Positions 1-64,000 of a DNA stretch of 64,000 bases are shown piece after piece (position 1 is the stretch's first letter; each line of letters begins with the position of its first letter). The stretch lies in assembly GCA_030272155.1 (NCBI GenBank), contig CP126196.1, forward strand, positions 5,332,501 to 5,396,500, in the 5' to 3' direction. The stretch is from Tetradesmus obliquus (lineage: Eukaryota; Chlorophyta; Chlorophyceae; Sphaeropleales; Scenedesmaceae). The translations under genes and the position numbers were made by a program. The notes beneath the pieces are model-generated. The model saw nothing but the letters and a program-made list of their open reading frames with translations, made no database searches and had not been told where the DNA came from.

Positions 1-1369
1 CCAGCAGCCCCACGGGCGGTGCAACACGCAACCAATAAGAATGGCAACAGCAACCAGTTAGCAGGCTGGCACATGTCTGGCACAGCACTGCAGACGCCGA
101 TGCAGGCAGTGCTCCCAGATGCTCACTGGGCAGCTCCCGTAGGTGAGCCACTGCCAGCACACACTGGTGATAAAAGTGATGGCCGCGCTGCGCTGCACGT
201 GACAGTGCAGCAGCACAGGCACCATCAGCACTGGCCACCCACATGCGATAAGAATTGCCACCGGCCAGCAGGCCGGCACATGCTCTGGAACAACACATCA
301 CACGCGCGGTTGCATGCAATGCGCACATGTGTTGACAGCGCAAATCCAAGCGCAACACCAATGGGCACTACCAAGCGGTGTTTCAGCAGCCAACAGTGCT
401 GCAGGAGGTGCACTGCGTGCCAGCTGGATTCGTCAGGTTCACATGCACTGCGAGCCAGAGTGGCGGCCACGATGCTGCTGCTCACAAGGCGCTGCATGCA
501 GTGTAGCTGTTTGAGCAGAGCATGTTTAAGGTTCAAAGTGAAAATCTTCATCACATCGCTTGACAGTTGACCAACCACTGCAAGCGGCCGTTGCAGTTGC
601 TGCTGAGGTGCAGTGGTGCACAAGGCTGAGTTGGACAGCAACCAGTGCACAATGCAAGGGACGCACACATGCACTTCAAGCGCTATGCAGCTAGCGCTAG
701 CAGCGCCAGCAAATTACGTTGGCAGCGTCATAACAAACGCCAACATCTGGCTGCAACGGTTGAATCATCATCATTGGCTGCAACCATCCAGTCATCAAAC
801 ATCTTCTTATCGCCAGCATCATCTGCACCCAGTTGCTGCAGCCAAACAATCGCCAGCACACACCGCCAGCACACACCGCACACAAATATAAGCGGGACTC
901 GTTGCAATTCCTGCTGTTCCAGACACAAGCCAATCCAACAGGCGCAAGCACTCCTGCCATGCAGCGCCTTATCCGCTATTTCCAAGCATAAGACCATCTT
1001 CAAGCTCAGCTGCGCCAGCTTCTGCTCACACACACCTGATTCAATTGCTGCTTGTGTTCCTACCATGCAACCTGGCCATATCAAGCATTGCATTCGACTG
1101 CAGCGCAACACACACCTAGTTGGATGCACCACCTCACTGTGATATATGAGATGCAGCCCCTGTCGACAGATGGCATCTTGGCAACCACAAAATGGTCATA
1201 CCGTATTGATACTGGACAAATCATGCTGTCGCCGCGCTTCAAATGCTGCATCTGCAGCCCTATCTGGATCATAACAGATCAGCTGCCAGGATGCACAGCT
1301 GCCGATGCAACGAAGCCATGCATCTGGCCTGTGGATGTCCGCCCTCGGCAGCTGCAGCGGGCAGGCCGC
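1..1369. other. No gene recognised
   Basis: Open frames here are short, overlap on both strands and are rich in Cys, His and Gln, as expected of spurious translation of CAG/TGC-rich DNA. There is no family motif and no convincing chain of splice sites. The part next to 1370 may be the 3' flank of the minus-strand gene that ends there. Confidence 0.4.
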
Positions 1370-2126
1370 CTAGTCAATCAGCGGCAGCACATCGTCGACT
1401 GCGGTAGGGCTGTTCCAGTCGATGCGGTTGAAGTGCTCGGCAAGGCGCGGGTGCCCCTCATAGAGTGATTGAGCCAAGGCCACCTGCTGGGCAGCCTCCT
1501 GCATGTGCTGCTGAGCCTTGTCTACGAGTTCTTGCTCGGCGGGTGTCAGCTTGTCGGCGTTGTGAGGGTCTACGTTGATCATGACGTCCCTGACGTGCTT
1601 GTAGGTAGCAGCTGATTTTTCCATCAGGTCCTCGAACCGCCACTTTGCCGCCACCAGCAGAAACGCGCGCTTCTGCCGATACAGCAGGCAAAGACAGCAC
1701 AACACATGCACTACTCAGCATAACATTGAATTTGTCAAAGCAAGCGGGGGCCTGCAGGGCGCAAGCATCACAGCTGGACTGCATTTAGTGTGCACCTAGA
1801 AGGGGAGCCTGCATGCAGCTGCAGGTGAGCAGTGCGGCGCACTGTTCATGCTGCTGCTTCCATGTGCTGACTTCATGCAAGTGCTGCCAGCTGTAATGTT
1901 GCAAGTGTACATTCTAAACACTTTGTACAAATGTAGCGGGGGTGGGAGTGCTGCCAAAGCTGCGATCGTGCAGAAGGGGCCCCAACGACGGTTGGTTACC
2001 AGCCAAACCAGCAGGAGTGCCGGCGCTGCTGCCTGAACTCACCCTTTTCTCATGAACAAGTTCCCAGACGCTTATGGCAGGAGCGGTGGGCAAAAGCCAC
2101 GGTGCTTTGGCGTTTGAGGTGTTCAT
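1370..2126 (-). CDS. Small two-exon protein of unknown function
   Basis: Model on the minus strand: exon 1 2126-2043 (ATG at 2126, donor GTGAGT), intron 2042-1673, exon 2 1672-1370 ending in TAG. Both exons are in phase 0 and give about 128 residues. The N-terminus (MNTSNAKAPWLLPTAP) is hydrophobic with few acidic residues. The rest is charged and probably helical, with the run KWRFEDLMEKSAATYKHVRD and an acidic end (DDVLPLID). Amino-acid use is normal, unlike the repeat-derived frames around it, which is the main reason to believe it. I do not recognise the family. A small organellar subunit is conceivable from size and composition, but that is only a guess. Confidence 0.55.
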
Positions 2127-3173
2127 TGTGACGCGCGTGAGCAGAAACAGGCCAACAGATGCTAGTTGCTAAGGGTTACTGATGTACAATGAGCGACCGA
2201 AGTGAAGAATGCGTGTTACCTGTGAGTTCTTCACCTGTGTTGTCAAAAGCGACGAACCCAAGTCAAACGCCTGAACCTCAATCAACAGAACGTAGTGCCT
2301 GCACAGCAAGTTCATCTCTGTTACACCAGCATGGCAAACCATGCCATGCATTTAAAGTATTTGCGATACTGTCAGCCCGCCTACACATGTGAGGTCTCCT
2401 GCAGTAGCATGCCAGCTGCTGTTGCTGCCTGGCCCAGGAGTCCCAGTGGGAGGCAGTGCAGAGCTGCCACCAGCCACAGTGATCAGTGCCACCAGTTCAT
2501 TGACGACTCCAGCAAAGCAATGTTGGCAAGGTGAATAAGACAGCGCAGGCATCCACATCCCACCACACTGTCGATGCGTGCCGCCGCCGCGCTGCAGACA
2601 GCCGGCTAGGTATCACTCAGCATCACAGGATACAGAGGGGCCTGCATGCACACAGCTGCTGCAACATCTGCACTTGCTGCCGCTGCTGCTGCAAATGTTG
2701 CTGCTGCTGCTACTGCTGCTGCTGCTGCTGCTGCGCAAGCGGCGGCAATTGCTGGATGCAACCAAGCACGCAGCGCCACCGTGCTAGTGATTGGCATGCC
2801 TTTGCAAGGTGATGATTGTTTGGCCCTGCACACGTCCAACATCACTGAATATTGCTGCACAGCCACAGCATGATGGCAGTGATACTGCAACTTCCACGTA
2901 TATGTATGGTGCAGGCGAATTGCCTTGACCAGCCCAGTATGCCATAAATGCATCACTGCACAGCTGCATGCTGCACACGCATACACCACACCACAGCATG
3001 CTCCGCGCTTTGTCAGAACGCAATCTGCCCCTTTGCCGCTGGCAGCGTGGGCTGACACCCCTGGGTTCACGTGTTACAGCTGTGCCAGCTGCGCGCACAG
3101 AATGCAGCTGCAGCCTAACTAAACTCATCCCAGCAGCCGTGCGCCAACCAGCAACCAGCTTGCTGCTAGGTGG

Positions 3174-3208
<35 letters not shown>

Positions 3209-3864
3209 GTCTGCATGCTCAGCGCCCGCATTGCAAGAAAGAGCCGGCTGCCAGGAACACACCAAATGCCTGCATGGCAACAGCACAGATGGGAAGCAGA
3301 GCATATAGGACAAACTTTATTCGAGGCATAAATGAGGCTGCTTGGGGTTGCAGGCTGGGGCATGAGCTTTGTGCAGGCAGGTGCATGGGCTGCTAGTACT
3401 GCTGCCAATGCTGCTCTTTGTTGCAGCTGCTCCTGCTGTTATGCTGCTGCTTGCTGGTGAGCGGGTGTCGCGTGGTATGTGCACCAAGCAGCAGGCATGG
3501 GCACACTGAGCCCATCATTTCAGGCATGCTGCTGCTTGCCAGCTGCTGATGCGCACCAGGCCAGTCTGCACTGTGCTTTGGCCGACAAAGCGGATCTTGA
3601 ATAGGCCCGGGACCTGCGCAAGCAACACACAGTGTATAAATTAGTCCTGCGAGACTGCATGGCCGTGCAGCGCCTCAGCCTGTTGGCTTATCCAGTTCAG
3701 GCGACATGGCTGAGGGTGACACACAGTGTTTGGCGAGCACGTACACACAGTCTGCCTTGACCAACACGGATCAGAACCTAAGGCAGGTGTTGCAATAGCC
3801 AAGGCAGCTTACTCTGTGCTTAAAGGCTCCGTATGTGCCGTACATGGCTCCTGCAGTGTCAAGC

Positions 3865-3901
<37 letters not shown>

Positions 3902-5058
3902 GCAGCAGTAGTAGCAGCAGCAGCAGCGCAAGAGTGCATTGCAGCAGGTGTGCCCATGTTGCATGGCGTATGTAACAAACGTGGTGATGCATACGCAGTC
4001 ATGCAGCAAGAACATACCAATTGCATGCATTAGCTGTGATGCAGTGCCCACCTATGGACGCTCCCAGAGCAGACCCCACTCCGAAGCCCCACATCACACG
4101 CGTGGCGCAGTCGTTGCTCATCTTGCAACCTATTATAGCAGACTAGCCTGTTGCACAACCTGTCTAGCGATCAGGTGTGTGCGTAAATGTATGCTTGCTG
4201 CCTGCAATGTCCACTTGCTTTGGATGCTGCAGTGACGACTGAGCATATAATAGTAGACTAAGCAGCTCCAACTGAACGGATCCAGTAAGGCGTGGAGGGT
4301 AGAGGACTGCTACAAACTAAGTAACCCTCTACACCCACCTGGGTGACACCGAAGCACATGACTTGAAGCTCGACAACGCACAGAAGAAGCTGCAGGATAT
4401 TCAATTGCCCTTAGTAGTAGTTTCGATGAAGCAGCAAAGAAGTAGACGTAACCTACATTATGCCTGTACATTAGCAGGTGCTGTACTGCTGATTGCTGCT
4501 GAATGTGGGTTATCTGACCACGAGCCCATTTACCCGCTACTGATGAAATTCAATCCGTACTTGAGCCGCGGACAACAGCCTCATGCACATGATGCCCACT
4601 GTACCGGCAGGTACTGTGTTTCACAAACAGCTGTGACTGTGCTGCCAGCCAGGTTCCAGGCTGCAATGCTGCAAACCGTGCAGAACTGGTGCGGCCGCTG
4701 TTGGTGTGAGCTGGCTCCCAATGCAAGCAAGGTTGCAGTGTGTGTGTGCTTGCTGAGTCAAAGGCTTGTCAGTCCTCCCTCAGGGCCTGGTGTGTTGTGG
4801 TACCACTGCTTCATGACTGAGCGCAGCAACAGCACAGCCTGTGCCTATTGCAACATTGAGCTACAGTGGTGCACAGCTTGCAACACGAACGTACTCATTG
4901 TATGGTTACATGCAGGGAAGGCTTGATGCAGATGTGTACATCGCTTCAGCAGTGACCGCAGAGCCAGCGACACTGTAAACCACCCGTGCTGGCACGCAGA
5001 TTCTGGTGCTGCAGTTCGGCAGCGCATACGGCGCAGCAGCACATCGTAACCAGCGTTA
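2127..5058. other. Gene-poor interval with CTG/CAG tracts
   Basis: Holds (CTG)n tracts near 2676-2735 and 3173-3208 and a CAG tract near 3867-3928. A 187-codon frame at 4363-4926 opens with TTG rather than ATG and has no recognisable motif. It could be a 5' untranslated exon of the TTLL gene or an old element. Otherwise I see nothing I can support. Confidence 0.35.
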
Positions 5059-7350
5059 ATGAATGCAACAGAGCACAGTGGTGCTAGTGGCAGCAGCGGC
5101 TGGGTGCGCCGCAGCAGGACTGGCGGGCAGCAGCTGGTAGCGCCACTGCGTGTCGACCTGAGCGCGTGCAAGTACGAGCTGTGTGAGTGGCCGATGTGGC
5201 ACAGCAGGCACAGCATCTGCAGGCGATGTTGGTGTGGAGTCAAACGAATGCTTGCAGCACCTGCCGCGCGCCAGCTGCAGTAAGAGTAGTGCATGCGGCT
5301 TGCAGGGCTTGAGAACAGCAGGCAAGGACCACGCAAGTGTGCAGGAGGAGTGACAGCTCAGCATACACTGCGTGCAAGGCACAGCCATGCGACAACGCGG
5401 TGCAAGATACCCGCCTGCTGCTGCTGCTGCTGCTGCTGCTTCCTGCAGTGCGGCTGGTTGCTGCACAGCTGGGCTGGCAGGTGGTGCCCCCAGGCAGTGC
5501 TGACTGTCAGTGGGACCTGTTCTGGACTGACACCTCCATCAGCCAGGAGAGACTGCTGCGGCTGGCGCCCACACAGGTGCACATGCAGCAGCTGCAGCAG
5601 CAGCAGCAGCAGCAGCTGCAGCACTGCTGGCATGGCACTAACACTTATGTCTACAGCAGCACCAGCGGCAGCAGTTGCTGGCGGATCATGGTGGTGGTTG
5701 CAGATGCCGGGTGTAGCGTAATCGCTTCGCTTTGCCGTCTGCTTGCAGGAGCAGCGCAGCATCGGCATTCATAGTATATATAGTATAGCTTGCAGGAGAT
5801 GCAGCAGTTGCAGTTGATAGGTTGCAGCACATGCAGCGGTAGCAGTTGACAGGTTGCAGGACATGCAGCGGTAGCAGTTGACAGGTTGCAGGACATGCAG
5901 CGGTAGCAGTTGACAGGTTGCAGGACATGCAGCAGTAGCACTGGGCGGCCTGCACGGCAGTGCAGTAACGACGCTTGACAGCTGCAGCACTGCTCATGCG
6001 AGCTTGCCGAACCTCCCCCTGCAAGATTGTGATGTTGACCTGCGTTCACTCCCCTCCCCTTGCAGCGCATCAACCACTTCCATGGCATGCGGATATGCTC
6101 CCCTGGTGCTGACGCTCTGTGTTGCACACCTCTTGTCTTGCAATACTCTGCTGCTGCCCTGCCACACACATGTGCCGCTCGTCGCCACCTGCAGCGCATC
6201 AACCACTTCCATGGCATGCTGGAGCTGTGCCGCAAGCGCTCCATGGCACGGCTGCTGGCAGGCCTAGCAGCAGCAGCGCCGCCCGGCTGCAGCTTTAATT
6301 TCTTCCCGCCCACCTGGCAGCTGCCCAACCAGCTGGGCGAGTTCCTGGCAGCGGCGTGCGCAGCAGGCAGGAAGGCCACGTTCATAGTGAAGCCTGACGC
6401 GGGCTGCCAGGTGAGGCCACGTTCATAGTGAAGCCTGACGCGGGCTGCCAGGTGAGGACACGCTCATAGGAAAGCAGGATGCGCGCTGCCAGGTGAGGCC
6501 ACGTTCATAGTGAAGCCTGACGCGGGCTGCCAGGTGAGGCCACGTTCATAGGAAAGCAGGATGCGCGCTGCCAGGTGAGGCCACATTCATAGTGACGCCT
6601 GACGCGGGATGCCAGGTGAGGCCACATTCATAGTGACGCCTGACGCGGGCTGGCAGGTGAGGCCACATTCACAGTGACGCCTGACGCGGGCTGGCAGGTG
6701 AGGCCACATTCACAGTGACGCCTGACGCGGGCTGCCAGGTGAGGCCACATTCATAGGAAAGCAGGATGCGGGCTGCCAGGTGAGGCCACGTTCATAGTGA
6801 AGCCTGACGCGGGCTGCCAGGTGAGGACACGTTCATAGGAAAGCCTGACGTGTTCGTAGTGAAACTCTTGAAGCCTTGATGAGCCTTGAAGCCTGATACG
6901 TTCATAGAGAAGCCTGATGCGTTCGTGGTGACGCCTGATGCATTCATAATGAAGCAGGATGCGTGCTGCCAGGTGAGGCCACGTTTGCAGTGAAGCCTGA
7001 CGCGGGATGCCAGATGAGGCGGCTGGCAGGAAGCTGCAGCGGCAGCTGCAGCTACAGTATGCTTAGTATGCTGCTGCTCGTCTGATACGTGAGCTTGCCT
7101 GCACATGCAGAGGTCGGTGGATTGCAATTGTCAGCAGCAGCGAGCGCCTGTTGCGTGAGGTGCCGCTGCTACGCTGATCCTGCCCTGCTGCGTGCCCTGC
7201 TGCTGATCCCTCCTGCAGGGCAAGGGCATCAGGCTGCTGCAGGGCGGCAGCGAGGCGGCCGTGCTGCGCAACCTTGCAGGAATGGCCACACTGCAGGCAG
7301 TGGCGCAGGCGTACATCCCGCAACCCCTGCTGGTGAGCTGCTCCAGCACT

Positions 7351-7381
<31 letters not shown>

Positions 7382-7544
7382 AACCTTCACGCCCTCTGTA
7401 GCAGTGGCAGCACCATGCATGGTTGTGTTGTTGCTGCTGCAGTAGACGTAGTTTCAGAGCAGCCAGCGTGACAAGGGTCTGCATCCCAGGGACTAGGTCT
7501 TACTCTGTGGATGCTGCTGCTGCTACTGCTGCTGCTGCTTGTCC

Positions 7545-7598
<54 letters not shown>

Positions 7599-7993
7599 AG
7601 ATCAACGGCCTCAAGTTTGACCTACGCGTGTATGTGCTGGTTGCTGACGTGGACCCGCTCAGGTGGGTATGCAGCTTGCGCGTCATGCTGTGTGCCCTGC
7701 TGCACTGCCTGTTGTTCACCTGTGATACTTATCCTGCAAACAGCAGCTGAGCGTAGGCTGCACCTCGTGGCTCGCAGCCGTCATGTGCAGCCAGTGCAGC
7801 CTGCCACTGGCAGCAAATCCTTCTGCACGCTTTAGTAAACCCAGGTGGTGAACAGCAGACGACATACCTCTATTTCTTGTGCAACGACCGCAGTTGACCA
7901 CAGCACACTCAAACAATAGACGTGCAGAGTTGCTGTGCAGCCCGGCAGGGCCTCTGTGACTTGGTGCCTATGTGACTTGGTGCCTATGCAACC

Positions 7994-8029
<36 letters not shown>

Positions 8030-8260
8030 GTGCCGCCAGGGTGTTCATCTACAAGGAGGGCTTGGTGCGGTTCTGCACTGCGCCCTACAGCAAGCCCACC
8101 TCCAAGAACTTGGACTGCGCATATATGCACCTCACCAACTACGCGGTCAACAAGCACAACACAGAGGCCTTCGTCACGCCAGGCAGCAGCAGCAGCAAAT
8201 GCGCTTCCTGTTCAGCAGACAGCAGCAGCGGCGATGAGGCGGAGGACGACCAAGCGGCGG

Positions 8261-8306
<46 letters not shown>

Positions 8307-11300
8307 CAGGCCAGGTGGTGGCGAGTCGGCCAGCAAGTGGAGCTTCAGCCAGCTGCGGCAGCACCTGGAGAGCCAAGGTGGGCAGCAGCAGAGCGGTGTG
8401 TGTAGTAGTTAGATTGCTGCTGTAGCGCAGCGCATGTATGCGTTTCACCCTGACGCTACCTGCCAAGGTTGGCAGCAGCAGAGCAGTTTCTTGAGTAACA
8501 GCTCACACACAACCCGAAGAAGCAGGATGGGCTGCTCTGGCTTCCAGCAGCCTAGCCACAGTCGGTGACAGTTAGCATCAGAATACCACTGTGTTGGCAG
8601 CACATTACCACTGATTGATGCAGGAGCAGTGCTCTGCCAGAGCAAGCGGCTTGCCTTCAGTGCCGCCTGCAACACTGTATCCGGTTGCTCCTGCTGCCTG
8701 TGCCTTCAGGCCACTCCTGGGCTGGCCTGTGGTCCTCCTTCAGTCAGCTGGTCGTCAAGTCTCTTGCAGCAGCTGCCCCGCACCTGGCTGCCACATACCG
8801 CACAACAGTCGTCAGCAGCGGCAGCAGCGCAGCAGCCAGCAGAACAGCCAACCCTGGCAGTAGCAGCAGCAGCCAGCCAGGCAGCGAGGCTGCTCCTGCA
8901 CCTGTGTCCAGCGCTGCTGTGGCTGCCGGCTGCTGCCGCTGCTTCGAGGTACTTGGTGATGACGCCGTGCTGCTGGATGCTGCAGCCTGACAAGGGCAAC
9001 TTGTTGTAATTGACCTGCCGCGCTTTCAACAGCCGAACCTAGCCGTCGTTGCAGGATATTTTACACGTGTTAGGCTCCACTTCAACTGCTGCCTGGGTCG
9101 CTGGCAACAACTTGTACTTGCGTGTTTAAAGTTTCTCATTTGCACTTGGTCGCACAGGTGCTGGGCTATGACGTGCTGCTGGATGCTGGGCTGCAGCCGT
9201 GGCTGGTGGAGGTCAACCACTCGCCCAGCTTCAACATCGACTCGCCACTGGACAGGGCCATCAAGACGGCGCTGATCGTGGACGCAGTGCGGCTGGTGAG
9301 GAGGGGGCAGGCTGACTGGCAGGGCATAGCTGCATGCTGCTAGCACCGCTGTCTGTTCCGCTGGGCCAGTCCGTCAAGCAGGCGCTGATCGTGGACACAG
9401 TGCGGCTGGTGAGGCACAGCAATGCGTATGGCAGCTGCTGAATGGTAGGAGTTCTGAAGGCGCATGGGGTATCCTCATCGTCACACACCTCCTCCCTTAA
9501 CTTACGCGGGTGGCGACTTTTAACACACCACGCGTAGCTCATTCATTCAGTCATTCATGGCAGCTGCTAAAGTACCTCGCACAATGAACATCCTTCATTC
9601 ATCCACCTTATGGACCACCTGCGCGCACACGGCTGCTGCACATAGCACCAGGCAGGGCAAACCTGCATGCTGCCAGCACCGCCACCTGAGTTTAACTTTG
9701 GCAGGCACCTGAGAGCCCCTGCCATGTCGTGCTGTGTGTGTGCGCTGTGCAACAGCTGCGCATCGAGCCGGGATCCATCGCTGCTGCCAAGCAGGCCGCC
9801 CACAAAGCGACTCAGGTGAGCAGACGGCGCAGGGGCAGCAGTTGGCATAATGTGTCGGGTGCCTACAGCACCGGTATCAAACACCGTCGTGTGCTGGGAA
9901 CAGATCGTGCCGCATACATTATTGTGTGTAGCTACTGCTGTGAGTCAATGTGGCCATAACTGCTGTCCTCAGCTATGATGTACCATGCAAACCCACAGCA
10001 TGTCCAGCTGCCGATAGCACCAACTATAATGGTTTGTTTATTGCCTGCAGGCGCGCCTCATAGCGCCGCCGCCAGCGCGTGGCAGCAGCAGCAGCAGCAG
10101 CAGCAGCGCTGCCGGCGGCCTCACCAGCTGCGCAAGCAGTGCCGATGCAAAGGCAGCACAGCAGGCGCACAGGTGAGGCCCAGCTGGCAGCATTTGGGCA
10201 CAGCTACTGTTGACTCTCGGACAACGTTGCGCTGTTGGGTTACAGACAATGCATGTTGACACAGGCAGCCAGAATGCACTTCGCATTGGGGCACAGCTGC
10301 ATCAATCTGCGCTGTCGGACTCTGCATTGGCAAACAGCGCTGAACCGTTGCGGCACCAGTGTCTGATGCTTGCCGTCTTCTGCCTGCTGTTCCATCCCCA
10401 CAGGAATGCGCTCATCGCAGCCAGGGACAAGTGGCAGGACCGGCACCTGGGCAACTTTGAGCGCATCTACCCAGTGCCACTGCCAGGCCAGCATGCAGGC
10501 AGCAGCAAGGCAGCGGCAGCAGCAGCAGCAGCTGCCGTCAGTCCTGCCAAGCTTGCCGAGCTGCAGCAGCTGCAGCAGACATACGACCAGCTGCTGGCAG
10601 CGTCGCAGCAGCTGCACAGCCAGCAGCAGCAGCAGCAGGCGCAGCAGCCGCGGCTGCAGCAGCAGCAGACAGCTGCAAGGTCGCCTGTGCGCAGCAGGAG
10701 CCAGGTGACTAGGGGCCAGCAGCAGCAGCAGCAGCTGTCTGGCTCGAAGCAGCAGCAGTCGCCTGGCCAGCAGCCAGATAGGTTGGTTCGTCACACCGTA
10801 CAAAACACAGCAGATCAGGCACTGCGGCAGCAACAGGAAAGCGCACAGGATGCTGCACAACCTCCTGCCGCACCACTGCATGCTGACAGTGAGGATGAGG
10901 AGCAAGGCCGCACCAGGGGACAGCAGCTCAATGACACTTCAGACACCGTAGAGCAGCGTGTAACTGTTGAGTCAGCGCTGGCTCTGCTGTCGGCTGCACT
11001 GGCCAGCTCAGATGTGCAGCGCCAGCAGCGCTCGCGCCCTGCCTTAGCAGCCAGCAGCCAGCAAGCAAGGAGAGCTGCATGCAGCCCGGCCAGGCCCCAA
11101 TCAGCCAATGCGGCAGGCAGCAGCCGCTGCGGCAGCAGCATGGCCAGGCTGCAGAGTGCAGAGCTGTGCCAGATGTTCAAGCGCAACACAACAGCAGGCT
11201 CGCTGCAGCAGGTGGCACAGGCAAGCAGTTTGCTGCACGTCCCAGGGAGTGACACCAGCAGCAGCAGCAGCAGCGGCAGCAGCTCTAGCCGCAGCGACAA

Positions 11301-12168
11301 CAGCAGATGCATCAGCTCGCGTGCACTTGTGCCAGCAGGCAGTCACTGCAGCAGCCGCTGCAGCAGTGCCGTTGCAGCCCAGCAGCAAGCTGCTGTTAGG
11401 CCTCGGCCGGCCTCAGCTCCGCGTCTGAGAGGCGGCAGCAGTGACAGCGGCAGCAACAGCAGCAGTGGCAGCTGTAGAGCCGCAAGCCAAGCCATGCGGC
11501 CTTGGAGCAGCAGCAGACGAGGCAGTCGAAATGAGAGCAGCAGCAGCAGCAGCACATGTGACACTGCTGCGCCCGCACATGGTGCTGTTCCAGGCAGGCG
11601 ACATCCTGTGTCCCTGCAGCAGCGTGAGGTAGATGCAGCAGCACATCAGAACAGCAGCGACAGCACCAGAATCAACAGGCAGAGGAGTTGCGGCAGCGTG
11701 AAGGATGCAGATGCAGCAGCTGCCGACTGTGCTGCGCACAGCGTGCACAACTCGACTCACCAGAGGGGCACTGGCGTTCCTGCACAACTCAACCTTGTCA
11801 CACCACCAGCACTGCGTATTGACTGCCATGCTGCTGGTCAGCGCTGCTGCAGGGAGAGCGGCATTAGCTTGATTGCTGAAGCCGTGCGCGAGGCCACAGC
11901 AGCCTTAGATGCAGCGGCGACGGCCACACACAGCAGATTGGCCACGCCAAGGTCTGGAGTAGCGCCAGTAAGCAGCACGCATGCTGCAGAGCAGGCTGGC
12001 AGAGCGTCCCAGCAGGTAGCAGTATCTGCAGTACAGGATGTGTACAATGCACAGAGCAGCGGCAAGGTGAAGGTGGCACATGGGGCGAGCAAAGGCGCGG
12101 CGCAGTGCACCCTGCGCAGCACAGTGACTGGCGCTGCTGACCAGTGGCAGCAACAGCTGGCGCTCCCT

Positions 12169-12219
<51 letters not shown>

Positions 12220-12753
12220 TGCAGCATGGCAGCAGGCGGGGCAAGTGTGGGCCGATCAGCGCTACTGGCACGCTTCAGCAGCTTCCAAAGCAGCAGGGAG
12301 CAGCTGGGCGGCAGGCAGGCAGTGCAGGCTAGCAGCAAGACTGATGTACATAACACAGCCACCAGCAGCAGCGCCTACATCAACAGCTTGCTGGTGCAGT
12401 GGCGAGCCCGGCATGGTGGGGCTGGCAGGGGCGGCGCAGCAGGAGCTAATTATAATGGAGCATCTCTGGACAGCTGTGCTGTGCCAGTCGTATCCAGCCA
12501 GGGGCCAGCGGGTATGCAGCGCAGCCGCAGCAAGGGAGCAGCAGGGCAGCTTGAGTTGCAACCGTCTGAGGGGCGGCAGGCAGCCCGCAGTGGTACACAG
12601 ATGCTGGCGGCGCCAGGCAGCAGTATGAATGCGGCAGCTGCAGCACATGGCTTGGCTGGTGCAGTGGTGCTGGGCAGCGGCATTCGTGCAGCTGCAGCAG
12701 GCCAGCGGCAGCTGCTGCGGCATTGCAGCACTGGCGGGCTGCTGGCAGGCTGA
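5059..12753 (+). CDS. TTLL-family tubulin polyglutamylase-like protein with long low-complexity tail
   Basis: Eleven exons join in matching phase: 5059-5182, 5449-5576, 6195-6410, 7219-7332, 7601-7662, 8040-8377, 8710-8948, 9158-9295, 9756-9815, 10051-10172, 10404-12753 (TGA). They give 1296 residues. The tubulin-tyrosine-ligase-like ATP-grasp domain covers about residues 20-455: CKYELLRLVAAQLGW, WDLFWTDTS, RINHFHGM, FIVKPDAGCQGKGIRL (146-162), KFDLRVYVLV, HLTNYAVNK (245-253) and EVNHSPSF (425-432). These are the nucleotide- and Mg-binding motifs of the TTLL6/TTLL13-like group, whose members add glutamate chains to tubulin in cilia and basal bodies. Residues 470-1296 are Gln/Ser/Ala-rich and encoded mostly by one 2.35-kb exon. 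Start chosen: the ATG at 5059 lies 29 codons before the first conserved TTLL motif; a further upstream exon cannot be excluded. Glutamylase rather than glycylase or ligase activity is an inference from motif style. Confidence 0.9.
5817..5946. repeat. 32-bp tandem repeat, about 4 copies, in TTLL intron 2
   Basis: Units of 32 bp contain GGTTGCAGGACATGCAGCGG and are nearly identical. They lie between TTLL exons 2 and 3. The repeat generates spurious Cys-rich frames on the minus strand. Confidence 0.85.
6065..6092 (+). repeat. Copy of TTLL exon 3 start with its acceptor
   Basis: The sequence after the AG at 6063-6064 repeats the first ~28 bases of exon 3 (CGCATCAACCACTTCCATGG), including the preceding TGCAG acceptor. 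The real exon starts at 6195. The copy soon diverges and does not continue the frame. Confidence 0.85.
6411..7017 (+). repeat. 41-bp tandem array copying the exon 3 / intron 3 donor junction
   Basis: Ten contiguous 41-bp units run from 6411 to 6820, each beginning GTGAGG and ending in CAG. A degenerate tail reaches about 7017. The unit equals the last ~37 bases of TTLL exon 3 plus its 5' splice site, so the array is a ladder of potential donors. Two versions interleave: one close to the exon, one carrying GGAAAGCAGGATGCG. Confidence 0.95.
7546..7600 (+). repeat. (CTG)n tract ending at TTLL exon 5 acceptor
   Basis: About 18 CTG units run directly into the CAG acceptor before exon 5 at 7601. 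The tract occupies the place of the polypyrimidine tract. Confidence 0.9.
8262..8306 (+). repeat. CAG tract coding polyglutamine in TTLL exon 6
   Basis: An in-frame CAG run gives about 14-15 Gln in a loop after the HLTNY motif, in a region where family members vary in length. Confidence 0.85.
9372..9415 (+). repeat. Copy of TTLL exon 8 end with its donor
   Basis: Repeats the last ~37 bases of exon 8 (TCGTGGACRCAGTGCGGCTG then GTGAGG). The true exon ends at 9295, so the intron carries a second donor-like junction 113 bases downstream. Confidence 0.85.
12169..12219 (+). repeat. CAG tract coding polyglutamine in TTLL tail
   Basis: About 17 consecutive Gln codons in the last TTLL exon, nearly all CAG with a final CAA-like interruption at the end. 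Confidence 0.85.
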
Positions 12754-12875
12754 GGCTGTCAGAGGTTGTTGCCAGCCACGGCAATGCGGCAGCAGAGGAG
12801 GCTTAGGGCACGGGCACGTCCAACCTGCCAGGTTGCACAGTGTGCATGTGTTCGGAGAGTCACACTGTGACAGCC

Positions 12876-12880
12876 TGTAA
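12876..12880 (+). terminator. TGTAA polyadenylation signal for TTLL
   Basis: TGTAA lies 123 bases after the TTLL stop. TGTAA is the usual poly(A) signal in Chlamydomonas and related green algae; its use here is inferred. Confidence 0.45.
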
Positions 12881-13919
12881 TGCCCGGCTCCTGCTTGGCT
12901 TCGATGATTGTGATGTTTGACGGAAGCTGCGTGCATCTGTGGCCAATGTAATTGCTGTGACAGTGGCTGGCTTCAAGGATCGAGATGATTGTGAGACGCT
13001 GACTGGTTTACTTCCGGTTGAGCACTGCTTTGCAGACTGAATAGTTGGGGCTTGTTGAGGCTTCAGACTGTTAGGGTCTGTGATGTCTGTTTGGATCACT
13101 TTCTGGACTCCACTAGACCCACCCCTGAGAGGTACCCCTCAGGGGTCACCAGTCATTGAGTGGGTCAACCATTTCTCCGCCTAAACCGCCCTTAACCCCT
13201 TTGCTACGCATTGACAGAGCGGGTCAGTTTGACCGTCACGGTGGTTTGAGGGCCGAGGGTATTGTTGCGGTGCCGAGTGCTTCAAGAAGCACTGCTTCTG
13301 TCGAGAGACGGCAAATGATTATTGTATCGTTCCTTGAAACAGTCTAATCAGGCGTGATTTGCTTTCTCTTCAAGCAATTGCAAGATTCACTTCAACAGAA
13401 CTTTGCACGCAACTGTCAACGCACTTCCAGGTGATGCTTTGTCGATAAGTTACGAGCAACCATTAAGCATTCGAATAGCTTGCCCCAATATCGTGAGCAG
13501 GCCTCATGTGCACAATTCAACTTTGCTGCTATGAGGCAAGCTGATGCAGCAGCTTACACCGCGTCGCGTACCCGCAACTACACCCAAATTCAACTCCTCT
13601 TGCTGGTTTTTTTCAACTACTTTTGCTGTTTTTCTGTGATCCTCTTGCATGCCACAGGGGCAACAGGAGCAGCAGGAGCTGGATCTGCCACAACCACCAC
13701 TGCTAACAACGGAGGACGTCGCTCCCTGCCTACAAGTGTTTCCAGCGGTGCCAGCTAGCCACAGAAGGATCTAAAGACAACAACGTCATTGTTGTCTCAG
13801 CCTTGCCAGCACATCTTGCCCTCGACGCACCAGCGCAGCAGCGTGCAGCACAAGCCACTGCACTACGACCCCAGCAAGCCTTCAACCTCGCTGCTACGAC
13901 TCCAGCGACATCAGCATCC
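12881..13919. other. Intergenic; possible retroelement remnant with hairpins
   Basis: Contains a hairpin at 13121-13146 with arms ACCCCTGAG/CTCAGGGGT, and another at 13775-13797 with arms AGACAACAA/TTGTTGTCT. The run TGTTAGGGTCTGTG at 13069 resembles an LTR start, but I found no second LTR, primer-binding site or gag/pol motif. A 92-codon frame at 13480-13758 is not convincing. Confidence 0.3.
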
Positions 13920-14675
13920 ATGGCAGCTCAAGCCCCAGAGCTTTCCAACCAGCTGCAGCCTCAGGGCCCCACAGCTGCAGGCCCAGCAGCACAGCCGCAC
14001 GCTGCTGGCCTGGTGGTGCAGCAGGGCCTGGGCAAGCGGGCAGCAGAGGCTGCGCTGCTGTGCAACCGCTGCGGCAAGCAGCGCAAGCAGAGCGACCTGG
14101 CAAGCGAGGAGACTGCGGAGCAGGTGAGCCCTGGCAGCATGCAGGAACTGTGCAGTGCTGGTTCGTAGGCTCGCAGTGGCGCAGAATACGCAGCTCTGCA
14201 CCAAGCTGCTGGCATGTGCACCTTTGCAAATGACTCTTGCTGTTTCATGTGCTGACTAGCTTCGCTGCTTCTGCTGCTGCTGCTGCAGGATGAGGCACCC
14301 AAGGAGGAGCAGGCCGAGCCCGCCCAGAACCAGCAGCAGCCTCTGGCGGCGCTGAGCCCAGCAGACGCGGCGGCACTGGTGTTCACTGCAATCTCTGCTG
14401 CCACTCAGGCAGCTGGGGAGGATGATGGGCCCATGTGGCTCGCCAACGTGCTCGATGCTGCGGCCGCCGTGCGGGCAACAGGAGTTGAACTGGCGATCTC
14501 CTTGACAGCACTCATGGCGCAGGGCGTCGCCTGGCCGGAGTATGTGTACCCTGCAGTGCTGTCCGCCCATGCTGCGTGGACGGCTGTTGTGGCAGTGATC
14601 CAGGCGCACCGTGCAGCAGCAGCAGCAGCCGATGCCGCAGCAGCCGCCGCAGCACAGTCTGCAGCTGCGGCTTGA
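13920..14675 (+). CDS. Ala-rich hypothetical protein
   Basis: Two exons: 13920-14123 (ATG at 13920, donor GTGAGC) and 14289-14675 (TGA), both phase 0, about 196 residues. The intron ends in (CTG)n then CAG. The N-terminal half is Gln/Pro/Ala-rich with one CNRCGKQRKQ segment that could be half of a zinc knuckle. The C-terminal half is a mostly helical, hydrophobic, Ala-rich domain (MWLANVLDAAAAVRATGVEL and WPEYVYPAVLSAHAAW) ending in poly-Ala. No family is recognised. The frame extends upstream of 13920 only to a TTG, so the ATG is preferred. A TGTAA occurs at 15286-15290. Confidence 0.55.
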
Positions 14676-17426
14676 TGCATCTTTTTGAGAGGGGGGAGCA
14701 CCTGGATGCTGCTGCTGCCAATATGCAGAATGCTGCGCAGCTTGCTGCAGCTCTGGCAGCAGCTGCATCGCCGGCAGCTCCAGCAGAGTGTCTGTGCATG
14801 GCGGCAGCTCTGCGCTGTCTGCTGTTGGTAAAAGAATGGTAGCAGCGCATTAGACACAGTCTCTACAGTTGTTGACGGTGCCACAATCATTCGTGGCTAT
14901 TGTTGCTTGGCAGCCGTCACACAGAAGTTCCGGCAGCAAGGTTGCCAGTTAGCGGCCAGGTTACTCTAGGGCGTGTGTGCGTGTCAGCGTATGTGTTTGA
15001 CTGCTGCCACAGTATCCGTGTTGTACGCATAGTGGTTGACATGAGTTGTAGCCGATGACAGTGCATTCCCCTGTGCTACACTGCTGCTGGCTGGCTACTG
15101 CAGCTCCGCAGTGCAGCCTGTTGCTGTTGTATGCTTGGCATGCTTCAACTGGTGCGGATTTGGCCCTGCAATGCTAGGCAGTTGGTGATTTCCAGCGGCG
15201 CTATGTGATTATTACTTCAGTGTCCAAGGTGTGTGGGTGTGTATGCAGGTCTCTTGCATTGTGTTTCCTTGCGTCAGCGCTGGCTTGTAATGCCGGTTGG
15301 GCATGTTGGATGTGCAGTGCCAATACTCCTCTTGAAATGGCGCTCCGTGGAAGCATTGTGCTGCGGTGGCCTTGTGTGTGCTCATGTCAGTGAAGAATAT
15401 CCGCGCTGACGATGGTTGGTGCGTGGTGTGCAGGTTGGGTCAGGCTGGGTTCAGAAGCAGAAGAGTTGGTTTCAGCAGGCGCAGTTTCCACACGCCTTTG
15501 CTGCGTTGATGCAATCACAGCTGGCAGGGCATGACAAAACAGCAGCTGCTGATGCCCCAGCCGAAACAGCTGGGACAGCATGATTTGCGTCTCTGGCAGT
15601 GCAAATTTGTTGATTGTGGCGGTGGATTATCATACAAGGCAGCCAAAGAGACTAACAGATATGCATCAGTAACGCACCGAATCATAACAAGGTGTTGTGC
15701 AGTTGCATCTGTTGGTGATGCGTCATTCGAACACGCTGTAGTAACGCAAGCAGCTTGTGGTTGTAGGTGTGCGTGTTTGAACAGCAGCAGTTGCAGCCAG
15801 GAACATCAGTGTTGCGCAATCTGCATGGCTGCCTCTCACTGGTGTCGGGTTATACTCAAATCAGACAGCTGGTGACACTATGCATGCATCAATCTCAGGG
15901 CGGATGGTGGTCAGAAAGCAGAAGGAGATGACTCGCTGGACCGCCAGTGGCGTGTGAAGCACAGAGTGGTGCTGCTGTGCTGTGTGTCGTGTTGGAGATG
16001 GAAGCATCAATGTTGGTGGCAGAACAGAGAAGTTGGTGATGAAGGTGCTGAAGGTGGTGGTGATTCCCCCATGCTTGCAGGACAGCAGTAGCTGTATCAA
16101 AGAGGTGCCGGCCGTGCTGCGCCAGCGATCCGAGCTTGCAGATGCTGCCGATTGTTTGGTGTGTTGGCTGGGCCGTGCTGCTGTTGCTGTCGCTCTGGCC
16201 AGCTGGCAGCAGTGCGCAATGCATGCAGCAGTGGATTGATTGATTGTACCTGGTGTTTATTATGCATGCTGCGGGCGTGCTACCCTGCCCCACTGGCAGG
16301 CTGCATGATTGATGTTTCTTCAGGTGCACGTTGTTCTTTGCACTGCTTGTGCTGCTGAGCAGCACCGTGTGCTCAACTCGAGCCATGGCAGCAGCTACAA
16401 CAGCCGCTCAGTAGAGCTGTGAACACTGGTCACTGAACAGTGCATCAGCACCTGATCATCGCTTGGTGCCAACTGGCGATGCCCTGACTTTGAGTCTGCA
16501 GCAGATTGGCATGCTGTTACTTGAAGCATCCTGCCGGCAGCTGCCGGCGCTTGCGCTGTTTGGAACTTAAGAGAACAGTGTCTCTGTCTAAACACTGCCT
16601 TGCAATGCATACCAGCCAGTGAACATCGCCATGCATTGCGGCAACAGCGTTCAGTGTGTTGTATCACGCGCTGGCAAAGCATCAGCCAGCCCCCTGGCCT
16701 GACGCAATTTATAACTCATGTCAGCAGCGATAGCAGTGGAGCAGAAGCACAGCAGGCCAAGCGCAAGCTGTCCACAAGGCTGGCTTGTGGCTGTATTGCC
16801 TGGCGTGAGTGATTGGAGTTTTGCTTGGCATGTGCGTTGGTCCTCGTGTCGAGTTTGCTGATGTGTGGTTGCAGACCCAGCGCGCACAGTGCAGCTCATC
16901 TGTCGGCAACTGTCGAGTGTGATTTGAAACATTGAAGGGACAGTGGCACGCAGCAGCAGGCCTGCTACACTTCCCTGGAGCTTGCAAATGCTGGCCAAAG
17001 CAGCTGTATATTTCCCAGCAGCTGCATGTTGTAGGTGTGTTGTTTAATTGTGTTGTTTAGGTATGCATGTGCTACTTGTTGTTCACCAGCGTTCAGAGCC
17101 ACCTGTATCACTCCGCGTACTGCAATTGCTGCTGGCTGCTGGCAAGGTTTATGTGTTTGTGGGACACCAGCTGCTGCTGCTGATAGCTTGAGCCTGTAAC
17201 GCATGCAGGCACGCATGGACCAGCTGTGGCCCTGTGCTGATGCCACCACATTTCATTCATCGAGCTTTGTTGTGATGGCTAGTGTTACAGCTAGTTTCTG
17301 AAGTTTACTAGTTTCTGACACACGCATGCGCATGTTGGCAAGGCTGGCTCCTGACTGCAGTATCCAGACCTGGCCTGAGCAAAACTGTCGGCACTTGCCA
17401 AGGGCCGCTGTGGTACGTGTGTGAAG
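14676..17426. other. Intergenic, no gene recognised
   Basis: TG-rich, somewhat lower GC, with only short frames lacking motifs. The TGTAA at 15286 may end the preceding gene's transcript. Confidence 0.4.
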
Positions 17427-18070
17427 TCAATGCATGCTGGCTGCACCAAGCTGCAGCTGCGGATTGTTGGACTTGAATGGATGCTGGCTGCACCAAGCAG
17501 CAGCCACAGTTTGTTGGACATGTTCCAGGTCAATGCATGCTGGCTGTACCAAGCTGCAGCTGCGGATTGTTGGACATGAATGGATGCTGGCTGCACCAAG
17601 CTGCAGCCACAGTTTGTTGGCCATGTTTCAGGTCAACGCATGCTGGCTGCACCAAGCTGCAGCTGCGGATTGTTGAACATGAATCGATGCTGGCTGCACC
17701 AAGCTGCAGCTACGGATTGTTTGACATGAACAGATGCTGGCTGCACCAAGCTGCAGCTACGCATTGTTGGACATGAATGGATGCTGGCTGCACCTAGCTG
17801 CAGCCACGGTTTGTTTGACATGTCCCAGGTCAACGCATGCTGGCTGCACCAAGCTGCAGCCACGGTTTGTTGGCCATGTCCCAGGTCAACGCATGCTGGC
17901 TGCACCAAGCTGCAGCCACGGTTTGTTGGCCATGTCCAAGGTTAGCGCATGCTGGCTGCACCAAGCTGCAGCCACGGTGTGTTGGCCAAGTTCCAGGTCA
18001 ACGCATGCTGGCTGCACCTAGCTGCAGCCACGGTTTGTTGGACATGTCCCAGGTCAACGCATGACGGCTG
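17427..18070. repeat. Minisatellite with alternating 47- and 56-bp units, 12 copies
   Basis: Twelve copies carry the core TGCTGGCTGCACCAAGCTGC, spaced 47 bp (links with ATGAATGGA) or 56 bp (links with CAGGTCAACGC). The 5' half mixes both; the 3' part is uniformly 56 bp. Both strands show spurious Cys/His/Gln-rich frames, so it is treated as non-coding. Confidence 0.95.
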
Positions 18071-19770
18071 CAGCTTTGCTGCCAGTGATACACTGCGCTT
18101 GCATCGCCTGTCAGTGGTCTAGTTATACTGTTGGCTTGTGATGGCTTGCTTGTGCCTCAGCCTTCTCTTTTGGGAGCGGTTGAATGGCCAGGTTACACAC
18201 AGCGCCAATTACTACATGTATCATAACAGACTTCTGTCAGTTTCATTGTGTGCACTGCTACTGTAGCAGTGCTACAGCTACAGCATGTTGGGTTTGAGTA
18301 CAGGAAACGGCATCAGAGCTTCCTGTGTGCACGCCTGCCAGGCAGTGCTGTCAAGTGTCAGCCTGTGGCAGTGCACCACTGGGTACAGCTGTTCATGACA
18401 GTGTTATGCTGAGTCAGCGTAACAGTTGCAGCTGAAATTTACGGTTATGCCATGAGCTGGCAGCAGTACAGTATAGTGGGTGAAAAAAGACGACATGCTG
18501 CAACGCTGTGTTTGAGCGTGAGCAGACGGTGTGGTATTTGAAGCCACAAGGTAACAAGACCCAGTGCTGCACATGGTCACGATTTGTGTGTTGCACGAAG
18601 GGAACGCACCCCCTGTTCGGGCCAATGACAGCCTGAGGCGCATTGGGCAATCACCAACACCCACCCTAACCTGGTGTTTGTGGCTGCTGCACCTGCAGCA
18701 CCTGCAGGTGCAGCTGCTGTACCAAGAATACCACCAGAACACTGATGCCTTTCAAACCACAGCTGAGCTCAGCAGCCGGCGCTCTTTGTAACAATGGCCA
18801 AAAGCCAAGCCCAACACCACAGCACTAGTCAGTGACAAGCAAGGATTGCCGACGGATTGGCATTTCACAGACGCGTGGTGGATCTCCCGATCATGGCATG
18901 TTATGGATGAGTAGATACTCAAAGAAGAAACATAGGTCAAGCGGCAAGCATGAGACACCTTGTGAAGGTATGGCTGTCATCAGTGGAGTATCATGGAAAC
19001 TTGCTGGCGCAGGCAAGATTGCGCCGTGACAAAACTGGGCCCACAAAAGGGGCTGCACTTGCAAGTACATCTGTGTGTGAAGGTGGCAACTGCCAGCAGA
19101 GGAAATCATTGCCATGATGGCGTGATGTGGCAGGACCTGAATCAATTGGTCACCAGCCAGATGGCGATGGGAGCAACCATGTGCTGCATGCATGCAATGC
19201 TGCTAGCAGCAAGCGACTGACCCGGGGCAATAACCAACTTGACAATTGCGTAAACATGCAGCTACAACAACACTGCAACTTGGAGATGGTGATGAAGGAA
19301 GAGCAAACCTAGTCTGCTATGCATGGACGTGCACAGCATGCAACACAACAATGCTGACTGAGATACATTGAAGAAGTGTGGGTCGCTTTGCTGAAAGGAA
19401 AGAACAAAGCAGCTCCAAAAATGCATCATAGTAGGGGGAAAAACAGGCATCGGACCATAACAGTGCGATTTTAATCAAGGCAGTGTCTGTGTACGGCGCA
19501 GATCCTCAGTGGGCGCGGGACTGTCACGTGACAGGCATGATTGCAGCCTACACCATCACCTTGTGAACACAGCGCCTGCTACCAGAGTGACCTCGAGCAG
19601 GCACGCAACCACAAGTAAACTGCAAAGCTCGTAGCCACGAGGAGTTGATGGAAGGGAAGCAGCCAGACGGTTAATCATTGATGTGAAGCTGGCAAGGCTG
19701 CCTTGCAGCAACACATTCAGACGGAAGCAGCCGGGGCGCAGCGCCCCCTGCACCTGTTCCAATGCACGCC
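18071..19770. other. Intergenic between minisatellite and chitinase 3' end
   Basis: No gene recognised. The part near 19770 should hold the 3' UTR of the minus-strand chitinase. Confidence 0.4.
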
Positions 19771-21124
19771 TCAGTTGCATTTGCCGTAGCCCTGCTGGCA
19801 TCCGCTGCCGCAGTGGTCAGCGCTGCTACCACACCAGCCTCCGGCCGAGCAGCAGTTCCCAATGGAGCAGCAGAAGCCGCCCTGGCTGCTGCCGCAGCGG
19901 CCGTTAGGGTTGATGCCTGCGCAGCCTGCTGGCAGGGGTGTGCCGCTGCAGCTGCCGTAGCCGGCCTGGCAGCCGAGGCTGGTGTCACAGTAGGAGGAGC
20001 CCGTGCCGCAGAACCTGGTGCAGCAGCAGCAGCAGCAGCAGCAGTAGCAGCAGCAGCAGCGGCAGCGGCAGCAGCAGGATAAGCAATAGTAAAGAAACAA
20101 TAGTAAAGAGCGGCAGCGGCAGCGGCAGGATAAGCAATAGTAAAGAAGCAATAGTAAAGAAGCAATAGTAAAGAAGCAATAGTAAAGAAAAAGTAAAGAA
20201 AAAGAAAAAACATTTAAGTTGGGGTACACGTTGCTTGAAAGCCAAAAGCTCATCTCAGCTGCGTCAACAGTGTTATGTTACTACAGCGACATCCTGCAAG
20301 ACATCCAAACATCAACGTTGGCAGCATTATTGGCATTCTGCACAAACATAAAGATGGCAGAAGTCATGCTGTGCTGTCAGGCACACCCAGCTGGCACAGC
20401 ATCCCCCGGGTTTCATGCACTCACCCGTACATGCTGCAGCATTGGCCTGCATGGCAGCAGTAGAGTTGCAGCATGCAGTGTGAGCAGCAGAACGTTGAAA
20501 CTGCATAGGTCTCGCCATGGCATCAGCATGTGGCCCAAAGCAGCATGCACTTTGCACCATGTAACGCCTCATCACACAGGGCACACACGCAGACATGGCG
20601 TCCAGCCCCACTGTTGTAAGTGTCCTGCTAATGTACCAACCCAGCCCAGCAGCTGCACAGCAGCAGTACATGCACACACACACACTAAATGGGCAGCACA
20701 TTGCATACATGCAGCGGCAATGTCAGGCCCTACCATGGACAGTACAATCCTGGTGGACTAATTAAAAATATAATCTTGCACTAGCACAGCCGCATGTACA
20801 CGCACCTGCTGGGCAGCAGATGCCCAGGCCTTGCCAGGCCCCGCAGCCAGAGCCAGCCGTACCGCCAGGACAGCCGGGCTGTGGGCTGCTGCCAGGCTGG
20901 CTCAAGTTGCCGCAGATCCGCTGCCCGCTAAACGGCAAGTCTGCCTCACATCCGGCCATGCCATACACATTACAGGCGGCCTGCATGATCTGCCGGGGGT
21001 TGGGGCAGCCTGTGGACAGCTGCAGGGACCACAGCATGATGCCAAACTGGCTGCCGGCTGCCTGCTGCTGCGCGTAGGCAGCGCGCTCCTGCACCTCGGG
21101 CAGGGTCAGCACATGGTTGCCCCT

Positions 21125-21198
<74 letters not shown>

Positions 21199-21491
21199 GT
21201 CAGCACATGGGTGGCCCTGCTGCAGCACTAAGGCAGCAGTGGGACCAGCAGCAGCACTATGCAGCAATGTTGTTGCACCAGGCAGGCCACAGCAGGCCTC
21301 CATTGGTGCGATTACAAGCACAATCACCGCAGAGGGCTGCAGCTCACCAGGCAGAGCATCACAGCAGTCAGGAGTGAGTTACTGTGCAGCTCCTGCAAGC
21401 AGCACGCCGCTCAGCTGCCAGTCGCAAGCTGGCCCACATGCGCACATCTCCCTGCCGCAGCAGCACCACTCAGCCATCGCTGACGTCTGCT

Positions 21492-21526
<35 letters not shown>

Positions 21527-21770
21527 CGCTCGCTCACTCACCAGACCTCGGGTGGCACCATGATGCCAATTGCTACAGCTTGGCTCCTCCATATAGCCTT
21601 GTGGGCGCGGTACGCCTCGCGCCAATCAAAGCCAGACGTAGACACGTCGCCTGCAGCATGGCCAGCGCGGCACACCAGCAGATGGATTTCGCCACCGCTT
21701 GTCAACCGCAAATGATGCAGCGCATTTGACCGCAGATGATGCAGTGAGGATCAAGCCGGCATAGACAACT

Positions 21771-21807
<37 letters not shown>

Positions 21808-22636
21808 TATATTCCTTGTTTTTGGCTCGGAACTGCTGCCTCCCTACATACCTATGAGGTAGGCCATGATGGTGACCAAGTCCAGCCCTGCTGGCGCCAC
21901 TGGCAGCAGTGCTGTGTTTATCCGGCACAATGGGTGCAGCAGCTGCATCGTGCAACAAGGAGAAACTGCTGCCTCCGTACCTATGAGGTAGGCCATGATA
22001 GTCACCAGGTCCAGAGCCTGCCCTGCTGCTGACCGTGCTATGGCCAAGCCCTGGCCCTTGCTGCTGCTCCAGGTGGGCTGTGCATTGGCAAACACACCCT
22101 CCCCATACAAGCTGGTGGCCCCAGTGGCAGTGGCCAGGATGTAGCGGCCGGCCGGGAATGCGGCACGCAGCGCAGCTGCTACTGCCACCATCTCTGCATC
22201 TGTGGTGCACGAGACTTTGCCGGCAGCTGCTGTGCAGCTGGTTTGGACCTCATAGTCTATGTCAACGCCTGTGCAGCCGATAAGATAGGAGCAGCAGGGG
22301 CAGCCGGGGCAGCTTAAACGTACGAAACAAGGCTGCTAGTTGCTGTGCGGACACCGTTTTGGCGGCAAGCTGCATGCAGGGGGCTTAAGTACAACATGGA
22401 GGTTTGCGATGTACAGCAGTGTACAGCAGCTGCATGCGAAGCATGTGAGTGCTGGGTAGCACCCATATGCAATTGCCGCGGGTACTGCCAGCGCCAACAG
22501 TGCAGCACAGCTGCAGCGCACTACTTGCACCACCGCAGGGATCCAGAAGCTACTGCTGCTGCTGCTGGTGCTGTCAGCTGCTGCTGCAACTGTGTTCTGC
22601 TGCTGTCTGCCGCTGTCCGCTGCTGCTGTCGGGCGC

Positions 22637-22667
<31 letters not shown>

Positions 22668-22791
22668 CACCGTCTAGCCCTAGGTCCGCCACCAGTGCTG
22701 CCAGGTACAGCAAGTGCTAGCGCTCGACATCCAGATCAGGATACACACAGCAGCCATATGCAATCACTGGAGGAGTGCAGGACGCTGCTGC

Positions 22792-22846
<55 letters not shown>

Positions 22847-25800
22847 CACCATCTAGCCCTAGGTCCGCCACCAGTGCTGCCAGGCACTGCACATTCAGCG
22901 CGGCAAAATTCGTGAAGTCGGACCCTCCCACTGACAGAAGCACGCGCGTTTTGGGCCGGCCTGATTTCAGCAGGCTCACTGCATCCGCCACCACTGGCAG
23001 CGGGCTATTAAACAGCAGGCCAGTGGCAGCCCACCACTGCTCCTGGCTGCCGATGCGGGCGCCTCGCGTGTAGTTGCAGTCGGGGCGGGCGAAGGACAGC
23101 ATCACCATGTTCACATAGCCTGCAGCAAGGGGAACAGCAGCAGCAGCAGCAGCAGCAGCAGACGTGCTGTGGCGATCTTGAGTTGGTAGGCGAATGGTGC
23201 AATGTTGTCCAGTACGAGAGGCCCAAGCTTGTGTGCAGCCAGCCAGCAGCCAGCACATGCTGCCACATCAGGCTGTTGTTGGGGGAGAGGAGTGCCTCCG
23301 CAGAATCACACAGCAAGCAGAACATTGCTGCCGATCAATGCTGCCGAAACCCACACAACGACATCCTGGCTATAGAGATGTGGCGTGCAAGGGTGTGCAT
23401 TGTGATCTATGCTGCTCACTCTCCTTTTCAAGACTCACACCGTGTGTTCAACCTGCTGTGGCTCATACCATCTAAGATGGTGCCAGGACCCACATGTAAT
23501 CTATCCTCTCTCATTGCTAACCGTCACTATGCCCAGCCCGAGCTCCACAAAGTAAGCATGACAGTGTTGCCAAAGTACAGGCAGGAAGTGCCCTCACACA
23601 TAACTCATTGCCAGCTTCCCACCTGGCAGTTTGAAGCAGTCCAAGGCGGCAAGCAGGCAGCACATCACATACAACAAACACGTAACTCACGCATAGCTAA
23701 CACATACTCACTCAAGTCGCTAGGCATCCTCTTCTTCTGGTGGTGGCCTCGCATTGCACTTTGCATATGTACTTGCTTGACACCAAATGTAACATGCATT
23801 CTTACACTTACACGCTCAACTCACACCTAAATCATAGTCAGCCGCCCACCTGGCAGTTTGGAGAGGTCCATGGCGGCGCCAGAGGCAGCACCCAGATCAC
23901 TCCAGCTGTTGACAGCAAGCAGGCAGCACAATACACGCCTGTCTGTGAGCTTGCAGCATTTGACGCCGCGCTATTCTACAATATGGACTGACATGCAGTG
24001 TCGAACTGGCGCCCGGATCACTCCAGCTGTTGATGGGAAGCAGGCAGCACAGGCCAAGCTCGTCAGTCAGCTGGCAATGCTCGATGCAGTGCTGCAAGAG
24101 GTGCGGGTGCATCAAATGAATCACTGCTGTTGCCAGCGCAGACAAGGGAGGCCGCGTCACTTGCACAGCAGCTAGTTGCAGTCTTTCAAGATGCATGCCT
24201 GTGTGCGCATCCGGGCACTGCACAGTGCCAGCACTTTTGCAAGCCACATCCACGTGCAGAGATGGGCGGGATTGCCAGCGCAACGAGAGATGGCTTGGAC
24301 TGCAAGCGCTATCAAAGATGGGCCTGACTGCAGCCATCGCTGCGTAGCAGCTGCTCTAGAGCAGGCAGATCTGCCTGCTCACCTCTCATAAAAGCGGCCC
24401 TGCAGGGATGGGCCGCATTGCAAGAAATGAGGCAGCAAGCACTACGCAGTACCGCGTGCAGCTGCCCGGCTGACTCACCTCTCATATTTCTCCATCAGCA
24501 GCCATCACTGCACCGGGCTGCAAGCACTACTGGAGATGGGCTGGGCTGCAAGCACTACCGCGTCACACCGCTGCACAGTGCAGCTGACCTGCCGCCTGCA
24601 GCCATCACTGCACAGCAGCTGCCCTGCTGCCCTCACCTCTCATAGTAGCCCACCAGCAATGGGCCCGCAAGCACCACTGAGCCCAGGCTGCAAGCACTAC
24701 GGCGCCACACCGCTGCACAGCAGCTGCCCTGCCTGCTCACCTCTCATAGTAGCCCACCAGCAATGGGCCCGCAGGCAGCACTGCACCGGACGGCCTGGGC
24801 GAGGGTGGTGGTGAGGGACTGCCTGGCTGGGGCAAGGGTGAGGGCGAAGGTGAAGGGGACTTGGGTGCAGGGCTGGGGCTGGGCCTGCGAGGCAAGCGCA
24901 GAACAACACCCACCGCAACTATTAGAGGTTGAGGGTGCGGCTGAGGGTGAGGGGCTGCCAGGATGCGGTGGGGCCGAGGGCGAGGGCGAGAGTGAGTGTG
25001 AGTGTGAGGGGGATAGCCTGGGGCTGCAGCCCAGCTGGGTGAATGGGACTTGAGCGCAGGGCTGGGGCTGGGCCTGCAAGCACAGCGCATAACAACACCC
25101 ACCGCAACACTTAGCCCCACGTTCAACTTGTCAACGTATCTGCATGAAAGGCATGGTATGTAAGGCGACAGCAGCACTTCGTGCAGCCGGATGCAGCAGA
25201 CCAGCTGCTGCTGCTGCTGCTGTACCTGGGGTGATAGCCCTAGGGTGCAAGTGGGCAGGTAGAGGGCGTGGAGCCCAGGGGCGTCGCTTCTGGCCACACA
25301 CGCCTTCTCCAGCCTTAACTTACCAAGGAGCTGCAAAGCTGCCTGGGTAGTCACTCACTCACTCACTCACTCACCTGGGTGATAGCGCAGGGCTGCTGCT
25401 GGGCCTGGGTGAGGGGCTGGCTGTGGTGCCGCTGCAGGCGCCGTACTGCTGCTGGCAGCCCTTTTGGATGCTGCAGTGGGCTGGGGAGTTGCCGCAGATG
25501 CTGGCAGCACTGCAGCACAACCCGGAGCCGCAGCAGGCGCCTTTTCCTCCTGAGCCGCATGTGCCGTCAAAGTTGAAGAAGCAGCGGGGGTCCCGCAGCA
25601 CGCCTGTGCAGTTGCCATAGCCCACCTGCAGGCGCGGCGGCACACATGAAAGTTATTATTAGTGTTGCCGCAGGGGTCCGCACAGTGGCATGGTGTTGAG
25701 AGGATGGTGTTACCCATGCAGCTGCCAGTGCTCCATCTCTAGCTGCTGCTGCCGTGGCGCTAGCTACTGCCTGACCATATCATGTCGTGCCTAACAGGCT

Positions 25801-26354
25801 TTGCGCTGCTTGCATGGTGCTGTCCTGCAAGCAAGCAGCAAGCCAGCAGGCAAACCTTGGCTGCTGTGCATGCTCACCTGGCAGCCGTTGTTCACATCGC
25901 AGTGGCTAGGGGTCCAGCCGCAAATGCCGTACAGCGAGCAGCACTGGCCTGCCCAGCAGCAGTAGTTGCCAGGCCTGCCGGCGCCACATGTACCGTCGGG
26001 TGTGGGGCCGCCACTGCAGGTGGCAGCAGGATCTGGCCTTGCCAGGGCTGCTTGCAGGCAGTCCACATTAGCTGCTGCTACGCATCTTTGAGCTGACTCA
26101 TCAAACTTCCTGCCGCTGCTGCAAGCGCGGTACTTTGCAGGTGCGATGCAGCGCACAGCCCCTGAGCATGACCTGCCCACATCAGCTATGTACTTGTCAC
26201 GCCCTAAGGCAGTCTTGCTGCAGATGCACTGTGCTCTCTCCGTTGAGGGTGCTGTTGGGCAGGCTTCAGCAGCTGCTGCTGCTGGTGCTGCTGCTGCAGC
26301 AGGCTGGATCCAGTGCGCTGTGCCCGCTAACAGCAGTAATAACACATCTTTCAT
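19771..26354 (-). CDS. Secreted GH18 chitinase with four CBM18 (hevein-type) modules
   Basis: Nine minus-strand exons in consistent phase: 26354-25878, 25625-25375, 25073-24741, 23905-23850, 23119-22850, 22268-21981, 21650-21542, 21122-20802, 20014-19771 (TGA); about 782 residues. Order: signal peptide (MKDVLLLLLAGTAHW); Cys-rich segment vaguely like a peritrophin (CBM14) domain; CBM18 modules near 113-166 and 178-224 (CCSLYGICGW, CCSAASICGN); Ser-Pro linker; GH18 barrel from GPLLVGYYESW; VLLSVGG; catalytic DGVDIDYE at 462-469 with E469 the proton donor; MAYLIG; GIMLWSLQLSTG; then two C-terminal CBM18 modules (CCPAGAFCGT, CCSAGGWCGS). Expected to cleave chitin in the wall or outside the cell. 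Exon 8 needs the weaker donor GTGTAC at 20801 to keep phase and the five-residue CC-to-CG spacing. Exon 3 has a second acceptor copy (start 24884), which would shorten the linker by 63 residues in frame. Confidence 0.92.
21125..21197 (-). repeat. Long CAG/CTG tract at chitinase exon 8 acceptor
   Basis: About 24 uninterrupted units. On the sense (minus) strand it reads (CTG)n and ends in the CAG acceptor of exon 8. Confidence 0.95.
21838..21890 (-). repeat. Copy of chitinase exon 6 end with its donor
   Basis: Matches the exon 6 end at 21981 (sense GGCCTACCTCATAGGTA) and continues into donor-like sequence. Lies in the intron after exon 6. Confidence 0.85.
22665..22706 (-). repeat. Copy of chitinase exon 5 end with its donor
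   Basis: Sense GCGGACCTAGGGCTAGA then GGTGAGCAGC, nearly identical to the real exon 5 end at 22850. It lies in the following intron, again next to a CAG/CTG tract. Confidence 0.85.
22781..22849 (-). repeat. CAG/CTG tract adjoining chitinase exon 5 donor
   Basis: On the sense strand GTGAG is followed directly by (CAG)n with one interruption. Confidence 0.85.
23461..23513. repeat. Dispersed ~50-bp repeat, copy 1, with palindrome
   Basis: Shares CTCATACCATCTAAGATGGT and TGCCAGGACCCACATGTAA with 48097-48148. ACCATCTAAGATGGT is a near-perfect palindrome. Both copies sit in introns of minus-strand genes in the same orientation. Confidence 0.8.
23616..23660 (-). repeat. Copy of chitinase exon 4 end with its donor
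   Basis: Plus-strand CCCACCTGGCAGTTTG followed by a degenerate exon 4 body, matching 23845-23890. The copy is in the intron after exon 4. Confidence 0.75.
24377..24680 (-). repeat. Copies of chitinase exon 3 end with donor
   Basis: The block CTCACCTCTCATAGTAGCCC and the following CACCAGCAATGGGCCCGC at 24631-24670 duplicate the real exon 3 end at 24737-24772. Two weaker copies of CTCACCTCTCATA lie near 24380 and 24476. A copy of the exon 4 start with acceptor lies nearby at 24008-24050. Confidence 0.8.
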
Positions 26355-28511
26355 GGTGTTCAGGCGCAAAACAGCGATGGGCGGAACCTTTCGGCCATGG
26401 ACGGAAGCTCAACACTGACCCGTGGCACCGGTCAGAGCATAGGTATGATCCTCTTTCATTCACTGTTTTAGCTGAACGTAGCAGGAATATTATAAGCACG
26501 GTCGTCCTACCTGCGGAGCCCTTCGTTGGCACGTGCGGCCAGTGGCAGGCTGGCTGAAGGGCAGTATAACCATGTCACCGTGGAGCCCCCGCATATGCTT
26601 ATGTTGCGGGACATGGATGATGTGTCAAACTGAAAGGTTTGCGTGCCCTAATGCACATAGACAGAGGCAGAGTCGGTGGGCTCAGGGTGAGAGCACCAGG
26701 AACATCCCTGTGAAGATGACGCCACATGGATGTAAAGATTTCCTCTGAGAAGCAAAGCATAGTGGAGGATAATCCCCGCCAGGTTCGTGCAATACACAAT
26801 GAATTATGCAAACATTCCGAGTTTTGTGGTTGCTTCTGCCGTAACATGTCCTCCAGGGGGCTAATCTGCTGTTGCGCTCAGTGCAGTGCCCGGCGCACTG
26901 CAGCATTGGCAATGCTGCCAGCATGGATCACGGACGGCATCCAGGCTGGCAGCCTGAGCGCCAGACCCAGTGGCGACATGAACATGTGGCAGTACATGTG
27001 GCGCCAGTGACACATCTCTAGAGCGGCACTGGTAATGGCACTGAATTTGGCAATGAATGGCATGCAGCAGATGCCAGATCAGTGATAATGCATGCTACTA
27101 GGACTGGTGACCATGGACTCAACATCGCGTTTGAGGTGTTTAATCTGATGAATTTTAGGCAGGCCCATACAGACAACTTGTTTGCAAGCAAAGCCTTTGC
27201 TTGGACCGTAGGCTAGGGTAAACGGGTAGCCAGCGCTAGCGCTAGCCGCATATCCTTGGCAGCTGGGAGATGCAGCTGCATCACAATCCTGCAGGATTGT
27301 CAAACCTGCCACATTGCTGTTGCGGCACAACGGTTGCAAGTTGCAAGTCAAAACTGGAGGTTGCACAATTCACCTGGCCCCTTTGGGGAGCCATGTAATT
27401 GCTTCATCATAACTGTAGAAGCACTCTGCCTGGGGAGTACCGTCGCAAGGCAGAAACTCAAAAGAATTGACTGCTAGAGAGAACAATGGTGGAACATTGG
27501 GGTTTAATAGAAAACGTGCGACAAGAAGCTGGTGTGTAGTCTTGTGGTGAAAACCCACCTCTAAAGGACAGTTATTTCAAATTTGAAAGGACATCAGGCG
27601 GAGAAGACAACAAAAGTTGCACAAGATAAACTTATTTTGTACAACCTGACGCTAGTGGTTATATGTTTTGCAGCTGCAAACGCTGCAGCGTTGAAGATGC
27701 GCTAGAGCAAACGGCTTGGGCAACAACCTGAAACCACAGGCTGTCACAGCCAGTGGACAGTGTTCAAATATCTTTCCAGCGGAGCGAGAAAATAGTATGG
27801 CTGCTACAGCCAGCAGCATTGCAACCGCTGCTGAGCAGCATGCTGGCAGTACAAGCTGCAGCAGCATCTGCAGCCGGAGGGAGGCCCCCGGCCAACTTGG
27901 CAGCTAGGCTAACTGCTGCACTGCAGCTTGCACTGCAGCTTGTGACAAGCACGGCAGCTGCTGCTCACTGAGCACTGCTGCACGCCATGAGTGCTGAGTC
28001 AGCACTGCTGCACGCCATGAGTAGCAGTTGCAGCAGCTCACCGCACACGTGCAGGGCCAAAGGCATACGTGACTTCAGAAGCTGGGTCCATGCATGTGGC
28101 CGAGGCTCGGCCTCAGCGGCTGGCACCTGGCGCGTGGCGGCAGCAATTCAATGTGTGCTTGCAACTTGCAGCTGAGCTGCCAAGGTTTCTAGCTGTAGTC
28201 ATTCGTGTTGTTGGTCCCCTCATGGCTGGACAGGGAGCCTCAGGGTCAATTCCAGCACGATTTGCCGTGGATTTCGCTGCAGGTCAGCTCAAGCCACGGC
28301 AAGTCACTAGCCGGCTGGGTGTACTGCCGTCCACGTGCACTGCTCACCAGAGAATGATGACCGAACCAGTGTTAATACTGATTGGATTGACAACCTGCTG
28401 TACTTCATTACTTAATGAGCATTGTTGTGGTTTGTGTGCGTCTGTGTCAGGTTTTCATGGTCTAATGACGCTGAAACAGAAGCGCAAAAAGTATAAGCGG
28501 CGGACCCACCT
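26355..28511. other. Lower-GC interval, no firm gene
   Basis: Presumably includes the chitinase promoter just above 26354. Minus-strand frames at 27370-27558 and 27079-27366 use more ordinary amino acids (FEFLPCDGTPQAECFYSYDE) and one ends at a plausible donor (GTGAAT), but I could not build a gene. A 34-bp direct duplication containing GCACTGCTGCACGCCATGAG lies at about 27970-28022. Confidence 0.3.
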
Positions 28512-28760
28512 GGTGGTGCTGCCAACTTGAGATTTTTGGTTGCTTTCCATCGCATCTGAATCAACGCCCCAAGGTGCTCGTCCTCGTGCAAGGCTTGCAA
28601 GGCAGGGAGCCAGCAGCAGCAATTCTGAGACAGATCCCAGATCAGGTGCACCAGATAATCTATCCGCATACATTGGACGTACTCTTTGCTGATGGTCCCG
28701 TTCACGAGCTCCCTGTAGTGCTTGCCACTTGCACCAAGCTGACCCCTCGCGGCGTGCCTG
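28512..28760 (-). CDS. Candidate isolated exon, unknown protein
   Basis: An acceptor-like TTGCAG near 28760 opens a frame that stays open to a donor-like CCACCAG/GTGGGT near 28512. The translation includes KHYRELVNGTISKEYVQCMR and HEDEHLGALIQMRWKATKNL, with balanced residues unlike the repeat-derived frames. Neighbouring exons were not found, so gene limits are unknown. It may be a fragment of an old transposon or a real low-expression gene. Confidence 0.3.
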
Positions 28761-29407
28761 CAACAGGGGGCCAACGCAAATTGTCCAACATAGCACAACC
28801 TACTCATTCACGCCACGTGGCGTACTATGGTAACCAGGAAGTCCAGTCGCAGGTCCAGGCACGCGTGCCTGGTGCACCAGAGACACAGCGGTGAGTGGTC
28901 ATGACCAGCCACATGTGTACAACGTGACCGCGGATGCGGCCGCATCTCGCAGGCTTTGAAGCGCTGCGTGCCTCGGCATTGTGCGTCGCCAAAGACGATC
29001 TTTTAGACAAAATCAGCTCTATTTTGCAGCTGCGTACTGCTGTGACGACCTGGATCAGTATTTATCCGACCAACAAACTGCAGTGACCAGCTAGGCAACC
29101 ACACCACACCAGCGCTGCGGTGATATACTACCAGGGCGCGCTTCCAGAGGTTGCTGGCGCCGTGAAAGCTTTTGTCTGCGACATGATGCTCGCACTTCAG
29201 TGAAGAGGTATCACACTGTGACAGGCAGCATAAGCAGCAGCACCAGCAGCAGCAGCGCTGCTGCTAGCAGGATGGCTGATGCTGTTGCACCTCCAATGTT
29301 GCCTGCACTGCCTGAGTGCCAACCTTGCTTGCATGCTGTGTCTGCTCTTCCTTGCAGGACATTGACCCGGCACCCTCGCCGCTGGTTCCCAGGCATACAC
29401 CGCCAGC

Positions 29408-30322
29408 ATGCAACGAGTCAACCCCGCAGCAGCGCTCCCATGGGCACGGCCAGCAGGACAGCTGCGGCGCGGTAGTGGGCCTGCTGACGTCCTGCTGGTG
29501 CGCGTGCGCAAGCAGGTGCTTTGTTACCACCAGCTACCAGCAACAGTGATAGCAAAAGCATGGAAGCTGCTGCCCAGGCGGCGCCGCGCGGCTGCTGATA
29601 TGGACGCAGACCTGCGCTCTGGCGTGCTGTCTGATTACCGGTGGCTGCATGCCGAGTTGCTGGCAGGCGTGGCCGAGTTCTACCAGCAGGGCATCCGCTT
29701 CACGCCATACGTGGAGGCGGCCCTGGAGTATGCCAGCGCTGCAGTGGCGTGGTCCACCGCTGCGATGGACCTGGGCTGCAAAGAGGCCGAGGAGTGCGAT
29801 GCTGATGCTGCGGCAGCAATGGAAGCAAAATAAGCCACGCTGAGAGCACTGAGCGTACGCGCAAACCAGCTGGAAGGGGATGTCGATCTGCCACCAATAG
29901 TAGCTGACGTAGCAGAAGCAGCAGAAGACGCAGACGCAGAAGCAGACGCAACAGAGGCAGCATTGCGAGCAGCAATTGATGCAGCAGTGGGGGCTGGCGT
30001 ACCTGCTGCTGCTGCTGCTGCTGCTGAGGAGGAGGAGGAGGCAGCAGAAGCACACATGCAGGTGGCTGCTGCAGCCATTATCTCAGCAGCTGATCATATG
30101 CTGAAGGGCAGCCGCCCGTTCTACACCAGAACAGCACAGGACGGGCGCGCTGCTATCAGAGCAGTAGCGGCAGCAGCAGTGGCAACAGCATTCCTAACTC
30201 TGGCTCACCACAACCTGCAGGGGTACGGGCTGCCAGCAGCAGAAGAGCCTGCTGCAGCGCCTGCTGCAATCATGCCTGCCAGCAGCAGCAGCAGCAGCAG
30301 CAACAGCTGCTGCTGGATGTAG
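29408..30322 (+). CDS. Hypothetical Ala-rich protein interrupted by one in-frame TAA
   Basis: ATG at 29408 opens a frame of 141 codons ending in TAA at 29831-29833. The same frame then stays open for another 162 codons to TAG at 30320-30322. The first part holds RSGVLSDYRWLHAELLAGVA and FYQQGIRFTPYVEAALEYAS. The second is acidic and Ala-rich (PPIVADVAEAAEDADAEAD), with poly-Ala, poly-Glu and poly-Ser stretches and a hydrophobic helix AVAAAAVATAFLTLAHH. The codon style is continuous across the stop and there is no splice site around it. Read as one gene with a nonsense change, one with readthrough, or a 141-residue gene with a fossil tail. Family not recognised. Confidence 0.4.
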
Positions 30323-30343
30323 GCCGACCATCTAGCAGCTGCT

Positions 30344-30530
30344 GGTTGGGGTGTGGTGGTCATGCACACTGATGCCTTGGCGGGGCGTAGCGGCAGCCAA
30401 GTAGCAGCAGCAGCAGCAACAGCAGCTGCAGCTGGTGCGAGTGTGGTTGCCATGCACACTGATGGCGTAGCAGGGCCTAGCGGCTGCCATGCAGCAGCAG
30501 CAGCAGCAGCAGCACCAGCAACAGGCAAGT
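30344..30530 (+). repeat. ~113-bp duplication downstream of the hypothetical gene
   Basis: Two copies share CATGCACACTGATG and GTAGCGGCAGCC-like blocks separated by CAG-rich linkers. Probably 3' UTR or intergenic. Confidence 0.65.
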
Positions 30531-33500
30531 GGAGGCTGCTGCAGCGGCTGTTCAGGAGGAACACAGCAGCAGCAGCAGCAGCAGGAGATACACTGCAACA
30601 ACGCACCAGCCGTGCATATGTGCGATGTTGAAGCAGCATAGTCGGAGCAGTGGTGGTAGTTGTTGAAGGAGCCGACAGGCCTAAAGAGCTCATTTGTGTG
30701 TTGGCAGGCCAGAAGTGCCGACATCCACTCAGTACAGCAGTATCGTAACAGCTGTAGGCAGCTTTTGGGTGATGACGTGTGTGTGTCAGCATGAGCGGAT
30801 GCAGCTGGGAGCTCGGAGCTGCACACCTTGCATGGCTGGCTGCATTCAGCTGCTGCTCATTTGGCAGCTGTTGATATTTGGCTGCAAAACAGCCGATGAC
30901 AGTGCGCATGCACTGCGTGCTGCGAAGCCCAGCCAGGCCGTCACGTAGAAGAAGAGCATGGATATGTGTGACCTGGTGGGAAGTCAGGCGGATGGTGCTC
31001 ATCACACATGATATGTCATTATTACATGTGTGGCGTGTAAGAGCCAAGTTGTGGTGATGGTGGTTAAAACGCCATGCTCGGAGTGCAGCAGCAGCTGCTC
31101 TACAGAGTGACTGACCCTGCTTGTGTCCGTTTGTGGAGCTTGCAGGTGCTGTTGATGGATTGGCGCTAGATGGATTGATCCCTCCTGGAGTGTGTGTGGT
31201 GATGTGGCTGGTGCTCTCTGGCCGGCTGGCAGCGGTGCACAACACTAAAACTTCTAAACAGATGGGTGGTAGCCTGCGGTTGATGGCCGTGCGGAAGTGC
31301 CAGCGTGCGCTGTGCTCTGTGCACTGACCTGCGTGCACACTATATGATGCCTGAAGTGCACATGGTTCCTTGCATGGTGTTACACAGTGATCGTGCTGCT
31401 GAGTTACAACCCTGTGGTCAATGAATTGCCACAGCAGTAGCTGCAGTAGATGCTCAGCAGTAGGCCACCTAGCTCACTGTGAACATATGGCATGTGTGGC
31501 CATTCCAGGGTTGTCTGTATGCAGTGCGTGCAAACAACATTATGTCACACAGCAACAGCCTGAAGCGTGCTGCCTGCATCTTGGTGCATCCCTGGGGCAT
31601 CAAGTACGGTCGAAAAGTTGACACAACAGCTCTGCTGGATTTTGCATTCTAGCATTGTCGGGTTTTGGACTGCCCCTTAAGAACGCAGATGTTGCATTCA
31701 GCTGCATTGCTGTGCAAGAAGATTGACCGGCACCTGTTCGACAGCTGGCTTGGTGCCCATTCTAACTGCATGCCAGCAACGCTTGCAATGGGACTGCACC
31801 ACTGCAGGCCTAGCCTTGGCGCTGCACAATCTTGCTACTGACTGCATTATCTGGCTTGAACTGGCGTGGCTGTCATGCAGATGCAACTATACATCATCAA
31901 ATGGCTTGCGATGGTGACTTTATAATGAGTGACACATGGTGGCATGAACAAGGCCGCCACATCTGTGTTCAAGAGGCAACAAGTGCTGTTGAGTATCATT
32001 GGCGGTGCTAGGTGGACGCACCGGCTGTCACGTACACCACATGACAGAACTTGGCCTCTGTGTATGTGTGAGGTGTGCTGTAGAGATTCGATCTGTTTGG
32101 AATATGAACGCAGATAAATATGAACTGCTGCAACTTGCCATGTTGCGCGCATCAGCCAGTTGCCGTCGTTGCGCATTGTGTGCAGCCGTGGACTGCTTGC
32201 TGGCATGCTGGCTCTCTGGCTTGCTTCTGCATCTGCTGCAGAGGATCAGCTGCAGCCTGATGGCCTCAGCGGCTGCCCTGCCTTGCCATGCAGCCTGGCG
32301 CTGCAGCTGGCGCTGCCCAGTCAGCACCAATGTGCACTGCATGCAAAAAACTTCTGGTGTTTGTTGCATGTTCCTGGATGCTGGCAAGGTTGAGCGGCCA
32401 CTGACTGCCGATGCTCACACGCGTGTGGGGCAGCCATGCACCAGCAGCGGTCGTCATGCGGATGCAGCCAGATGTGATCAAGCGAGGTTGAATTTGTCGG
32501 TTTACTTCCTGAAAGACGGCATACCAATGTCGGTGTGTAATGCTGCCCTGCATGCATCACCATCATTTGGCTTGTTTCAAAGGCGGCCAGCACGTGGCCC
32601 CGCCTGTTGTTTGCTCTTGCATACTAACATACTATGTTGCATAGGTTTAGACTAGTACACACTGCATAGGTTTAGACTAGTACATACTGCCTTGCCTGCT
32701 AGTACTACAGGATACTCCTTGCTGAGTTGTGGCCGCTCACCATGCTGCTTGTGCCGTAACAAAGCATTCCACAGTATCGTGGCTTGATTGATTGGGTGGT
32801 GATGATTATGGTGATGGTGATTATGATGAGATGACGACGATGTTGATGTCGATGGTGATATTATGATCAGCGCAACAACAGGAACCTTGTGCCAGCAGGC
32901 GCCAGGCCAGCGCTCTGCCACAAATCGTATACCTGGCACTACACGCATGGTGGCTGCAGGTGGTGCACTGCTGTGCAGCTCCGCGCTGCTGCTGGGTCAC
33001 CAGCCACTGGCACAGCCAGCCTGTGGTGCTGCAGCGGGGCAGGTGCTCCTCGAGGCGGTGGCATTGTTGGCCGCTGAGTGGCATGGCTGCTGTACGCCGA
33101 TGATGGCTGGGGATGGCATCTGCCACTGCACGCTGCTATTTGTTGCAGCAGCAGCAGGTGGTGGTTTGATACACGCTACCGCAATGGTATTGGCTCAAAA
33201 CCGGGTGTGTTCCCGGCATGTGACACTTGAATTGTGTTGTATCTGGCGCCTGTACAATACCTCTGTCAACAGCATAGGGATGCAAGCGACAGCATGTAAG
33301 CGATTGCAACAACACAATTCGATCGGCAGCATAGGGATGGAAGGGACAGAGGGTTACATCGGTGTATATACAGGGATGTTTTCGTACGCCACAACCGACA
33401 CCTGCTCAAGTAAGACCTGTAAGCCGCTCAGCTCGGGCTCTTTCTGTCTCAACAGCAGATGGGGATGCACACCAGCGCAGCAGCCAGACGGCAGCTGTAA

Positions 33501-34600
33501 CTTGCCCAATTCAATGTGCAGCCAGCCCCCACGCACACAAAAGCTCACACTCTACCAGCACCAGCATCCAGATTAGCCACCGAACAACCAATCAGCATCC
33601 GGGGAATAGGCTGTGAAGAAAGTGGAAACAGCCAGGTTCGATCACTGCATCCAAGCATCGCACAGCTTCAAAGCAACCAAAGTCCAAGGCGTGCAAATAG
33701 GCTCTACAGCCGCAAATATGATGCTGTTTCTGTCAGCACCAGGCGGCGTGCTGCCTCAAAACCTTTGCCAGGCGACGCAACGACTCGGCTAGCATAGTAG
33801 CCGCCACATCGCCATACACAGCACACATACGCTGGCAGTATGTTTGATGTGTGCTCATGATGCACCCCGCTGCCAGCCACTGGAAAGCAGCCAGCACAGC
33901 ACATACACAGCAAGTTGGGTATGTATCAGATGCACCTGCCTGCCGGTATGTATCAGATGCATCTGCCTGCCAGCCACCAGCAAGCTTTCTAGTAGGCGGC
34001 AGCGCCGCGCCGTCTAGTCTCAATGATGCGTGTGTGTGCTGAATGGGCAGTGCAGTGCAGACAGCGGCACCAACCTGCTGCAATGTGTAGGGCTGCACCT
34101 GTACCATCAAAACAGTGCTTGAAAGAGAAACGACACAAGAGATGAGGGCTGCATGCACACACTGAGACGGTGTGACTCCAGAAAAAAGGCCGTAGAGCCT
34201 GGCAATGCAGCAGCCCACACCCACATGAAGCAAGCCACAGCTGCGTGCAGTTTAGAAACAAGTCATACGTTACTGTAATGCAGTGCAGGATCAAATGCCT
34301 GCCACAACCAGATGCAGTAGCGCAGGCGACGCAAGTGTCACTGCTGCAACCCTGTTGTCATGACAATGTGACAGGTACATAACACATTGCGGGCAGTTCA
34401 AAAGCGATAAAAGCCAACCAACACCAAGCATGCGATACAGCTGCAGCTGCAGCCGTTTGGCCCTGCCGTGCACACACAACGTGCTGCACTACTCACCATG
34501 TCAGCGGCACACAACACTGCACACAGCAGCTGCTCTGCAAGCCGGCTGCGTTATATCACCATCAATATAACACGTCCCTGCAGCTGCACTGCGGGCCTCC

Positions 34601-34620
34601 CAACAGCTAGCTAGCTGTTG
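34601..34620. repeat. Perfect 20-bp palindrome
   Basis: CAACAGCTAG followed directly by its reverse complement CTAGCTGTTG, 54 bases before the BED-like frame. Confidence 0.9.
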
Positions 34621-34673
34621 CTATAGCAGAACAGCTGCGCTATTGGAACCCCGACGACAGTCCTGCTTGACAA

Positions 34674-34964
34674 ATGAACGAGACGCACCACGCGGCTGCA
34701 CAGCACAGTTTTGCTGGCTCACTCACACATGCCGCTGGCAGCATGCTGGCACATCCTGCTGCGCCCCAGTGCTCCACTACACCCAAACCTACTGCTAGTC
34801 GTCACCAAGTTTGGACACACAGTTGCCGTAGCGGAGGTAAGTGCATACACTGCAAGTGGTTTGAGCTGCATAGGACGCCAGAAGCATGCAAGAAGCACCA
34901 GCTGAGACCGCTCACAGCACAACAACATGCTGCTTGTGACATCAAGCAGCATCATGTTGAATGA
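34674..34964 (+). pseudogene. BED-type zinc-finger-like fragment, possibly from a hAT transposon
   Basis: ATG at 34674 opens a 96-codon frame containing VWTHSCRSGGKCIHCKWFE and a later KKHQL. The pattern VW..H...C..C then H resembles the BED finger at the N-terminus of hAT transposases. No transposase catalytic core follows. Spacing fits only loosely, so this is a tentative transposon scrap. Confidence 0.3.
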
Positions 34965-36290
34965 ACAAAGCTCGCAAGCAATTGCTGCTGCATACCGTTA
35001 GCCGGTGTGTGCACAGTACCCCAGCAAAAGCTGGTGCCAGAACACACACTGACAGATAGGCAGACACAGGAGCAGGCAAGACAAGACAGCCCTACGAAGC
35101 GACCTCCTGATGAGAAAGCTCCTCCTGATAAGAGCAGCAATGCCAGCAGGCTCAGTAGTGCACAGCGTTGCAGCATGCTAACAGCTTGCCTGCTAGCACT
35201 GGTAAGGCAGCCATGCTTGCAACAGAGAGCGTTTGGTACAAAATGCTAGGTGGGTGTTAAGTCCAGAGATGAACCAACACAGCCTGAAATAACACTGTAC
35301 ACAGCTATATCTGGCTGCTGCTGATGCCCGGATGTCCACAGCACAGCAGGCAGCCAGTAAAGAAAACCACGTCCCCGATTTTCTATCCCTATCAGTGCGC
35401 ACTCGAGCAGCTGCAGAACTCCTCGCGAACAGATCCAGCAATGCAACACACGGAACTGCGACAGAACCCACACTGAAAGGCCTAGTGCACTGTGCGCACA
35501 GCACGCATATGGGTGTGAACACTGACCACCAATGTGCACACTTCCCGCATTCCCACAGGTTACTGCTGCCGCATCATAGCTCAACAGCTGCATACACAAC
35601 ACAGCATGGAGTTGCACTGAACCGCACATGCCCTGTACCGCAAACGGGCCCTACCAAGCCCACACCACCACCTGATGATATTGCAGCATGCTGGCAGCAT
35701 CTGATTACGCGTATGCTGCAGACATGCGCGTCACGGCTGCTGCCTGGTGCTGCATTGACAGTGTATCTCTGAATGCTGTGCAGCGTGCAGCGTGCAGCCA
35801 GCAGCACTCTCACAGCCGTCTGTCTTGGCACATGACGCCCTCCCACACTCCAAAAGCACATGACAACTTGCACTCGACCAGCCGGATCTCTTGCAGAGCC
35901 CAACAAACAGCTCGTTGAAACCCAAACTTCAGAGAAACTTCGCACAGAACAGCCACACCCCGTTGCTGCTGCCCACAGACGCATGAGCACAATGCCCCAC
36001 CTACCGCAGCAGCTTTCCGCCAGTCAACCCTGGTCAAACTCGGCATCACACCGTTTGTCCATGATCAAACATGGGTCACAGCTGCGCTGATCAAGCTGCA
36101 GAAACAAGCCAGGCGGCACACATAACACCGCTAGCAGCAGCTGGCAACAGCAGGAGGATTGCTGGTATTGGCTGTGAAACCAGGCACGGCAGCAGACAGA
36201 GGATGTGCATATGCCAGCATGTCACACAAATGAAGCAGCATGAGCATGCCCTATAGCCGTGCAAACCACCCAATGCCAGCACCATCAGGA

Positions 36291-37090
36291 CAAGTGCTTA
36301 TCAATCCACCATCCCTCACACATGCAAGCATCCATCAGACTATCATCCAAGACGCACCTGCCCATCCTGTAGCAGATGAGGGCGCATCCGCCCTGCATCT
36401 AACATGATCCAGCCAACCATCCCATACAAGCATGCATCCATAGCTGACACATCCATCCGACTGCCCATCTATCATCCAAGACCCATACGTCCATCCTGCA
36501 GCAGGCAAGGGCACATCCATCCTGCATCCATCACAGATTAATAATCCCATACATGCAAGCAACCATCCATGCGCCCACCCACTGAGAAAGATCGGTCCAT
36601 CCTGTAGCAGGCAACAGCAGGCAAGGGCGCATACAACCCCCTTGCCGCAGCCGTCCCTCCTTTTATCGCATACAAAACATATGTCGCTCCTGAAGCTGGC
36701 ACAGACGCATCCACCTAGCAGCAATCCGCTCATCCATGTGGTTATTGCCGAGGAAACCCAGCTGCCCAGCCTGTAGCATTGGTAAGGACGCATCCATCTA
36801 GCCCTGAATGCAACCACCCATCCCAGGATCCCTCGATGCACGCAACCATCCACGCATCCATCGTACTATCAGTCCGCCTGATGCGTATGCCACCTATCCA
36901 TCATGTAGCAGTCAAGCACACATCCAACCAGCCGTGCATTCATCTGCCCAGCAACCACCCGCCCACGCATCCATCCATCCATCTACGTGGCCATCCATCC
37001 ATCGATCGCCCTGAATCCCGCCTGTCCAGCCTGCAACACAGCTGAAGGCGCTTCCACCTATCCATGCCTCCATCCAGCCATCAATACATG
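36291..37090. repeat. Degenerate CATCC-rich tandem repeat region
   Basis: Longer units of roughly 110-130 bp contain CATCCTGYAGCAGRYRAGGG and are punctuated by CATC/CATCC runs, ending in a simple (CATC)n stretch near 36966-37000. Antisense frames show repeated WMD-like motifs but no protein family. Confidence 0.75.
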
Positions 37091-39274
37091 TACTTCATCT
37101 ACTGCTGCTGCTCATCTATGCTGCTCAGCCTGTAGCACTTAAGCCGCAGATCCTTAGCAAGGCTTCCAAGCAGGACAGCAGCAAAGCAGGAATAACTACC
37201 AAGCAAGACAGCCTGGCCTGCACTTGTGCACTTGCGCAGCTGCCAGGCCGTGGGTACAGTACTTCATCCACAGACAACCATACATCACATTAGGGTGTGT
37301 ATATATGTGCCATGCCTCACATGTAGGTGGGTGTATACATATGCGTGCCATGCATGCCACGGTAACTCCGCACAATGCAGCATGTCTGTGTACAGTATCG
37401 CACATAGCAGTGTGTGAAATGTATGTGTCTTGTGGCGCATGTTGTGGTGTGGGGTTGTAGTGTCCGCTGCTACCAGCTGACGGCAAATGTGCCAGCATTG
37501 CAGGCTGACTGGCACAGCAAAGGCCCCTTGGCTGATCAAAGCAAAGACACCAGCATGTAATGCGACTGTGACAACCGCCAATGTGTGTTTGCAGGCGATT
37601 CAGCATCACGGCACACGTACAGTGGCGCATGTGCTGGCTCCCGCAAACCACACTACAGCAAGCTGGGCGACATACTGCATCCCTGCTGCTCAGCGCCAGA
37701 AATTTGCCTCAGGGCTCGCCTGCTGCATGTGCACATCCTTTGCATACCGCGAGGGGAGGCATGCCAGGGCACTTGAATGCAGCACAGCAGCAGGTGACAC
37801 CACTCGACACACTGCCACCAGAAACTCAGGCCTGCCTCATGTAAAGCAGCAGATACAGTGCAATCCATCCTACCACCCAACACTGCAGCATGCTGTCGCA
37901 TAAGCACCTTGCAGACATCAGCACCTGCTGCACACATCCAGTACTTGAACAGCAAGCCCTCCAGACCTGGGCACATCACACAACATGATAAAAGACAGAC
38001 ACTAAATAAGAACGCACTACATATCCATAGAACTGCGACGGCTGAACGCTGACAGCGCCATGACGCAGCCATCTCCACCACCTCTGATGCCAGGGGCAGC
38101 AGGAAATCACGCAGATCATTCCTGTGCTCGCCTGCACCTGCACAAAACCGTACCCAAGCTGTGCGCAGATCAGTGCTGCAGGTACTAGTTGACGCGGTCA
38201 GAGACGCAGCAGCACTCGAGAAACCTAAAAGACAAATGCTGGCAGCTGATAGCTGAGTGCCTCCTGCTCACTGTCATCGGCCAACTTGGCCAACTAACCT
38301 CAGTACTGTATATCATGCTGTATAACGAGCACGCGAAAGAATGTGGACCAACCTTATGTACCTCGCGCAGTGGTCAGCAGCACAGACACATCAATGCATC
38401 AGACAGCCTGCTAGCATGCTCAGGCACGCTGCAGCCTGCCTGCCTGCATCTCATAGTGCTCAAAGTGCTGGTTTGCACTGCAAAGCATTTACTAACGCAT
38501 CACCACAGGAAATGGCATGCGAATAATAGACATAACATGCATGGCGCAGTGCTAGCACAAGCCGCGGCTGCAGCTTGCGATCTGCATCATGACACTGCAG
38601 GCGGCGCAGCAGCAGAGCTGCACACGCGGCCGTGGGGAACGCAACACACCCAGAATGGTACACTGGAGCAAAGCGACGTGCCACCAAGTGCACTTTGATC
38701 ATCACCCAGAACAACACAGTACTTTGAAGCATATAACAGTGACACGAGACAAATAACATTTTGGGCAGCGGCACGCAGTGTGTATGGCGCAAGCAGTAAC
38801 AGCTGCCAGGGGCCCAGTCTGCTGCCTGCAACACTGCACATATGCTGCAGCCACCCACCTGCACCACCGCTGCACCATCGCTGCAACGCAACCTGCCGGC
38901 TATGATCCAAGGCGCCGATCATCTAGTGCTTTGAGTAATTTGCAACACAGCAACCGGGCATGTACTGTCGCCTGCATCAGCCAGATTCACAGAGAGTGTG
39001 CCTCCAAAAGCCAGTCAACTACACAACCAATATCAGCAGGCTCTGCAACTGCTGGCAACTGCAGGCTCTGCACACCTTGCGCGCCAGCCGCCAAACAGCC
39101 GTCCATAATAACCTCTGCATACGCACAATTGCATGTACGGCAAAATCAACTGCAACAGTTGCAGCGTACAGCAGGAGCCATATGTAAGCTGCAAACTCGC
39201 CGCCATAAGTCATGTGTACTACAGACATGCGTGCGGCGCAACCTGCAGACATAACCCTGTGCTCATACCACACT
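37091..39274. other. No gene recognised; F-box gene 3' flank at right edge
   Basis: Short Cys/His-rich frames on both strands only. The right edge is downstream of the minus-strand F-box/LRR gene. Confidence 0.4.
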
Positions 39275-39680
39275 TCAGACGCTGATGCGTGTGCAGGGCA
39301 GCAGCCGCTGCAGCTCATCGGCTGCGCTGTCGTTGAACACCACCTGCTTCAACTCCAGGTGCGTCAGCTTTGTCAAAACACTAAGCCCCAGCAGCTCTGC
39401 ATCTGTGACACAGCGAGCACCAGAGCCAGCCAGCACACCTGCTGCTGCTGCTGCTGGACTGGAAGGGTCTGCCTCAAAGCATGGCCAGGCGCATGTGCCA
39501 GCAGCGGCAGGAGCACACCTGGCTGCACCAGCAGCAGCAGCACCAGCGCTGGGCCCAGCAGCAGCGCCATCGCTGCAGCAACCAACAGCAGCAGCCGCTC
39601 CTGCAGAGCCGCCTCCACTACAGCAGCCACCAGCAGAAGACGGCGCGCAGCATGGCAGCACAGGATCCTGCGCCACTCGC

Positions 39681-39712
<32 letters not shown>

Positions 39713-42700
39713 GGCAGACGTGCCAGGCTGGCTTGCTGCCCTGTCAGGCCTCCAGCCAGCTTCAGGGCCCAGCAGCTGCAGCTGCCGCAGCCCAGTGAGG
39801 CATGTGAGCAGCCTGATGTCAGCAGGGGGCTGCAGCGACAGCTGCTGCAGCCGGCTCAGGCCCGACAGCGCTGCACAGTGCCAGCTGCAGGCACACAGCC
39901 CTGCTGCTGCTGCTAATGCGGTTGTCATGCTTGAGCAGCAGCAGCCAGACTTCCCTGCTGCCACCGGTGCTGCTGCTGCTGGTGTGAGGTCTTGGTAGAT
40001 GCTGAGCTTGCGTAGGTCCCTGCAGCTAACCCTCAGCTGCCACATTGCTGCTGCGCCAGCAGCACCGTGCAGCATGAGCCCCAGCTCCTCTAACAGTGGG
40101 AAGCAGCAGCCGGCTGCTCCTGCACTGCTGCTGCTGCTGCTGCTGCTGCTGCCGCCTGAGCAGAAGATGCCCTCAGCAGCCGCAAAGTCCTGCACCACCA
40201 GCCGCGTCAGCTGCCCCAGAGCCCTAAACCCAGCATAACACCCAGCCGGCACATCCGCTGCAACTTCAAGATCTCTCAGATTAATGAGCCCTGCTAGGCT
40301 GGCAATGCACTCAGGGGTCAGCGGGTTGGCCTTCTTGTCCCACACCCCGCTGCCCATGTGGCGCAGCGAGGTGCCAGCCCTCAAGCAAGTCAGTGTGCTG
40401 CTGCACAGCAGACCAGCTGCCGAATCTGAGGCGGCAGCAGCAGCTGCTAGAGCTGCCAGGCTGGGTATGTTGCTGAGGCCACATCCGCTGATGTCCAGGT
40501 GGCGCAGCTTGGCAGCTGGCAGCAGCCATGAGGTGCTGCTGCTGCTGCTGCTCTTGGCTGCTGGCATGCAGCAACCGTGCCGAGCACCAGCTGCACAGGC
40601 GCCCGCTGCTCCGGTGCTGCTGATGGTGCTGTCGCAGCGCAGCACCAGCCTCCTGCAATCTGCACTGGACTTGCTGCTGCAGGCAGCAGCTGGGGCACTG
40701 CTGGCAAGCACAGCACCTGCTGCCTTGGCATCTGCGGCTGTCACAATGCAGCCAAAGGCAGCGGCAGCACGCACACTGCTGTTGCTGCTCTTGGGTGTGG
40801 GTGCCTCATCCTCACTGCTGCTAGCATCGATGCATTCATCGCCACTTGCACAGCAGCTGCTGCTGCTGCCGCCCTCACAGCACACAGCCCGTGCACTGGC
40901 GCCGACTGATGCCTTGCTGCTGCTGCACGCGCGCACTGCGAGGTCAACACTGCATGCTGGGCTCGTCTGAACACTGCAGCTGCTGCTGCTGCTGCTCAGG
41001 TCGTTTCCTGCAAGACTCAGGTATGTGAGGCCCGTCAAACCCTGCAGCTGCAACAGGCTGTCAAACCGCAGCTGGTTGTGTGACAGGTCCAGGTGCTGCA
41101 GCTGCTGCAGCTCCTCAATGCCTGCAAGGCCCCGGCTATCAACACGATTGACGTGCTGGCTGCTGCCCACTGCACCCAGCCCTAGGCCCAGCTTCAAGCT
41201 GGTCAACAAAGTCAAAGTGACAACTGGTCCGATGTTGACCAAGCCCAGCCCTGACAGGTCCAGGTCCACCAGCGTGTGCAGCAGCGCCAGCGGCGCAAAG
41301 CTGCTGCTGAAGCGCGCTGCTGCTGAGCCGCTGCTGCCGTAGCTCAGCTGCTGCAGGCTGCCACGGCTCCTCCTGATCGTCAATGCAGCAGCAGCTGCAG
41401 CAGCAGCAGCAGCTGTGGCCTTGCTGACCCCACCACAGCATCCTGACGAAGCAGCAACGCCGCAGCAGCCGCTGCCGGCTGCGTCCTTTCCGTCATCGCT
41501 GCATCCAAAGCCGCTGCTGCTGTCGTCGCTGCTGCCAGCATCGTTGCTATCATCAGCGCTGTCCTCACTGTCACTGTCACTATCGCTGTCGCTGTCACCG
41601 TCACTGTCGCTGAACGTTCCTGCAAGCAGAGCCGGCATGAACCCGTCCTGCCTGCCGCGTGTGAGCTGCAGCTGCTTCAGCGAAACACCTGTGCTGCTGC
41701 TGCGGCCCGCGGCTGCTGCAGCAAGCATCGGCAGCACCCGTGTAAGCCCGTTGAAGTCAACCAACTTCAAGCACTGCAGCCTCTGCAGCGCAGCTCTATG
41801 CAGCGCCCTTTCAGCTGCTGCCGCAACTGCTGCGGCCTCGCCGATACCGTTGCTGTCGCTGCTGGTGCTTGCAGGAGCAAGGAAGTTATGGAGCTCCAAG
41901 TGAGTGAGGCTGCCGTGTGCTGCCACTGCTGCTGCCACTGCGTAATCGACCACTGCCGGCGTGCTGGTTGTGTAGGTAAGCTGCTGCAGCTGAGGCAGCC
42001 GCTGCAGCAGCAGGGCCAGCTCAGCGCATGGGTTGGTGGTGTTGCAGCAGCTGACCTGCAGCAGCAACAGCAGCAGCAGTGCCACATACATATGAGGTCA
42101 CATGTGTAAGCAGCAGGGCTGGCTTGGGTGTCGCGCTCAATGCCGCTGTCACTTTCCCATTGTGAATTAAGAAGACTGCGGGACCAACGCACGTGACGTG
42201 CACGCACATCTGCATGCACTTTGAACGTGCTACGCCAAGCTGCTGGTCAGCTAGCTGAACATATGCAAGCATAGTCACTGTCGCTGCGCATGCTTCTGCT
42301 GCTGCTTCTACTGCTAGCCGGTGCATGCACAAGGAACTGCTTGCAGGAACCACGTTGAGGTCATCAGTGTCATACGCAACACCAGCCGGCAGCAGAATCA
42401 GTGGGTGTTGCACGCACCTGCAGCAGCGTCAGGCCGGCGAGCTGAGCCACGTAGCTCATGTTGCAGAAGCAGGCGCCTGTGATGCGTAGCGCGCGCAGTT
42501 GGCCCGCTGCTGCTGCCCATGGCGCGGCGCTCGAGTGCGCACAAAAGCACATGGCGTTGCTCTTGCGGGCGTGTGACAGCGGCCGCTGGTAGTGCAGGTC
42601 CAGGGAAGTGAGGCTGGGTGCATTAGCGCATACACAGCTGAGCAGCGCTGCTTCGTCTTCCACAGTGAGCGGCATGTCCAGCTGCAGCTGCTGCAGCTGC

Positions 42701-43464
42701 TGCAGGTTGTTGGGGGCAGAGAGCGCTGCCCAGAGTGCTGTCTTGGCGCGCTGACTGTGCAGTGCTGGGCCCTGAATGGTGAGGCTGGTGATGCGGCTGC
42801 CATGTTCCTGCAAGCGTGACAGGGCAAAGCACCAAAGAAGGTCAAACGGCAGAATGTGCAGCCGCAACAGGCGTCCCTGAGGCCGTTGGCAGGCTGGTTA
42901 TCAAGGACATCAGGGCTTTGGTGTAGAAAATGAGTATGAACGCTAAAGGGATGAGCACACAGTGGATGCTACGCAGTGGTAATGCGTAGTAGAATGTACC
43001 GCTGCGATTTGTAAGTGGGCTGCTGACCTGCTGCAACAGCAAAGATTGCGCTGTGAAGCTGCTGAATGCCAACAGCTATATGCTTGAAGACGAATCAGCA
43101 AAATCTGCTCAAAGTCAGCGTCCTGCGGCTCCGCTGAGAGTGCACCCTGACATGAGCAGAGGCTGGAGGATACAAGCAGCAGCGCAGTCACAGCACAGCA
43201 TTGACTGCCATACCGTGCTACTTCAACCCCGCATTGCCTCACCTGCAGCCAATGGCTGAAGCCTGGAACCTGATCCGATGCTATGTGTGCGTGCACTGCG
43301 CTGAATGGGGCGAGTCGACCAGCTGCAGCGAAGGCTCTGCAGCTGCTGCTCAGGTGCGACCGGATCCGAGGGTCCAGCCATCTGCAAATCTCGACATGTG
43401 TTTCTAAAGGTAGCTCCAATACTCCACCTGCGACATCACGGCACGCAGTCAGCAGAGTCCTCAA
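39275..43464 (-). CDS. F-box / leucine-rich-repeat protein
   Basis: Three minus-strand exons are clear: an F-box exon ending at 43243, 42807-42418 (130 codons, phase 0), and 42055-39275 (927 codons with stop). The first holds LELPLETHVEICRWLDPRIR followed by SHLSSSCRAFAAAG, a typical F-box. Later exons carry LRR-like units such as LQHLDLSHNQLRF, LTYLSLAGNDLSS, LRHLDISGCGLSNI and LTHLELKQVVFND, broken by Ala/Ser-rich and Asp/Ser-rich loops (DSDGDSDSDSDSDSEDSADD). F-box proteins bind SKP1 in SCF ubiquitin ligases and the LRR face would pick substrates; that role is inferred. The start is unresolved: the frame opens with TTG at 43464, and an acceptor-like GATGTCGCAG near 43430 suggests an upstream exon. 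A (CTG)n tract precedes the exon 3 acceptor. Total length is near 1120 residues. Confidence 0.8.
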
Positions 43465-44773
43465 TCGGTTCAGGCCTTGCGTATGCCATGCGCCCTACCT
43501 TGAGACCTGCTGGCCATGTTAAGTACACAAGGCAACTGCTAAAAGTTTGGCGCATTCGACGTTTGCCTAGCTTGCGCGTCCGGATGTAATGGACGGCCGC
43601 TCACGGCTGTCTCAGTCGGTCTTCAGGCTTTCAGGCTATTTTGCCGTCTAGCAATGCTACCATACTGCGTGCGGCGGCACCTGCGCAGTAGCTGTGCGCA
43701 ATGTTGTCTTACCACATGGGTTACGTCCTAAGTAACAAGGGGACCGGGGTAAGCCCCGTGCAGCCGCGGGGGAGCGTACATCCTGGCGTAATACAACATT
43801 ATAAGAAGCAAGCTTGATCAAATTGTCTTACCAGGCCTGATACGAAGAAGAGGCTGTTCCGCCATGCTCAGCATTGCTGTCACAGCACAGTAAATGTCCT
43901 CGTAGGCCTACCTCGGTCAACAGCATGGTGCACAACCGGTGCTACTCCTGTAGGCCGTTAGGTCAACAACCCAGCGCTGTCTAGCGGCTATCACATCCAC
44001 ATTGGCACCCCGCCAGGTTACACAAGGTAATTGAACATATGATTGGGGCCTTGGTCTGACCCAGAGGGTGCGCACCCTGCACACGTGTGCCGCACTTGCG
44101 ACATGACTGTGTGACACAGAGATTGGCGCTGACAAAGCCGACAAAACACACAATGCACTTGACGGGTCAAGCTCAGCTTCAATCCGTTCGAAGAGCCGGA
44201 TCTACAGATTTTCTGTAAACCAACATCATCTCAACATGTCGCATCACAACTGAAGCATGCTCATGGCATCAGCCAGCAGCATCGCTGCCGCAGCACCTGC
44301 TGCTCATCACAGCAATGAAGCCACAACACAAAGGCACTCACGCCGGCTTCTTGGCCGCAGCAACTGCCGGCTGACTACGCGCCCATCGCCCGCCCCCTAT
44401 CATAGGGGCTGCACACAAGCATAGTCGCGCATGATGCGCCTGCTGCGGGCGCGCCTGCCCCTACCATAGGGGCTGCATGCTTGTGTGCAGCCCCTATGCA
44501 CACAAGCATAGTCGCGCACGATGCGCCTGCTGCGGGCGCGCCCGCCTCCAGGGCTCAGAGCCCAATGCCGTGGCAATGCATCGACAAAACAGGGCACGCC
44601 AGCAATGGCTCCCATTGCAGAACACCCATCAGCTGTGCATTACCAGCGTCCTTCGGGATCCTGCCTTTGTCTAAAACTCATCCTTTTCCACCCACCCATG
44701 CCCTGTATACCCAACCTAGCGCTGAGCGCGTCCAGCAGCCAGGCACATGTGCAGCTGCTGAAGTTGCGCCAGC
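43465..44773. other. Intergenic with inverted repeats at right end
   Basis: 43.7-44.2 kb has different composition from its surroundings but no motif I can name; the frame at 43917-44153 (-) is unconvincing. The right part holds the inverted-repeat cluster at 44394-44557. Confidence 0.35.
44394..44557. repeat. Inverted and direct repeat cluster 3' of the ABHD18-like gene
   Basis: A hairpin at 44465-44498 has perfect 13-base arms CATAGGGGCTGCA/TGCAGCCCCTATG and an 8-base loop. A ~48-bp direct repeat (GCACACAAGCATAGTCGCGC onwards) flanks it at about 44410 and 44498. CCCCTATCATAGGGG at 44394 is a further palindrome. The end of the second repeat (GGGCGCGCCCGCCTCCAGG) also matches the 3' coding end of the ABHD18-like gene at about 44789. 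Confidence 0.85.
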
Positions 44774-45488
44774 TCAAGCGCCTGCCGGGGGCGCGCCCGC
44801 CTCCAGGCGTGCCAGGCTGTCGCGCAGTGCCGCCCTAAAGGCCTCCTGGTGCAGCAGGAAGGCGCTGACGTGGCCGCCATCCACCAGCCGCAGCTCGCTG
44901 CCGGGCCAGTGCGCCTGCGGCAGCAGCGGCAGCGACGGCAGCAGCAGCAGCAGCAGCAGCTTATGGCTGAGTCCTCCTCAGGGCGGTGCAGCCTTCACCG
45001 TTGGCGCTGCCCAACAGTGGTATGGCACGGTTGCAGCGCAGCGTGCTTGCTGCCAGGGGCCTAACAGGCAGCCGGGCCACCAGCCGCAGCTCGCTGCCAG
45101 GCCAGTGCGCCTGCAGCAGCAGCGGCAGCAGCAGCAGCAGCAGCTTATGGTAGAGTCCTCAGGGTGGTGCAGCCTTCACCGTTGGCGCTGCCCAGCAGCG
45201 GTACGACACGGTTGCAGCGCAGCGTGCTTGCTGCCAGGGGCCGGACAGGCAGCCGGGCCACCAGCCGCAGCTCGCTGCCGGGCCAGTGCGCCTGCAGCAG
45301 CAGCGGCAGCAGCAGCAGCAGCAGCTTATAGTAGAGTCCTCAGGGTGGTGCAGCCTTCACCATTGGCGCTGCCCAGCAGCGGTACGACACGGTTGCAGCG
45401 CAGCGTGCTTGCTGCCAGGGGCCGAACAGGCAACCGGGCCACCAGCCGCAGCTCGCTGCCAGGCCAGTGCGCCTGCGGCAGCAGCGAT

Positions 45489-45534
<46 letters not shown>

Positions 45535-46548
45535 CCTCATGGCCTAGCCCTCTTCAGTGCGCCTGCGGCAGCTACAAACAGGCAACGGCGCCAGCAGCAG
45601 CTGCCCTGATTCTGGTGTTCCTCAGCGCCATGCAGCCATGGCTGCTGGGAGCTTCCAACAGCAAGACGGGCGAGGGCAGAAGGGGTGTTGGCTGTCAAGA
45701 GCTCAACAGGTGGTTGCTGGCGTGCCTATTTGAGTGTGCTGCAACAGGCCACGAGTATTTGCCGGTGCGCCGCCTGGCCCACCTGCAGCGCGTGACTGCT
45801 TACCCCGGCTGTGCTCCATCTGCATGTCCCTGGTTGGTGTGTTCTGTGAGAGTCCTGTATACTTTGCAATGACCGTGGCCCGCCCCGCCCGCCCCGCCCG
45901 CCCTGCCTACCCCGCGCACCTGCAGCGCCCGTACATATAAAGAAAGCTGCCGATTGCATTCATTACCAGCACAAGCACAATGCAACATAATGCGTACTCT
46001 GGCCATGTCCACGTAGCCGTCATGCCACCCCTCCACCCTGCCCACGCCGCGCACCTGCAGCGCCTGCACACTGGCCATGTCAACGTAGCCGTCATGCCGC
46101 GCAGCAACCAGCACCGCAGCATCAGGGCGCACAGGCCTGCAGGCAGCACACAAATTTGTTCTTACACATGTAGCCAGCACATGCAGCCACAGAGCCACCA
46201 CAGGCGTCAGGTACTGCTTCAGCCGTGCTGTGCATGCGATGGCACATGGCTGCCTCACAGTGTCCTGTCCTGCAGCATGAACAGCAAGCCACACATACAA
46301 ATGGTGCGCACCACCCTGCCTGGCAGTGTGCAGCTCACATCTTAGTATTCAAAAGTGACAGCAAGACACAGGCTACAACAAAACGCTCAAGCTGGTCAGG
46401 TGGCCTGTGCAGGTCCAAATGTGTGTGCACATAGCTCACGTGGGGTAGCGCGTGACATCTGTGTACGTCTCCAGCACATGCCGCAGCCGCCGGAAGGTGT
46501 CTGCAGGCGGCGCGTCAGCACCCAGCGCAGCCAGCAGGCCGCTGGGGT

Positions 46549-46587
<39 letters not shown>

Positions 46588-46899
46588 CGAGCCCGGTTGC
46601 ACTGCTGGCAGGCTGCTTCCGCCACGTCTGCCGCCTCCAGCTGTCTAAGTCCTGCGAAGCATGATTCTGCTGCTGCTGCTGGGATGCTGTGTTCAATCTG
46701 CAGTTGTCATCTATTGGCCTGCTACTAGTGGGGCTGCTGCTACTGCTTGAATGGTGTGAGGCTCGATCCAGCTGCCCGTGCTGATGTGATGAAAGGTCAG
46801 CAGACGGAGCAGCTGCAGCAGTTGCTGCTGTGCCTGCAAGGGCAGCCATCGCCTCCTGCAGCCCAGCAGCTGCACAACCTGCACTCCCTGACCAACTCA

Positions 46900-46935
<36 letters not shown>

Positions 46936-48551
46936 TATCTGCCATGAACTGCTCTGCAGCTGCTGCTTCAGTCACTGCCGCCAGCGCAACCGCCTGCTGC
47001 ACCGCTGCCACTGCCTCCACTGACTTGGCCTCTTCCCGCTGATGCTCAGCGCTGAACTGCTGCTGCTGCTGCTGCCACAGCTCCCGGCTGCCCTCCACCA
47101 TCTCCAGCTGCTGCTCCAGCTGCTGCAGCCGCACGTAGCGCGCCCGGTGCAGCAGCGACACAGGGCGCGCTGCTGCTGCCACAACACGCTCCACCTGGCG
47201 GGGTAGTGCAGCGGCAGGCAGGCAGCAGGCAGCAGGCAAGCCACAAGCCATGTGAGGCAGTGACTGTGCTTGCCGCACACATACAGGGTGGCTGTGCTTG
47301 CACACTAACACAGCGCGCGGTGCAGCAGCGACACAGAGCGCGCTGCTGCTGCAACGACACGCTCCACCTGGGAGGGAAGTGGACAGCAGGGGCAGCAGGC
47401 AGTCGAGGGATCATGAGAGACAGTGGCTGTGATGCAGTGGCATCAGGTGCTGCAGGAGCAGAGTCCCAACACACCCACCCACCAGCTTGTTGGCCCTCGC
47501 CCAGCCTCAGCGCAGCTGCCTGTGCTAGCGTGCTGCAGCACTCACTCAGGCTGATGCAAATTAACTCCCCAACTGTACACCATCTCCCCGCAGCCCCTGC
47601 CTGCACCCCAGCTCAGCTCAATGTCAGCCGCGTCCCTCTCCTGCGGCAGCGCCCGCCCGCAGTTGTGCCATCGTGGTTGCTGCAGAATGTGGTTGCTGAT
47701 GATCCTGCAGCGAAACCTGCGCGCCCTTGGCGCCTGCCAAGCCTAACGTTAGCTGGCTCTGCCTACGCCAGCCAGCCGCAGCACACACTGACGCCAGCCA
47801 CCTCACACGCACTCCCCTGGCTCCCCCCGCCCACATCATTGTCCGCCACGTCCCGCTCCTGTGTCAGCCCGCCAGCAAATCCCAATGCAACACTCCCCGC
47901 AGGCCTCGTGACGCCCACCCCCCACCTCATTGTCCGCCACGTCCCGCTCCTGCAGCAGCGCCCGCCACGCCATCAGCGGCGCCCCATCGCACACCTTGTC
48001 AGCCCTTGGCGCCTGCCACGCCAATAGCCTGCGCAGCACTGCATGCCATGCTGCACCCCTCCCTCCCCTGCACCCCACCCCATTGTCATTGTGTGTCTCA
48101 TACCATCTAAGATGGTGCCAGGACCCACATGTAACTATCTACTCTCATTGTCCGCCAGCCACGCAATCACTGATGATCCTGCAGCGAAACCTGCGCGCCC
48201 TTGGCGCCTGCCAAGCCTTACCTCAGCTGCCCCTGCCTACGCCAGCCAGACGCAGCACACACTGACGCCAGCACACATCCCTCCCCTGCCCCCCACCTCA
48301 TTGTCCGCCACGTCCCGCTCCTGCAGCAGCGCCCGCCACGCCATAAGCGGCGCCAGCGCGCCGTCGCAGTACGCCACGGCAGCGCTGCGCGGCGTGAGCA
48401 GCGGCGTGATGGCCAGGGGCCGCGGGTACAGCCCTGCGGTCATGGAGGCGTGCACGCCGCCCATTGAAAGCCCGCAGATGCCTCGCTGTGTGACGCCCTC
48501 CGCCTCCAGCCAGCCCAGCAGGCACAGGCTCTCGTAGATGGTGGCCCTGGC

Positions 48552-48596
<45 letters not shown>

Positions 48597-48657
48597 GCAG
48601 CATTGATGGATCCAGCCAGCCCAGCAGGCACAGGCTCTCGTAGGTGGCGGCCCTGGC

Positions 48658-48725
<68 letters not shown>

Positions 48726-51143
48726 GGCGGCAGCAGCAGCACCTGGAGTATTTAAAACAAGTGCTGCAGGTGTTGACACACAGGTCACAGGGAGCTTCCA
48801 GGTGTGTGTTGTGCGCTGCACAGTCACCGATAACACAGACAACAGCGCCAGCCAAAGGGCGGAGCTGCAGTACCCTAGCATGGCAGCCTGCTTGTGTTTC
48901 AGGCATGTGATGAAAGCCCTGCCTGCCTTCCTAAAAGGCCCGGCCGCTCACTAGCCCAGGGCCAGGTGACTGGGGTGTGACTGGGGTGTGAGTTCAAAAC
49001 GTTTCAAAGGCACTGCATATGTGGCTGCATCGGTGGTCAATGCAGTAACATGTTCAGTGTTGAGTGTCCCCCTGCCTGTTACTCACCATCCCAGGGCCAG
49101 CAGGTCGCTGACTGCACACAGCTTGGAGCCGCGCTGCTGCGGGGGCCGCCGCGCGCCGTAGTAGGGGCTCTCGTGCACCAGCTGGCACACACCCTGCAGC
49201 AGCAGCGGCAGCAGCAGCAGCAGCAGCAGGCGCGGCAGCGACGACGCATTGTCAGCTCACGATCAGCAGTGAACAGTGGCTGCGGCAGCTGCAGCGGCTG
49301 CACACACTGGTGCACACGCATGCACACAGACGTTGTGTTGGAACCCTGCTGAAAGTGACACCTGGCCACACCTGCGGAGGACACCTGCGTCACCATATGG
49401 GTACACTCCAGCTGCCCTGTGCACTTGATGCAGCAGCGGCGCCCGCGCGTAGCTCGTGTTGTGGTTCAACCACAACACAAGTTGTACATGTCAGGAAGCG
49501 ATTTGCACTGATTTGAACACAGTGACAGCCAGTCCGCTCACATCCCACATCACACATCACACTCGGCCACACAGCTGCCCCACCGCACCTGCTGCAGCAG
49601 CGGCGCCGCCAGCCGCAGCCGCCTGCTGAATCCATGGTCACCTGTGGCTGCAAGGTGCAGCACCGCAGCAGGCGTGTGGCGGCCACTGAACAGCGGTTGG
49701 ATGCCCCGCTGCAGCTGGGTGGCGCCCAGGCCTGCTGCGGGCATCAGCAGCTGCACGCGGCCGCGCCTGCTCTCCGCAGGCAGCGCATCATAGATGCGGT
49801 TCACGCAGGGCGTCCTGCAAGAGCAGCACAGCATGGCACGGCAGTGCAGGCAGCACAGCAGGCGTTCACTGCCGGTAAGTGTTGCATTGCAGGCAGTGTG
49901 GAGCCAGGCCAGTCAGTGGCCTACTTGCCAGTGGAGCTGCTACTCAGCGCAGCAGAGTGAGGCGTATGGACCTGCAGGTGGCAGCAGGCAAGTGTTGCAT
50001 TGCAGGCAGTGCGGAGCCAGCCCAGTCAGTGGGATGTAGACCCACAAGCCAGGGCCAGATTCGGCTGCTGGTGAGTGCTGCAACTCAAAGTCGCTGCCAA
50101 CCTGCAGCTGCCAACACACAGAATCCAGCTAAAAAAAGCAACCCAGGCCACAGGCACTGGTTTGGCAAGGCACGCTGATGTACTGCTGCTCCGGAACTAC
50201 TGGCAGCGAGCAATGCTGCTGCACGCTGCATGCGTTGCTGCTGTGGCAGTGGCTGCTGTCGCTCCAGCACTACTACCAGCAGGTGATGCTGCATGCTGCT
50301 GCATGCTGGGTGCGTGGCTGCTGCATGACCTGGTGCTGGTCACCTGTAGCTGCCCTCGTACAGCTTGTAGGGCACGCCCTCCCAGCTGCCCTGCTGCAGC
50401 AGCTTCCACTCCACCTGCAGGCATAATGATTTGCTTTGTTGATTGATCAGGACATGTCAAACACAAACAACGTGTTTCAGACTCCACACCCTTCATCAGG
50501 CTGCAGCAACTTCCACTGCACCTGCAGGCACAGCACACCCACATCCGACATGCACACTTCAAAGGTTGCGAAACCAGCAGGAGTGTGCGCGCACAGTGCC
50601 TGCCTGTCTACCACGCCTGCATCCTTGACTGTGGTGCCCTGAACCAGCTTGCCTGGCCTGCCTGGCAGACACCTTGATTAGCACATTACAAACGGTGCTG
50701 CTTGCTGCATGGCGCTGCAGATGATGACTTCCTGACTGATGATGGGAAGTACACACAACACATGGCATAGCTTCACTGGTATGAGGTGCAATTGCTGCCA
50801 ACCTGCTGCTGCTGCTGCTGCTGTCGAGAGGTATAACCCTGCCTTGCTCTGCAACTCAGATGCATGCCTGGCAATGTGTCTAATCATGCCATTCTGCATG
50901 TTTGCTCACCTTTATCCCCTCGCTCGCCCATGCCCCCTGCTTGATCAGGTCTATGTCCTCCTTCAAGTTCACAATGCCAAGGTTGCCCCACCCGTCCGGA
51001 AAGAAGCGGCCATTGAGGCCTCCTATACGTGAGTACAACAAGTCGAGCGGCTTGCCAGCGTACCCCAGAAAGTGCTGCAACAGTGCGTTGATGGCGGGTT
51101 GGCTGCGAAAGGAGGAGCCCAGCAATGGCTTCAGCACCTCCAT
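44774..51143 (-). CDS. ABHD18-like alpha/beta hydrolase
   Basis: Eight minus-strand exons in consistent phase: 51143-50910, 50414-50344, 49814-49589, 49193-49087, 48546-48297, 47194-46440, 46136-46055, 44914-44774 (TGA); 621 residues. Start is the ATG of MEVLKPLLGSS. Family landmarks: LDLLYSRIGGLNGRFFPDGW, VEWKLLQQGSWEG, HLAATGDHGFSRR, HESPYYGARRP, nucleophile elbow GLSMGG with S240, acid RHDGYVD with D563, and histidine DGGHVSAF with H590, so the Ser-Asp-His triad is complete. The substrate of this family (ABHD18, formerly DUF2048) is not settled, so only hydrolase is claimed. Exon 6 inserts about 200 residues of Gln/Ala/Ser-rich sequence between nucleophile and acid. Intron 7 and intron 5 are full of splice-junction copies. 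Confidence 0.9.
44915..45540 (-). repeat. 181-bp tandem repeat copying the last acceptor of the ABHD18-like gene
   Basis: Blocks beginning GTGCAGCCTTCACC recur at 44986, 45167 and 45348, spacing 181 bp. Each repeat ends in a copy of the exon 8 start with its acceptor (sense GGCGCACTGGCCYGGCAGCG) plus a CAG/CTG run. Only the copy at 44914 continues into the conserved coding end. Confidence 0.92.
45903..46046 (-). repeat. Copies of ABHD18-like exon 7 end with donor
   Basis: 45998-46034 repeats the exon 7 body (CATGTCCACGTAGCCGTCAT), and GCGCACCTGCAGCGCC near 45915 repeats the donor edge. Both are downstream of the true exon 7 donor on the sense strand. The stretch at 45875-45900 is also (CCCGC)n-like. 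Confidence 0.8.
47319..47375 (-). repeat. Copy of ABHD18-like exon 6 start with acceptor
   Basis: Matches 47150-47205 (CAGCGACACAGRGCGCGCTG and CACGCTCCACCTGG). The true acceptor is at 47195. Confidence 0.85.
47600..48296 (-). repeat. Donor-copy array in ABHD18-like intron 5
   Basis: CATTGTCCGCCACGTCCCGC, the antisense of the exon 5 end and donor, recurs at about 47838 and 47931, with weaker copies near 47619 and 48146. A ~100-bp block starting CTGATGATCCTGCAGCG recurs at 47696 and 48171. Confidence 0.88.
48097..48148. repeat. Dispersed ~50-bp repeat, copy 2, with palindrome
   Basis: Second copy of the element at 23461-23513, here inside ABHD18-like intron 5. Confidence 0.8.
48551..48745 (-). 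repeat. CAG/CTG tracts and exon-edge copy before ABHD18-like exon 5
   Basis: On the sense strand long (CTG)n precedes CGCCAG, the exon 5 acceptor. CAGCCCAGCAGGCACAGGCT with the CTG tract is repeated at 48614-48735, a copy of the exon 5 start and acceptor. Confidence 0.88.
50495..50532 (-). repeat. Copy of ABHD18-like exon 2 start with acceptor
   Basis: GCAACTTCCACTGCACCTGC followed by AGGCA parallels the real AGCTTCCACTCCACCTGCAG at 50401-50420. Confidence 0.75.
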
Positions 51144-52767
51144 GTGACACAACGACGAAGCATAGAACGTTTTGAGACCAGTTCAGCGGTGCCTGTAAGT
51201 TGGGCGTACAAGAAGTTCTGCTGAGCTGGCTGCAGGGGGCAGCACGAGTACAAGTGCGTTGCGGCTGACGTGCAGAAGAAGAAACTACACAAGTAACTAC
51301 GATTGTATTGTGTTGCTGTCTGTCAGCTGGTGCATGTTGGTGTAGAGAATTGCTAGCTGATCCTTTGCCAGACCCTTGAAACGCAGGGAGGGTCTCGGTG
51401 ACACCAGATCCCGAAGAGCATGTCCAACCCATTCAACCAACCGAATAATTCAGTATATAACTGGTACAACGTGCAAGCAGGTCATTTATTACAGGTCAGT
51501 CATTGCATGCAACATAATGCGTACTCACATAGCAAGAAGGGGCCCCCCAGGACCAGCATGGCTACTTCAACTTCAATGTTGTGGTGCTGCTGCTCCTCCT
51601 ACTGGTTCTAGTATTACCTGCATTCAAAACAAAACCTGGTCAGTGCCGCCCTCAGTAGCCACGATGGCATGGGGGGCAACGGCACTGACGGCGTTCTGCT
51701 CCTTCGTAGTCAGAGGTAGTCCTGGTGCTGTGTTGTCAGTAACATCATCAGTCTGTAAAAAGCGTGCATTGGCATGTCAACACAGTTTGCAATAGCTGAA
51801 TGCAACATGCTGCTCACTCACGCATCTAGGAGGCGCCCCCTGCCACCATGGCTGCTGTCTTCAACTACATATATTCTGATGTGCTGCTCCTCCTGCTATT
51901 ACTTGTTCTAGTATTACCTGCAATCAAAATCAAATCTGGTTTGTCACCTCCAGCGAAGGCGTTTCAAGTAGTACCAGGATCCAGCAGGCACTAACCAGTA
52001 CAACACATACTAGCTTGAGCTAGCCAGGCCTCAGCACTGCACTGCACTGCACTGCAGCTGCTGCAGCGAGCGCTGGCGGCCCATAGATCCATGCACAGTT
52101 TATGATGCAATTCGCCGAAGCAACACCAAATAAAACCATTGGAGCATGTCTTGTGTGTCTGACATGTGTCAACTAACTATCAACAACAGGCATACAGTGA
52201 ACAGCACACGCAGGAGGCACACCGCGGCATCTGGCAGGTGCCCTCCTGCGGGCTGAGTAATAACTATTACTTATAAGGTCCGAATCAGAGTCCACAGTGT
52301 GATTGGTGGACACGAAACTGGCGCGCAGGCTCTTGCAAAAAGCATCAGCACACAATCAAAATAAGCTCACGCCACCAAGTTAAGCCACACGTCGCACTTG
52401 TGTGGCGTTCATCACTGCCTGCTGCAGCACATCACCACCTACACCATGCAACGTTGCAACGTTAGGTCAACTCAGCACTGCGCGGGTGCCACCTGCTGCT
52501 GCCAACGCCGCACTGTCACCAACCACTGCTGCCGAAGCACACACAGCTGCTCGCTTACTCGCCACCAGCCCGCAGCTGCTGCTGCCTTGCTTGGCAGCAA
52601 CACGCAGCGCACATGCGTGCCAGCGCAAGCACCAGCCGGCCGCTCGCGCTGTTGTCTGGCAGCCGCATCAGGTACGCTCGCCGCTCACGTGCTGGCCTGC
52701 GCAGCGCCCGCCGCTCACTGGACAGCCTGATCACTGCATCAGCTCGCCAGCTCCCTGCATGGCCACC
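51144..52767. other. ABHD18-like upstream region and gamma-CA 3' flank
   Basis: Two ~90-bp related blocks at about 51550-51635 and 51840-51945 share CTGCTCCTCCT and GGTTCTAGTATTACCTGC-like sequence and a lower GC content. A 19-base match TGCAACATAATGCGTACTC links 51507 with about 45981. No gene recognised. Confidence 0.4.
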
Positions 52768-53068
52768 TCACTTGATGGCCTGCGAAGCGCCCGCGGCCAC
52801 GCTGATCGCATTCGCTGCCTCGTCCTCGCGGCGCTTGCGCTGGTCATACTTCAGCCGCCGCATGGGCACACTGACCGCCTTGCCCGACTCAACCACAGCT
52901 GCACGGTACGCCTCTACGCCGCGCCACGCAGTGCCCACCGGCAGCTGCTCCGCATCCTGCTGCCAGGCCAGGCGGCGGATGTCGTCGGCTTCGGCCTTGA
53001 GCGCGTCGCGCTCGTCCTCGCTGAGCGCGCGCACGAAGCGCGCGGGCACGCCGCCCCACACCTCGCCT

Positions 53069-53132
<64 letters not shown>

Positions 53133-53628
53133 AAGAAGAAATGTCAGCGGCCGAAGGCAAGGCAAAGAAGCAGGTTGGGGCAACACTGCCCACAGAAGCA
53201 GCAGCCAGCAAGCAGCGCCCACGTGATGAGATGTGCGCAACAATAGGTGTGCCTGCTACTGCTGCTGCTGCTGCTGCTGCGGCACCACATGGCTGGTGTC
53301 CCGCTGCGCTGCAACCCGCCACCGGATGCAATCATCATCCAAGATAGCATGCGCTGCTGAAGTGATGCGCGCACTGCTCAGCTGCTCGTCACCAGCATAT
53401 GCTGCTAGAGTGATGCACACACTGCACAACTGCCCTTCCCACCAGCATCTCTGCACCATTGTCCTTGCTGCTGCTGCTGCTGCTGCTGCGTCAAGCTGAG
53501 CAACACAACATACGGCTGCATGGCCGCACCTGTGGGCACGCGGCGCGTGGGTGGCAGCACGCTGCCCGGCTGCAGCACGCTGTAGTCCTCCATCATGCTG
53601 CCCTCTAGCAACACGCTGCGCGCACCAA

Positions 53629-53662
<34 letters not shown>

Positions 53663-55034
53663 CACGGTGTACAGCAGCGATGAGGAGATGTGTCAAGATG
53701 GCATGCGCGGAGCCTTGCACTGGGCACCAGGCACTGCCCTGCTGCTGTGCTGGAGCTGAGAAGCGTGAAGGCAAGGCAATGATGGGCGCTGATAATATAA
53801 CAATGAGAACAGCGCTGCACATGCAGCCACACAAGCGGAAGAAAGAACGCGTTGTCCAGTGCCTGGGGCACATGTAGGGCAGTGCTGCTGAACACTTCTT
53901 GCACTGTCTTGTTGCGGCAGTTGGTGTACAGGTCAGCATTGCACTGCCTCCCTCTGCCGCCTGTCAGCTGCTTCAGCACACAGCTTGCTGTGCGTGCAAG
54001 TGTGAAATAGATGAAACTGCTGCTGCTGTCCTGCTGCATCACGGTAGCTGCTGACATGTGCCGATGCCACTGCTATTACTGGCCTGCTGCTGCATCTGCT
54101 GTTCCGCTGTTACAGCTTAGCCAGCCGTGCCGCCCGCCGCACCTTTGCAAAGTCTCCGATACGGCAGCTGCGCAGCGTGCAGTTCGGCTCGATGGTCACA
54201 AACTTTCCAACCTTGACGCTTGCAGAGATGCCCGCAGGTGAGGTCCTGTGGGCAGCAATGCCAGCAGCAGCAGCAGCAGCAGCAGCAGGCAGTTGAGGCA
54301 GGGTACAGCAGCTTTGATGTACTTGTTGGTGCACCACGATGCCACCCGTTCCTGAGCAAGGTGCAGCCGCATTGTCAAGCCACCGCTCCTGCAGTCAATT
54401 GTGTAATGCTGCTGCAACTCTCCTGTCAGGCTTTCAGGCAACACAAGGCGCGTTGATGCAAAAAGACTTGCGATGTGCTTGCTGCTGCTGCTGCCACCAT
54501 TGCTGCTGCCTGCTGCAGCAGGCCCTGCAGGCCCTGACGTTGAGGCGTATGTCCCATAGGACCCCTACCTGGCTGCATGAATGACGGTGCGGTCCTGCAC
54601 ATTCGAGACTTGGCCGATGGTGATGTTGTTCAGGTCCCCACGCAGCACCACATTGTTCCAGACGCTGACCTGCAGTTTACAATATCAACAACTTAGTCTG
54701 GATAACGTTATGAAAACACAACACGGCCCTGGCCTCGCCCCCAGCGCCCGCTCACCCTGTCCAGCAGGTCCACATCGCCCACGACCACTGCACTGGGCGA
54801 GATCCAAGCGCTGACTGCCACGTGCGGCAGCCGGTTGCCCAAGCTGATCTGAATACGCTGCCTGAGGTACCATTCGTCCGAGATGTCCCTGTAAGTCACT
54901 GCCGGTGCCACGCTCTCAAACAGGCGCACGCCCGCTGCAGCTGCTGCTATCTGCTGGCACTCAGGCGACAGGCTGCTGCGAATGCAAGGAACCAGCGCTC
55001 GCAGGAGCCCGCTGGCTGCCTGCAGGCGCACCAT
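52768..55034 (-). CDS. Gamma-carbonic-anhydrase-like subunit of mitochondrial complex I
   Basis: Five minus-strand exons in phase: 55034-54756, 54669-54569, 54245-54143, 53629-53530, 53066-52768 (TGA); 293 residues. Residues 1-70 look like a mitochondrial presequence and linker. The left-handed beta-helix follows: WISPSAVVVGDVDLLDRVSV, WNNVVLRGDLNNITIGQVSN, VQDRTVIHAARTSPTG, SVKVGKFVTIEPNCTLRSC, SVLLEGSMMEDYSVLQPGSV, GEVWGGVPARFVRAL, then a charged C-terminal tail. The protein belongs to the trimeric gamma-CA/CAL module on the matrix arm of plant and algal complex I. The first zinc-ligand His (TVIHAA) is present, but the usual GH....H pair is replaced by IEPNCTL. It is therefore probably a non-catalytic CAL-type subunit (inference). 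It is transcribed divergently from VPS25. Confidence 0.9.
53069..53130 (-). repeat. CAG/CTG tract at gamma-CA exon 5 acceptor
   Basis: Sense strand (CTG)n with one CTGTTG-type break leads into TGCAG, the exon 5 acceptor at 53067. Confidence 0.9.
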
Positions 55035-55323
55035 TGGAGCAGTGCGGAAATATTCCTACTGCTCGGTTCCTTGCACCACACGTGCTAGCACAGTCCGCAA
55101 GACACTCAAACAATCCCAAACAGTACTATCCAGGTCGATCAAGGCGCCTTGTGCATCCTGCACCCTGCACTCAAGCCCTGGCAACACCTGTCAGTGTCTG
55201 CTCACCTCCCCACTCAGTACTCGTATGAACACGCACAGGGTTGCAGCCAGCTCAGCAAGCGCATGCCTCACGTGCAGTAGTTACCCTGGCTCCTGAGATG
55301 CGTATGCACCAGCACTACTGACT
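55035..55323. promoter_or_regulatory. Divergent promoter interval between gamma-CA-like and VPS25 genes
   Basis: Only 289 bp separate the two start codons, which face away from each other, so both promoters must overlap here or extend into 5' UTRs. No TATA box is obvious. Confidence 0.45.
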
Positions 55324-58300
55324 ATGGGCAGCAGCAGCACCTTCAGCTGGCCCTACTTCTACCAGTACCCTCCGTACTTCACGTAAGCAGCACCCTGGTT
55401 TGCATCTGCTGCTATCAGACAATGCAGCTGATCATCTGCTTGTAGGCAGACCACAACAAAAGGAAAACCCTCGCAGCACTCCCATGCAGGCTCCGTGCCG
55501 CTGCTGCTAAACTAGTTCAGAAGCGCAGATGCTTGATGCACACCCCAGCTTGCTTCCTGCTGGTCTTGCTGCTGCAGGCGCCAGCCAGTGAAGGAGACAG
55601 CAGACAGGCAGAGCAGCCTGTGGGGCAGCCTCATCCTGGCCTACTGCAAGCATCACAAGGTAGGCCACATGCAGCGCAGCACAACACACCCTCAGAGCTG
55701 CTGCAGCAGAGCAATGCCGTGTCTGTCCGCAGCGGCCTGAGCAGTCGACTTCAGCAATGGCCGCTGCATGGCAGGCACATTAATGATGCAAAGGTGCAGC
55801 GGGTGGGCCATGTGGACATCTGTGCAGCAGACCCTGCCCTCATAGCTGCTGCTCCAGAGCAATGCTGTGTCTTCTGCAGCGGCCCGAGCAGCTGACTAGC
55901 AGTGGCCGCTGCATGGCAGGCACATTAATCAAGGCCAGGTGCAGCTGGTTGGCCACGTGGACATCTGTGCAGCACACCCCACCCTTAGAGCTGCTGCTTC
56001 AATGCCGTGTCTTTCTGCAGCGGCCTGAGCAACCGACTTAGCAATGGCCACTACATGGCAAGCACACTGTCAATGCCATTTGCAGCGCTGTAGACTGTCA
56101 GCAAGGCATGCACTGCTGCCCCGACTGTTAGCAGGCTGCAAAGAGGTTTGCCCATCTGCTTCCTGCGCCTGCTGCCTGCGTCTGCTGCCTGCCTCTGCTG
56201 CCTGTACCTGCTGCCTGCTGTTGCTGTGCCAGCTGTACGTGCTGTCTCCCTCTGAGGACATCCCGCTCTGGGTGAACAAGGATATCAACCGTGAGGGCCT
56301 GAGGAAGCAAGCGCTTGCTATTATGAAGCACCAGCAACTGCATTTGACTGGCCAGCAACATCACAGTGTGGCACATGCTGCTGTTGTCAAAGTGGTTGGC
56401 GTACTTGTTGCTTGGGTGTTGCCTTTGTTGCAGCTTGTGACAGAAATCATATGCGCTGATCCTACATGTGTTGCTGCAGGGATTGTAACCTGGTGCTGCG
56501 CCGCTGCTGCTGCTGCTGCCATGCAGGCCGGCTTGCTCCTGAGGCTGCTGTATCTTTCCTAGACGACCTCGTAGCAGCAGGTGAGGAGGCCCCTTTGGGT
56601 TCAAGTCTAGCGGCAGCGCTGCAAGTTTACTGCAGCAGCCGCGTCGTGCACAGACACGTCACAGCAGCTGCACCCGAGCCGTCTGCTTCAGCACAATGTG
56701 CATGAGATTATGCATGCAGCGGCAGTTGCTGTCTTTGTGTGGGCTGTGTTGGCCGCCTCTGGCTGTCACCAGCCCACTGCCGCTGTGCCGTGCTGCAGGC
56801 TCTGTTGTGTGGCTGGATGGCAGCTTTAAGCTGCATGAAAGCCCATGTGTCGGGTGCTGCACATATTTACCGTGCTCGATGTTGTAAACTCACCTGGCCT
56901 GCTGCCATGCCGTGCTGCAGACTCTGTTGTGTGTCTGGATGGCGCCTCGGAGCTGCGCGGCAGCTGACTCACTGCGCAGAGTGTACATGTTTTGGTGTTT
57001 GCACCTGTGCCCAGCGGCAGTCGCTGTGTTTGATGTTGGGGACCACATGTGTCATGTATACATCGTGCCGTGCTGCAGACTCCGCCTTGTGGCTGGATGA
57101 CGGCGCCAAGCTGCTAATAGCCCAATGTGTCGGCTGTTGCACATATGTACCGTGTGCGATGTTGCATTTTCACCTGCCTCGCTGCCATGCCGCGCTGCAG
57201 ACTCTGTTGTGTGGGTGGGTGGCGGCGCCAAGCAGCATGAAAGCCCTCTCGCTGAGCATGCTGTGTATGTGTTGGCTGTTGACAATATGTGCCCAGCGGC
57301 AGTTGTCTTGTTTCATTCAGGGGATCTCATCCGGCCTCCTGCCATCTCTCCCTGCCATCTCATCCGGTTCCCTACCATGCTGTGCTGCAGGCTCCGCACT
57401 GTGGCTGGATGGCGGCGCCAAGCCGCTAAAAGCCAGTTGGCTGTTGCGCATACATACTGTTCGATGTACATATACCGTGTCTGATGTTGACTTACCTGGC
57501 CTGCTGCCCTGCTGTGCTGCAGGCTCCGCACTGTGGCTGGATGGCGGCGCCAAGGCGCGCTGCCTGGTGCTGTGGCGGCGGCTGCCTGATGTGGCCGCAG
57601 CCATCGCCAGCTGGGCCGCCAGCTACGGCATGGCTGACAGCGTCATGCTGCTGGATGAGCTGGCAGCAGGGCCCGAGGTGGCTGGCACAGGTGCGGGTGT
57701 GCGTGTGTCGTGTTTGTGTTTGTGTTTATGTGTTTATGTGCGTGTGTGTCTGTGCAGCTGCGGCTGCAGGTGGCAGGCACAGGTGCAGCGGCTGCGGCAG
57801 GTGGCAGGCACAGCTGCAGGTGATACCTCCTACACGCTCAGCATAAAGCGTGTGGCACGGTCTGTTGTGAATGTGCAACATGGCTGACAGCGTCGTGCTG
57901 CTGGATGAGCTGGCGACAGGGCCCGAGGTGGCAGGCACAGTTGTGGCGGCTGCAGCTGCAGGCGGTGCCGGCAGCATGCGCGCCTGCAGCGAGGCATGGC
58001 ATGTGAGCAGCTGGCTCCTGGCGGTGACACGGAAGAGGCAAGGTGCTTAATTGTCGCATTTGTGTGCCCGCCTGCCTGCCTGCCTGCCTGCCTTTTGGGC
58101 TGGCTGGCTGCCTGCCTTGCTGCGTAGTTCCCTTCCCACCCGATTACCTGCCTGCCTGCCTGCCTGGCCTGTCCTGCTGTGGAGAGCTGCAGGGGCTGCC
58201 TACCTTACCTGCCTGCCTGGCTGCCTGGCTGCTTGGCTGCCTACCTGACTGTTTTGTCTGCCTGCTTGCCTGCTCAACTGCCTACCTACATGCCTGCCTG

Positions 58301-58376
58301 CCTGCCTGCCTGCCTGGCTGGCTGGCTGCCTACCTGCCTGCCTGCCTGCCTGCCTGCCTACCTGCCTGCCTGTATG

Positions 58377-58465
<89 letters not shown>

Positions 58466-58556
58466 ATGCCTGCCTACCCGACTGCCTGCTCAACTGCCTA
58501 CCTGCCAGCCTGCCTGCCTGGCTGGCTGGCTGCCTACCTGCCTGCCTGCCTGCCTA

Positions 58557-58589
<33 letters not shown>

Positions 58590-59180
58590 ATGCCTGCCTA
58601 CCCGACTGCCTACCCAACTGCCTACCTACATGCCTGCCTGCCTGCCTGTGTGCAGAGTTGGAGGGGCTGCACCGGGAGGTGCTGCTGCGGGCACTGCAGC
58701 TGCTGGAGGCACAGGGCAAAGTCAAGTGAGTGGCAGGGCTGGCCCACACACTGTCACATGTCTACCATCTGGTGCGTCACAGTCCATGCTGCAGCAGAGT
58801 GTTGCTGTTGCTCATCCTGCTGTCTGCCTACTGCTCTGGGCAGATGTGCAGCTGATGCAGCCAGTGCAGTTTGAGGGGCAGCTGGCAGCAGCAGCCTGCA
58901 GCGTGTGTTGTGGTAGTGTGCATTGTGGATGGAGTGCTGCCGGAAGCGAGCTGGGCACAGCTTGTGCGCATAACTATGCAGCTGTGGACACTTAGCTCAC
59001 ATGTAAACATGATTCACCACACTCGACATGTTGTTGACACAGTGGTTGCATTTGCAGGTAAGTATTGAGCGCAGTAGATGACCAACACAAGTCACCTGCT
59101 GTGCTTCCTATATGTTTGGCATTGTTTACAGGCTGTTCAAGGGAGCCACTCCAGAGGAGGAGGGAGTTAAGTTTCTGTGA
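55324..59180 (+). CDS. VPS25: VPS25, ESCRT-II subunit
   Basis: Seven exons in matching phase: 55324-55382, 55578-55659, 56233-56290, 56527-56580, 57523-57690, 58656-58725, 59132-59180 (TGA); 179 residues, the normal VPS25 size. Landmarks: WPYFYQYPPYFT at the N-terminus (the PPXY-like ESCRT-II contact), LWGSLILAYCKHHK, LSPSEDIPLWVNKDINRRLA, PEAAVSFLDDLVAAG, SALWLDGGAKARCLVLWRR, ELEGLHREVLLRALQLLEAQ and a GVKFL terminus. Two winged-helix domains are expected. VPS25 binds VPS22/VPS36 and recruits ESCRT-III during sorting of ubiquitinated membrane cargo into multivesicular bodies. Coding exons total 540 bases in a 3.9-kb gene. Intron 4 carries five copies of the exon 5 start, intron 5 holds a large CCTG expansion, and the stop codon opens a 29-bp array. 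Confidence 0.95.
55715..56090 (+). repeat. ~140-bp repeat, three degenerate copies, in VPS25 intron 2
   Basis: GCAGCGGCCTGAGCAG onwards with GGCACATTAAT and GTGGACATCTGTGCAGCA blocks recurs at about 55729, 55878 and 56018. Each copy includes a TCYGCAG acceptor-like site. Confidence 0.85.
56789..57440 (+). repeat. Five copies of the VPS25 exon 5 start with acceptor
   Basis: AG dinucleotides at 56797, 56919, 57077, 57199 and 57389 are each preceded by GTGCTGC or CGCTGC and followed by sequence like GCTCCGCACTGTGGCTGGAT. The copy at 57391 is identical to the true exon start at 57523 for about 32 bases. Confidence 0.95.
57878..57950 (+). repeat. Copy of VPS25 exon 5 end
   Basis: ATGGCTGACAGCGTCRTGCT and the following GGATGAGCTGGC...GAGGTGGC...GCACAG repeat 57629-57690, in intron 5. 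Confidence 0.9.
58065..58650 (+). repeat. (CCTG)n expansion in VPS25 intron 5
   Basis: Some 590 bases of GCCT/CCTG tetranucleotide with CTAC, GGCT and TATG interruptions, ending just before the exon 6 acceptor TGTGCAG. It produces long Leu/Pro/Ala/Cys frames on plus and Gly/Arg/Gln/Ala frames on minus, none of them genes. Confidence 0.97.
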
Positions 59181-59640
59181 GGCAGCAGCCAGCTGAGAAG
59201 TTCCTGTCAGGCAGCAGCCAGCTTTGAAGCTCCTGTGAGGCAGCAGCCAGCTGAGAAGTTCCTGTGAGCCAGCAGCCAGCTTTGAAGTTCCTGTGAGGCA
59301 GCAGCCAGCTTTGAAGTTCCTGTGAGGCAGCAGCCAGCTTTGAAACTCCTGTGAGGCAGCAGCCAGCTTTGAAGTTCCTGTGAGGCAGCAGCCAGCTTTG
59401 AAGTTCCTGTGAGGCAGCAGCCAGCTGAGAAGTTCCTGTGAGGCAGCAGCCAGCTGTGAAGTTCTTGTGAGGCAGCAGCCAGCTTTGAAGTTCCTGCGAG
59501 GCAGCAGCCAGCTGAGAAGTTCCCTGCGAGGCAGCAGCCAGCTGAGAAGTTCCCTGCAAGGCAGCAGCCAGCTTTGAAGTTCCTGCGAGGCAGCAGCCAG
59601 CTGAGAAATTCCTGTGCAGCAGCAGCCAGCTGAGAAATCT
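59171..59640 (+). repeat. 29-bp tandem array starting at the VPS25 stop codon
   Basis: About 16 units of 29 bp (GTTCCTGTGAGGCAGCAGCC then AGCTTTGAA or AGCTGAGAA). The first unit is the last coding bases GTTTCTGTGA of VPS25, so the array grew from the coding end into the 3' UTR. Confidence 0.95.
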
Positions 59641-60619
59641 CAGTGGCAGTGGCCACTGGCAACAGCCCTTGGCAAGCGGCGCCTGGCGCAGCTGTTCAAG
59701 CTCTGGGGGAGCGCTGGTGCAGCAGCTCCATGGTGATAACACGTGTCTGCATGTTACTTTGTGGGGTCACCTTTAATAGCTGAATTGGCTGCAGCAGCGT
59801 TGTTCGCATCACACATAGCTGGGGTGGGCGGTACGTGTGGCTGCGCACACCTACATCCTGCAGCGCTGTGTGTGCCTTCCCATCTGTTCAGCCAGGCTGT
59901 ACATGCCCGCATAAGTTTTGCTGTTGAAGAACATGTGTAACCGCTCACAGGTTGCTGCCTGGGGGATTCGCATGTGTTTTGGGCGTGTGTGCTGCATGAT
60001 GCCCGCCTGTTGCACAGCCGCAACGGTCTGGTAGCTCCGTAGCGGATGTTCCTTGGAAGCAATGCAGGCGTAAGGATTTTATTACCTAGTCCTGCATTAC
60101 TTGGTGTCAATACGTATTGGCACATACGCAGCGGCTGCCACAGTGTTGTGACGTGGTTAAGCTGCAGCAGTACAGTCTTGCCAGAGTTTCACTGGCAGTG
60201 CCAGCGACACTGTCCAGGTGTGGGTGCCATGTGGCGTGGTCCGCCCATGTACTATTCTCCCATGGTGGTTGCAAGATTCAAAGGGCACCTGCTGTGGCTA
60301 AAATGGTGACACTGTTATTGCGATGCACTGCCTTTTGGCCACACTGCCAGAGTGCAGCTTGCACTCAGCCCCCTCTTGCCCAGAACGACAGCGGCATGCA
60401 GCTCGTCGTCTTGAATACAATAAAGTGCTGCAGGGTTGCAGCTAGTAAACGTGGCCCGGCTGCAGGTGAAATAGCGAAGGCACACCACAACCCTAGGGCC
60501 TGGGGTTACCCCATCAAGTGACAGTGAAAGCTCAAGCCCATCCTGTTCGTGGATTGTTGAAGTCTTCAGTGATCGGTGTATGCATCAAGTTTGGCACGCT
60601 GAACGTTTGGCAAGCCAGT
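59641..60619. other. VPS25 3' flank and NFS1 upstream region
   Basis: A TGTAA lies at 59936-59940 and AATAAA at 60418. No additional gene recognised. The NFS1 promoter should be just before 60620. Confidence 0.4.
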
Positions 60620-63600
60620 ATGGCCCTGTTCCGTGCCAGCGAGCAGCTGCTGGCGAGCAGCGCGCGCAAGGCTGCACCATGGCTGCAAAGTGGGATCCAA
60701 ATCTTACAACGTGGGCTTTCAGCACAAGCTGAGCCCGCAGAAGACGAGGATTCCGGTATGTGGTTAGCAGTGACAGGTCCGGTTAGCATCAACGCAGCGG
60801 CTGCCGATCTCGAGCTTCTGCTTCACGATACAGCTACTGCTGATAGCCTGTGTGCGTTGCGCCAGCGCTTGCCGCCATGCGCCACGTCGCATCCCGCTGG
60901 TGCTGTCCACAGCAGCACATGGCAGCATACAACCCAGCATGGGTCACATCACGACGTGTGTGCCCAGAATTTGCTGCAATCGGCTTATGTATGCAGGTGC
61001 AATTGAGATGAAGGGCATCAGGCTGCGTGGTGCTCCCATGTACCTGGACATGCAGGCCACTACGCCCATGGACCCTCGCGTGCTGGATGCCATGCTGCCC
61101 TACATGGTGGACCAGGTGGGCCAGCTGTGGCTGCTTGGCGGGTGTTGCTGTAGCAATGCAGTTCACGCAGCAGCAGCAGCTGCAGCAGCAGCAGCTGCAG
61201 CAGCAGCAGCAGCAGCAAGGCAGGAGCAGCAGCGCAGCAGCAGCAGCAGCAGCAGCAGCTCAGCAGCGTAAGCGGCAGCAGGGCAGCAGCGGCGGCAGCA
61301 GCACAGCAGCAGGAAATGCTGCGCAGTAGGAAAAGTGGTGCAGCAGCAAAAGCGGCGCAGCAGTGAAAGTGGCGCAGCAGTGAAAGCGGCGCAGCAGCGA
61401 AAAGCGGCGCAGCAGCATAAGCGGCGCAGCAGTGATTGCAGCTACAGCAGTGGCAGCGGCAGCAGGGACAGGCAGCAGCAGCGACGGCAGCAGCAGCAGC
61501 CCAGCACAACAGCAGTTGCGGCAGGGGCAAGCAGCGGCAGAAGCTGCAGCAACAGCTGACGCACACAGAACATGTAGCTTGCTGCATTGTCAATAACCTA
61601 TAGAGCAAGTTTGACTTTTAGTGTGCTTCGTTTTCTTTGCATCCTGGCGCGCTACACACAACAACAGCAATGACAGCCGTGACAGTTGCGGACATATGGT
61701 AGAAGCCAAGGTCTTCTTTGCCGCTTGGCTGCATCACCAGGCTGTCATTGCTGTTTTGCTGTCAACACAGCTATGCAAGCAGCTTGCGCCGCCCATGCTT
61801 CTGCTTCTGCTGCTTGACAGTGACACTGCTGGCTTGTCCTGCTGCTTGCAGTTTGGCAACCCCCATTCGCGCACCCACCTGTATGGCTGGGAGAGTGAGA
61901 ACGCAGTGGAGAAGGCCAGGCAGCAGGTGAGAGTGAGATGATGCAGTGCTGAAGGCCAGGCAGCAGGTGTGAAGGAAAATATGCAGTGCAGAACGCCAGG
62001 CGGCAGATGAGAAAGAGAACATGCAATGCAGAACGCCAGGCAGCAGGTGTGAGGGAGAAAATGCAATGCAGAACGGCAGGCAGCAGGTGACAAGAGAGAG
62101 AATGCAGTGCAGAAGGCAAGGCCAGGCAGCAGGTGCGAGTGAGAGAGCAGTGCAGAAAGGCCAGGCAGCAGGTGGGGCGGTGCATTCACACCGGCAGGTC
62201 AACTGCGTCTGCATTTAAACCAGCGCATCACCTGCCTCTGCACTCAAATGCAGGCCGCTAGCCTGGTAGGCGCCGACCCCCCAGGAGATGATCTTTACCA
62301 GCAAGTAAACTGCCCCTGCGTTCAAACCAGCTAATAATCTGCCCCTGCATTCAAATTCAGCCGCCTTTTGCGTTCATGTAACCGCAGGTCGCCAGCCTCA
62401 TTGGCGCCGACCCCAAGGAGATCATCTTCACCAGCGGCGCCACTGAAAGCAACAACATGGCCATCAAGGGCGTGGCAAACTTCTACAAGGACAAGAAGCG
62501 CCACATCGTCACCAGCCAGACAGAGCACAAGTGTGTGCTGGACAGCGCGCGGTGAGTGGCAGGGTTTCTGTTACGGCTGTGCTGTTACGGCTGTGCTGCC
62601 ACAGATTGCTTTGAAGTTTGGGCAGATGGCAGCTGCTCTGACGGATGCTCGTTGTGTTTTTGCGTTCTTGCGCCAGCTGGGGCGGTGCAGGCGCGGGGCA
62701 GTGCTGTCACTGCACTGCGCCAGGCACGCGCAAAACAGGCAGCTCTCAACCACCGCTGCCCGCCAACTGTTGACAGGTACCTGCAGCAGCGTGGCTGGGA
62801 CGTGACGTACCTGCCTGTCCGCAGCGACGGCCGCATCGACTTGGGGCAGCTGGCGGATGCGCTGCGGCCAGACACAGCGCTGGTGTCCATCATGGCAGTC
62901 AACAACGAGATCGGCGTGCGGCAGCCGCTGGCGGAGATCGGCGCGCTGTGCAGGGAGCGCAAGGTGTTCTTCCACACAGACGCGGCCCAGGTGGGCTGCG
63001 GCGATGCATTGCAGCGCAGGAACGGGACTCGTTTCTTTTCGTTGCTGGCGCAGTACTGGGCCACTAGTGTGAATATTTTGTTGTGTGTCGCGCAATGGAT
63101 CTGCATTGGCTGGTTTTGCCGGTTGTTTTTTTTTACTAATGTATGGGAGTGGCATCGCGGGCATGGTGAGGAGGTTTGGTGTGTCGGTGTGCTGCTTTTT
63201 GCATGGGCGCGCTGAGTCGCTTGAGGTCTGCTCGGCCCTCACTTCAATGCTGCGGCTGCTTTCAATGTCTTCGCCCCCGCAGGCTGTTGGCAAGGTGCCA
63301 GTTGACACTTCTTTTCCACGCCCATCCCTAGTTGCAGCCGCTGTGCACTTGTGAGCTTTGCCCCTGGCTGCGCCCAGTAAACCCAAGCCTGCTGGCTCCT
63401 CACCATGTTGCGGCTTACTTCATGCAGGCTGTGGGCAAGGTGCCTGTTGACACCTCCTCCACGCCCATCGACCTCATGTCCATCAGCGGCCACAAACTGT
63501 ACGGCCCGAAGGGCGTCGGGGCGCTGTACGTGCGGCGCAGGTGCGGGGCGGTGCAATGCTGTCAGCTGCAGCCCGCTTCTGCTGCTGCTGCTGCTGCAGC

Positions 63601-63987
63601 CGGTTAACGTGAAGGGCATTTGCTGGATGCAGGAGGGCGCACGCCTGGCTGCTCTTTCCAGGTTGACTCATGTTCACCTTCTTTAAAGCATGTGCCATCA
63701 CACCACTTGCCCTTGCATCATGTTACGAGTGCTTGATCATTCATCAGCGCGTGTCACTTGCTTGATAAACAACTGCCATTGATCGCGGCCTTCATCATAC
63801 ACGGCTGCTTGTTCTGCTGCTGTGCATATGGCAGGCCGCGCGTGCGCCTGGAGGCACAGATGTCAGGCGGAGGCCAGGAGCGCGGCCTGCGCAGCGGCAC
63901 CGTTCCCACAGCAGCAGTGGTTGGCCTGGGCGCAGCCTGCGAAATAGCAGCACAGGAAATGGCAGCAGACCATGCGCACATCTGCAA
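60620..63987 (+). CDS. NFS1: Mitochondrial cysteine desulfurase NFS1 (3' end beyond window)
   Basis: Seven exons in phase: 60620-60755, 60997-61115, 61852-61926, 62388-62551, 62777-62990, 63428-63540, 63835-63987, then a donor GTGAGC; about 324 residues so far. The N-terminus [20 protein letters not shown] is Arg/Ser-rich, fitting a mitochondrial presequence. Family blocks: [103 protein letters not shown] with the PLP lysine at K259, and [19 protein letters not shown]1 releases sulfur from cysteine for Fe-S cluster building on ISCU. The mobile-loop catalytic Cys and the C-terminus lie outside the window. Mitochondrial rather than plastid NFS2 is called because the sequence is IscS-like (group I). 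Confidence 0.95.
61158..61440 (+). repeat. CAG/GCGCAGCAG repeat field in NFS1 intron 2
   Basis: Starts as (CAG)n after the exon 2 donor and passes into repeats of GCGCAGCAGTGAAAG at 61334-61435. The frames it opens are spurious. Confidence 0.85.
61927..62175 (+). repeat. About six copies of NFS1 exon 3 end with donor
   Basis: GAANGCCAGGCAGCAGGTG recurs about every 38-48 bases (near 61950, 61992, 62033, 62073, 62118, 62157), interleaved with ATGCAGTGCAGAA. This copies AAGGCCAGGCAGCAG/GTGAG at the exon 3 end. Confidence 0.92.
62252..62312 (+). repeat. Copy of NFS1 exon 4 start with acceptor
   Basis: GCAG then GGCGCCGACCCC and GGAGATGATCTTTACCAGC parallel the true exon 4 start at 62388. Confidence 0.88.
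63279..63332 (+). repeat. Copy of NFS1 exon 6 start with acceptor
   Basis: CCGCAGGCTGTTGGCAAGGT and GTTGACACTTC...CCACGCCCATC repeat the real exon 6 start at 63428 with few changes. The copy then loses the frame, so the downstream acceptor is the functional one. Confidence 0.92.
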
Positions 63988-64000
63988 GTGAGCGGCAGCT

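Follow-up and report, generated by a model that had tools for sequence, protein, structure and literature searches.

The window analyzed here is a 64,000-nucleotide stretch of contig 6 of the Tetradesmus obliquus genome (104.7 Mb in 17 contigs), with a G+C content of 0.53 to 0.64 per 2 kb. Five genes had been named in it from the sequence, and four of the names are supported by protein alignment or family matches. The spliced NFS1 protein aligned without a gap over 266 residues to a solved cysteine desulfurase (8tvt), so its exon joins are sound, and a profile search of the window returned family matches for TTLL (positions 6186 to 6410), VPS25, and ABHD18. The fifth name, chitinase, is weakly supported: the gene (19700 to 26400, minus strand) had a weak chitin-recognition match below the cut-off, and no Glyco_hydro_18 match was listed within the window.

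Exon-edge copies in the window

The original prediction counted at least 17 places in these genes where an intron holds a copy of a neighboring exon edge together with its splice site. The copies are real and were understated: there are 39 at 14 junctions, 29 of them found by alignment (13 junctions) and 10 in a ladder of 41-base units at a TTLL donor. For the alignments, the 60 exon bases nearest each junction, together with the splice motif, were compared with the adjoining 400 to 1,000 bases. The 13 junctions were taken from a self-alignment and chosen because copies were already visible there, and fixed stretches were searched, with intron limits worked out for NFS1 alone. The aligned copies comprise 15 of an exon end with its donor (donor type) and 14 of an exon start with its acceptor (acceptor type). 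Every one outscored all 63 foreign exon edges aligned to the same stretch; GT was retained in 12 of the 15 donor-type copies and AG in all 14 acceptor-type copies.

The TTLL exon-end ladder at 6410 (6373 to 6850, plus strand) is the most regular case in the window. The exon ends in ...KATFIVKPDAGCQ, with GTGAGG at 6410/6411, and CAGGTGAGG occurs at 11 places at a constant interval of 41 bases, once at the exon end itself and 10 times after it. Farther along the plus strand, TTLL has a copy of the exon start with first base 9158 (8947 to 8982; score, 35, against a foreign-edge maximum of 28) and a copy of the exon end with last base 9295 plus its donor (9358 to 9414; score, 69; identity, 0.84). 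A complex 47- to 103-base array at 17426 to 18072 has no exon edge assigned to it.

On the minus strand, the chitinase-like gene has one copy of the exon end with last base 21981 plus donor (21849 to 21885; score, 59), two copies of the exon end with last base 24741 plus donor between 24375 and 24679 (24632 to 24679, score 86; 24375 to 24414, score 33), and a copy of the exon start with first base 24884 (25038 to 25080; score, 66). ABHD18, also on the minus strand, has an acceptor ladder of four copies of the exon start with first base 44914 (45077 to 45572), the farthest just 18 bases long; a donor ladder of three copies of the exon end with last base 48297 (47614 to 47983), with GT in two and a best score of 127 at an identity of 0.98; and a copy of the exon start with first base 48546 (48611 to 48664; score, 98).

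The remaining two genes lie on the plus strand. In VPS25, edge alignment found an acceptor ladder of five copies of the exon start with first base 57523 (56787 to 57426), and two copies of the exon end with last base 57690 lie between 57768 and 57946, the second with TT instead of GT. The VPS25 region also holds a 584-base TGCC array (58065 to 58648; period, 4; ∼144 copies). In NFS1, the end of the exon at 61852 to 61926, whose joins were checked by protein alignment, is copied six times head to tail at ∼40-base intervals (61943 to 62174) within the intron at 61927 to 62387, with the donor GT present in five. Copies of an exon start with its acceptor lie at 62250 to 62302 (first base, 62388; score, 57) and at 63279 to 63326 (first base, 63428; score, 63). 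All introns of this gene were tested, and two of the five contained copies.

By eye, an array of ∼16 units of 29 bases (59169 to 59636, plus strand) appears to begin at the last VPS25 codons and stop, running from Lys-Phe-Leu-stop into the 3' untranslated region; the VPS25 family match ends at 57686. If this placement is right, its first boundary would be the one used at the VPS25 stop codon too.

Exon-edge copies in other genes

We sampled further genes by locating exons through family matches to CCT chaperonins, class-I tRNA synthetases, and kinesins, and fetched 23 regions. The matches were chained, and introns were called between them on the basis of reading frame, phase, and splice-site scores. 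Of 69 anchor pairs, six were discarded because their splice sites scored poorly, leaving 63 introns in 20 regions. The called introns have the consensus CAG|GTG(A/C)G at the donor and TGCAG|G at the acceptor. Their mean length is 468 bases; the published T. obliquus genome has 107.7 Mb, a G+C content of 57%, and introns averaging 462 bases (PMC5966456).

Outside the window, 77 copies (43 donor type and 34 acceptor type, up to eight per intron) were found in 27 of the 63 called introns, with at least one copy in 12 of the 20 regions. Introns with copies numbered 16 of 25 in the CCT genes, 8 of 18 in the synthetases, and 3 of 20 in the kinesins. The first two families were fetched regardless of copies and together had copies in 24 of 43 introns: every listed CCT locus was taken, two single-match synthetase loci were omitted, and overlapping matches noticed before fetching did not guide the choice of loci. 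The kinesin count is biased both ways because, of the five main-set regions drawn from more than 30 loci, one (L057) was picked for a visible ladder and the other four for compactness. Kinesin introns were mostly short with few copies; three additional kinesin regions had copies in one of nine introns, two of the nine having weak sites.

An intron's own edges scored at least 30 in 20 of 63 cases on the donor side and 19 of 63 on the acceptor side. Foreign edges reached this score in 10 and 13 of 3,734 pairs, respectively, with maxima of 54 and 57.

Placement of copies and intron length

The copies had been described as always lying next to their own exon in the same orientation. When each edge was searched against both strands of the whole locus (score of at least 40), 68 of 70 strong copies lay on the same strand within their own intron, and 69 of 70 had the same strand wherever they lay; a single copy on the opposite strand departs from the rule. 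This sole case, in the L041 intron at 3492, has a score of 57. The remaining strong copy, upstream of the supposed donor of locus L039, is by translation the true exon end. The L039 donor was placed at its corrected position for the copy counts, length fit, tile test, gap and codon rates, and spacer comparison. It stood at the inner copy for the analyses of segment order, length of the copied exon part, partner-site inspection, copy-copy identity, tree incompatibility, strong copies, and site strength, and for the counts of third-position differences, copy-unique changes, and repeats in copy-free introns.

A comparison of exon edges with exon interiors, suggested with the original prediction, was run on the sample and found copies commonest at the junction. 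Exon tiles of 30 bases recurred in the adjoining intron most often at the border itself (17 of 63 on the donor side and 16 of 63 on the acceptor side). On the donor side, each distance of 120 bases or more gave at most one such match; on the acceptor side, none was seen at 75 bases or more. Edges were absent from the intron on the wrong side, both for exon ends in the preceding intron (0/27) and for exon starts in the following one (0/27). The copied exon part has a median of 56 or 71 bases and a maximum of 164 bases (L039), which is also partial; the 27 exons bounded on both sides have a median length of 127.

Copies are arranged head to tail with regular spacing (median, 133; interquartile range, 120 to 150). 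Donor-type segments precede acceptor-type segments in all 12 introns having both; when junctions are extrapolated, 11 of 12 keep this order, and the exception is a 22-base fragment in L042. Across the 63 introns, length follows 290 plus 145 bases per copy (r = 0.85), and copy spacings total 10,570 bases against 11,561 bases of excess intron length. Copies were present in 0/15 introns shorter than 250 bases, 1/10 at 250 to 300, 0/7 at 300 to 350, 8/11 at 350 to 450, 7/9 at 450 to 700, and 11/11 above 700 bases. Most long introns in the sampled genes are long because of repeated exon-edge copies. Of the genome-wide lengthening process first envisaged, the occurrence in unrelated genes, the relation to length, and the strong-looking decoys stand, for the window and 20 sampled regions. 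Among the 36 introns without edge copies, no intron-intron repeats were found (BLAST score of at least 40, simple repeats masked). One of these introns (L053, at 1403) nonetheless has an exon-intron match, which went uncounted in the edge search.

Strength of copied splice sites

Site scores bear out the suggestion that the copies place strong-looking splice sites within introns. Computed before the L039 donor was corrected, the median donor score was 7.5 for copied sites, 7.5 for real sites, and -3.3 for other intronic GTs; the corresponding acceptor medians were 5.7, 7.3, and -1.1. Copied sites exceeded the tenth percentile of real sites in 32 of 42 donors and 24 of 34 acceptors, compared with 1.7% and 6.0% of other sites. 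Because the scores overlap, the motif alone cannot separate most copied sites from real ones, and, judged from these motifs, the splicing machinery presumably must somehow disregard many sites about as good as the real ones. Across the 63 introns, GT was kept in 39 of 43 donor-type copies and AG in 32 of 34 acceptor-type copies. Such retention need not indicate selection, since the exon part was preserved to a similar degree.

Divergence of copies and spacers

Identity to the real edge falls sharply at the splice motif. Donor-side identity is 0.89 over the last 20 exon bases; 0.91, 0.95, 0.91, 0.67, and 0.91 at intron bases 1 to 5; and 0.36 farther in. Acceptor-side identity is 0.86 in the exon and 0.49 past the motif. 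The same contrast appears between copies that are both intronic, where median identity of exon part versus spacer is 0.87 versus 0.62 for donor-type pairs and 0.91 versus 0.78 for acceptor-type pairs; an advantage of more than 0.1 for the exon part is seen in 29 of 43 donor pairs and 17 of 29 acceptor pairs, and no pair shows the reverse. For spacers within a ladder, 16 of 90 donor pairs and 31 of 63 acceptor pairs are related at z > 5, compared with 1 and 25 of 500 random pairs from different loci.

Among pairs with related spacers, difference rates at codon positions 1 and 2, at third positions, and in the spacer were 0.028, 0.211, and 0.178 for real-copy pairs and 0.070, 0.153, and 0.161 for copy-copy pairs. 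Relative to neutral expectation, change at positions 1 and 2 was 0.32 (0.15 to 0.60; 12 ladders) in real-copy pairs, for which roughly half the spacer rate is expected provided that the real exon is nearly invariant at these positions, and 0.44 (0.23 to 0.82; 8 ladders) in copy-copy pairs; these values come from few ladders, with copies found by their likeness to the exon. The pattern is uneven: the L041, L051, and L057 acceptor ladders and the L042 donor ladder look constrained, and two others, the L046 donor ladder and the L039 acceptor ladder, appear neutral. Third positions account for 107 of 155 donor-side and 107 of 163 acceptor-side real-copy differences, and changes unique to a copy fell at positions 1, 2, and 3 in 20, 27, and 47 cases. 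Near the junction, related-spacer pairs had no gaps in their exon parts and 2.2 to 2.6 per 100 sites in their spacers.

Some copies are mosaics, identical over 45 exon bases next to unrelated spacers (D3 and D4 in both L043 and L039). An L041 acceptor copy shows the reverse, with 1 of 44 spacer bases but 8 of 13 third positions different. Ten ladders have at least four copies; among their 116 pairs of informative sites, 59 were incompatible with a single tree, several of these ladders containing misaligned columns. Three well-aligned ladders showed incompatibility in 11 of 19 pairs, and none was seen in L042 (0/3) or the L057 acceptor ladder (0/1). Candidate causes of the coding-like evolution of the copies are selection on them, exchange among units, copying events of different age, and mixing of diverged haplotypes.

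Paralogous and special ladders

A second ABHD18-like gene (L062; G000:C6:5638800-5643300), ∼260 kb away and partly deleted, has edge copies of its own. It apparently lacks the central exon (family positions 155 to 232). Compared with the window gene, it lacks one 49-base duplication, has an extra exon-end copy, and has fewer clear acceptor copies. Because the paralogs differ in their copies, copies come and go within the time of paralog divergence (16 to 20%).

The minus-strand kinesin L057 (G000:C2:7430300-7435300) has a six-copy acceptor ladder in which all six spacings are multiples of three and the frame is open. Going by this frame, the ladder may be partly coding and translated.

Discussion

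The best explanation of these ladders, to which we give a probability of roughly 0.55, is tolerated tandem duplication across exon-intron borders together with turnover of the resulting arrays. Short tandem duplications, with a unit mostly of 120 to 150 bases and sometimes of 40, would arise in genes, and those within exons would be purged by selection. Duplications crossing a border would be tolerated and survive because the 5'-most donor and the 3'-most acceptor could still yield the normal mRNA, with the copies landing in the intron. Each copy, judged by eye, is a half-exon with one splice site, and splicing that recognizes whole exons would be expected to skip it because the other site is missing. 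Once two units are present, further duplication, loss, and exchange between similar exon parts would build ladders, so that intron length would rise in steps.

Joins at the outermost sites gave the gap-free NFS1 protein and a CCT-theta protein without a gap at the join, and in the CCT-delta translation the outermost copy is continuous with the exon. We count in favor of the duplication model the fit between copy number and length, the segment order, the related spacers, the mosaics, the tree conflicts, the differences between paralogs, and the stop-codon array, a single case that, if correctly placed, argues for a general tolerance of border-crossing duplications. Against plain duplication and decay stand the identity drop at splice motifs and the contrast between exon part and spacer in copy-copy pairs. 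Exchange alone would not simply produce the reduced change at codon positions 1 and 2, and the complete lack of intron-intron repeats in the 36 copy-free introns looks stricter than random duplication would give.

That the copies are instead functional is conceivable but unlikely. Their splice sites and exon sequence would then be under selection, for example as stations for nested or stepwise splicing or as regulated unproductive sites. Copied donors do score like real ones and acceptors nearly so, GT and AG are largely retained (39/43 and 32/34), exon parts near the junction are free of gaps and change less at positions 1 and 2, and copy-unique changes are synonymous in 53 cases and not in 60, when random change would give ∼27% synonymous. 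This synonymous excess, however, could have been inherited from the real exon if copying times differed, the retained GT and AG are not clearly better kept than the exon part, and neutral-looking ladders occur (L046 donor and L039 acceptor). Half-exons also have no evident path into a functional protein, and spacings are not confined to multiples of three (remainders of 0, 1, and 2 in 31, 25, and 21 of 77). The fuller version, in which introns are arrays of selected splice-site modules with purifying selection on exon sequence and motif, removed in nested steps so that the strong sites are part of normal splicing, we regard as quite unlikely. Other readings were rejected. In-frame protein repeats are ruled out for most copies by the spacings, with the L057 acceptor ladder as the exception. 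Cassette or mutually exclusive exons should carry a splice site at each end, but by eye a consistent AG is missing ahead of donor-type copies and a GT beyond acceptor-type ones, and for alternative exon ends we could conceive no frame-consistent route from these sequences.

Ordinary tandem duplication followed by neutral decay, with the exon part recognizable for longer because the real exon is conserved, is also unlikely. Tandem order, regular spacing, the related spacers in part of the pairs, and the two neutral-looking ladders accord with it, but exon parts remain more alike than spacers even between two intronic copies; this contrast, the sharp drop at the splice motif, and the codon-position pattern lead us to reject whole-unit duplication with neutral decay as a full explanation. 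The same drop would follow if copies were made or refreshed from the exon by gene conversion or an RNA-templated process, possibly between diverged haplotypes, with ends at the splice site, and the identical exon parts beside unrelated spacers, with their reverse in L041, point the same way. We nevertheless consider this improbable: among related-spacer pairs, the rate of change at third positions is close to that of spacers (0.211 and 0.178), which frequent conversion should prevent, and no RNA route that would yield half-exons is known to us. An assembly error is very improbable, as is intron gain by AGGT duplication, the former because copies and spacers differ from one another and the latter because, common as AGGT is where exon ends are mostly CAG and intron starts mostly GTG, that model predicts the downstream exon start next to the donor and the upstream end last, when upstream-end copies lead in 12 of 12 introns with both.

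The ladders are a concrete source of intron length, in steps of ∼140 bases per copied exon edge. They also offer a natural test of splice-site choice, in which real and copied sites of similar motif strength and the same exon context lie a few hundred bases apart in essential genes. The coding-like evolution of the copies, if upheld in a larger sample, contradicts simple neutral intron growth.

We found no account of exon-edge ladders in the literature searched (titles and abstract openings, with subscription journals mostly outside the search). The nearest published case found is the potato RdRp gene, where a single tandem duplication crossing an intron-exon boundary is described as having created a new intron (PMC4974935). 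There, too, the duplicated segment spans the border, splicing signals included; the ladders differ from that single event in occurring in many genes with up to eight copies per intron, in enlarging an existing intron, in their relation to length, and in leaving lasting strong decoy sites. Intron gain by local duplication, as generally outlined, likewise involves splice-like sites and leaves the mRNA unchanged, but in that model the intron corresponds to the stretch separating two exon copies, whereas here both exon edges are copied, in order, within an existing intron.

The dual-specific splice sites of polyubiquitin, as summarized in PMC10809524, similarly form a tandem array of equivalent sites in one gene. 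Its isoforms include variable numbers of coding units, whereas the units here are half-exons within an intron. Symmetrical stwintrons and introner-like elements (outlined in PMC8469720) share the presence of repeated sequence in introns but spread one sequence to many gene positions, whereas each copy here comes from its own exon; the copied edges are not common to the introns of unrelated genes (10/3,734 and 13/3,734) and have the head-to-tail order, regular spacing, and variable copy number of tandem arrays. Recursive splicing and exon definition, as described in outline (PMC6110457, PMC9225289), resemble the ladders in internal splice sites within introns and in the choice between competing sites. 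Unlike recursive splicing sites, the copies are extended exon edges rather than bare sites, known here from DNA.
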